A DNA stretch of 35,824 bases from an uncultured Prevotellaceae bacterium (GTDB taxonomy: Bacteria > Bacteroidota > Bacteroidia > Bacteroidales > Bacteroidaceae), in contig CADCDY010000006.1 of NCBI GenBank assembly GCA_902800245.1, positions 1 through 35,824 of the forward strand, written 5' to 3'. The notes beneath the pieces are model-generated. The model was not told the DNA's origin and searched no databases. It saw only the letters and a list, made by a program, of their open reading frames with translations. Shown here piece by piece: positions 1 through 35,824 of this stretch; within the stretch, counting starts at the first letter, position 1; every line of letters starts with the position of its first letter. Made by a program: the position numbers and the translations under genes.

Positions 1-174
1 CGCGAAATCAAGGCCGCCCTCCAGGAACTCATCGAAGCGGAAGACAAGCGCAAGCCCCTGAGCGACGAGACACTCAAAGACCTGCTGGCCGAAAAAGGCT
101 ATCCCATAGCCCGCCGTACGGTATCGAAATATCGCGAACAACTGGGCATCCCAGTAGCAAGACTTAGAAAATGA
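1..174 (+). CDS. rpoN: RNA polymerase sigma-54 factor, C-terminal end (partial)
   Basis: The reading frame is open from base 1 and encodes the last 57 residues of a protein whose 5' part lies outside the window. It contains ARRTVSKYRE, the RpoN box that reads the -24 promoter element in sigma-54 factors, preceded by the usual PLSDETLKDLL helix. The protein directs RNA polymerase to promoters that need an AAA+ activator. Its TGA stop overlaps the ATG of the next gene in an ATGA motif, so the two are probably translationally coupled. The RpoN box makes the identification firm although only the tail is visible. Confidence 0.93.
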   Translation, partial: REIKAALQELIEAEDKRKPLSDETLKDLLAEKGYPIARRTVSKYREQLGIPVARLRK

Positions 175-791
175 AACGAGAAAAGGAAATCATCTTGGTT
201 GCTCGCATCATGAGCATGGTGTTCACGCCATTCTACCTGCCCATCGTAGGACTGGTGGTTCTCTTCGTGTTCAGCTATCTCAGTATGTTCTCATGGCCCT
301 ATAAGCTACAGGTACTGCTGCTGACTTATCTGTTCACGATCCTCCTCCCTACCCTGCTCATCCACCTCTACCGCCGCTATCAGGGCTGGAGCCTCATCGA
401 ACTGGGCCATCGCGAACGACGCATGGTGCCGTACGTCATCTCCATCATCTGCTATTTCACGTGTATCTATGTGATGGAGCGTCTCCACATGCCTCACTTC
501 ATGGGATCTATCGTGGTGGCTGCCTTGACATTGCAGATTGTCTGTGCACTCATCAACGTCTGGTGGAAGATTTCCACCCACACGGCAGCCATCGGAGGCG
601 TGGGCGGAGCACTCTTTGCCTTTGCCTACTACTTGGGATTCAATCCTGTGTGGTGGCTTTGTCTGGTATTCATCGTAGGCGGAATTGTCGGCACCAGCCG
701 TATGATTCTGCGCCAACATACGCTGGCTCAGGTGGTCGTCGGATTCTGGACGGGTTTCTTCAGCGCCGCCATCGCGATACTTTTCCTTTAA
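171..791 (+). CDS. PAP2-superfamily-like integral membrane protein
   Basis: A 206-residue, very hydrophobic protein with about five or six membrane segments. Two features recall the PAP2 phosphatase superfamily: a WKISTHTAAIGG segment at about residue 129 in place of motif 2, and SRMILRQHTLAQ at about 175, which fits the motif-3 pattern SR-x5-H-x3-D except that the final Asp is Gln. An arginine-rich HRERRMVP segment at about residue 80 may stand in for motif 1. The likely role is a membrane lipid or polyprenyl phosphate phosphatase, or an inactive relative; the altered motif makes activity uncertain. The gene overlaps rpoN by 4 bp, so it lies in the rpoN operon. Membership in the superfamily is likely; the substrate is unknown. 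Confidence 0.75.
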   Translation: MKREKEIILVARIMSMVFTPFYLPIVGLVVLFVFSYLSMFSWPYKLQVLLLTYLFTILLPTLLIHLYRRYQGWSLIELGHRERRMVPYVISIICYFTCIYVMERLHMPHFMGSIVVAALTLQIVCALINVWWKISTHTAAIGGVGGALFAFAYYLGFNPVWWLCLVFIVGGIVGTSRMILRQHTLAQVVVGFWTGFFSAAIAILFL

Positions 792-795
792 ACAT

Positions 796-843
796 CGGAA
801 TCACGGAATCACGAAATAACGATATAACGAAATAACGTAAAAA
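796..843 (+). repeat. Tandem octamer array, about 6 units
   Basis: Six consecutive 8-bp units, CGGAATCA twice, CGAAATAA, CGATATAA, CGAAATAA and a decayed CGTAAAAA, fill nearly all of the 55-bp spacer between the PAP2-like gene and purE. The units keep CG at the start and A-rich remaining positions. I see no Bacteroidetes promoter in the spacer, so purE is probably read from upstream. Confidence 0.8.
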
Positions 844-846
844 AAT

Positions 847-1353
847 ATGACCCCACTAGTAAGCATTATCATGGGCAGCACCAGTGACCTGCCCGTTATG
901 GAGAAAGCCTGTAAGCAACTCAACGACTTACAGATTCCGTTTGAAGTCAACGCACTCTCGGCACATCGCACCCCCGAAGCTGTAGAGGAGTTTGCCCGTG
1001 GCGCAAAAGGACGCGGACTGAAAGTCATCATCGCTGCCGCTGGCATGGCCGCAGCACTGCCTGGCGTCATTGCCGCTTCGACGACGCTGCCTGTCATCGG
1101 TGTACCTATCAAGGGAATGCTTGACGGACTGGATGCCATGCTCTCGATTATCCAGATGCCTCCGGGCATTCCTGTAGCCACTGTCGGTGTCAATGCCGCC
1201 CAGAATGCAGCTATTCTCGCTGTCGAAATGCTGGCACTGACCGACGATGCCATTGCCCAGCGACTGGCCGACTACAAAAGCGGCCTCAAGGCCAAGATTG
1301 AAAAGGCAAATAAGGACTTAGCAGAAGTGAAGTATGAGTACAAGACGAATTAG
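847..1353 (+). CDS. purE: N5-carboxyaminoimidazole ribonucleotide mutase (PurE class I)
   Basis: A 168-residue protein of the usual class I PurE length. It converts N5-CAIR to CAIR in de novo purine synthesis in the cytoplasm. Visible motifs are the phosphate-binding GSTSD at residues 10-14, SAHRTP at 38-43 containing the catalytic His40, and a GVPI loop at about 85. The usual AGGAAHLPG loop reads AGMAAALPG at 65-73, so its His is Ala; I believe this is common in Bacteroidetes PurE, but I cannot check it here. No purK is visible nearby. The 3' end overlaps ispG by 20 bp, implying co-transcription and probably translational coupling. Confidence 0.96.
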   Translation: MTPLVSIIMGSTSDLPVMEKACKQLNDLQIPFEVNALSAHRTPEAVEEFARGAKGRGLKVIIAAAGMAAALPGVIAASTTLPVIGVPIKGMLDGLDAMLSIIQMPPGIPVATVGVNAAQNAAILAVEMLALTDDAIAQRLADYKSGLKAKIEKANKDLAEVKYEYKTN

Positions 1354-2797
1354 CACGGTTTGTCACGTAGGTAATATCGCCATCGGGGGCGATAACCCCA
1401 TCCGCATCCAGTCGATGGCGACTACGGACACGAACGACACGGAAGCCAGCGTGGCTCAGGCCAAGCGCATCATCGACGCTGGCGGTGAACTGGTGCGTTT
1501 CACCACCCAAGGCACTCGCGAAGCAGAGAATATGAAGAAGATCTCTGCCCGTCTGAAGGCTGACGGCTACAACACCCCTCTGGTGGCTGACGTACATTTC
1601 ACGGCACATACAGCCGATGTCGCTGCACAGTACTGCGAGAAAGTCCGCATCAATCCCGGCAACTACGTCGACCCAGGCCGTACTTTCAAACACCTGGAAT
1701 ACACCGACGAGGAATATGCCGAGGAACTGAAGAAGATTGAGGCCAAGCTCGTGCCTTTTATCAATATCTGCAAGGAGCATCACACCGCCGTGCGTATCGG
1801 TGTAAACCACGGCTCGCTCTCCGACCGCATCATGTCGCGCTACGGCGATACACCCGAGGGAATCGTCGAGAGTTGTATGGAGTTCCTGCGTATCTTCCGT
1901 CGCGAACAGTTTGACGACGTTGTAATTTCTATCAAAGCCTCGAATACCGTCGTGATGGTCACCACCGTGCGTCTGCTGGTGAAGACGATGGATGCTGAGG
2001 ACATGCACTATCCCTTGCACCTCGGCGTCACCGAAGCCGGTGAAGGCGAGGACGGACGCATCAAGAGCGCCGTTGGTATTGGCGCTTTGCTTACCGAAGG
2101 CATTGGCGATACCATTCGCGTATCACTCAGCGAGGAGCCCGAATGCGAAATCCCCGTTGCCCGTAAATTGGTGGAGCTCATCCCCGAATGCACCCGCCTC
2201 CGCGCCGAAGCCGAAGCCAGCATCCAAGATGACACCATCACGCTTGACCTGTCGAGTGCTTCGCAGTTTTGCTGCGAAGACTGGGAAACCCTCCAGCTCA
2301 CAGCCGCCATGGCCGTAGGAGCCCTCCTCATCGATCGCCGCGCTACAAAGCTCGTCATCCGCGCCGACCGGCCCTCTGACCATGATGCACAGAACGCCGA
2401 ACAGGCCTCTGGCCAAGGCCCCCAGAGTGGTTCGCGGTTTGGCCGCGAACAGCTCGTTACCCTTGCTGACGCCATTCTCCAGGCCGCCCGCATCAAATTC
2501 ACCAAGACGGAATACATCTCCTGTCCGGGCTGTGGCCGCACGCTTTACAACCTGCAGGAAACCATCGCACGCATCAAAGCCGCTACCAGCCACCTGGTTG
2601 GTCTGAAGATTGGCATCATGGGCTGCATTGTCAATGGTCCTGGCGAAATGGCGGATGCTGACTATGGTTACGTCGGAGCAGGACGTGGCAAGATATCGCT
2701 CTACCGCGGAAAGGAATGCGTCGAGAAGAACATTCCCGAGGAAGAAGCCGTCGAACGCCTGCTAAAACTCATTGAGGCCGAAGTGGAAAAACGGTAA
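1334..2797 (+). CDS. ispG: 4-hydroxy-3-methylbut-2-en-1-yl diphosphate synthase
   Basis: 487 residues. IspG (GcpE) makes HMBPP from MEcPP in the MEP isoprenoid pathway using a 4Fe-4S cluster. The N-terminal barrel is clear (PIRIQSMATTDTND, VRFTTQG, LVADVHF, KVRINPGN). The C-terminal domain carries the cluster ligands Cys397 and Cys400 in CPGCGRTLYNLQ and Cys431 in GIMGCIVNGPGEM, with Glu438 following. It is longer than the E. coli enzyme (about 370 residues) because of a middle insert, as in plant and Bacteroidetes forms, but the insert looks shorter than the roughly 600-residue Bacteroides proteins I recall. The stretch at about residues 345-375 is low complexity (DHDAQNAEQASGQGPQSG). Two in-frame palindromes lie in this middle region. 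The start inside purE gives the expected N terminus. Confidence 0.96.
   Translation: MSTRRISTVCHVGNIAIGGDNPIRIQSMATTDTNDTEASVAQAKRIIDAGGELVRFTTQGTREAENMKKISARLKADGYNTPLVADVHFTAHTADVAAQYCEKVRINPGNYVDPGRTFKHLEYTDEEYAEELKKIEAKLVPFINICKEHHTAVRIGVNHGSLSDRIMSRYGDTPEGIVESCMEFLRIFRREQFDDVVISIKASNTVVMVTTVRLLVKTMDAEDMHYPLHLGVTEAGEGEDGRIKSAVGIGALLTEGIGDTIRVSLSEEPECEIPVARKLVELIPECTRLRAEAEASIQDDTITLDLSSASQFCCEDWETLQLTAAMAVGALLIDRRATKLVIRADRPSDHDAQNAEQASGQGPQSGSRFGREQLVTLADAILQAARIKFTKTEYISCPGCGRTLYNLQETIARIKAATSHLVGLKIGIMGCIVNGPGEMADADYGYVGAGRGKISLYRGKECVEKNIPEEEAVERLLKLIEAEVEKR
2259..2279. repeat. In-frame palindrome 1 in ispG
   Basis: CTTCGCAG, a TTTTG loop and CTGCGAAG form a perfect 8-bp stem. It is read in frame as SASQFCCED. 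A second copy at 2430-2450 differs at two stem pairs, each with the matching change on the other arm. Confidence 0.85.
2430..2450. repeat. In-frame palindrome 2 in ispG
   Basis: GTTCGCGG, a TTTGG loop and CCGCGAAC form a perfect 8-bp stem, read in frame as SGSRFGREQ. Flanking bases also match palindrome 1 (GTG before, A after). It follows directly on a low-complexity GGCC-rich stretch (2403-2428) that holds a further short inverted repeat, CTCTGG and CCAGAG. Confidence 0.85.
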
Positions 2798-2866
2798 GGC
2801 AACCGTAAGGCGGAAGTAAGAGCGAAATGAGCCCGAAGAGAAAAATCGCTTAGCCCGTAGTAAAAG

Positions 2867-2901
2867 CCCGTTTTGTCCGTAGCAAAACAGGGCAAAACGG
2901 G
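2867..2901. repeat. Inverted repeat between ispG and the GNAT-like gene
   Basis: CCCGTTTTG at 2867-2875 and CAAAACGGG at 2893-2901 form a perfect 9-bp stem with a 17-base loop. The loop holds a competing arm (GTTTTG with CAAAAC). Genes on both sides converge here, so it could act as a two-way terminator, but there is no good T-tract. Confidence 0.5.
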
Positions 2902-2909
2902 TAGATAAA

Positions 2910-2993
2910 GTTAAAACTGCGCCAATGTTTGTTAAAACTGCGTCGATGGATAATAAAACTGCGACAACGGATGATAAAACCGCGTCGCAGTTT
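2910..2993. repeat. Degenerate 21-bp tandem array, 4 units
   Basis: Four 21-bp units start at 2910, 2931, 2952 and 2973. Each has TAAAAC plus YGCG near its start and a more variable second half. Related AAAAC-containing sequence continues upstream to about 2860 with less regular spacing. The last unit runs into the stop codon of the GNAT-like gene. The array fills the spacer between two convergent genes. Confidence 0.8.
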
Positions 2994-4134
2994 ATAGTTT
3001 TTTCTTATAGCAGCGGTGCTTGCGGTGGATACGCGATTCGAGATACTGCCACTGCGAGCGAACGCCCTCGTTGGTTTCCATCTGCTGCATGGCCTCAGCA
3101 TACTCGAAGCCATAGCGTTGGAACCACTGAATGAGGTCGTCGAAAATCAACGAATTGGCGCCTTTCTGGCGATAGTCAGGCAACACACCGATGAGCAACA
3201 AATCGACAACGCTTGTCTTGTGCCATTTCAGCGTGCGCAGCAAGTGCCACCAGCCGAATGGAAACAGTCGTCCGTCACGCGTCTTACGCAGTGCCGACGT
3301 AAACGAGGGAAGCGTAATGCCGAAACCTACCATCTTATGGTCGGGGGTGTTCCAATCCTCAATGGCTGTAATCAGATTCAAGTCAGCTATCTTGATGTAT
3401 TCGTCCACCAACTGGTTAATCTGACGGTCCGACAACTGCGAATAGCCGTAGAGGTCATTATAGGTCTCGTTGATGATATCAAAGATCTCACGACCCTTAT
3501 TCCCGTCCAACAGCTCCTTGCGAGTGAACTTCTTTACCTGCAGGTTATAGCGCTTCGACACCATTTCGGCTATCTTATGGAACTTGTCAGGCACCTGCTC
3601 AGGCACCTTCACCTTGTATTCCATATAGTCATTGTCCTTCTCGAAACCGCCCATTTCTTCGATATGCTGCTGGTAGTAGGCGTAGTTGTAGTTGACGTAC
3701 ATCGTAGCGTCTTCCTCAAAGCCTTCTATCATCAAGCCCTCGCGGTCCATATCCGTAAAGCCCAAAGGTCCGACCATCTCCGTCATACCACGCTCGCGAC
3801 CCCACTGCGCTACCGTATCCATCAGCGCTTTCGACACCTCACGGTCGTCCACGAAATCGAGCCAACCAAAGCGCACCTGCTTCCGTTCCCAGCGTTCGTT
3901 GGCGCGACGGTTGATGATAGCTGCTACGCGACCTACCGCCTTACCGTCTTTGTAGGCTATGAAATAGTCAGCCTCACAACACTCAAAAGCAGCATTCTTG
4001 TCGTGGCTCAGTGTGTTTATCTCGTCAGAATATAAAAACGGTACGGCCCACGGACAATCGCGGTACAAATCGTAGCGCAACTGCACGAATTGCTTCAGTC
4101 CCTTGCGGTCTTCGACCTTCTTTATCTCAATCAT
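2992..4134 (-). CDS. GNAT-like N-acetyltransferase family protein
   Basis: 380 residues from the ATG at 4134, chosen because MIEIKKVEDRKGLKQFVQLRYDLY is a normal start for this family and the promoter -7 box lies only 4 nt upstream, which excludes the longer frame. It resembles the large two-part Bacteroidetes GNAT-like proteins. The N-terminal half has ADYFIAYKDGKAVGRVAAIIN and the C-terminal half has LLLIGVLPDYRQKGANSLIFDDLI, which fits the acetyl-CoA-binding region (pattern Q/R-x-x-G-x-G/A). The substrate is unknown. It is probably cytoplasmic, as no signal peptide is visible. It is read from its own promoter, which is embedded in the terminator of the upstream gene. Confidence is good for the family and low for function. 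Confidence 0.8.
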   Translation of the reverse strand: MIEIKKVEDRKGLKQFVQLRYDLYRDCPWAVPFLYSDEINTLSHDKNAAFECCEADYFIAYKDGKAVGRVAAIINRRANERWERKQVRFGWLDFVDDREVSKALMDTVAQWGRERGMTEMVGPLGFTDMDREGLMIEGFEEDATMYVNYNYAYYQQHIEEMGGFEKDNDYMEYKVKVPEQVPDKFHKIAEMVSKRYNLQVKKFTRKELLDGNKGREIFDIINETYNDLYGYSQLSDRQINQLVDEYIKIADLNLITAIEDWNTPDHKMVGFGITLPSFTSALRKTRDGRLFPFGWWHLLRTLKWHKTSVVDLLLIGVLPDYRQKGANSLIFDDLIQWFQRYGFEYAEAMQQMETNEGVRSQWQYLESRIHRKHRCYKKKL

Positions 4135-4138
4135 GCTG

Positions 4139-4170
4139 CAAAAGTACAAAAAAAGTGGCAACTAAACAAA
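4139..4170 (-). promoter_or_regulatory. Promoter of the GNAT-like gene
   Basis: On the minus strand, TTTG (4170-4167), a 20-bp spacer and TACTTTTG (4146-4139) match the Bacteroidetes pattern. The -7 box ends 4 nt before the ATG, so the transcript is predicted to be leaderless or nearly so. The -33 box is the loop of a terminator hairpin. Confidence 0.75.
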
Positions 4171-4187
4171 TAGTTGCCACTTTTTTT
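4154..4187 (-). terminator. Terminator of the 1814-residue secreted protein gene
   Basis: AGTGGCAACTA at 4154-4164 and TAGTTGCCACT at 4171-4181 form a perfect 11-bp stem with a 6-base loop. A-tracts and T-tracts on the two sides extend it and give a T-run in both directions. It lies about 40 bp after the stop of the minus-strand gene at 4228. Confidence 0.88.
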
Positions 4188-4227
4188 ATTGTTTAGTGTG
4201 TCGTCATGCCATGACGACATACATCAC

Positions 4228-7200
4228 TTACTTCACAACGACCTTCTTACCATTGTGGATGAAGACACCCTTAGAAGGTTTGTCAACACGAACACCCTGG
4301 ATGGTGTACCAAGCACCGTCATCAGCGCGCTCAACGTCACCCTTCACAGTGTCAATAGCCGTCGGAGCATTCTCGTCATACCAGCGTGGGTCACCAGCAT
4401 CCTCTGGCAGGACATAACACTGGGTGAAGTCACCATTCTCGGCATCCTTGAAGCGTACCAGAACATCAATCGTGTTCTTGATATTGTCCGCAGAACTACC
4501 AATCTGCTGCTCTTCACTGATAGCACCGTCGAAGTTGAAGACGTTGCTGTTAACCTCCCAGTTCACATCCTTACCTGCCTGACCGGCGTTCAAGCCCTTC
4601 AGGAACTGGTTAGACTTACCGCAGTTTACAATGATGTTTTTGTTTACCATGAACTTCTGATACTCCTGGCTGTTCTTGCGCAGGCTGTTGACAGTCTTAC
4701 CATTGGTAATGTTGTACAGCGTAGTGGCGTAAATTTCGAACGTCTGAGTTGCAGTCTCATCCAGTTCGCGGACATCCTTACTGCTCTGTGAGCTGAAGAA
4801 GCCACCGTTCTGACCATTCGTAGGATTAGCCCAGATGGTAGAGCTTAAAACACTCAGCGACCTTGTATTACCGCCACCGTTGAAGTCGAAGATGGTCTTC
4901 TTGGCAGTACCGTCGATACCGATGACACAGTCAAACACACCAACATATTCCATCAAGTACTGGGTCTTGTTGGCATAAACCAACTGCTGCTTCAGGCTGT
5001 CGATGTTAACACCCGTAAACGATACACTGCCACCGACATAAGCGCCCTTTTCATTGGTCTCAAGTGTTGGTTCCTTGCTCATCAGCACAAATGGACCATC
5101 CAACTTAGAAGCATTAATCTTAGCTCTGTCTGCAAGAGAAAGATTTATTGGTCCAACCATCGTGAAGGTATTAGGAGCTTCAATGCTCTTCTCGATGGTA
5201 TAATCGCCAGCTTCCAAATGGATGTAAATTGCGCCAACCTTGTCAATCTCCTTCTCGTCGATGTATTTTGCAAGAGCAGAAGAAATCTCAGCACCATCAG
5301 TCAGTGCAAGATCAATATTTTCTGCCTCAGCAAATGCAGGATCGTAGTATGTCAACCAGCGTGGGTCGCCAGTCTCGAGCTTCTGCTGCTTAGCACCAAT
5401 ACCAAGTGTGAAGTCACCCTTGTCGGCATCAGCAAACTTCGGATTAGTCTTCAGACCTTCGTCACCATTATAATTGGGCTCGTTGAAGTATACGTATACG
5501 TACTCTGGATCGCTATAGTTCAACTCACCCCACAAATAGGTATTCTTTCCATCAGTCGTCAACTGCTTCGTGTTATTGGTCATGTTACCATAGATCTTCT
5601 TGTTAGAAGTGTTAGCGAAGATGTTCGAATTGAACTCATACAGATACTTCTGACCCTTCAGCGTATTGGTATTGAAGAACTGCTTGTTCTTGGCGATGTT
5701 ATAGAATGTGTTGTTTGCGCAAATGAACTTACCTGTCTCATTCTCGAAGCCAGTAGTCTGCCAAGGACGCTTACCTGACATAGCAATGAAGTTAGTGGAA
5801 CTTGCTTGCTTGCTCCAGAAGGTAGATTTGGTAATATTCAAATTGATAGCCATTGAAGCAGCCAGATTCAGCACCACATTATCCTGAGTGTCATACTGGA
5901 ATACGCTGTTGTTGATGGTGAAGTTCTTATAGGTATAAGACTTGCCATTGTCATAGAACAAAGCCTTGGTAAGACCCTCAATCAGAACGCCCTCAATCAA
6001 GATTGGCTCTTCGATGATATACTGACCACTTTCTACAGGTGCCATAGCCGGCTCCTTACTCATCTGAATCAGAGGCTGGGTAAGACCTGAAGCATCGATG
6101 GTAGAGTTCTCACCGATCAGCTTAATAGCACCACGAACTTCAATAGGATTGGTGATGGTATAAGCTGTGTTGAAGGTCAATTTAATAGTCAGGTTGCCCA
6201 CCTCAGTGCCAGGCTCTACAGCTGCTGCCACAGCATCACTGATGTTGCAAGGTTCAGTCAGCTCAATCGCCATATCCTTTACAACGTTGTATTCAGCACT
6301 GACATACACATCGCCGGCAGGCATCACGAACTGATTCCTGCTCTTCATCTGAACAATGTTACCGGCAGCATCCTTCACCACATAGTTAGCCATGCAGTAA
6401 CCGCTCTCAGCAGTATTCGACAGCGTTACTGTTTCGCCCTCGACAGCTGCAGGAATATCAGCGGTTACAGTACCATGCTGGGTTTCCGGATCAGCATACA
6501 CACCATAAGCAGGCAGGAAGTCAACCTTAGGATCAGCATCGATAATCGTGATCTTCTTGATGACCATATTCTTCAGCACCCTGAATACGAAGTAATCCTT
6601 CGCACCGTTTACGAAGTAGATTGTATCACCAGAAGCAATCTCGGTAATACCAGAAACGGCAGAACGGTCAGCGTTACCTACAACAGCAATAGCCTGAGGC
6701 TCTTCACCCTTACCGGGAACCCACAGCAGCTTATCGCTGGCAGCATTCGTAGCATCGAAGTCAATGACAATCTTATAGCCTGGCTCCAGACCATTGATAG
6801 CCATCTCCTTATTGCTTGGACAGAACAGACCGCCATCCTTCACATTACCATTAATGCGGTCGCTGCGACGCCATACGTGGCAATCCTTAGGCAGGTTGGT
6901 ACCAGTATAGTTAGTATAGCCCTTATAGTCCTGACGCTTGCTGTCAGCCTTGGAAACAGATTCCCAACCATAGAATACTGCACCATTAGCAGCACCTCCG
7001 TTCAAGTTGTCAGGATTCTCTCCAGCCTCAGCAGCTGCTGCGAAGTCATAAACAGCAGGGTTATACTTCTTAATCTTGAACCAAGAGATTTCAGACGTCT
7101 TCTCCTCGCCACCACCGCGATAGATGCTCTGGATACCAATCTTGTTCCACTCGCTGAAATCCATGTTCAGATAGAGCTCGTAGTTATAGATATCGTAATC

Positions 7201-9672
7201 ATCGGTGAAGTTATAAGGAATCTCGGTCATTTCCTCTGACAACATGGTATACTCATTAGGAGAAAGGACAATTGGGCTTACCTCATGTTCAGTTTCACTG
7301 AAGAAACGATAATACAGCTTGCCTGTCAGAATTGGATTACCATCAACATCCTCAGTAGGAATAGCAAAATTAATATATGGATAGAAACTATTCAGACTTG
7401 CATTTGTAATCTCCGGCTGTGCAGGAGTAGCAGCAACATCAAAAACCTTTGTGATGGAAACATCAGAGAAATACAGATTAGGATCAGGAACGAGCCATGC
7501 CGCATTAATCATCCAATACTCCGGACTTTCCATCGTCAACTTACCTGCCTCAGCATCATAGTTCATGACAATGTCTTCCATGCCATTATTGCCATAGCCA
7601 GCCAGGAAGTACTCAAATTCCCAGAGCCAGAATGGATAAGTACCGATATGCTGTCCTGTGGGGAACGTCACCTTGTTACCATCCAAGGTACCCTTAATCC
7701 ATTTATCGGGAATATCCTGAGCGACACCCTGTACCCAAACATCGTTACCGTCGATTGCAACAAAAACGGGAATCTTATACTCTTCCTCATAGTATTCACC
7801 AGTCTCTTCATCTTGAAGTTCGCGGACACCTTTGAACTGATACTCTTCAGCCGTTGCAGCAATTGCATCAGCGGGAACCTGAGGATCAGGATAAACCATC
7901 GCACCACGACGCAGAACGCTGAGAACATAATAACCATAAATACTTGGACTCAGCTCAAACTCACTATTCGTCAGAATAGCATAGTCCTCAGACCATTCAA
8001 TGACGCCCTTTTCTGCATCATAATTAACTTCGATAGTTTCAGGACAAGTTTCGGTGCCAAAATCATATACAACGAAGAACATATCCAACTCTTCGCCATC
8101 GTTATCGTATGGACCAAAATACTGAGGAGCAGCAAATTTAATCTTGCCATCGGCAGTCAGTTCACCCTTTATCCATGCATCGGGCAAATATGGGTCAAAG
8201 CCCTGAACATAAACATCGTTTCCATCGAAGCCTACTTGAATGGTCTGCTCTTCACTTGAACCACCATTACTGTCATACCAAAAGCCGGCAAAGGTCCAGT
8301 CCTCAGTTTCCAATCCTGCAGGAGGAGTTACTATAGAATAAGGAAGCACAGGCTCTGTGAGACTAAATACGGGAGCTATCCAGTAAGCATAAAGACTGTT
8401 AGCAGTAGGAGAAGCGCTCTCTGCAATTAAACCATCACAAGCAATCGTACCTGCCTCAGTATTAACAGCAAATGTATAGTTCTCAAGCCATGCACCACTG
8501 TCGTCCATACCATTCAAGTACTCACCTTCACCGACATACTGTCCGCTGGGAACGGTAATCACGTTGTCAGCAAGAGTACCCTTTACCCAACCTTCCGCCT
8601 GCCAATAGGCCAGGCCCTGGATATAGACATCAGTACCGACGAAAGCGACATTGACAGACTTCACCTTTTTAGTATAGTTAGCCCAATCGCCGTTGGCATA
8701 GACAGCCAGCGTACCGTCAATGGTGTAATATGGAGTAACCGTTGCGCCATCGGGCAGCACAACCTTCTCGGGCAGAACTTCCACAGTAGGATCGTAAGGA
8801 TCAAGCAACTCAGAAGTTTCCAGCGTGACTTCGTCAACATTCAATTGGAACATGTCTGTGCAGTCAAAGTGACGGATTGCCACATAGCCCTCTGCACCTG
8901 CATAGCTGCTCAAATCGATAGTGTACTCATACCAAGTACCTTGTACACGACGGGAACTTTTGAACATGCCTGCTTCTGCACCGAAGTTAGCAGAAGGAGC
9001 CAACGAGGGAGCAGCAGTCATCGTCCACTCTTGAACAGTGGTAAAATCGGCAGGATTAGTAGCACTGGCTGTAGATACTGCTACACCGAAGTGCTCAGCA
9101 GCCCAACTGGCATCCTGACCACAAGCCCAGAAAGTAATCTTACCATCCAGCTTCATCTTCGGAGATACCAGATAGTTGTCGGGAGTCAGTGCACCAGCTT
9201 GATTTACATAACTGGCAGAGGTCATACAACCAGATTCGCCACCATAGCCAGGATTAGTATTCATATCCCATGTATAGCCGTCGCCATCAGCATCGATGTT
9301 CGTCCAACCATTAGCGGACGAAATGAAGTGATAGACATAAGACTCGGCTCCAGCTCTACGGGAAACCTTTACCTTACCTGGGAGATTGAGAAGGGCAGCC
9401 TTCGCCTTAGACTGTTTGGGACCTTGCAAGTCCACGTGTTTCACTGATTTCTGCAAAGCATTGGTCTTCTGCAAGCTCTGTGGCAGAGCAGGCTTTGCGA
9501 ACTTGAAATCTTTTGCGTTTTGCTCGTTCACCAATCCCTGACGCTTTGCCTGAAGAATCTGCTGATAGGGAGTCAGCGCCTTCTTAGAAGCCGAAACTGG
9601 TTTCTGTGCAAACGCGACGACTGACATCATAACAAATGTCAGCGTCATGAGAGTAAATTTTTTAATTCTCAT
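4228..9672 (-). CDS. Large secreted multidomain protein with two beta-helix blocks
   Basis: 1814 residues, with a signal peptide at 1-23 (MRIKKFTLMTLTFVMMSVVAFAQ in the start region). Order: a basic linker; a cleaved-adhesin or choice-of-anchor-J type jelly roll at about 110-285; three modules of about 130-150 residues with the signature DVYVQG followed by W(I/V)KG (about 350-370, 475-500, 635-665); a jelly-roll-like part; a bacterial Ig or InlB-like repeat near 1075-1130; two parallel beta-helix blocks of about 300 residues, each ending GDPRW (about 1434 and 1760), which recall the DUF4957/DUF5123 type; and a C-terminal tail (WYTIQGVRV, PSKG, NGKKVVVK) like Prevotella sorting tails. It is probably exported to the surface by a type IX-like route. 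No catalytic site is evident; a carbohydrate-binding or adhesive role is inferred. Confidence 0.85.
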   Translation of the reverse strand: MRIKKFTLMTLTFVMMSVVAFAQKPVSASKKALTPYQQILQAKRQGLVNEQNAKDFKFAKPALPQSLQKTNALQKSVKHVDLQGPKQSKAKAALLNLPGKVKVSRRAGAESYVYHFISSANGWTNIDADGDGYTWDMNTNPGYGGESGCMTSASYVNQAGALTPDNYLVSPKMKLDGKITFWACGQDASWAAEHFGVAVSTASATNPADFTTVQEWTMTAAPSLAPSANFGAEAGMFKSSRRVQGTWYEYTIDLSSYAGAEGYVAIRHFDCTDMFQLNVDEVTLETSELLDPYDPTVEVLPEKVVLPDGATVTPYYTIDGTLAVYANGDWANYTKKVKSVNVAFVGTDVYIQGLAYWQAEGWVKGTLADNVITVPSGQYVGEGEYLNGMDDSGAWLENYTFAVNTEAGTIACDGLIAESASPTANSLYAYWIAPVFSLTEPVLPYSIVTPPAGLETEDWTFAGFWYDSNGGSSEEQTIQVGFDGNDVYVQGFDPYLPDAWIKGELTADGKIKFAAPQYFGPYDNDGEELDMFFVVYDFGTETCPETIEVNYDAEKGVIEWSEDYAILTNSEFELSPSIYGYYVLSVLRRGAMVYPDPQVPADAIAATAEEYQFKGVRELQDEETGEYYEEEYKIPVFVAIDGNDVWVQGVAQDIPDKWIKGTLDGNKVTFPTGQHIGTYPFWLWEFEYFLAGYGNNGMEDIVMNYDAEAGKLTMESPEYWMINAAWLVPDPNLYFSDVSITKVFDVAATPAQPEITNASLNSFYPYINFAIPTEDVDGNPILTGKLYYRFFSETEHEVSPIVLSPNEYTMLSEEMTEIPYNFTDDYDIYNYELYLNMDFSEWNKIGIQSIYRGGGEEKTSEISWFKIKKYNPAVYDFAAAAEAGENPDNLNGGAANGAVFYGWESVSKADSKRQDYKGYTNYTGTNLPKDCHVWRRSDRINGNVKDGGLFCPSNKEMAINGLEPGYKIVIDFDATNAASDKLLWVPGKGEEPQAIAVVGNADRSAVSGITEIASGDTIYFVNGAKDYFVFRVLKNMVIKKITIIDADPKVDFLPAYGVYADPETQHGTVTADIPAAVEGETVTLSNTAESGYCMANYVVKDAAGNIVQMKSRNQFVMPAGDVYVSAEYNVVKDMAIELTEPCNISDAVAAAVEPGTEVGNLTIKLTFNTAYTITNPIEVRGAIKLIGENSTIDASGLTQPLIQMSKEPAMAPVESGQYIIEEPILIEGVLIEGLTKALFYDNGKSYTYKNFTINNSVFQYDTQDNVVLNLAASMAINLNITKSTFWSKQASSTNFIAMSGKRPWQTTGFENETGKFICANNTFYNIAKNKQFFNTNTLKGQKYLYEFNSNIFANTSNKKIYGNMTNNTKQLTTDGKNTYLWGELNYSDPEYVYVYFNEPNYNGDEGLKTNPKFADADKGDFTLGIGAKQQKLETGDPRWLTYYDPAFAEAENIDLALTDGAEISSALAKYIDEKEIDKVGAIYIHLEAGDYTIEKSIEAPNTFTMVGPINLSLADRAKINASKLDGPFVLMSKEPTLETNEKGAYVGGSVSFTGVNIDSLKQQLVYANKTQYLMEYVGVFDCVIGIDGTAKKTIFDFNGGGNTRSLSVLSSTIWANPTNGQNGGFFSSQSSKDVRELDETATQTFEIYATTLYNITNGKTVNSLRKNSQEYQKFMVNKNIIVNCGKSNQFLKGLNAGQAGKDVNWEVNSNVFNFDGAISEEQQIGSSADNIKNTIDVLVRFKDAENGDFTQCYVLPEDAGDPRWYDENAPTAIDTVKGDVERADDGAWYTIQGVRVDKPSKGVFIHNGKKVVVK

Positions 9673-9731
9673 GTTGCAATTCGTTTTAGTTTAACTTATA
9701 GTTTATTAAAATATAAATATTCTTCGGACTG

Positions 9732-9763
9732 CAAAGTTAGAAAAAAAATACATAACAGCCAAA
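9732..9763 (-). promoter_or_regulatory. Promoter of the large secreted protein gene
   Basis: On the minus strand, TTTG (9763-9760), a 20-bp spacer and TAACTTTG (9739-9732) fit the consensus exactly. The leader before the ATG at 9672 is about 55 nt and A/T-rich. Confidence 0.85.
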
Positions 9764-9807
9764 CAATTTAATAAAAAAAAACACTAGAATTGTTTTCATC
9801 ATGTTCA

Positions 9808-11253
9808 TTATGGCAGGAAATCGGGTGCCAAAGAGAAATGCATTTCCTCGTTCGTTACTGGGTGACGGAACCAGATTTCTGCGGCATGAAGCATCAGATG
9901 TTGGTCTTTTTCGCGGGTACCATAAAGCTCGTCGCCAACAATAGGACGACCCAAACCATCAGGATGGGCACAATGGATGCGCAACTGATGGGTTCGGCCG
10001 GTCTGAGGCCATAATGCCACCAGGCAATCCGACAGGAATTCGTAATCAGTAACTGCGCGCTTGCCATGCTCGGTGTCCACAAGCTGCCGTGGGCGGTTCA
10101 TCGGGTCTGGGCGCAGGGGCAGACTGATGGTGCCACGTTTCTCTAGAATATCTAGATTTTCTAGATTATCTAGAGCATCTAGAGGTTCTAGAACTGCCAG
10201 GTATTTTTTCTTCACCTGATGCTTTACAAACTGCTCCTGTAAATTGCGATAGACCTCCAGCGTTTTCGCCACGATGAGCAGGCCACTAGTAGCCATGTCC
10301 AAGCGGTGGGCAATCATACTACCGGGATAGCGCTGCTGCATAATGGTTTCCACGCTATATTCCTCTACACGCCCCGGCGCAGAGAGCAGGCCGCTGGGTT
10401 TATTGACCACCAGCAGCCATTCATCCTCATAGACAACGGGCAGTTCTTGACGTTCGAAACTCAGCGACTTTGGGTCGGGATCTACGTCGAGCCCTTGCAG
10501 CATCCATGTCAGGACAGGTTTACACTTGCCGCGGCAGGCAGGATAGTAGTTCAGATGGTGGCGAAGCTCCGTCTTCGTCGTCTCGCCCCACCAAAATTCC
10601 GCCATACATAGCGGCTTCAAGCCCTGCTGATAGGCATATTGTAAAAGTTTCGGTGCACAACAGTCACCAGTCCCTCCCGGAGGCAGCGGATATTTACGCA
10701 GTAGCTTCGGACGGTTGTAATATTCCTGCCAGACATCAACGAGGTCCTTCACTTCGCCACAGCCATTCAACAGCCGATACTGGTGGAAGAGCCAAGTCTG
10801 CAGCTCCTGCGAGAGCTGCTTTGAGCTAGAGTCACTAGAACCTCTAGACGCTCTAGATGTTCTAGAAATTCTAGAAATCTCCCTTTCCTGAGTTTTGAAA
10901 TACCCGTCAGGCTGTTGCGCATCATAGACGGGCGGTACAAAATAAGACCAGTCGTTCCGTCCTGCCAGTAGCCCACTGTATGCTGCCAGAAAGCCAAACC
11001 GCCCCCCATATTCCGCGCCTGTCTGTCGAGTGCCCGACGGTTTTGCCGTCGGTCCTTCCATCGGCATCTCCACCACCAGCACCCCGAACATCTTTCCACG
11101 GTCTGCATCTTCCCGAATCTCCTCATGACCGGCAATATACGCCTGCACCGCCTTGGCAGCCAATTGGCATAAGGGGTGCGGCTCATAAGCAAAAGGATAG
11201 GTAAACCGCTCTGGCGGCGCTATCCTGCTCTCCAACGGATGCACATATTCCAT
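9808..11253 (-). CDS. RluA-family RNA pseudouridine synthase with N-terminal extension
   Basis: 481 residues from the ATG at 11253; the longer frame adds residues that do not match the family (expected start is near ESRIAPPERFTYPFAYEPHP). The catalytic domain follows VYEDEWLLVVNKPSGLLSAPGR and has the active-site motif HRLDMATSGLL with the nucleophilic Asp, then QTGRTHQLRIH. It turns uridine into pseudouridine in RNA; the exact site is not predictable. The N-terminal half of about 250 residues is typical of Bacteroidetes RluA relatives. Two segments do not look like normal protein: SRISRTSRASRGSSDSSS in the N-terminal half and LEPLDALDNLENLDILE in the catalytic domain. Both are encoded by TCTAGA nonamer arrays and probably form surface loops. 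Confidence 0.92.
   Translation of the reverse strand: MEYVHPLESRIAPPERFTYPFAYEPHPLCQLAAKAVQAYIAGHEEIREDADRGKMFGVLVVEMPMEGPTAKPSGTRQTGAEYGGRFGFLAAYSGLLAGRNDWSYFVPPVYDAQQPDGYFKTQEREISRISRTSRASRGSSDSSSKQLSQELQTWLFHQYRLLNGCGEVKDLVDVWQEYYNRPKLLRKYPLPPGGTGDCCAPKLLQYAYQQGLKPLCMAEFWWGETTKTELRHHLNYYPACRGKCKPVLTWMLQGLDVDPDPKSLSFERQELPVVYEDEWLLVVNKPSGLLSAPGRVEEYSVETIMQQRYPGSMIAHRLDMATSGLLIVAKTLEVYRNLQEQFVKHQVKKKYLAVLEPLDALDNLENLDILEKRGTISLPLRPDPMNRPRQLVDTEHGKRAVTDYEFLSDCLVALWPQTGRTHQLRIHCAHPDGLGRPIVGDELYGTREKDQHLMLHAAEIWFRHPVTNEEMHFSLAPDFLP
10142..10195. repeat. TCTAGA nonamer array A, 6 units, in the pseudouridine synthase gene
   Basis: Six perfect TCTAGA cores spaced exactly 9 bp apart, each followed by three variable bases. 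In the gene's frame (minus strand) the array reads as L-(D/E)-x triplets. Confidence 0.95.
10825..10878. repeat. TCTAGA nonamer array B, 6 units, in the pseudouridine synthase gene
   Basis: Six units with 9-bp spacing. Four have a perfect TCTAGA core and the two outermost are degraded (GCTAGA, ACTAGA). In the gene's frame it reads S-R-x, a different frame from array A. Confidence 0.93.
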
Positions 11254-11262
11254 ATTCGTCTG

Positions 11263-11270
11263 CGAAGATA
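11263..11270 (-). promoter_or_regulatory. Probable -7 box of the pseudouridine synthase gene
   Basis: On the minus strand, TATCTTCG ends 9 nt before the chosen ATG and resembles TAnnTTTG. I do not see a convincing -33 box, so this is tentative. It supports the short start over the longer frame. Confidence 0.5.
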
Positions 11271-11366
11271 CAGAAAAAAAACAACTCTCCACCTTATCTT
11301 ATAATAAATAAGGTTAAAGTCGCGCAAATTACCGTTTTACAATCGTCTTATTTCAATAATTCTATG

Positions 11367-11374
11367 TACCTTTG
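11367..11374 (+). promoter_or_regulatory. -7 box of the M6 metalloprotease gene
   Basis: TACCTTTG fits the Bacteroidetes -7 box and lies 15 nt before the ATG at 11390. A -33 box is not clear. Placing transcription start near 11378 excludes the TTG start at 11372. Confidence 0.65.
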
Positions 11375-11389
11375 CAGTTCAATTTGATT

Positions 11390-13774
11390 ATGAAGAATAA
11401 ACTATTAATACTGATTCCGATGCTCCTGATGAGCATCATTGTGCTGGCAGTTCCTGCCAAGCGCGGACTGACGAGAACCATTACCCTGAGTGACGGTTCG
11501 ACCATGCAGGCAAAACTGATAGGTGATGAATACGGCCATTTCTGGCTGGCGGAGAACGGAAATGCCTATGTACAGGTTGCCGACCAAGAATATTTTACCA
11601 AGGTTGATGCCGAGGCAGTGAAGCAACAGGCACAGATACGCCGCTCAGCAGCCAATGCCCGCCGTGCTCAGCGGTTACCTGGAGTGAAACAACACGGTCG
11701 TCGTATAGGACAGGTCGGATCTTATTTCGGTGCCAAGAAGGCACTGGTCGTTTTGGTCAATTTCACTGATACCAAATTCAATGCCTCCAACGACAGCGCG
11801 CTCTATGACCGCATCGCTAATGAAAAAGACTTCAAGGAAGGCCGTTTCGTGGGATCGATGTATGATTATTTCTATGCCCAAAGCGAAGGTCAGTTCGAAC
11901 TAACCTTCGACATCATGGGTCCCGTCACTGTATCGAAGAACCACAGCTACTATGGCAGCAATAATCCACAGGGAGATGACAAGCATCCTGGCGAAATGGT
12001 TCACGAGGCCATTACCATGCTGAAAGACAGCATTAACGACTGGAAGCAATACGACTGGGACAACGACGGATTTATCGATCAGGTCTATGTCATCTATGCT
12101 GGTAAGGGCGAAGCCGACGGTGGTGCCAGTAATACTATCTGGCCCCATGCATGGGATTTGGACTCCAGTGGCGCTGGAATGGTCACTGTTGGTGAGGGAC
12201 TGCTTGTAAACACCTATGCCTGCGGCAGTGAGCTGAACGGCAGCAACCAGATAGAAGGCATTGGTACCATGTGTCACGAATTCAGTCACTGTCTGGGTTA
12301 TCCCGACTTTTATGATACTGACTATTCTGGCGGTCAGGGTATGGACGACTGGGACCTGATGAGCGGCGGTTCATACAATGGTGGCGGCTACCGTCCGGCA
12401 GGCTATACCGGTTATGAACGCTGGATGGCTGGATGGAAGACGCCTATAGAATTGGACAAAGGCAAAGTCTCCATCAAAGGTATGAAGGGCCTGCAGGAAG
12501 GAGGCGAGTTCTATGTGATGTATAATGACGGTTGGCGTGACGAATATTTCATGCTGGAAAACCGCACTTTAACAGGTTGGGACGAGAGTCTGCCGGGCGG
12601 CGGACTGCTCATCATTCATGTCGATTACGATGAAATGGTATGGGCTGCTAACCAGCCCAATGACGACCCCCACCACCAGCGCATGACATGGATACCGTCC
12701 GACGGCAGTTACAATTTCCACGGATATGGTGAAAACATATCTCCTACGAATGTCAGCAAAGACGTCTATCCTAATGTCAATAATGGCAACAACGCTTTCG
12801 GTGATATGACGATACCTGCCGCCGAACTATACAACGACAATACGGACGGCAGCAAACTACTACATAAAGGTATCAAAAACATAACCAAACATAACAATGG
12901 TACCATCTCGTTCGACTACATGAATGGTTCAATGGTGAAGGCTCCCGTATTCTCATCCAAAGGCGGTACCTTCCTCGAGCCCATATTGCTGAGCATGACC
13001 TGTGACACAGAAGGTGCCACTATCTACTATACGACAGACGGTTCAATGCCTACGGTGACCAGCAGCATTTATTCTGAGCCGCTGGAAATAGACTGCAGTA
13101 TGATTGTCAAGGCATTTGCAGCTACGACGGAATATGAAAGTTACATGACAGAAGCACTCTTCAACTTCATTACCCTTACTCCCACGGCAGACTCACTGAG
13201 CTATGCATGGAAAGAAGAGTTCGACGGTTATGCTTCAGGGATCCCAGCAGAGGAAGTCGTCAGCGAACAGGCTTTCTATGAGAGCGACGGCGGGCAGTTC
13301 TGTAAAATATACAGAGATAATCTTGCCGGCGGAAAAGTTCCTGAGTTACTGATTCCTCATCAGGGTCGTCCCACCAACCAACTGAATGCAATCATTGCTC
13401 TGGGGATGGTATATGGCGATTTTGAGCTTTCATATAAGAGCAACCATCCGTTGTCTGTCAGTTCGAAAACGGAGGATGTGGTCATCACTGAAGGCGAGGT
13501 TAACGGCAAGAATTATCACTTTACGATAACCGTTCCGGAAGGCATCCACACACTGCAGTTGTCGTTTGTCAACAATAACACACTAAACACCCGCATTGAC
13601 GACATCGAGTTGATGAAGCCAGAAAACTATGGGGAGACCAGCGGCATTTCCGTCTTGTCACAGACAAAGACGCAGTCCAATGATGATGCCTATTACACCA
13701 TCCAGGGAATCCGCGTCACCAATCCCTCTCGCGGCCTATACATCCACCGCGACAAACTCGTCATCTGTAAATAA
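11390..13774 (+). CDS. Secreted M6-family metalloprotease
   Basis: 794 residues with a signal peptide (MKNKLLILIPMLLMSIIVLA). The zinc motif HEFSHCLGYPD has ligands His296 and His300 with catalytic Glu297. Downstream DLMSGGSYNGGG and YERWMAGW are typical of immune-inhibitor-A-like M6 peptidases. Upstream KALVVLVNFTDTKF opens the catalytic domain. After it come a chitobiase/HEX C-terminal-like module (ATIYYTTDGSMPT), a beta-rich domain and a C-terminal tail (YYTIQGIRV, PSRGLYI) closely like the tail of the secreted protein at 4228-9672. It is predicted to be exported and to digest extracellular protein. It stands alone between a promoter and a strong terminator. Confidence 0.92.
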   Translation: MKNKLLILIPMLLMSIIVLAVPAKRGLTRTITLSDGSTMQAKLIGDEYGHFWLAENGNAYVQVADQEYFTKVDAEAVKQQAQIRRSAANARRAQRLPGVKQHGRRIGQVGSYFGAKKALVVLVNFTDTKFNASNDSALYDRIANEKDFKEGRFVGSMYDYFYAQSEGQFELTFDIMGPVTVSKNHSYYGSNNPQGDDKHPGEMVHEAITMLKDSINDWKQYDWDNDGFIDQVYVIYAGKGEADGGASNTIWPHAWDLDSSGAGMVTVGEGLLVNTYACGSELNGSNQIEGIGTMCHEFSHCLGYPDFYDTDYSGGQGMDDWDLMSGGSYNGGGYRPAGYTGYERWMAGWKTPIELDKGKVSIKGMKGLQEGGEFYVMYNDGWRDEYFMLENRTLTGWDESLPGGGLLIIHVDYDEMVWAANQPNDDPHHQRMTWIPSDGSYNFHGYGENISPTNVSKDVYPNVNNGNNAFGDMTIPAAELYNDNTDGSKLLHKGIKNITKHNNGTISFDYMNGSMVKAPVFSSKGGTFLEPILLSMTCDTEGATIYYTTDGSMPTVTSSIYSEPLEIDCSMIVKAFAATTEYESYMTEALFNFITLTPTADSLSYAWKEEFDGYASGIPAEEVVSEQAFYESDGGQFCKIYRDNLAGGKVPELLIPHQGRPTNQLNAIIALGMVYGDFELSYKSNHPLSVSSKTEDVVITEGEVNGKNYHFTITVPEGIHTLQLSFVNNNTLNTRIDDIELMKPENYGETSGISVLSQTKTQSNDDAYYTIQGIRVTNPSRGLYIHRDKLVICK

Positions 13775-13812
13775 TAAGAAGAAGGCTGTCCGAAATGACA
13801 GCCTTCTTCTTA
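13775..13812. terminator. Bidirectional terminator between convergent genes
   Basis: AAGAAGAAGGCTGTC at 13776-13790 and its complement at 13797-13811 form a perfect 15-bp stem, one pair longer with flanking T and A, around a 6-base loop. It sits between the stop of the protease gene (13774) and the stop of the minus-strand gene (13832). The stem ends TTCTTCTT in both directions. Confidence 0.9.
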
Positions 13813-13831
13813 ATGAATTGTTTGATTCTAA

Positions 13832-16800
13832 TTACTTATAGACAGGACGGATCAACATGCCGTAATAACGCCAGCTGCCAATGACAGTAGGTGCCGACGG
13901 ATTGTCGAAGCCCAGCATTGTAGCAAAGTTCTTCAGCTTGTCATCATCACCGATGGCAATAGGAGAACTACTCCAATAGCGACCGCAGTTGTCACTCTTC
14001 GTTGAACTGCCTTCCTTATAGCCTCCGGCAGGGAAGAATAGCGTATTGCCATTAATCTTACTGGTCAGCTTAATACCATCAACACCGCCTTCGGTTGTCC
14101 ACTGATAATCGCACCAATTAAGCAATGTAGCAATCTCACCAGCAGTCGGCATACGCCATTCATGCTCTACACCTTCTGCTTTACCCCAGGTCTGCTTAAC
14201 AACGTCGTTTTCGTCTGGGAATTTATTTGAGGCGAGGAGCTCGTCTTCACTGCTCACACCATTCAAATTATTGTTATAGGAACCTTGGGTATAGGAGTCT
14301 TTCTCTGCCAAATCGCCCCAGGCTAAATAACGGCCATATTCTCCAGTCTTCTTCTTGACGCCATAGTTCCAGCGAGCCCACTTGACACCTTTACCCATAT
14401 CGACGCCTTCCTGAGGAATGATACCGGTAGCATCATTCTGGTCGGAGCCTTCAACGATTTCGTTGGTCAGGTCTTCTGTGGGTTCTGGAGTAGGATCAGG
14501 AGTTACACTAGAGCCATCATCATATACAGGACGTACGGACAAGCCACGGCTCTTGAGCAACTCACCTTGTCTGGTTTCTCTTGCTATTTCATAGTAAATG
14601 CCCTCACTGGCCACACTATCCGTCCATATATAGGCATATTTATTCAAATCTTCTATCGACGAATCATCCTCACCGGTTCTCGCACCTGCGCAAGGAATGA
14701 AAATCTTGTTGCCATTCGAAGCAGTGAATTCCCAACCACTTACAGCACCCTTTGTCGTGAGGGTAGGATTACATTTTTTAATCAGTTCTTCCACCTCAGC
14801 AGGCTTGGGCAGACGCCAGTGGCCACCCAGCTTATTGGTGGCGATATCGTAATTGGGATCGCCGGCAATACCTGTAAACAACTTACCAGGCGCATATTTT
14901 CCTGAACGGACAGAACGTTCCTCTCCAGTGGCATCACCCCAGCCGAAGTATCCACCGGGCTGCGTATCAGATTTGGAACCCAAGTTAAAGTCAGCCCACT
15001 TCACACTCAAGCCCATATTAACGGCATTCGGCTCAACATAAGTAATCTCAGTCGCTGTAGTAAAACTACTTTCTGCTACCAATAATGGCATATCTGCAGG
15101 AGAAGCCTCGGCACGGAAATAATAAGTGGTTGCCGGCTCTAAACCAGTCAAAGGTATAGATTCATTTCGTCCTGTTGTAATCTGTCCTGTTATAGGAGTG
15201 ACGCCACTCAAATCGGCAGTAGGACCACAGAGAACCGAATAATCACACGTTTCATTCACATTACCAGACAACATCAATACCAGCGTGGCCTTATTCGTTC
15301 CAATTCCAGAAGGTGCCACATCCAGTAAAAGTTTCTTTTCAGCAGTTTCAAAGTAGCCAGAATAGGGCTCGGCTTCAACATCAGTATAATTAGCCTTGAT
15401 TCGATAATAATAGCGCGTATTGGGGTCCAGATCGGACAACGAAACTGTCACATACTGGTCAGCATTCGTGGTAAGACCAATACTACCCATCTTACGCTCA
15501 GCATTGCTCAGATCCTCGTTCTTGCTGTAATCAATCACATAATCCACATTTTCAGCAACAGTACCTCTCAGCGTCATCAGAATCTTGGCACTTGTAGCTG
15601 TAATATCCAATTCACTTGCTGAAACAGTCAGTGTTTTGGCAATGGTCTTAAACTCACCTCTGAAAGGTGCAGACTCATAATCACTGTATTTGACGATGAT
15701 ACGGTAATAATATTGTTTACCTGTCTCCAATCCCTCCAGTGTGACATTTACCTCCTTAGTCGATTTATTCAACATGAAACTGCCTTTCTCGACGGATGCT
15801 TCCGTAAGATTCTCGTTCAGACCATAGGTAACCTCATAATCAACATTCTCCTGAGAACTACCGGAAACGGTCATAATCAGTTCCGCAGAATTGGTCGTAA
15901 CCTCAGCTGTTTCAGCCGTTACTTTCAGATTCTTCGAACCAGTGGTAAACGACTCTTCAACTGTAGTCTTTGCACCTCCAGTAGCATATTCGGCCTCTAC
16001 AATGAATTCGTAGAGTTTATTGCTTGCCAAACCATCAATGTCAATTGTATCCTGAACACCGGTTGCGTCAGCCAAATGAACAGTTTTCTTAATCGGTTCA
16101 AAAGCTTCAGTCTTACTGGTTATCGTATATTTGATGTCTTCATCTACTGCATTACCTGTAAACTTCAGCAATAACTCGACAGAGTTAGTGGAAGGAACGG
16201 GAGTCACATCTACTTTCAACTGCTTGGCATCAGTAACAAATGGTATCGTAGAAACTGCACTCTTAATCATCGATCCATCCTTCAACTTGGCAAATGCCTG
16301 ATAATAATAAGGAGTATTGGGAGTCAGACCCGTCAGCTTGACATCCATCAACTTATTGAGTACTATTGGACCAGCACCCGGTGCCGGCTGCGTGTTCGAC
16401 ATATCCTGACTGGTAGAATAATAGATACCAAACTGATCAACCTCTACTTCGTCCGAAGATACAATCGATACAGGAATAGTTGCCTCATACAATCCGACAT
16501 CCTTCGGTGTTCCTGCCTCTATCGTTACAGTCACAAGAGGCTTGCCCCAAATAGGACGAATCATCAGTTTCTCAGTCGTTTCCTGACGCTTCATCTCACC
16601 CTTGGAATCATTGTTTACACGCAAACTCCATGCCATATCTTCGGCATAGGTTGTGGTTGACCAATAGTCGTCGTAGGGCAGTACAATGAACACATCCTCC
16701 TGACCTTTCTTGGCGACTTTGTAACCAATGGCCTTACCGGTTTCGTCCTTGTATTCACTCCAATCACAGGACGAAATAAGTTCCTCGAACTCCTCCTTGG

Positions 16801-17113
16801 TAGGCATACGCCACTCACGGTCACCATAGTGTTTAGTCCAATGGTTCTTAATAGCATTTTCTGCTTCATCCCATTTCAAGGGAGTTCCAGGGCCACCAAC
16901 CGATGTGGTATCCACATTCATAGAAGCCCATTTGATACCTGATTTCAGTCCCAAGTCCACGTAGGGTTCTTGGCCAAAGGCAATCTCCTGTACCTCGGAA
17001 ACTGCAAATTCTTTCACAGTACCATCAGTTAATGCCACTTTGACAACTAGACTCTGAGCTGAAAGGGTCAGTACTGACAATAACAACAAAAATGAGGTTA
17101 ATAACTTCTTCAT
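13832..17113 (-). CDS. Secreted protein with three FISUMP-like and five fibronectin-type repeats
   Basis: 1093 residues with a signal peptide (MKKLLTSFLLLLSVLTLSAQ). The first FISUMP-like domain starts VDLGLKSGIKWASMNV (about 51) with WRMPTKEEFEEL. Five tandem fibronectin type III-like domains of about 100 residues cover about 190-690; each ends near LxPxTxYYYxxxA. Two more FISUMP-like domains start VNMGLSVKWADFNLG (about 698) and VDMGKGVKWARWNYG (about 905), each with WRLP or WRMPT. FISUMP domains are of unknown function in Bacteroidetes and Fibrobacteres surface proteins; adhesion or binding is inferred. It overlaps the preceding gene by 4 bp (ATGA), so it is the last gene of a tight operon. 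No enzymatic site is seen. Confidence 0.85.
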   Translation of the reverse strand: MKKLLTSFLLLLSVLTLSAQSLVVKVALTDGTVKEFAVSEVQEIAFGQEPYVDLGLKSGIKWASMNVDTTSVGGPGTPLKWDEAENAIKNHWTKHYGDREWRMPTKEEFEELISSCDWSEYKDETGKAIGYKVAKKGQEDVFIVLPYDDYWSTTTYAEDMAWSLRVNNDSKGEMKRQETTEKLMIRPIWGKPLVTVTIEAGTPKDVGLYEATIPVSIVSSDEVEVDQFGIYYSTSQDMSNTQPAPGAGPIVLNKLMDVKLTGLTPNTPYYYQAFAKLKDGSMIKSAVSTIPFVTDAKQLKVDVTPVPSTNSVELLLKFTGNAVDEDIKYTITSKTEAFEPIKKTVHLADATGVQDTIDIDGLASNKLYEFIVEAEYATGGAKTTVEESFTTGSKNLKVTAETAEVTTNSAELIMTVSGSSQENVDYEVTYGLNENLTEASVEKGSFMLNKSTKEVNVTLEGLETGKQYYYRIIVKYSDYESAPFRGEFKTIAKTLTVSASELDITATSAKILMTLRGTVAENVDYVIDYSKNEDLSNAERKMGSIGLTTNADQYVTVSLSDLDPNTRYYYRIKANYTDVEAEPYSGYFETAEKKLLLDVAPSGIGTNKATLVLMLSGNVNETCDYSVLCGPTADLSGVTPITGQITTGRNESIPLTGLEPATTYYFRAEASPADMPLLVAESSFTTATEITYVEPNAVNMGLSVKWADFNLGSKSDTQPGGYFGWGDATGEERSVRSGKYAPGKLFTGIAGDPNYDIATNKLGGHWRLPKPAEVEELIKKCNPTLTTKGAVSGWEFTASNGNKIFIPCAGARTGEDDSSIEDLNKYAYIWTDSVASEGIYYEIARETRQGELLKSRGLSVRPVYDDGSSVTPDPTPEPTEDLTNEIVEGSDQNDATGIIPQEGVDMGKGVKWARWNYGVKKKTGEYGRYLAWGDLAEKDSYTQGSYNNNLNGVSSEDELLASNKFPDENDVVKQTWGKAEGVEHEWRMPTAGEIATLLNWCDYQWTTEGGVDGIKLTSKINGNTLFFPAGGYKEGSSTKSDNCGRYWSSSPIAIGDDDKLKNFATMLGFDNPSAPTVIGSWRYYGMLIRPVYK

Positions 17114-17628
17114 AATTTCTTATAAATTTTAAATGATTGTTGGCCAACGCGGATAATGTACACGCCCCGAGGAAGTGCATTTAAATGAAAGGTCACCTGA
17201 CGGTCACTACGCTCCATATTCACTGGTGCCATCTTGCCGTCAACACTATAGAGACTGGCAGATGTTCCGTCGCTCAAACCGCTGACGATAACAGTCTGCG
17301 CATCTACGAATTTCAAATCCAAGGCCTTCTTACCTGAACCATTCGTAAGGACATCTATTCCCGTAACAGGTTTTTCACCTTCTTTCAGATCGAATTTGTC
17401 GATCTTCGAAAACTCAATGGTAACAGGCTGATCCTGCGTCTTCACCGTAGCAATCAGACTGCCTTCTGCATGGTTAAAAGAAAGGACCGGTTCGTCAGTC
17501 AGCCAACAGCTGAAAACTGCATCGGTTTTCCCTTTCTCGAAAATCAACAGCTCATAATCTGCAAAAACTGCTAAAGGCAAATTCAGCAGTAAAAGCATAA
17601 AAAGTAGTAATTTCAAGTGACTTTTCAT
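17110..17628 (-). CDS. Small secreted protein with C-terminal sorting-type domain
   Basis: 172 residues with a signal peptide (MKSHLKLLLFMLLLLNLPLAVFA). The middle (YELLIFEKGKTDAVFSC, IEFSKIDKFDLKEG) is a short beta-rich stretch often found in Bacteroidales secreted proteins. The C terminus (SASLYSVDGK, ALPRGVYIIRVGQQSFKIYKK) matches the Por/type IX secretion sorting domain type A pattern. The function is unknown. Its TGA stop overlaps the start of the FISUMP-like gene in ATGA, so the two products are probably made together. Confidence 0.8.
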   Translation of the reverse strand: MKSHLKLLLFMLLLLNLPLAVFADYELLIFEKGKTDAVFSCWLTDEPVLSFNHAEGSLIATVKTQDQPVTIEFSKIDKFDLKEGEKPVTGIDVLTNGSGKKALDLKFVDAQTVIVSGLSDGTSASLYSVDGKMAPVNMERSDRQVTFHLNALPRGVYIIRVGQQSFKIYKKL

Positions 17629-17648
17629 AAGTTCATAATATTAATGTA

Positions 17649-18098
17649 TTACTGAATAACTCCCATCAGACGGAAGGTCAGGACCTTACCCTCAAGATGG
17701 TTGGACACAATACTGACGTCCTTATAAATAGTGTCGGCAGGATAACCCCTTAAGTCGAGGGAAACCCGCATGCGACCAGTCCCATGAGGTGGCACGATAC
17801 TATCGATAACCGTAGCTGTGGTACATTCGCACTCTGGCTGGACACCAATGATAACGAGGGTATCTGTTCCGATATTGGTCAGAGAAACCAAAGTAGATTT
17901 CTTGATATCTTCTTGGGTAAATACACCCATATCAATAATGGAACTCATACTGATTTCAGCATGGGGTGTCGGTGGAAGCTCATCCTTTGACTCTACAGCC
18001 CCCCTCAAGCCTTCCTCGGATGCCTGTGTCTGAGCCTGCTTACAACCGGTCAGCAGGCAAATTCCTGAAAAAACAATAGTCAATAATCGAATCTTCAT
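17649..18098 (-). CDS. DUF1573 lipoprotein
   Basis: 149 residues. The signal peptide ends in the lipobox LLTGC with Cys at about residue 19, so it is a lipoprotein. The body (ISMSSIIDMGVFTQEDIKKSTLVSLTN, then CECTTA and VPPHGTGRMRVSLD) is a DUF1573 Ig-like fold, common in Bacteroidetes cell-surface loci. The function is unknown. The gap to the next operon gene is 20 bp and to the previous one 43 bp. Confidence 0.85.
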   Translation of the reverse strand: MKIRLLTIVFSGICLLTGCKQAQTQASEEGLRGAVESKDELPPTPHAEISMSSIIDMGVFTQEDIKKSTLVSLTNIGTDTLVIIGVQPECECTTATVIDSIVPPHGTGRMRVSLDLRGYPADTIYKDVSIVSNHLEGKVLTFRLMGVIQ

Positions 18099-18141
18099 AC
18101 GATTTTCTATATATCTTTTTCCTTAAGAACTAAACGATGAA

Positions 18142-18636
18142 TTAGTGGTAAAGTCCTACACCCTCAGCATAACGGTCGAGCAGGGTCAAATACCACTGTC
18201 CGTCAATATAAACAGGATTCAGGAAGAAATTGACCGTACCCTTTTCCTCATCCAAGCTACCATCCTCTGACAATAACATGGCAATACGAATCTGGTTGTC
18301 TTTGTCGCTGCGTAAAATCTGCTCCTTGATAGCACAATCACGGAAAGGCATCACCTTCATAGCCTGAAGATAGCCGTTTCGCTGATCATCACTCAAGGGA
18401 AATACAGAGTCATTACGGACGGTATAAAGCATGTCTGCTGCAGCCTCATAATTCTGTGCCTTAAATCGATTGACATAATCGTCGGCTAAAGCACGAACAG
18501 CGACAGAATCCTTGTCATTGAACTCATAAATAGGAAGTCCATTCTCGTTCACTTCGCCAGTCGTCTTACCATTACGACAAGAGGCCAACAGAAGTATCAC
18601 AAGCAGAAAACCTAAAAATGTAAAATAACGTTTCAT
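18142..18636 (-). CDS. Hypothetical lipoprotein
   Basis: 164 residues from the ATG at 18636; the longer frame would need a TTG start. The lipobox LLASC ends a hydrophobic signal peptide. The mature part (DSVAVRALADDYVNRFKAQNYEAAADMLY, DGQWYLTLLDRYAEG) looks like an alpha+beta fold of the NTF2 or DUF4878-like kind, but I do not recognise the family. It lies just after a terminator hairpin that follows the 1260-residue lipoprotein gene, so it may be reached by read-through or have a weak promoter of its own (a CATATTTG box just upstream of the ATG). Confidence 0.75.
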   Translation of the reverse strand: MKRYFTFLGFLLVILLLASCRNGKTTGEVNENGLPIYEFNDKDSVAVRALADDYVNRFKAQNYEAAADMLYTVRNDSVFPLSDDQRNGYLQAMKVMPFRDCAIKEQILRSDKDNQIRIAMLLSEDGSLDEEKGTVNFFLNPVYIDGQWYLTLLDRYAEGVGLYH

Positions 18637-18659
18637 CAACAAATATGATTATTTAAAAA

Positions 18660-18683
18660 TGGGGAGGGACAAGCCCCTCCCCA
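18660..18683 (-). terminator. Terminator or attenuator after the large lipoprotein gene
   Basis: TGGGGAGGG and CCCTCCCCA form a perfect 9-bp G/C-rich stem with a 6-base loop. On the minus strand it is followed by TTTTT. It separates the lipoprotein gene at 18712 from the four-gene run that follows, so it may set the ratio of their expression. Confidence 0.82.
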
Positions 18684-18711
18684 CTTTGATTAAGTATATA
18701 AGAAAACTTGA

Positions 18712-21700
18712 TTACATGCGAGGTGCATTACCCTGAGTCTTCTTAACAGTGACAGTTACCTTGTCGTAGATAGTACCCCAGTAGTATGTCAGGGCAACAG
18801 GAATACGAATCTGGAAGTCCTGAACGGTAGTACCGATGTTCAGATAGGTAATCTCGTCAGCACCGGTAATCTTGAAGTCGATCAACTGAGATACATCACT
18901 CAGCTTAACCCACTCATCAGCGGCAGAACGATTCTGCTTGTTCAAGTTGGTCAGCACGTTCGGGTTCTCACTGATATAGTGACCGAGATAGTCAGCGATA
19001 GGAGTGAAGCCCTGAACATTGATCTCGAAGTCAGTCATAGCATCAGGAGAATAGTAAGTCTCGTAGTCAAGATTAAAGTTCCAAGTGGCATCATCGAAGC
19101 GGTTGCGGTTCTGCTTCCAGTTAGCCTTAGTCTTTGTGCCACGGAAGTCAGTGTAACCCTTAATCAGCTCACTCAGCTTGATAACCTGAGCCTTGTCAAC
19201 AGCACTGGTAGCATCCTCGATAACAGTGTCTTCTGTCTTATCAATAGAGATTGGACGGAGGAAGCGAACATCGAACTGATAGTCCTTCACTGCAATCTGA
19301 CACCATGTGTTCTTAGCCTCGTACCATACGGCACCCTTCACAACGTCACCAACCTGATCAAGTGCAACAGCACCCTTCTGAGTCAGAGGAACGATGCAAA
19401 CCTTAGCATTCAGAACACCTTCCTGATCAATATCAACGTGGTCAACATAGTTCAGCAGAGCCTTAGCATAACGGGTCTTCTGAAGTTCAATCTTCATCTT
19501 CTGCAGGTTGATATAGTCCTCAGTGGTACCATCCCAGTCACCAACGATCTTGGCAACAACCTGAGTATTCACAGTCTCAGCACCACTTGCACTCAGCAAC
19601 GTAGCAGACAGAGTCTTGCCGTCAGCAGAAACTTTCATCTTGAAGCTACGAGCAGCACCTGCATCGAGATAACCCTTATAAATCTTACCAACATTCCACT
19701 TGTCGAAGCGAATATCGAACTTAAAGCCAGTCTTAACGAACGGATGAGTGTTTCCAGCAGGAACATCACCTTCCAAAGTGAACCAATCCTCAGGAGTATT
19801 ACCATTGAAGTTCTTCAGGAATACGTTGCGGAAATAGTTCTCGAACTTAACAGGCTTCCAAGCGTTGTCACCCTCGTGAATATCATGATCAGCCTTGTTC
19901 TCCTCAGGAGTAGTCACGTTAGTATGGATTTCAGCAATACCATTCGTGAACTTGCCACTCTCATACCAGTACTCAGCAATGATGTTCTTAGAGAGATTCA
20001 TGTTCAGAGAAACGGTCTTGTTCTCCAGACCAATCTTACCAGTCGTGAACATCACGTAGATGTCAGGATAGTTAGCGGTATCATCTGACTTCAGCAGGAT
20101 AGCACGAGTAACAGTCTCAATGCCCTTACCAGCCAGTTCCTGAATAACAGGAGAAGAAATCTTCCAAGACAAGGTGTTAGTGGTAGCACCAGGATTCAGG
20201 TTGTTATCGTGATACTCAATAACACCAACCTTATAGCGGTTCAACCAGTTAGCAGCAGTAATAGGCAGAGGTTTGCCATTCAGGTCATAGCCAATCTTAG
20301 CGAAGAGAGGCTTATCACCATCATAATCTGCAATATAGTACTGATCCAGGTCAGACAGAACAACCTGAGCTGTATAATGAGAACGGAACTCCTCGTGAGT
20401 CAGAGCAGAACCATGAGCAGCAACAACAGCTTCGTTCTTCATCAGGTCTTCCTCAGTATCACGCCAGTTGGTCTCGTAAACAGTTACGTCATCAGTTATA
20501 GAGTAGCAGTCGTTATAACGAACAACCTTAGCGTCCTTATCTGATTTATAGCTTACAACAACACCGGGATGAGGCTTAGCAGCTTCCTTCACAATACGGA
20601 TAGGCAGGTAGCCATAGTCGATAACCTTGTGGTTGCCGTTAGCAGTGTAAACCAAAGATACACGTACCAAAGGAATACGGTTAACAACAATCTCAGTAGC
20701 CTTATCTGTTTCACCCTGGTAAGGACGACCATTCACGCCCTTGTTGTCAGCAGGATCCTGAGGATGCAGATAGTAGTGACCATCCTTCTCATAAATAGCA
20801 GCGTGAGCAGACTCGTTGGTATTGGTCTTATCGCTGTAACGGAAGTCGGTCAACTCAAACTCATACTTGAAGTTGTCTGCAAAGAGCTGAGAATCGAACT
20901 TAGCGTGGTTACCAGCCTCGTTGGTATAGTGAGTCTCAACCAAAGCAGTCAGATCGATATCCTCATCGAATGGAACGAGATCCTGACCTTCACCCTGAAT
21001 TGTAGTTTCGCCCAAACGGATAGTGTTAGCAACGAAGTACTTAGCCTCGCCTACAGTTGCGAAGAGGTGCATACCATAGTTGTGGTTTTCAGCCAAAGTA
21101 CACTTACCGCAGTGAGTATTGAACAACTTAGTGACAATGTGATCCTCAGCGTAAAGACCATTAGCCTTATACTTCACATGAGCCAGACGGAGGTCAGAAA
21201 CGGTCTCCTCAACGATAGCTGCATAGTCAGAAGTAACGGTGGTATCAGCATCACCATTCTTATAAGTAACCTGAGTAGCGAAAACAGTTACACCAGGATT
21301 GTTAGCAAAAGTAGTCTTGCCATCGGTAGTCACAGTACCTACAGTACCGTTAACCTGCAAGGGAACAGTCAGAATACCATTAGCAACGTTCAACTTATCG
21401 TTAGAACCGAACTTCTGGTCACCCAGCAGAGAAACAGTAGCATTACCATTACCACGAGTGAAGTCCTTATTAGCACTGATTACATTAGCCTTTGTGTCAG
21501 CATCCCAGTAAGCAGCTGTCGGATTCCAATGATACTGAGCTTCAGCATTCAGCATGATGGTCAAATTATTCTTGCTCATGTTGTAACGCTCATGAACAGT
21601 GATAGCCTGATCTTCATCCTCATAGTTAACAGCATTCTCTTTATTGGGAGTTGTACGCTTGGTACCGATAATTTCCTTACGGTTATCATCATTGTCAATA

Positions 21701-22494
21701 TAAGAAATCAGATCTTTCCAGTTGCCTGTGATGCCTCCGTCCTTCTCATTGTATGCCAGATACCACTTCGGAGTGAAGCGAGTGATCTTGGCAGCCTCGA
21801 TACCCCAGTAGTAAGTCTGAGGAACGAATACCAGGCTTGTCAAAGGAAGATAAGTGGGAACCCAGATACCCTCAGCATATCCGTCAACGCCACGGAACAT
21901 AACGCCCTTAGGAGTCTGGATAGCAGAAATAACCTGCTCCTCAGAAGTTGCCTGAGTAGCACCGATAACATTAACAATCAGGTTAGAATCCCACTGAATG
22001 TTGGTCTTAGTCTCAGTAGCGGGAGTCGTGTTGGTGTCAATCAGGTAGAAGTAACCATCGAGCTTCGGCAGATAGTAAACGGCATTCTTACCGTTTGTAC
22101 CATTCTGACCAGCAGCACCCTGCTCACCCTTTTCGCCCTGAGGACCCTGTGCGGGATACTCAGTAATCTGGCTGTTCTTGAACCAGTAGTACTCACCAGC
22201 TTCGTTCTGACCAATAGTCCAAACATCAGCATTTGCACCATCCTTACCACCTTCGATGACATAAGTCTTATCGTCACTTGTAGTAACAATAACGTTCTTG
22301 CCATCCTGACGAATGTTGGTAATCACGATGCCGTTCTTCCATGCATCCTGCAGAGTTGTCAGAGGACTCAGAGCGTCAACCTTCTGGTTAAGGGCCTTGA
22401 TGTCATCATCGTAATCCTTACAAGACACAAACACACTCGTAACAGTGAATAAACCAGCTACGAGCAGCGAACTAAAAAACTTTGTTTTGTTCAT
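18712..22494 (-). CDS. Large surface lipoprotein with a short collagen-like stretch
   Basis: 1260 residues. The signal peptide ends VFVSC with Cys25 as the lipidated residue. CKDYDDD follows, an acidic lipoprotein-export type signal that suggests display outside the outer membrane. A coiled segment (IKALNQKVDAL) comes next, then TLQDAWKNGIVITNI, which resembles the N-terminal domain annotated on PL29-type and related Bacteroidales lipoproteins. GPQGEKGEQGAAGQNGTNGK at about 118-137 is a short collagen-like Gly-x-y run. The rest is a long repetitive beta-rich body without a motif I recognise. No lyase active site can be identified, so the enzyme name should not be transferred. It has its own promoter with a palindrome between the boxes. 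Confidence 0.82.
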   Translation of the reverse strand: MNKTKFFSSLLVAGLFTVTSVFVSCKDYDDDIKALNQKVDALSPLTTLQDAWKNGIVITNIRQDGKNVIVTTSDDKTYVIEGGKDGANADVWTIGQNEAGEYYWFKNSQITEYPAQGPQGEKGEQGAAGQNGTNGKNAVYYLPKLDGYFYLIDTNTTPATETKTNIQWDSNLIVNVIGATQATSEEQVISAIQTPKGVMFRGVDGYAEGIWVPTYLPLTSLVFVPQTYYWGIEAAKITRFTPKWYLAYNEKDGGITGNWKDLISYIDNDDNRKEIIGTKRTTPNKENAVNYEDEDQAITVHERYNMSKNNLTIMLNAEAQYHWNPTAAYWDADTKANVISANKDFTRGNGNATVSLLGDQKFGSNDKLNVANGILTVPLQVNGTVGTVTTDGKTTFANNPGVTVFATQVTYKNGDADTTVTSDYAAIVEETVSDLRLAHVKYKANGLYAEDHIVTKLFNTHCGKCTLAENHNYGMHLFATVGEAKYFVANTIRLGETTIQGEGQDLVPFDEDIDLTALVETHYTNEAGNHAKFDSQLFADNFKYEFELTDFRYSDKTNTNESAHAAIYEKDGHYYLHPQDPADNKGVNGRPYQGETDKATEIVVNRIPLVRVSLVYTANGNHKVIDYGYLPIRIVKEAAKPHPGVVVSYKSDKDAKVVRYNDCYSITDDVTVYETNWRDTEEDLMKNEAVVAAHGSALTHEEFRSHYTAQVVLSDLDQYYIADYDGDKPLFAKIGYDLNGKPLPITAANWLNRYKVGVIEYHDNNLNPGATTNTLSWKISSPVIQELAGKGIETVTRAILLKSDDTANYPDIYVMFTTGKIGLENKTVSLNMNLSKNIIAEYWYESGKFTNGIAEIHTNVTTPEENKADHDIHEGDNAWKPVKFENYFRNVFLKNFNGNTPEDWFTLEGDVPAGNTHPFVKTGFKFDIRFDKWNVGKIYKGYLDAGAARSFKMKVSADGKTLSATLLSASGAETVNTQVVAKIVGDWDGTTEDYINLQKMKIELQKTRYAKALLNYVDHVDIDQEGVLNAKVCIVPLTQKGAVALDQVGDVVKGAVWYEAKNTWCQIAVKDYQFDVRFLRPISIDKTEDTVIEDATSAVDKAQVIKLSELIKGYTDFRGTKTKANWKQNRNRFDDATWNFNLDYETYYSPDAMTDFEINVQGFTPIADYLGHYISENPNVLTNLNKQNRSAADEWVKLSDVSQLIDFKITGADEITYLNIGTTVQDFQIRIPVALTYYWGTIYDKVTVTVKKTQGNAPRM

Positions 22495-22839
22495 ACGTTT
22501 GTTTAATTAATTAATAAAAATGATATAAATATTTCTCGATTCTCTCACACGATTAGCCAATGCTTTTCAGCATAGACACACGTTTTTGGGTGCAAATATA
22601 GGCATTAATTCGCGAATCCGCAAGAATTTTTATACTTTTTTTTCATTTTTGGGCAAAAAAACTGCTTTTTATCAGTTTCGAAGCCATTTTTGGGGGTACT
22701 TTCCTGCATTTTTTGTTTTTTTAAAGAACAATTGCAAATTTTACTGATTTATTAATACACCTTATTATATATAGGGGCTTAATGGTTAGCGTTGCATTCA
22801 TTGCATTTAGGTTGACCAGGCCCTCGTTAGTTTTAAATG
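22495..22839. other. A/T-rich intergenic region
   Basis: Together with the tRNA terminator this gives about 375 bp without a gene between the lipoprotein start and tRNA-Leu. It holds the lipoprotein promoter (22593-22624), an A/T-rich leader of about 95 nt, T-rich runs at 22625-22745 and one copy of the ACCTTATT-type word at 22758-22778. I see no small ORF or RNA gene in the remainder. Confidence 0.7.
22593..22624 (-). promoter_or_regulatory. Promoter of the large lipoprotein gene
   Basis: On the minus strand, a CTTG -33-like box (22624-22621), a 20-bp spacer and TATATTTG (22600-22593). The spacer contains the perfect 10-bp palindrome ATTCGCGAAT at 22608-22617, a possible operator. Confidence 0.7.
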
Positions 22840-22867
22840 GAAGGGCGGACTGAACAATCCGCCCTTC
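22840..22867 (-). terminator. Terminator of tRNA-Leu
   Basis: GAAGGGCGGA and TCCGCCCTTC form a perfect 10-bp stem with an 8-base loop, starting 5 bp after the tRNA 3' end. The T-tract on the minus strand is weak (CATTTAAAA). Confidence 0.75.
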
Positions 22868-22871
22868 GCTG

Positions 22872-22953
22872 TACCCAGACCCGGGCTCGAACCGGGATGG
22901 GTTTCCCCACTGGTGTTTGAGACCAGCGCGTCTACCGATTCCGCCATCTGGGC
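22872..22953 (-). tRNA. tRNA-Leu (anticodon CAA)
   Basis: 82 nt without an encoded CCA. The acceptor GCCCAGA pairs with TCTGGGT (one G-T pair). The D arm is TGGCGGAATCGGTAGACGC. The anticodon stem is CTGGT and ACCAG around CTCAAAC, so the anticodon is CAA, reading UUG. The long variable arm of class II tRNAs and the T arm with GGTTCGAGCC are present. Confidence 0.96.
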
Positions 22954-22964
22954 TTAAGCGAGTG

Positions 22965-22994
22965 CAAAGGTAAGTAAAAAAAACGAATTACAAT
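22965..22994 (-). promoter_or_regulatory. Promoter of tRNA-Leu
   Basis: On the minus strand, ATTG (22994-22991), an 18-bp spacer and TACCTTTG (22972-22965), 11 nt before the tRNA 5' end. It diverges from the manC promoter. Confidence 0.65.
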
Positions 22995-23032
22995 GCATGA
23001 AATACGAAAATTTTATAAAAAAGCATGTTTTT

Positions 23033-23064
23033 TTTGCTGAAGTAAGATATTTTCCGTACCTTAG
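23033..23064 (+). promoter_or_regulatory. Promoter of the mannose-1-phosphate guanylyltransferase gene
   Basis: TTTG (23033-23036), a 20-bp spacer and TACCTTAG (23057-23064). Transcription should start near 23069, downstream of the ATG at 22997, which excludes the longer reading frame. Confidence 0.75.
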
Positions 23065-23095
23065 CAGTCAGAAACAAACACTTATTCTAATATAT

Positions 23096-24205
23096 ATGAT
23101 GGAACAAAGCAACAACAACTATTGCGTTATCCTGGCAGGAGGCATGGGACGACGTCTATGGCCGTGCAGTCGTGAGCACAAGCCCAAACAGTTTCTGGAC
23201 TTCTTTGGCGTGGGCCGCACCCAACTGCAACAAACCTTTGACCGTTTCGTCCGCATCCTACCAAAAGAGAACATACTCGTTTGCACAAACCGCGAACATG
23301 CACCTTTGGTGAGAGAACAGCTGCCGGACCTGCATGAGGAAAACCTACTGGTGGAACCCGTGAACCGCGGAACAGCACCGAGCGTAGCATGGGCTGACAT
23401 GCGCATCTGTCGTCGCGACATCAATGCCAACGTGGTGATTACACCCTCGGACCAGTTTGTGTTGAACGAAGAAGCATTCTACGATAACATCCAGGAAGCA
23501 TTCATTTTTGTATCCAGACATAACAATCTGCTGACACTGGGTGTCCAGCCCACCCGCCCTGAGCCTGGCTATGGCTATATCCAGCAGGGAGAACTAATTA
23601 TGCCAGAAATTGTGAAGGTGGCAAAGATCAGCCACGTAAAATCGTTCGTCGAGAAACCAGAGCGTGACTTCGCCCAGATGTTTATGGACTCGGGTGAGTT
23701 TCTGTGGAATACGGGACTCATCCTGGCCAACGCCCGCTATCTGAACATCTGTTTCCGCAGGTTGTTCCCTGATGTGCTGAAGCGCTTCGATGGTGAATTG
23801 GAACATTACACCATCGAACAGGAGATGGCATTCGTCAACGAACACTACCCCGCCTACCCCAACCTGTCGATAGACAAGGGCGTGCTGGAGAAGTGCGAAG
23901 ATGTCTGCGTGATGAAGTGCGACTTCGGATGGGCAGACCTCGGTACATGGCACGCCATCTACGAATGTAAGCAACGTGGAGATGGTGACAATGTGGTGGT
24001 AGACTCACAAGTAATGATAGAGGACTCTCACAACAACGTCATCAAACTGCCCAAAGGAAGACTTGGAGTCATCAACGGACTGGACGGCTATATCGTAGCA
24101 GAATCAGATAACGTACTGCTGATATGCAAAAAGGGTGACTCGTCGGCACTGGTCAGGAAATATGTCAACGAAGTACAGATTAAATTCGGGGACGAGTTTA
24201 TTTAG
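23096..24205 (+). CDS. manC: Mannose-1-phosphate guanylyltransferase
   Basis: 369 residues from the ATG at 23096 (23099 is equally possible); the upstream 33-residue extension lies before the promoter and is rejected. It joins GTP and mannose-1-phosphate to give GDP-mannose for glycan synthesis. Motifs: CVILAGGMGRRLWPCSR with PKQFLDFFG, the nucleotide-binding signature; VEPVNRGTAPSVAWA; VITPSDQFV; and KSFVEKP. It lacks the C-terminal isomerase domain of bifunctional ManC/AlgA proteins, so it is the single-function form. The next gene is a glycosyltransferase after a 46-bp spacer made of heptamers, so the pair probably feeds a mannose-containing surface glycan. Confidence 0.92.
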   Translation: MMEQSNNNYCVILAGGMGRRLWPCSREHKPKQFLDFFGVGRTQLQQTFDRFVRILPKENILVCTNREHAPLVREQLPDLHEENLLVEPVNRGTAPSVAWADMRICRRDINANVVITPSDQFVLNEEAFYDNIQEAFIFVSRHNNLLTLGVQPTRPEPGYGYIQQGELIMPEIVKVAKISHVKSFVEKPERDFAQMFMDSGEFLWNTGLILANARYLNICFRRLFPDVLKRFDGELEHYTIEQEMAFVNEHYPAYPNLSIDKGVLEKCEDVCVMKCDFGWADLGTWHAIYECKQRGDGDNVVVDSQVMIEDSHNNVIKLPKGRLGVINGLDGYIVAESDNVLLICKKGDSSALVRKYVNEVQIKFGDEFI

Positions 24206-24208
24206 GGG

Positions 24209-24250
24209 TAACGGTTAATGATTAATGGTTATTGGTTAACGTTTATTGGT
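24209..24250 (+). repeat. Tandem heptamer array, 6 units
   Basis: TAACGGT, TAATGAT, TAATGGT, TATTGGT, TAACGTT and TATTGGT run without gaps from 3 bp after the manC stop to 1 bp before the glycosyltransferase ATG. The consensus is TAWYGGT. It forms essentially the whole spacer. Confidence 0.9.
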
Positions 24251-24251
24251 T

Positions 24252-25379
24252 ATGATAGTCGGGGTTGATGCAAAGCGGATAGTGCGCAACGGAACTGGAC
24301 TGGGCAGTTACGGGCGGACACTGGTGAACGACCTGTTACGGTGTGCCGACAGCACGCTGGAACTACGGCTCTATGCACCCGACGAAGGGAATGAGGAACT
24401 GAGGGGGCAAATCATAGAAGACGCCCAGTTTTGCTACCCGGCAGGAAAACCCGGCGCCATACGGAAGGCGTGGTGGCGAACGAAGGGTATCGTGAAGGAC
24501 CTGAAACGTGACGGTGTCAGCGTGTATCATGGTTTGTCAGGTGAACTGCCTATCGGTTTGCGCAAAGCTGGCATCCACGGGATAGTCACTATCCACGATC
24601 TCATTTTTTTGCGCCATCCCGAATACTACAACTGGATAGATACGAAAATCTACGAATGGAAATTCCGCCAGACACTGCGCGAGGCAGAACATATCATTGC
24701 CATCAGTGAACGGACTAAGCAAGACATTATCGAACTGGGCGGAGCAGAATACGCTGACCACATCAGTGTCATCTACCAGAGTTTTGCACCAAGGTTTTCC
24801 ACCGTGGTAACAGCAGAAAGGAAAGCCAAGGTAAGAGAACGCTACGGATTACCAGCCAGATATGTGCTGAATGTAGGAACTATCGAGCGACGGAAGAACC
24901 TGTTGCTGGCAATAGAAGCATTGGACCTGCTGCCAAAAGACATACATCTGGTAGCGGTAGGCAGGCAGACTCCCTACGCTCAGGAATTACCGAAGGATGA
25001 GCGTATCCACCTGTTGAGTGGTGTGCCGGATGAAGATCTGGCAGCCATCTATGCTTTGGGTGAGGCTTTCGTCTATCCATCGCGCTACGAGGGATTCGGC
25101 ATCCCCATCATTGAAGCCATTGCTGCCGGACTGCCCGTAGTAGCTTGTACGGGATCGTGTCTGGAGGAAGCTGGTGGACCGCATTGTCGCTACGTGGGAC
25201 CGGACGATGTGACTGGTATGGCTGAAGCGTTAAAGATGTCGCTACGCGGTGCCCGTGACAGAGAGGAACGAATAGCCAGGAGCCGCGAGTATATCAAGCG
25301 GTTTGAGGGACGCGACGTAGCGGGGCAAGTGGTGGAAGTGTACAAAGCTGTCGCGGGAGAACCGCGACACACGTTATAG
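24252..25379 (+). CDS. Glycosyltransferase, GT4 family
   Basis: 375 residues from the ATG at 24252; the earlier TTG at 24246 is within the heptamer region and is less likely. It has the GT-B fold of family 4: an N-terminal GVDAKRIVRNGTGLGSYGR loop, YVLNVGTIERRKNLLLAIEAL opening the C-terminal domain, and EGFGIPIIEAIAAGLPVVAC, the donor-binding E-x7-E motif. It probably transfers mannose from GDP-mannose supplied by the preceding enzyme; the sugar is inferred from context. It is cytoplasmic or loosely membrane-bound. Its 3' end overlaps the convergent barrel-protein gene by 6 bp. Confidence 0.9.
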   Translation: MIVGVDAKRIVRNGTGLGSYGRTLVNDLLRCADSTLELRLYAPDEGNEELRGQIIEDAQFCYPAGKPGAIRKAWWRTKGIVKDLKRDGVSVYHGLSGELPIGLRKAGIHGIVTIHDLIFLRHPEYYNWIDTKIYEWKFRQTLREAEHIIAISERTKQDIIELGGAEYADHISVIYQSFAPRFSTVVTAERKAKVRERYGLPARYVLNVGTIERRKNLLLAIEALDLLPKDIHLVAVGRQTPYAQELPKDERIHLLSGVPDEDLAAIYALGEAFVYPSRYEGFGIPIIEAIAAGLPVVACTGSCLEEAGGPHCRYVGPDDVTGMAEALKMSLRGARDREERIARSREYIKRFEGRDVAGQVVEVYKAVAGEPRHTL

Positions 25380-27470
25380 CTTGAGGCGAAACTGAAAGAG
25401 AAGGTCCGTCTGGGAGGAAGCATCGATTTGTTGATAGCCACTGGAGATAACGGCACGGTCAAAATAATTGGTCGTGCCGATTTTGGCTGAAAACGACCAA
25501 CGTCCAAGGTCTGCTCGTGCCATCAGGGAATAACGGATACCATGTCCATAGAATGCAGGGAAAGAGAAATCATAAGGTACAGAGGGTTCATACTGATAAA
25601 GACGGCTGTCATAGTCGTCGGTATGGAACCAGCCTGCAAAACCATTCAGTCGTAAGGCACGATATCGGAAGGCAACCTGCTGGCTAATCATAATGCCACG
25701 GGAAGTCTGTTGTTCGCGACAAGCAAGCATGGCTCCATCGAGCTGGGTCTTAAAATTGAGGGAAGGTTGCGACGTCGCAACAGACGGTGAAGAAGAGGAA
25801 GAAGGATAGGCGAAGGAAATGCGGGCACGATGCTCATAGCGATTGTTGAGATAGGAATGAGTATCGTTGTCACGTTGCCTGACATGGAAACGATACTGAG
25901 TTTCCAGCACCCCTATATTAAATAAGGTACGCGCGCGGAGAAAAGCATCGAAAGCATCACTCGGAGCACCGACCTGATAACGGAGGAAAGGGAAATGGGC
26001 GTAGTCCACATAACCTTGGAATGATAGCGAACGTGAAGGCGACCAGGTTGCACCCAAATAAAGCCCATGCTCGTTCTGTGCGGAAGAGCCCTCACCGAAG
26101 CTGCGCGCATGAAGGGCAGTATACCGTTTGTCGTAGTAACGGTGAAGCAACATGAGGCTGAGCTGGTCTGTAGCACGGAAACTCGCTGTATGAATAGCCG
26201 CCAAAGCTCCGTCGCCATTAAGTGCCGTTTCACCCATGAAGGAAAAACGGGAAGAGGTCAAGCTATAGTCGAGGGAGGCATTAAAGAAAGAGGTGCCGGA
26301 AGGAGCGTAGGAGCGGTAGTTTAGCTTCGAAGATGTCGAAGCATACGGGACGAGGGAGCGGTCGAAATGCGTATAGACGGTGTTGAAGGAGAGAGTGGGC
26401 TTGTAGGTTTTGTGAGGAGAGTTTGGATGGTAAGTAACGCGGAAGCCAAGGTCGGTCTCGTGACTGTTATGCTTCTTTTCCATCTCAGTTTCCGTGCGGT
26501 GGTAACCATCAGTCAAGAGAGTACGAATGGTTCCATCCTTATTAAGCGTTGCATCAATGGGGCGATAAGAGGCAAAGGCTGTTACGCTCCATGAGGGTGC
26601 AAGACGAATTTGGGCAGCCGCACCCTGCAGATAACTCCCCACAGAGCGTGAAGAATGAGCCGTCAAAGTCTGGGTGGTACGTCCCAAAGACTGCAGAGTG
26701 GCCTGTTTGCCGAGATAAAATCCTGTATTCATGACCAATCCCATGCCGAATTGCACACGATACATGCCAAGATTCAAGGCTTCTATACAACCTATCTTAC
26801 GAAGCTGGAAATAATAGGAATAATGGTCGTAACCCCAGTGGTTACGTCCAGAGAAGAAGGGTTCGCCTGCATCCTGTGCTGCCGTCAGGCCAAATTTCAG
26901 CTGGTCGTGAGAAGAGAATTGCAATCGCAAGTCGTGGCGCTGCTGATAACCCAGATAGCCATTGATATCGCCCTTACGTTTATATAATGGCTGACGTAAT
27001 GACCCTTCAAACGTGAAATGTCCATCGTGAAGCAAATGTGACAAGACGGATTTAGCGCTTCGGGCTGGGCTTAGCGTATCGCCAATGACGACGAAATAGT
27101 TCAGTAACAGACGGGTATCGCGATCCAAGCTCTCTATCATCTGCAGTTCACCTAGCGAGCGCAGAGGACGATAGCGATCGATATAAGCCACGAGTTCTTC
27201 TATCTGTTCGGCAGAAAGGAAAGGTAACTGTTCGAGTTGAGACTTCGAAGTCTGATTGAGGTTCAAAGGGTTCTCCGCAAGAGTAGAAAGGAGTTCGAAG
27301 GTTGCCTCGCTATATCCTTCGTCAGCATCGTCGGGAGAGAGCCAGGAGCGGAAGGCTTCCTGCCAGTCATTGGAAGACTGTGGCGATGCCGCAGCATTTG
27401 TAACAGAAGGTTGCGATAACATCGCAACAGACGGGACAAGGAGGAAAAGGATAGACAGGAGGATACGCAT
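25374..27470 (-). CDS. Helix-hairpin-helix protein with predicted outer-membrane barrel
   Basis: 698 residues from the ATG at 27470, which starts a signal peptide (MRILLSILFLLVPSVAMLS); the longer frame would run into the previous gene. A ComEA-like helix-hairpin-helix region follows (LNLNQTSKSQLEQLPFLSAEQIEELVAYI, then LRSLGELQMI) at about 65-110. The remaining 550 residues alternate polar and aromatic residues as in outer-membrane beta barrels and end in a strand (TDLLFQFRLKL). Such proteins are common in Bacteroidetes with no assigned role; DNA uptake or binding at the envelope is only a guess. Two copies of the SVAxxSQP palindrome are in frame, one in the signal peptide region and one in the barrel. 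It is the last gene of the operon. Confidence 0.78.
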   Translation of the reverse strand: MRILLSILFLLVPSVAMLSQPSVTNAAASPQSSNDWQEAFRSWLSPDDADEGYSEATFELLSTLAENPLNLNQTSKSQLEQLPFLSAEQIEELVAYIDRYRPLRSLGELQMIESLDRDTRLLLNYFVVIGDTLSPARSAKSVLSHLLHDGHFTFEGSLRQPLYKRKGDINGYLGYQQRHDLRLQFSSHDQLKFGLTAAQDAGEPFFSGRNHWGYDHYSYYFQLRKIGCIEALNLGMYRVQFGMGLVMNTGFYLGKQATLQSLGRTTQTLTAHSSRSVGSYLQGAAAQIRLAPSWSVTAFASYRPIDATLNKDGTIRTLLTDGYHRTETEMEKKHNSHETDLGFRVTYHPNSPHKTYKPTLSFNTVYTHFDRSLVPYASTSSKLNYRSYAPSGTSFFNASLDYSLTSSRFSFMGETALNGDGALAAIHTASFRATDQLSLMLLHRYYDKRYTALHARSFGEGSSAQNEHGLYLGATWSPSRSLSFQGYVDYAHFPFLRYQVGAPSDAFDAFLRARTLFNIGVLETQYRFHVRQRDNDTHSYLNNRYEHRARISFAYPSSSSSPSVATSQPSLNFKTQLDGAMLACREQQTSRGIMISQQVAFRYRALRLNGFAGWFHTDDYDSRLYQYEPSVPYDFSFPAFYGHGIRYSLMARADLGRWSFSAKIGTTNYFDRAVISSGYQQIDASSQTDLLFQFRLKL
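25766..25781. repeat. In-frame palindrome, SVAxxSQP family, copy 1
   Basis: GTTGCGACGTCGCAAC is a perfect 16-bp palindrome. Flanks AAGG before and AGACGG after are shared with the other copies. It reads PSVATSQPS in the barrel-protein gene. Confidence 0.9.
27410..27428. repeat. In-frame palindrome, SVAxxSQP family, copy 2
   Basis: GTTGCGAT, AAC, ATCGCAAC, with an 8-bp stem. Flanks AAGG and AGACGG as in copy 1. It reads PSVAMLSQPS, forming the end of the signal peptide and the start of the mature protein. Confidence 0.9.
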
Positions 27471-27474
27471 GGCG

Positions 27475-28092
27475 TTACAATTGTCCAGCCTCAACCATGA
27501 GGACAACACGTTCTGTCAAACGATCGATACCCTCAGGATCGTACTCTTTCTTCAACGAAGCACCAAAGGCCCATGCAAAGGCCTGATAGAAACCAGCGCG
27601 TACTGGCCCGAGGAAGGCCTGAATCAGTTCATAACTCGAAGAATGGCTCTCGCGATAGATGAGTTTGATCAGCAGTTTCCCTTGTGAATAAGTCAGTTTC
27701 TTCATACGGGGCTTATATTCCTTCATGATACTTTTTTCGACTCGTTTCATGTGTTCCGCCTTTGCTTTCTTATCAGGCAGGGTTTCCAGATATTCTGCCG
27801 TTTCCATCATGATCATATTAGCCTCCTTGGCAATGGGAAGCACCAACTTGACATTCTTCACCAGACGCATGTAGGCGCCTTCCTGTTTCTTATTCTCAAA
27901 GGTGACAGGCGGAAAGACATAGACATTGTTCATCTCCATATACTGGATGCTGTCACCCCCTTCATAGACCTTGCCAACCTTCACGGTAGGGACGAAAGTC
28001 GGACTATCCATATCGACCTTCTCCGCTTTGTTTTTCTGTGCCATCACAGCAACAGACACCAACAATAATCCTATCAGCAAGACCTTTCTCAT
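27475..28092 (-). CDS. DUF4294 domain protein
   Basis: 205 residues with a signal peptide (MRKVLLIGLLLVSVAVMAQ). The mature part (GDSIQYMEMNNVYVFPP, then RLVKNVKLVLPIAKEA, LTYSQGKLLIKLIYRES, FLGPVRAGFYQAFAWAFG) matches the DUF4294 family of Bacteroidetes. The function is unknown. The gap to the next gene is 4 bp and to the previous one 2 bp, so it is inside the operon. Confidence 0.85.
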   Translation of the reverse strand: MRKVLLIGLLLVSVAVMAQKNKAEKVDMDSPTFVPTVKVGKVYEGGDSIQYMEMNNVYVFPPVTFENKKQEGAYMRLVKNVKLVLPIAKEANMIMMETAEYLETLPDKKAKAEHMKRVEKSIMKEYKPRMKKLTYSQGKLLIKLIYRESHSSSYELIQAFLGPVRAGFYQAFAWAFGASLKKEYDPEGIDRLTERVVLMVEAGQL

Positions 28093-28094
28093 TA

Positions 28095-29087
28095 CTATTC
28101 AGAATAGATGAGTTGCACCAACGTTTGTCCTACAGCCTGCAGGGTATTACGGTCGATGTGCTGCATATCGTCAGAGACGGTGTGCCACGTAGGACCGAAG
28201 GAGCTCTGTTCGCAGTCAGGATAGTGATTGATAATGTCGATACAGGGAATACCCGCCTTTTCATTCACAGGCACATGATCATCAGTGACGCCACCGCTAT
28301 CCTTATAAGGGAAGATGCTGCCGTAACCAGCAGTATTAGCGGCCTGCCAGACGCGCTCAACAATATTGCGGGCATAGTGCATAGAGTAGTATTCACGATA
28401 GAACTTGGCACCCTGACCACCAACCATATCAAGCAGAATAGCGTATTGGTAGGTTTTGGATTTTGCCTCGTCGCTAACAGCCCAATACTGGGCACCAAGG
28501 GCCCAAGAATCGCCATTGACGTCTTCTTCCCATTGGGGAATCCCCCAGTCTTCCGCGTCGAAACAAATGAAATCGACTGCCAGACGGACAGAATCATTTT
28601 GCTGTAGCATTCGAGCCAATTCCAACATAATAGCGACACCCGAGGCGCCATCGTTAGCCGCCATTACGGGCTTGCGCCAATTCGCTTCGTCAGGGTCGTT
28701 GTCAGCCCAGGGGCGGCTGTCCCAGTGAGCACAGATGAAGATGCGGGGAATAGGTTGCGACTGAGTCGCAACAGACCGTACAGGAGCGGTCGCGATGATG
28801 TTAGTACTCTTAAGGATAGTGCCGTCGTAGCCTTTCAGGTCAGCCTTCTGAAGGGTTACCTGATAGCCAAACTGCTCGAATTTCTGCTGAATCCATTGGG
28901 CGCATTGTTCGTGGGCGGTACTGTTCATCGTACGAGGTCCGAAAGCACACTGTGCTGCACAAAACTCGTAGGCAGAGTCTGCATTGAAGGTCAGGGCCAC
29001 CGCAGACTGGGTCGTCTGGCTCTTCTTGGTGGTGCCACAGGCTACCAACAGACTCACAGCCAATAACATATAGATGATTCTTTTCAT
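28095..29087 (-). CDS. M28-family glutaminyl-peptide cyclotransferase-like lipoprotein
   Basis: 330 residues with a lipoprotein signal peptide ending in LLVACG. The zinc-hydrolase core has CAHWDSRPWADNDPD, MAANDGASGVAIMLELAR, FICFDAEDWG and, near the end, TDDHVP and WHTVSDDMQHIDRNTLQAVGQT. This strongly resembles the animal-type glutaminyl cyclases of Porphyromonas and Prevotella, which form N-terminal pyroglutamate on exported proteins that begin with Gln; an aminopeptidase role is the alternative. Copy 3 of the in-frame palindrome encodes SVATQSQP just before the core, at a loop. It has a 1-bp gap to the fusion hydrolase gene upstream. Confidence 0.87.
   Translation of the reverse strand: MKRIIYMLLAVSLLVACGTTKKSQTTQSAVALTFNADSAYEFCAAQCAFGPRTMNSTAHEQCAQWIQQKFEQFGYQVTLQKADLKGYDGTILKSTNIIATAPVRSVATQSQPIPRIFICAHWDSRPWADNDPDEANWRKPVMAANDGASGVAIMLELARMLQQNDSVRLAVDFICFDAEDWGIPQWEEDVNGDSWALGAQYWAVSDEAKSKTYQYAILLDMVGGQGAKFYREYYSMHYARNIVERVWQAANTAGYGSIFPYKDSGGVTDDHVPVNEKAGIPCIDIINHYPDCEQSSFGPTWHTVSDDMQHIDRNTLQAVGQTLVQLIYSE
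28754..28772. repeat. In-frame palindrome, SVAxxSQP family, copy 3
   Basis: GTTGCGACT, G, AGTCGCAAC, with a 9-bp stem around one base. Flanks TAGG and AGACCG. It reads RSVATQSQPIP in the cyclase-like gene. Confidence 0.9.
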
Positions 29088-29088
29088 A

Positions 29089-30849
29089 CTATTCTCTTAC
29101 ACTCTGTACTTGTGTCATAACACGCAGGAAGTTGCCTCCCCAAATCTTCTCGATGTCCTGTTCACTATAGCCACGAGCCAGCAATAAACGGGTAAAGTTC
29201 AGTAATTCCGACGAGTTCGCCATTCCACGTACACCGCCATCGCCATCGAAATCAGTACCGATACCTACGTAATCGATTCCCATCACCTCAATGGCATGAT
29301 CCAAATGGCGCAGGGCATCAAGGACAGTAGCTTCGCCATCCTTCACGAGGAAACCATTATACATGGTAATCTGCATCACCCCACCCTTTGCAGCTAAAGC
29401 GCGCATCTGGTCGTCAGTCAGATTACGCGGATGGTCGCAAAGTGCATGACAACTGCTATGACTGCACACAATGGGCTGACTACTCATCTCCAACGCATCA
29501 TAAAAACTCTTCTCGCCAGCATGACTGAGGTCAACGAGAATGCCCAAACGGTTCATCTCACGAACCACCTGCTTTCCAAAAGCACTGATACCGTTATGCG
29601 TATGGTTACCACGAGCAGAATCACAGATATCGTTGTCGCCATTATGGCATAGCGTCATATAAACGATACCACGCTGAGCAAAATGCTGCAGACGATCCAA
29701 ATGACCATCGAGTGCAAGACCATTCTCAATGCCTAGCATGATACTTTTGCGTCCCTGTTGCTTATTGGCATAAAGGTCGGCAGGCGTGCGCGCAATACTT
29801 AAGTACTGCTTGTTTTGCTCGACGATAGCCTCAATCTTGTCAAAGATAAGGTCGGCATATTCCGTAGGACCATTGACGTCGAAATCGACCTTCGACGAGA
29901 ACGTCTCATCCTGCTGAGGTTGAGGAAGATAGCACACCATGATGGTCGCATCCTGATGGCCCTCCGACATCTTATGGAGGTCAACGAGGATGCGTGGGTC
30001 GCGACTGCCGAAATCAACGCCCTGAGGGAAGAACATCGGCGTATCGCAATGGGTATCGAGCGTGAGGATGCGCTGATGGAGGTCGCAGGTACGACGATAG
30101 TCAGCAGCCTGACGGACGAGCCAAGAGAAGATGGGGGAACCATCTTCCGCGGACATACACTCCGGATGCCACTGAACACCGAGAATGCTTTTATACTCAC
30201 GGCTCTCTATCGCCTCGACGATGCCATCAGCAGAACGGGCAGTCACTCGGAAGCGCTCACCAGAATCAGAAACAGCCTGATGATGGAAGGAGTTAACGAA
30301 TAATTTCTCCCTATTATATATATTAAATAAGGTAGAGGCAGGTTCGATGGTAACGCTATGAGTTGGTTCCGAACGTTCGGCATCCTGCGAATGGCGAATC
30401 TGCGCAACGTCGCTGATATCCTGCTGAACCTTACCACCAAGGGCCATTGCCAACGTCTGGATGCCTCGACAGATGCCCAGCATAGGAATCTGGCGATTAT
30501 AGGCCAGCTGGGTAATCAGCAATTCAGGCAGGTCACGTTCCGCATTGATACCACCCAGACTGGGAGAAGGCTCCTCGCCAGCATAGAGCGGATTAAAATC
30601 TGCACCACCCGTCAACAACAGGCCATCGATATGCTCAAGCGTATTGATGAGCACATCGGTATCGGCAATAGGCGGAATGATGACAGGCACGCCGCCAGCA
30701 CGCCAAATAGACTTGTAGTAGCCCTCGTTAAGCTTACAAGCCAATTCGCCATAGTTACCCGTCAAACCAATCACGGGTTTCCTCTTGGCTTCCGGAAAAG
30801 AACCATAGGCTGTCGTCAGATACGACTGCCAGTCAAAGCGATTGTCCAT
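29089..30849 (-). CDS. Fusion of a C26 glutamine-amidotransferase-like hydrolase and an M19 dipeptidase
   Basis: 586 residues with no signal peptide, so cytoplasmic. Residues 1-250 are a peptidase C26 domain (gamma-glutamyl-gamma-aminobutyrate hydrolase type): LLLTGGADFNP at 78-88, nucleophile Cys127 in GICRGIQ, and the His228/Glu230 pair in QWHPE. Residues 260-586 are a renal-dipeptidase domain: DTHCD at 265-269, IENG with Glu375, LSHAG with His443, CSHSS with His464, HPRN with Arg475 and GTDFDG with Asp533. Both active sites look intact. The first domain would release gamma-linked glutamate and the second would split the remaining dipeptide, as in glutathione-type peptides; this pairing is inferred. 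It follows an Lrp regulator with a 6-bp gap. Confidence 0.93.
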   Translation of the reverse strand: MDNRFDWQSYLTTAYGSFPEAKRKPVIGLTGNYGELACKLNEGYYKSIWRAGGVPVIIPPIADTDVLINTLEHIDGLLLTGGADFNPLYAGEEPSPSLGGINAERDLPELLITQLAYNRQIPMLGICRGIQTLAMALGGKVQQDISDVAQIRHSQDAERSEPTHSVTIEPASTLFNIYNREKLFVNSFHHQAVSDSGERFRVTARSADGIVEAIESREYKSILGVQWHPECMSAEDGSPIFSWLVRQAADYRRTCDLHQRILTLDTHCDTPMFFPQGVDFGSRDPRILVDLHKMSEGHQDATIMVCYLPQPQQDETFSSKVDFDVNGPTEYADLIFDKIEAIVEQNKQYLSIARTPADLYANKQQGRKSIMLGIENGLALDGHLDRLQHFAQRGIVYMTLCHNGDNDICDSARGNHTHNGISAFGKQVVREMNRLGILVDLSHAGEKSFYDALEMSSQPIVCSHSSCHALCDHPRNLTDDQMRALAAKGGVMQITMYNGFLVKDGEATVLDALRHLDHAIEVMGIDYVGIGTDFDGDGGVRGMANSSELLNFTRLLLARGYSEQDIEKIWGGNFLRVMTQVQSVRE

Positions 30850-30855
30850 CGGTTG

Positions 30856-31320
30856 TTATTCGTCTAAGTTAACAGGAATATCACGCTTAATACTCTGTTC
30901 CAGAGAAATCAGCGTCTCAGTAGCTACCACGCCAGGAATATCCTGCAAGCGACCATTCAGCAGATGCATAAGCTGCTCATTGTCACGAGCATAGAGCTTC
31001 ACCATCATGGTGTACGGGCCTGTCGTGAAGTGACACTCTACCACCTCAGGAATGTGCTGGAGGCGTTCGACGACTGTCTTATACATAGAGCCACGCTCCA
31101 ACGTGATACCTACATAGGTACAAGTGGAGTAACCCAGGCTCTTGGGATTGATATCAAAACCACTCCCCATGATGACTTCACCCTCAATGAGGTGCTGAAC
31201 ACGCTGGTGAATGGCAGCACGCGACACGTTACACTCTGCGGCTACATCCTTGAACGGGATGCGCGCATTCTTCGACAGGATACTGAGTATCTTTTTATCA
31301 AGATTGTCAATCTTATCCAT
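30856..31320 (-). CDS. Lrp/AsnC-family transcriptional regulator
   Basis: 154 residues. An N-terminal winged helix-turn-helix (DNLDKKILSILSKNARIPFKDVAAECNVSRAAIHQRVQHLIEGEVI) is followed by the RAM/AsnC ligand domain (STCTYVGITLERGSMY, HFTTGPYTMMVKLYA, IPGVVATETLISLEQSIK). Such regulators sense amino acids. It is the first gene of the run down to 25374, so it likely controls the peptide-processing genes that follow; self-regulation is common in the family. Confidence 0.93.
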   Translation of the reverse strand: MDKIDNLDKKILSILSKNARIPFKDVAAECNVSRAAIHQRVQHLIEGEVIMGSGFDINPKSLGYSTCTYVGITLERGSMYKTVVERLQHIPEVVECHFTTGPYTMMVKLYARDNEQLMHLLNGRLQDIPGVVATETLISLEQSIKRDIPVNLDE

Positions 31321-31352
31321 TTCTTTTTCGTTGTTAGTTTACAAATTGTAAG

Positions 31353-31384
31353 CAAAAGTACGCATTTTTGTTGAAACTGGCAAC
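31353..31384 (-). promoter_or_regulatory. Promoter of the Lrp operon
   Basis: On the minus strand, GTTG (31384-31381), a 20-bp spacer and TACTTTTG (31360-31353). It reads into the ATG at 31320 and is the only visible promoter for the five genes that follow. Confidence 0.72.
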
Positions 31385-31426
31385 ATTTTGCTACTAAAAT
31401 ATGTAAAAATCGCGTATTTTGCCTAC

Positions 31427-32053
31427 TTATCGCTTCCGAATGAGCGTCAAGCCATCCCTTAAAGGCAGGATGACACGTTCGACACGCTGGTCGCGAAGCA
31501 CATAGTCATTGAAGGTCTCAATACCCTTTGTCTGGGGGTCACGATCGTAGGCAGCATCAACCACATGGCCGTCCCACAACGTGTTGTCAGCCAGGATAAA
31601 ACCACCTGGACGCAACACGGAAAGCGCCATTTCGTAGGTCTCGCGATAGGTGCGTTTGTCGCCATCAATAAAAGCCATATCGAACGTCACACCTAAACGT
31701 GGAGCCTCCGTCACAGCATCACCAATGATAAAACGGATTTTGTCAGCAACAGGAGAGCCCTCAATCCAAGGACGCGTGAAATCCTCCTGTTCATCGTTGA
31801 TTTCAAAGGTATAAATCAAACCTCCTTCCTCCAGTCCTTCTGCCATACAAATGGCCGAATAGCCGCTGAAAGTGCCTACTTCGAGGATATTTTTGGGGCG
31901 AATCATCGTCACCAGCATCTTCAGCAAGCGCCCCTGCAAATGACCAGAAGCCATCCGCCCATGAAGCATGTGGATATTCGTAGCACGCCAAAGCCGATAG
32001 AGGTAATCGGGCTCTGGGTCGATGTGCTGAAGGATATAGTCGTCGAGGGTCAT
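31427..32053 (-). CDS. SAM-dependent O-methyltransferase
   Basis: 208 residues. It belongs to the class I O-methyltransferase family (catechol O-methyltransferase-like). Motif I is ILEVGTFSGYSAICMAEGL, the acidic strand end is YTFEIN, the metal-site region is MAFIDGDKRTYRETYE and RPGGFILADNTLWDGHV follows. It transfers methyl from SAM to an unknown hydroxyl acceptor. Its ATG overlaps the aroQ stop by 4 bp. Confidence 0.9.
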   Translation of the reverse strand: MTLDDYILQHIDPEPDYLYRLWRATNIHMLHGRMASGHLQGRLLKMLVTMIRPKNILEVGTFSGYSAICMAEGLEEGGLIYTFEINDEQEDFTRPWIEGSPVADKIRFIIGDAVTEAPRLGVTFDMAFIDGDKRTYRETYEMALSVLRPGGFILADNTLWDGHVVDAAYDRDPQTKGIETFNDYVLRDQRVERVILPLRDGLTLIRKR

Positions 32054-32466
32054 ACCAGCAAAGCCTCAATGGCCAGACGGTAAGAGTCGAGACCAAAGCC
32101 ACAGATGACACCCTTGCAAGCAGCAGAGATGAACGAATGATGGCGGAATTCCTCGCGCTGATGGACGTTGGAGATGTGTACTTCTATGACAGGACATTTC
32201 AACGAACGGATGCAGTCGTGAAGCGCCACAGAAGTGTGGGTATAGGCACCGGCGTTGAGCACGATTCCGTCGAAAGAAAAACCTACCTCCTGCATTTTGT
32301 TGATCAATTCGCCCTCAACGTTGCTCTGATAGTAAGCTATCTCGACGTCAGGATACTTAGCCTGCAACTGAGGCAGATACTGCTCGAACGACGAAGAACC
32401 ATAGATGCCTGGTTCGCGAACACCCAACAGGTTCAAATTAGGACCATTAATGATTTGAATTTTCAT
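32050..32466 (-). CDS. aroQ: Type II 3-dehydroquinate dehydratase
   Basis: 138 residues, close to the usual 140-150. It dehydrates 3-dehydroquinate to 3-dehydroshikimate in the shikimate pathway. The start IINGPNLNLLGVREPGIYG includes the catalytic Tyr, NAGAYTHTSVALHD carries the base-stabilising residues, and EVHISNVHQREEFRHHS the catalytic His and substrate-binding region. It is divergent from xerD with the two promoters facing each other. Confidence 0.95.
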   Translation of the reverse strand: MKIQIINGPNLNLLGVREPGIYGSSSFEQYLPQLQAKYPDVEIAYYQSNVEGELINKMQEVGFSFDGIVLNAGAYTHTSVALHDCIRSLKCPVIEVHISNVHQREEFRHHSFISAACKGVICGFGLDSYRLAIEALLV

Positions 32467-32491
32467 ATTTCAAAACTTTTTTGTACCTTTG
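32461..32491 (+). promoter_or_regulatory. Promoter of xerD
   Basis: TTTC (32461-32464), a 19-bp spacer and TACCTTTG (32484-32491). The -33 box lies at the aroQ start codon region. Confidence 0.7.
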
Positions 32492-32497
32492 TGGCGG

Positions 32498-32529
32498 CAA
32501 AGATACGAATTTAAATGGAAACTGACAAG
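32498..32529 (-). promoter_or_regulatory. Promoter of aroQ
   Basis: On the minus strand, CTTG (32529-32526), a 20-bp spacer and TATCTTTG (32505-32498). The -33 box lies inside the xerD coding region. The two -7 boxes face each other 6 bp apart. Confidence 0.7.
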
Positions 32530-33447
32530 AAAACCAAGGCAAATAATGTTGTAAAGGCCTACAAAAGGTACCTGAAACTGCAACGAGGGTATTCTGCAAA
32601 TACCCTTGATGCCTATTTGCGCGACTTAGAGAAGCTGCTGAACTACCTGAAAGAAGAAAAGAAACGCGTTCAAGACGTGCAACTTTCAGACCTACAGCAT
32701 TTTGCCGCATCTTTGCACGACATTGGCATCCATCCTCGTTCACAATGCCGAATCCTGAGCGGAGTACGTGCTTTCTTCCGTTTCCTGCAATTGGACGGCT
32801 ATCGCGACGACGATCCCACAGAACTGCTGGAATCACCCGTCTTAGGCGATCATCTGCCTGAAGTCCTGTCAACTAGCGAAATTGACCTGTTAGAACAATC
32901 TATCGACCTGTCAAAGTGGGAAGGCCAACGCAATTGCGCTATCATCGAAGTACTGTTCAGCTGTGGATTGCGCGTCAGCGAACTGGTGAACCTGAAACTC
33001 AGCAACCTTTATTTGGAAGAACAATACATCCGTGTCTTTGGCAAGGGTTCTAAGGAACGCTTGGTGCCCATCTCGCCCAAAGCCATCAAAGAGCTGAACT
33101 ACTGGTTTATGAACCGTAACCTCATGAAAATCAAGTCCGGAGAGGAAGATTACGTATTCCTCAATCGTCGCGGAGCACACCTCACGCGTACCATGATACT
33201 TATTATGATTAAGCAACAGGCCGTTGAGGCAGGCATCACCAAAACCATTTCGCCCCACACGCTTCGACACTCCTTTGCCACAGCACTCTTGGAAGGTGGA
33301 GCCGACCTGCGCGTCATTCAGGCAATGCTGGGTCACGAATCGATAGGAACGACGGAAATATACACCCATATCGACATGAGTACCCTGCGCCAACAGATAC
33401 TGGAACACCATCCTCGCAACATGAAAACGGCAAAAGAAGAAAAATAA
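32515..33447 (+). CDS. xerD: Tyrosine recombinase XerD
   Basis: 310 residues. The N-terminal SAM-like DNA-binding domain (LKLQRGYSANTLDAYLRDL) precedes the catalytic domain with Arg153 (CGLRVSELVNL), Lys177 (FGKGSKERLVP), His248 and Arg251 (SPHTLRHSFATALLEGGADLRVIQ), His274 (LGHESIGTTEIYTH) and the nucleophile Tyr283. It resolves chromosome dimers at dif with a partner recombinase. The housekeeping context (aroQ, murF, recO) argues against an integrase of a mobile element. Confidence 0.93.
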   Translation: METDKKTKANNVVKAYKRYLKLQRGYSANTLDAYLRDLEKLLNYLKEEKKRVQDVQLSDLQHFAASLHDIGIHPRSQCRILSGVRAFFRFLQLDGYRDDDPTELLESPVLGDHLPEVLSTSEIDLLEQSIDLSKWEGQRNCAIIEVLFSCGLRVSELVNLKLSNLYLEEQYIRVFGKGSKERLVPISPKAIKELNYWFMNRNLMKIKSGEEDYVFLNRRGAHLTRTMILIMIKQQAVEAGITKTISPHTLRHSFATALLEGGADLRVIQAMLGHESIGTTEIYTHIDMSTLRQQILEHHPRNMKTAKEEK

Positions 33448-33458
33448 ATGAAGAAATA

Positions 33459-33490
33459 TTTCCGTAGTCCGTTTTTTCTTTGTACCTTCG
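33459..33490 (+). promoter_or_regulatory. Promoter of murF
   Basis: TTTC (33459-33462), a 20-bp spacer and TACCTTCG (33483-33490). Only CAGC separates the -7 box from the ATG at 33495, so the mRNA is predicted to be leaderless. Confidence 0.75.
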
Positions 33491-33494
33491 CAGC

Positions 33495-34964
33495 ATGAAA
33501 ATAGAAGAACTATACCAGCTATACCAGCAACATCCGTGTATCACGACGGATTCGCGCAACTGCCCAGAGGGAAGTATCTTTCTGGCCTTGAAGGGTGAGT
33601 CGTTCAATGGCAACCAGTTTGCAGTGTCAGCCCTCGAAAAGGGCTGTAGCTACGCGATTATCGACGAGCCGACGGTTCTAGAAAATCTAGAACATTTAGA
33701 TCATCTAGACAATTTAGGGCCTCTAGATGCTTTAAAGCAACGTCTCATCCTCGTCGACAACTGCCTGCAAACCTATAAGGACCTTGCTCGCGAGCACCGT
33801 CGCCAGTTCGACATCCCTGTCATTGGCATTACTGGCACCAACGGCAAGACGACGACGAAGGAACTGATTCGTGCTGTGTTGGCAGAGTGCTATAACGTCA
33901 TGGCGACGGAGGGCAATTTCAACAACGACGTTGGCGTTCCCAAGACGCTGTTCGGCCTCAACGACAGCCACGATATTGCTGTTGTCGAGATGGGTGCTTC
34001 GCATCCTGGCGACATCAAGACACTCGTAGAAACTGCCGAGCCCAACTGCGGACTGATTACCAACGTAGGTCGTGCCCATCTGCAGGGCTTTGGCTCGTTC
34101 GAGGGCGTTTGCAAGACGAAAGGCGAGCTCTACGATTTCCTGCTGGCACACAACTGTCCGCTCTTTGTCAACCGCGACAACGAACACCTCATCGAAATGA
34201 TAGCCAACAGCCAAAAGCTAATAGCCAAAAGCCAAAAGCCAAAAGCTAATAGCCAACAGCCCGACATCTATTATTATGGTCAGAGCGACGCTGAGGATAT
34301 CCTCATTCGTGGCGAGGTCATCTCGTGCGCACCATTCCTCAAGTTCCGCTGGCGCGAGCAGGACGCTGATGCTGGTTATACCAGCGACTGGATGGAGGTG
34401 CAGACGCACCTCATTGGCGCCTACAATCTGGATAACATGCTGGCAGCCATCACGATAGGCTACGTCAACAACATTCCCTTCGAGCAGATTAATCACGCCC
34501 TCGAAAGCTACGTGCCTACCAACAACCGCTCACAATTGACGGAAACGGAGAAGAATCACCTCATCGTTGACGCCTATAACGCCAACCCCACTTCGATGAA
34601 GGCCGCATTAGACAATTTCCGACTGATGGAGGTATCGCCCAAAATGGCTATTCTGGGTATGATGGGTGAACTGGGCGACGTCTCGCAAGAGGAGCACCAG
34701 AAGATTATCGCCCTGCTCGAAGAAGCCCATTTCGACGAGGTTTGGCTCGTGGGCGCCGAGTTTGAAAAAGCTAACAGCCAAAAGCTAACAGCAATTCGCA
34801 ACGCCACACTCTGCTCTGCAGAGAATGGCCAAAAGCCATATCGCACCTTCGCCAATGTCGACGAGGTGAAGCAGGCTATCGCCCAAGAGCAGCCCGTTGG
34901 TCGTTACATCCTCATCAAGGGTTCGAACAGCACTCATCTATACGAACTACCTACCCTCCTTTAA
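33495..34964 (+). CDS. murF: UDP-N-acetylmuramoyl-tripeptide--D-alanyl-D-alanine ligase
   Basis: 489 residues from the ATG at 33495; the TTG at 33480 is upstream of the -7 box and is rejected. It adds D-Ala-D-Ala to UDP-MurNAc-tripeptide in peptidoglycan synthesis. Visible are the N-terminal GCSYAIIDEP domain, the ATP loop GITGTNGKTTTKE at 111-123, VVEMGASHPGDI, ITNVGRAHLQGFGS, and the C-terminal DAYNANPTSMKAAL and LGMMGELG. It is longer than typical MurF (about 430-450). The extra length is largely three repeat-coded segments: LENLEHLDHLDNLGPLDAL, IANSQKLIAKSQKPKANSQ and KANSQKLTA. Confidence 0.95.
   Translation: MKIEELYQLYQQHPCITTDSRNCPEGSIFLALKGESFNGNQFAVSALEKGCSYAIIDEPTVLENLEHLDHLDNLGPLDALKQRLILVDNCLQTYKDLAREHRRQFDIPVIGITGTNGKTTTKELIRAVLAECYNVMATEGNFNNDVGVPKTLFGLNDSHDIAVVEMGASHPGDIKTLVETAEPNCGLITNVGRAHLQGFGSFEGVCKTKGELYDFLLAHNCPLFVNRDNEHLIEMIANSQKLIAKSQKPKANSQQPDIYYYGQSDAEDILIRGEVISCAPFLKFRWREQDADAGYTSDWMEVQTHLIGAYNLDNMLAAITIGYVNNIPFEQINHALESYVPTNNRSQLTETEKNHLIVDAYNANPTSMKAALDNFRLMEVSPKMAILGMMGELGDVSQEEHQKIIALLEEAHFDEVWLVGAEFEKANSQKLTAIRNATLCSAENGQKPYRTFANVDEVKQAIAQEQPVGRYILIKGSNSTHLYELPTLL
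33677..33730. repeat. TCTAGA nonamer array C, 6 units, in murF
   Basis: Six units at exact 9-bp spacing with the core TCTAGA, of which two are TTTAG variants. It is read as L-(E/D)-x in the gene's frame. Confidence 0.93.
34202..34257. repeat. Tandem heptamer array in murF, 8 units
   Basis: AGCCAAC, AGCCAAA, AGCTAAT, AGCCAAA three times, AGCTAAT and AGCCAAC follow without gaps. The consensus is AGCYAAN. Since 7 is not a multiple of 3, three units make one 7-residue period (ANSQKLI, AKSQKPK). Confidence 0.95.
34769..34789. repeat. Second heptamer array in murF, 3 units
   Basis: AGCTAAC, AGCCAAA and AGCTAAC have the same heptamer consensus as the array at 34202-34257 and are 511 bp away in the same gene. 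It encodes KANSQKLTA. Confidence 0.92.
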
Positions 34965-34979
34965 AAGTCGGTTGCGACC

Positions 34980-35133
34980 GACCGCCAACAATAATAAGCA
35001 CGACCGCTCGCAATAATAAGCACGGCCGTGCTTATTAATATGCACGCCCGCCAACGACCGTTTACATAGGCACTCCGTCCCTGTTACATCGGCACCAAAT
35101 CCCTGTTTGCACGGCACTTTCCCCCTTTCTACT
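34980..35133. repeat. Degenerate 22-bp tandem array, 7 units
   Basis: Seven 22-bp units start at 34980, 35002, 35024, 35046, 35068, 35090 and 35112. Most begin with a C/G-rich GRCCG- or GGCAC-like block; the first three end in AAGCAC or ATGCAC, the middle ones in TACAT. The array fills the spacer between convergent murF and recO. I see no gene in it. Confidence 0.82.
35014..35037. terminator. 24-bp perfect palindrome, possible bidirectional terminator
   Basis: The half site TAATAAGCACGG is followed directly by its complement, giving a perfect 24-bp palindrome across units 2 and 3 of the 22-bp array, between convergent genes. There is no strong T-tract and no loop, so a terminator role is only possible. 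Confidence 0.5.
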
Positions 35134-35188
35134 ACTAAGTGTAAATGTTGCAGGGCTTAATTCCCCGATTTTTCTCCCTTTGATTGTT

Positions 35189-35824
35189 TCAATCGGCCCA
35201 CAACTCTTGAAGGACGCTGAGGCTCTTGAGCTCAGGAAATTGGGGAATGTGGAGGCTATAGTAACGAAGCAAGACGTCAACAATGCGGTTACGATCCGTG
35301 CGGTTCAAGCGGTAGAGGTGCATCGTGGGAAAGTCCATTCGCATGAGGGTGTGGATGCGACGCGCGTCGTCTGGTTGCAGGAAATCGCGGTGAGTGGGAA
35401 TCAGCAAAGCGAACGTTGCTGCACGCAAGTCGAACACACAACCTTCTACGTAATCGTCGAGATTAGGATAAAAACCCAGAAAACGGCTCATGCGCATAAG
35501 AAAAGTAAGGTGGAAGTTGGCGAAATTCTTCTCTGCAATATCGAGCCATTGCATGGAATCGCAGATATAGGCGAAGAGGTGTTCGTTTTTCTGTTCTGAG
35601 CGCAAAGCGTGATAAAGGAACTCCGCAACGAACAGCGACAAAGCCAGCTTTTCTGGTGAAAAGGGAATGGTGGCGTAGGCCGACAACAATCGGGCGTCCT
35701 TCATTTTCTGCAATTGCAGGCGCTGACGCAGGTCTATCTCCACTTCGAGCAGCGTCATGGGTTGGAAGTATTGCTTCTTCAGTCGCGATCTGGGTGTCTT
35801 CGGAAGTGGCACGATACACGACAA
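35189..35824 (-). CDS. recO: DNA repair protein RecO (N terminus cut by the window edge)
   Basis: The frame is open to the end of the window and gives 211 residues; the missing start is probably about 30 residues, since RecO is about 240. It helps RecR load RecA onto SSB-coated single strands in recombinational repair. The visible part runs from VPLPKTPRSRLKKQYFQPMTLLEVEI of the OB-fold end into the helical domain (PFSPEKLALSLFVAEFLYHALR, FAYICDSMQWLDI, FLMRMSRFLGFYPNLDDY). The stop is at 35189, convergent with murF. Confidence 0.9.
   Translation of the reverse strand: MSCIVPLPKTPRSRLKKQYFQPMTLLEVEIDLRQRLQLQKMKDARLLSAYATIPFSPEKLALSLFVAEFLYHALRSEQKNEHLFAYICDSMQWLDIAEKNFANFHLTFLMRMSRFLGFYPNLDDYVEGCVFDLRAATFALLIPTHRDFLQPDDARRIHTLMRMDFPTMHLYRLNRTDRNRIVDVLLRYYSLHIPQFPELKSLSVLQELWAD

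Follow-up and report, generated by a model that had tools for sequence, protein, structure and literature searches.

Rows of CTAG phased at 9 bp in Prevotellaceae genes and a candidate partner protein

Repeat arrays in the window

The window (the whole stretch of DNA analysed, 35,824 nt from an uncultured Prevotellaceae bacterium) contains three arrays of a 9-bp repeat located in two genes. An ORF on the minus strand (9808..11292) with the PseudoU_synth_2 domain (PF00849), an RluA-type pseudouridine synthase gene, hosts arrays 1 and 2. Array 1 (10142..10195) consists of six exact TCTAGANNN units; read on the minus strand, they encode L-(D/E)-x and fall in a variable loop of the protein. Array 2 (10825..10878) consists of six in-register NCTAGANNN units that encode S-R-x, likewise on the minus strand, and fall in a variable linker; four of the units are exact TCTAGA, preceded by GCTAGA and ACTAGA. 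Array 3 (33677..33730), read as L-(D/E)-x, has four exact TCTAGA units along with TTTAGA and TTTAGG, all six in register. It lies in an ORF on the plus strand (33480..34964) with domains Mur_ligase, Mur_ligase_M and Mur_ligase_C, which we interpret as murF. The same gene has a heptad repeat of the AGCCAAA type (34202..34261, plus strand) that served as an internal control.

The original prediction described six units per array at exact spacing. The register and the positions hold, while the numbers of exact TCTAGA cores are six, four and four; the predicted reading of one DNA unit in two frames (LDx in arrays 1 and 3, SRx in array 2) was confirmed. A three-unit pattern with up to two mismatches had 11 matches in the window and none in 100 dinucleotide shuffles.

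Distribution of the arrays and the repeat unit

The window's three arrays are part of a set of tens in the genome: the exact three-unit pattern has 34 matches and the two-unit pattern 67 (overlapping matches counted), with no matches to the reversed pattern used as control for either. The distance between successive TCTAGA, counted in the window and in loci chosen because they have the pattern, is 9 bp in 566 cases and 18 bp in 42; no other distance within 45 bp is seen more than three times. Among tetramers, CTAG forms 214 arrays with 9-bp spacing vs two for the next tetramer (most of the loci having been selected for CTAG). The repeat unit proper is CTAG at a period of 9 bp; TCTAGA, proposed originally as the unit, is common to both frames in the window but is merely one form, with outer bases that depend on the genome.

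Single mismatches in the core fall on the outer positions in 163 of 216 cases. Whole-genome counts of four-unit TCTAGA vs four-unit CTAG matches were 146/189 in genome G009 and 18/46 in G000; they were 0/158, 0/69, 0/65, 0/61 and 0/53 in G131, G094, G047, G074 and G010, respectively. We rely on these counts instead of the 73% share of tCTAGa in G000, which is ascertained. One orthologous locus has units of the TCTAGA type in G000 and G249 and of the ACTAGT type in G081. Two observations count against the recognition reading set out below: two sites in a single gene of G220 (locus L185) differ in type, one having ACTAGT-type units and the other TCTAGA, and no covariation of the outer bases was detected within a unit or between neighbouring units.

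A scan across the genus, proposed along with the original prediction, found four in-register CTAG at 9-bp spacing in 73 of 150 genomes (at 12-bp spacing in one of 150). Only one of 246 other genomes of the phylum had such a match. The arrays are numerous; they sit at intergenic sites and also inside housekeeping genes that have no relation to each other, where both readable frames are used. Cultured carriers include Prevotella sp. tc2-28, Prevotellaceae MN60, Prevotellamassilia timonensis and P. nigrescens. A literature search found no published description of such CTAG-9 arrays.

Also counting against recognition, about half of the genus sample has no arrays, and genomes with arrays carry other degenerate short repeats, some of 7 and 8 bp, in stretches from contigs known to hold arrays. 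A link to the replication origin was considered and dropped, the genomes being too few; all ten forward four-unit matches of G084 (five loci) lie off the dnaA contig, and the G010 four-unit matches, among those listed, lie on a contig without dnaA. A viral origin was rejected as well: in 80 viral loci examined out of at least 119 stretches, the CTAG-9 arrays are mostly tripeptide-coding repeats, with 81 of 93 located in ORFs of at least 100 codons and 13 of 93 having four or more distinct spacers.

Conservation of the core and drift of the spacers

We made 38 pairwise comparisons of loci among three closely related species, with lineages shared between comparisons. Divergence was 0.01–0.04 in the core and 0.18–0.38 in the spacers (0.21–0.30 overall), and the spacer changes were mostly amino-acid-changing; divergence at fourfold sites was 0.171, 0.208 and 0.195. 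Silent core sites were changed in one of 64 cases (T3 of SRx), four of 106 (A4 of LDx) and three of 106 (T1 of LDx). Realignment at the base level agreed (core 0.013–0.024, spacer 0.16–0.43, near flanks 0.09–0.14). Between G000 and G249, ∼70 core changes would be expected at the fourfold rate and 11 of 408 were observed. The 13 loci had 13 unit gaps between them; turnover of units at this pace would apparently not suffice to remove core mutations. Intergenic arrays, with six comparisons only, count against this pattern, T3 being changed in three of 30 cases.

Spacers of orthologous arrays are inherited, and the number of units differs between species. Array 3 persists in sister species, whereas the murF heptad repeat is shortened or replaced. 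Presence at orthologous sites is ascertained for most stretches of G249 and G293, which were fetched because they bear arrays; still, all three arrays of the window are present on the G293 contig C1, which was taken whole and is thus free of array-based selection.

Since silent core sites are nearly frozen and spacers drift at about the fourfold rate or faster, the core is held by constraint on the DNA itself. Upkeep of the arrays at the DNA level is well supported, and the claim that the element in common is DNA, not peptide, stands: the silent core is frozen, coding-changing spacers drift, and the arrays lie in two frames, in unrelated genes and between genes. Identical peptides with different codons, which had been named as the sign of protein-level selection, were not observed: codons are retained in the two closest RluA orthologues, and more distant ones mostly have other peptides at the corresponding loops.

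A candidate partner protein

The candidate partner is a four-helix-bundle 'suffix' protein with domains TIGR04258 and TIGR02436. A CTAG run overlaps its ORF or is located within 68 bp in seven of seven homologues examined. Five of the seven gene loci had been fetched for array content, which weakens the association, although only 19% of bases in such loci are within 600 bp of an array. Six of the seven have strict 9-bp runs; the homologue at L233 has seven CTAGs at 9–10 bp steps and no strict 9-bp run of three. The P. nigrescens homologue was found by protein search alone, and the run beside it is one of three arrays in the 250 kb sampled of the replicon. TIGR04258 scores (63.0, 63.8, 70.9 and 67.9 bits in four of the seven homologues) are above the NCBI cut-off of 40. 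Most arrays have no candidate gene alongside, and a search of 349 kb of the window's genome did not recover the gene.

The candidate shares the domain of the S23 family (TIGR02436), to which the solved structures Xcc0516 and BT_0352 belong; unlike them, it has the extra TIGR04258 suffix domain and a long C-terminal helix. Foldseek E-values of the candidate model against the two solved folds are weak (0.03–0.1), with probability up to 1.00 and TM-score by target up to 0.81. These solved relatives have no assigned function, and we know of no DNA binding by the four-helix-bundle fold.

Comparison with known repeats and operators

As far as the available parts of the reports describe them, simple sequence and heptamer repeats of Xanthomonas and Nostoc (PMC4692102) and cyanobacterial STRR (PMC2670836) resemble the arrays in having short head-to-tail units at many loci, a variable number of units and a lineage-specific unit. 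The same portions of these reports present near-perfect iterations over-represented between genes (PMC4692102, PMC2670836). The CTAG arrays do have a head-to-tail unit within 1–9 nt; however, CTAG alone is fixed in each 9-bp period, the remaining 5 bp vary freely and the silent core is frozen inside genes. The iteration is far from near-perfect, as adjacent spacers are identical in 110 of 829 pairs. REP elements, in the part of the source available, are palindromes of 20–40 bp tagged with GTAG or CGTC at one end and, like the arrays, are dispersed genome-wide, some inside ORFs of unrelated proteins (PMC3733652). The unit of the arrays, CTAG plus five free bases, is not a tagged palindrome of that length; the arrays are 4-bp palindromes phased at 9 bp, without stem covariation. 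Rickettsia palindromic elements are DNA repeats translated in frame within protein genes as longer single insertions; the arrays are likewise translated inside genes, but as phased rows of short units. Ribbon-helix-helix repressors such as MetJ or omega bind cooperatively to short boxes at regular phase. The phase of the arrays is similarly regular, but there are tens of them per genome, many in coding sequence, with a partner protein that is a candidate only.

Possible explanations of the arrays

The reading that we put first, at about even confidence, is that the arrays are DNA-level rows of phased CTAG kept through recognition by a trans-acting factor, the TIGR04258 protein being the leading candidate. 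Rows with a 9-bp phase and a preference for certain outer bases (TCTAGA in the window's genome) would lengthen and shorten as single units or groups of units are duplicated locally, and would occupy protein-tolerated variable loops or intergenic sites. The factor would recognize double-stranded DNA and read several phased CTAG sites; the protein with TIGR04258 and TIGR02436 may be this reader, as its gene position suggests. Recurrence of one gene family beside arrays raises the weight of both the recognition and the cassette readings and lowers that of the other rivals except peptide selection.

A functionless minisatellite, in which the CTAG core seeds realignment at replication, only units with intact cores expand and spacers are passengers, we regard as unlikely. 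Traces of duplication do exist: spacer identity within an array is 0.13–0.24 at lags 1–6 vs 0.033 for random pairs, and 135 identical spacers at lag 2 exceed the maximum (129) of 1000 within-array shuffles, with no excess at lag 1 (110 of 829, shuffle mean 130). The original prediction argued against slippage from the variable bases; the spacers are indeed varied, but identity four to seven times above random pairs indicates that local duplication builds the arrays. Slippage also fits the variation of unit number among species and the 7- and 8-bp degenerate repeats of some carriers. On the other hand, the 13 unit gaps seem too few for ∼59 missing core changes, the heptad repeat in the very gene of array 3 turns over wholesale among the compared species, and both the dominance of CTAG at 9 bp (in loci largely CTAG-selected) and the neighbouring candidate gene are left unexplained. 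Correction of hairpins or quasi-palindromes, where neighbouring cores would pair as a stem with a triloop repaired by template switching, draws on the possible folding of adjacent cores into a 6-bp stem and a 3-nt loop and on the palindromes TCTAGA and ACTAGT. The model was rejected, and we hold it very improbable, as stem positions of neighbouring units do not covary (32/287 = 0.111 vs 0.107 as the mean of shuffles); at distances of two and three units, values for the inner pair (0.132 and 0.144) slightly exceed the means (0.105 and 0.100) without reaching the maximum of 500 shuffles, those for the outer pair lie at or below the shuffle mean, and spacer complementarity is inside the shuffle range at lags 1–4. 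Selection of LDx or SRx peptides as loop linkers agrees with the open frames of genic arrays and is hardly credible given frozen silent core sites, free spacers, two different peptides and intergenic arrays; amino-acid selection with silent drift, as in tripeptide repeats, is not what the arrays display.

Spread or construction by a mobile element (REP/RAYT, MITE, target-site duplications or a cassette around the four-helix-bundle gene) seems to us slightly less probable than the minisatellite. At loci L056 and L086 arrays flank the four-helix gene on both sides and its stop codon falls in a CTAG; protein identity to the L136 homologue (68% and 63%, the L086 record being titled Kiritimatiellae) suggests transfer or mis-binning. 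Arrays of G010 lie within intergenic composites, several surrounded by inverted heptad arms, and other species have REP-like hairpins at the corresponding RluA loop. However, the 24 arrays of the window's genome have no common flanks beyond two 14-base matches, spacer pairs are shared between loci at chance level (three of 276 locus pairs, shuffled mean 2.87), and orthologous spacers are inherited. Among viral contigs and phages the candidate gene has no homologue; plasmid records yielded one, on a replicon that looks like a second chromosome. A signal of CTAG restriction-modification or methylation, which would be trans recognition of a special kind with an enzyme as the reader, is improbable. 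A CTAG methylase is proposed for Haloferax in the available part of one report (PMC2841640), and solitary CTAG is absent from sampled stretches of G225 (0 vs 82 expected) and G084 (0 vs 85), where every CTAG is in an array; yet solitary CTAG is equally depleted in array-free genomes. A tie between arrays and CTAG avoidance, promising in nine genomes, failed with 17 array-bearing vs 12 array-free genomes (p = 0.48). Between a building process and DNA binding, both raised by the original prediction, the evidence leans towards upkeep by recognition.

Implications

If the arrays are kept by recognition, a broader and rather doubtful extension is that Bacteroidales possess an undescribed system of reading the chromosome, common to rumen Verrucomicrobiota-type MAGs, in which the suffix protein would assemble on CTAG phased at 9 bp and mark its own gene with an array; sites would be planted in essential genes, and base preference would co-evolve with the arrays of each genome. 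CTAG, a word avoided by many of these genomes, is kept in phased rows inside essential genes. Silent sites more constrained than amino-acid-changing ones mean a DNA-level code that overrides the protein code, present in roughly every second genome of a large sample of the genus; the cultured carriers and the candidate protein make the question directly testable.

The three arrays and their genome

Recheck of the window upheld both the places and the 9-bp register claimed for three arrays, with array 1 (10142–10195) and array 2 (10825–10878) in a minus-strand gene for an RluA-type pseudouridine synthase and array 3 (33677–33730) in murF. The original count of six TCTAGA units per array was right for array 1 (six exact units); arrays 2 and 3 have four exact units each, their non-exact units being single- or double-base variants of TCTAGA. 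A three-unit pattern with up to two mismatches had 11 matches in the window versus none in 100 shuffles. The whole genome (G000; 3.48 Mb, 204 contigs) has 34 exact three-unit and 67 exact two-unit matches; the pattern read backwards, used as a control, had none.

Among the domains of array-hosting proteins in G000 are PseudoU_synth_2, Mur ligase, PCRF (release factor), class I tRNA synthetase, S-methyl_trans, DHQ synthase, Fer4, HHH and DbpA. One of the ten host proteins examined had no match in Pfam and is read as a Kdo transferase; host gene names such as ValS, RF2 and MetH are our reading.

Constraint on the DNA core

Each unit consists of a six-base core and three spacer bases (n7–n9) and, within genes, is read as LDx or SRx, depending on frame. 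Fourfold divergence from G000 is 0.171 (68 genes) for G249 and 0.208 (56 genes) for G293, the nearest sampled species, and 0.195 (42 genes) between these two. In orthologous arrays divergence was 0.025–0.035 in the core and 0.17–0.32 in the spacer (0.18–0.38 per spacer position). Few differences were seen at the silent core sites T3 of SRx arrays (1 of 64) and A4 of LDx arrays (4 of 106), or at T1, a codon-third position of LDx arrays (3 of 106). Clearly amino-acid-changing spacer sites differed at rates of 0.200 (n8) and 0.176 (n9) in LDx arrays and 0.264 (n7) and 0.377 (n8) in SRx arrays. Base-by-base realignment gave 0.013–0.024 for the core, 0.09–0.14 for near flanks and 0.16–0.43 for the spacer; six comparisons of intergenic arrays gave 0–0.10 at core positions and 0.25–0.29 in spacers. 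Silent core sites hardly differ while amino-acid-changing spacer sites do, which bears out the claim that the shared thing is the DNA: what is kept is the DNA core, not the peptide.

Among 1,219 units of 195 distinct arrays, 163 of the 216 single-base core variants fell at outer positions 1 and 6 and 53 in the inner CTAG. The outer bases vary by genome. Whole-genome counts of four-unit TCTAGA and four-unit CTAG matches were 146 and 189 in G009, 18 and 46 in G000, 0 and 158 in G131, and 0 and 61 in G074. In G081, 14 of the 25 matches listed (of 26) have aCTAGt in interior units. A single orthologous locus has TCTAGA-type units in G000 and G249 and ACTAGT-type units in G081; one gene of G220 carries both types.

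Distribution among genomes

Of 150 genomes sampled from the genus, 73 contain four CTAGs at 9-bp spacing (27 of the 68 high-quality ones), against 4 for the reversed word and 1 for CTAG at 12-bp spacing; of 398 genomes searched for four exact TCTAGA units, 70 have them. Of 201 genomes of the family, 50 carry such CTAG arrays, representing 10 of 30 genera; in the phylum sample, one of 246 genomes besides the window's own had them, with a single match. Arrays of G349, which belongs to the window's genus, lie at the positions seen in Prevotella sp. tc2-28, on which basis the genus is taken to be Prevotella. Three Prevotella-type isolates had 21, 27 and 65 four-unit matches. Five genomes with loci titled Victivallales, Kiritimatiellae or Lentisphaeria had 262, 51, 73, 24 and 133 (reversed control 7 in the third), where binning errors are possible, as they are for a MAG titled Proteobacteria with one match and one in the control.

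All ten forward matches in G084 lie on a 708-kb contig (C2) without dnaA, and the matches listed for G010 lie on contig C3, also without dnaA.

Many genomes of the genus show strong depletion of solitary CTAG. A link between this depletion and the arrays was rejected, since genomes with and without arrays are depleted alike (p = 0.48). GATC (3 in 50 kb) and GGCC are also nearly absent in G084 (loci L336–L340), which suggests that this genome strongly avoids several tetramers.

Placement and repeat behaviour

Of the arrays in GTDB loci with four or more exact units, 118 distinct ones were placed. An open frame of 100 codons is missing in 47, and 22 lie well within ORFs (16 read as LDx, 6 as SRx); placement is unclear for 33, and the remaining 16 are too close to the locus end. 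Both RluA sites are hypervariable across the 30 loci compared; other species have different inserts there, among them repeats of 7 bp, an AGTCCG repeat of 10 bp, nonamers (RGTAGGNNN and CCTACNNNN) and REP-like hairpins. The hairpins at these loops (CCTCCCC..GGGGAGG; L188, L199, L205, L206) are in frame. No covariation was found at stem positions of the units. Sister species have either shorter forms of the heptad repeats of murF (window 34202–34261 and 34766–34792), the gene that also hosts array 3, or other sequence in their place: one repeat spans 60 bp in G000 and 18 bp in G293, and G249 and G081 have other sequence there.

Repeat load varies between genomes. The 215 kb of G000 contigs already known to contain arrays hold 28 degenerate arrays, six of 9-bp period and all of these TCTAGA-type; G081 has 20 in 160 kb, and G024 and G250, with 100 kb examined in each, have none.

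Several other repeats were observed. A degenerate 8-bp repeat at window 796–837 (AATAACGN / CGGAATCA type) is retained in G293 with few changes, and similar ATAACGNN arrays occur at L226:5629 and L139:7020; 8-bp degenerate repeats are possibly a second phased family. A 21-bp repeat at window 2910–2984 recurs at L125:7220; in G249 and G293 unrelated repeat sequence stands at the window site. Relatives of the array whose core is TCCGGA (9-bp spacing) or CCTAGG (10-bp spacing) adjoin TCTAGA arrays (L095:709, L100:2150). On contig C3 of G010 (L325–L335), intergenic composites have inverted heptad arms (GAGAGTT / AACTCTC) flanking CTAG arrays; several end in GCCCGTC on one side, and they are dense at 1.59–1.71 Mb in the sampled stretches.

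A candidate partner protein

A cluster of genes near arrays led to a protein of ~225–260 aa with a TIGR02436 four-helix-bundle domain and a TIGR04258 suffix domain. Homologues were found in six of 356 non-viral loci and once in a plasmid collection, on a 568-kb second replicon of P. nigrescens that carries both the gene and arrays; viral contigs and phages yielded none at the limits used, nor was the gene found in the 349 kb examined of the window's genome. All seven homologues have a CTAG run overlapping the ORF or at most 68 bp away, five of the seven loci having been fetched for arrays, with 19% of bases there within 600 bp of one; the P. nigrescens homologue was found via the protein alone, and L233 is a stretch chosen without regard to the gene. 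The run lies upstream in L136 (48 bp) and L133 (41 bp), downstream in L049 (41 bp) and P. nigrescens (47 bp), and on both sides in L056 (68 bp upstream) and L086 (20 bp upstream), in each case with the other run across the stop codon. In L233 seven CTAGs in 9–10-bp steps cross the 3′ end, and no three in a row keep a strict 9-bp spacing. The 8.7 kb around the P. nigrescens gene contain only four CTAGs, all within the adjoining run, and 250 kb of the replicon contain 25, of which 13 are inside three arrays.

The predicted structure is all-helical (pLDDT 81.9, pTM 0.68; six sequences) and weakly resembles S23-type bundles of unknown function; a search of solved structures by sequence gave no match. 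The solved fold closest to the model of L136:4466–5152 is Xcc0516 of Xanthomonas campestris. X. campestris has heptamer repeats across its genome (PMC4692102).

Explanations for the arrays

In the PMC collection searched, which lacks most subscription papers, no title or abstract opening dealt with arrays of CTAG or TCTAGA in this group of bacteria; related papers are PMC4692102, PMC3733652, PMC2841640, PMC4060949 and PMC2670836.

The arrays are still shaped by local duplication: spacer identity inside them at lag 1 (0.133) and lag 2 (0.213) exceeds that of random pairs (0.033). Slippage without function, one chief rival, we consider unlikely. The other, a mobile cassette, seems to us quite improbable: flanks of the 24 G000 arrays compared have only two 14-base matches in common, and spacer pairs common to different arrays among these 24 show no excess over chance.

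A CTAG-reading protein may be the cause of the constraint; we give this an even chance, up from slightly below even because the candidate gene was found. The arrays themselves are almost certainly DNA-level elements under constraint.
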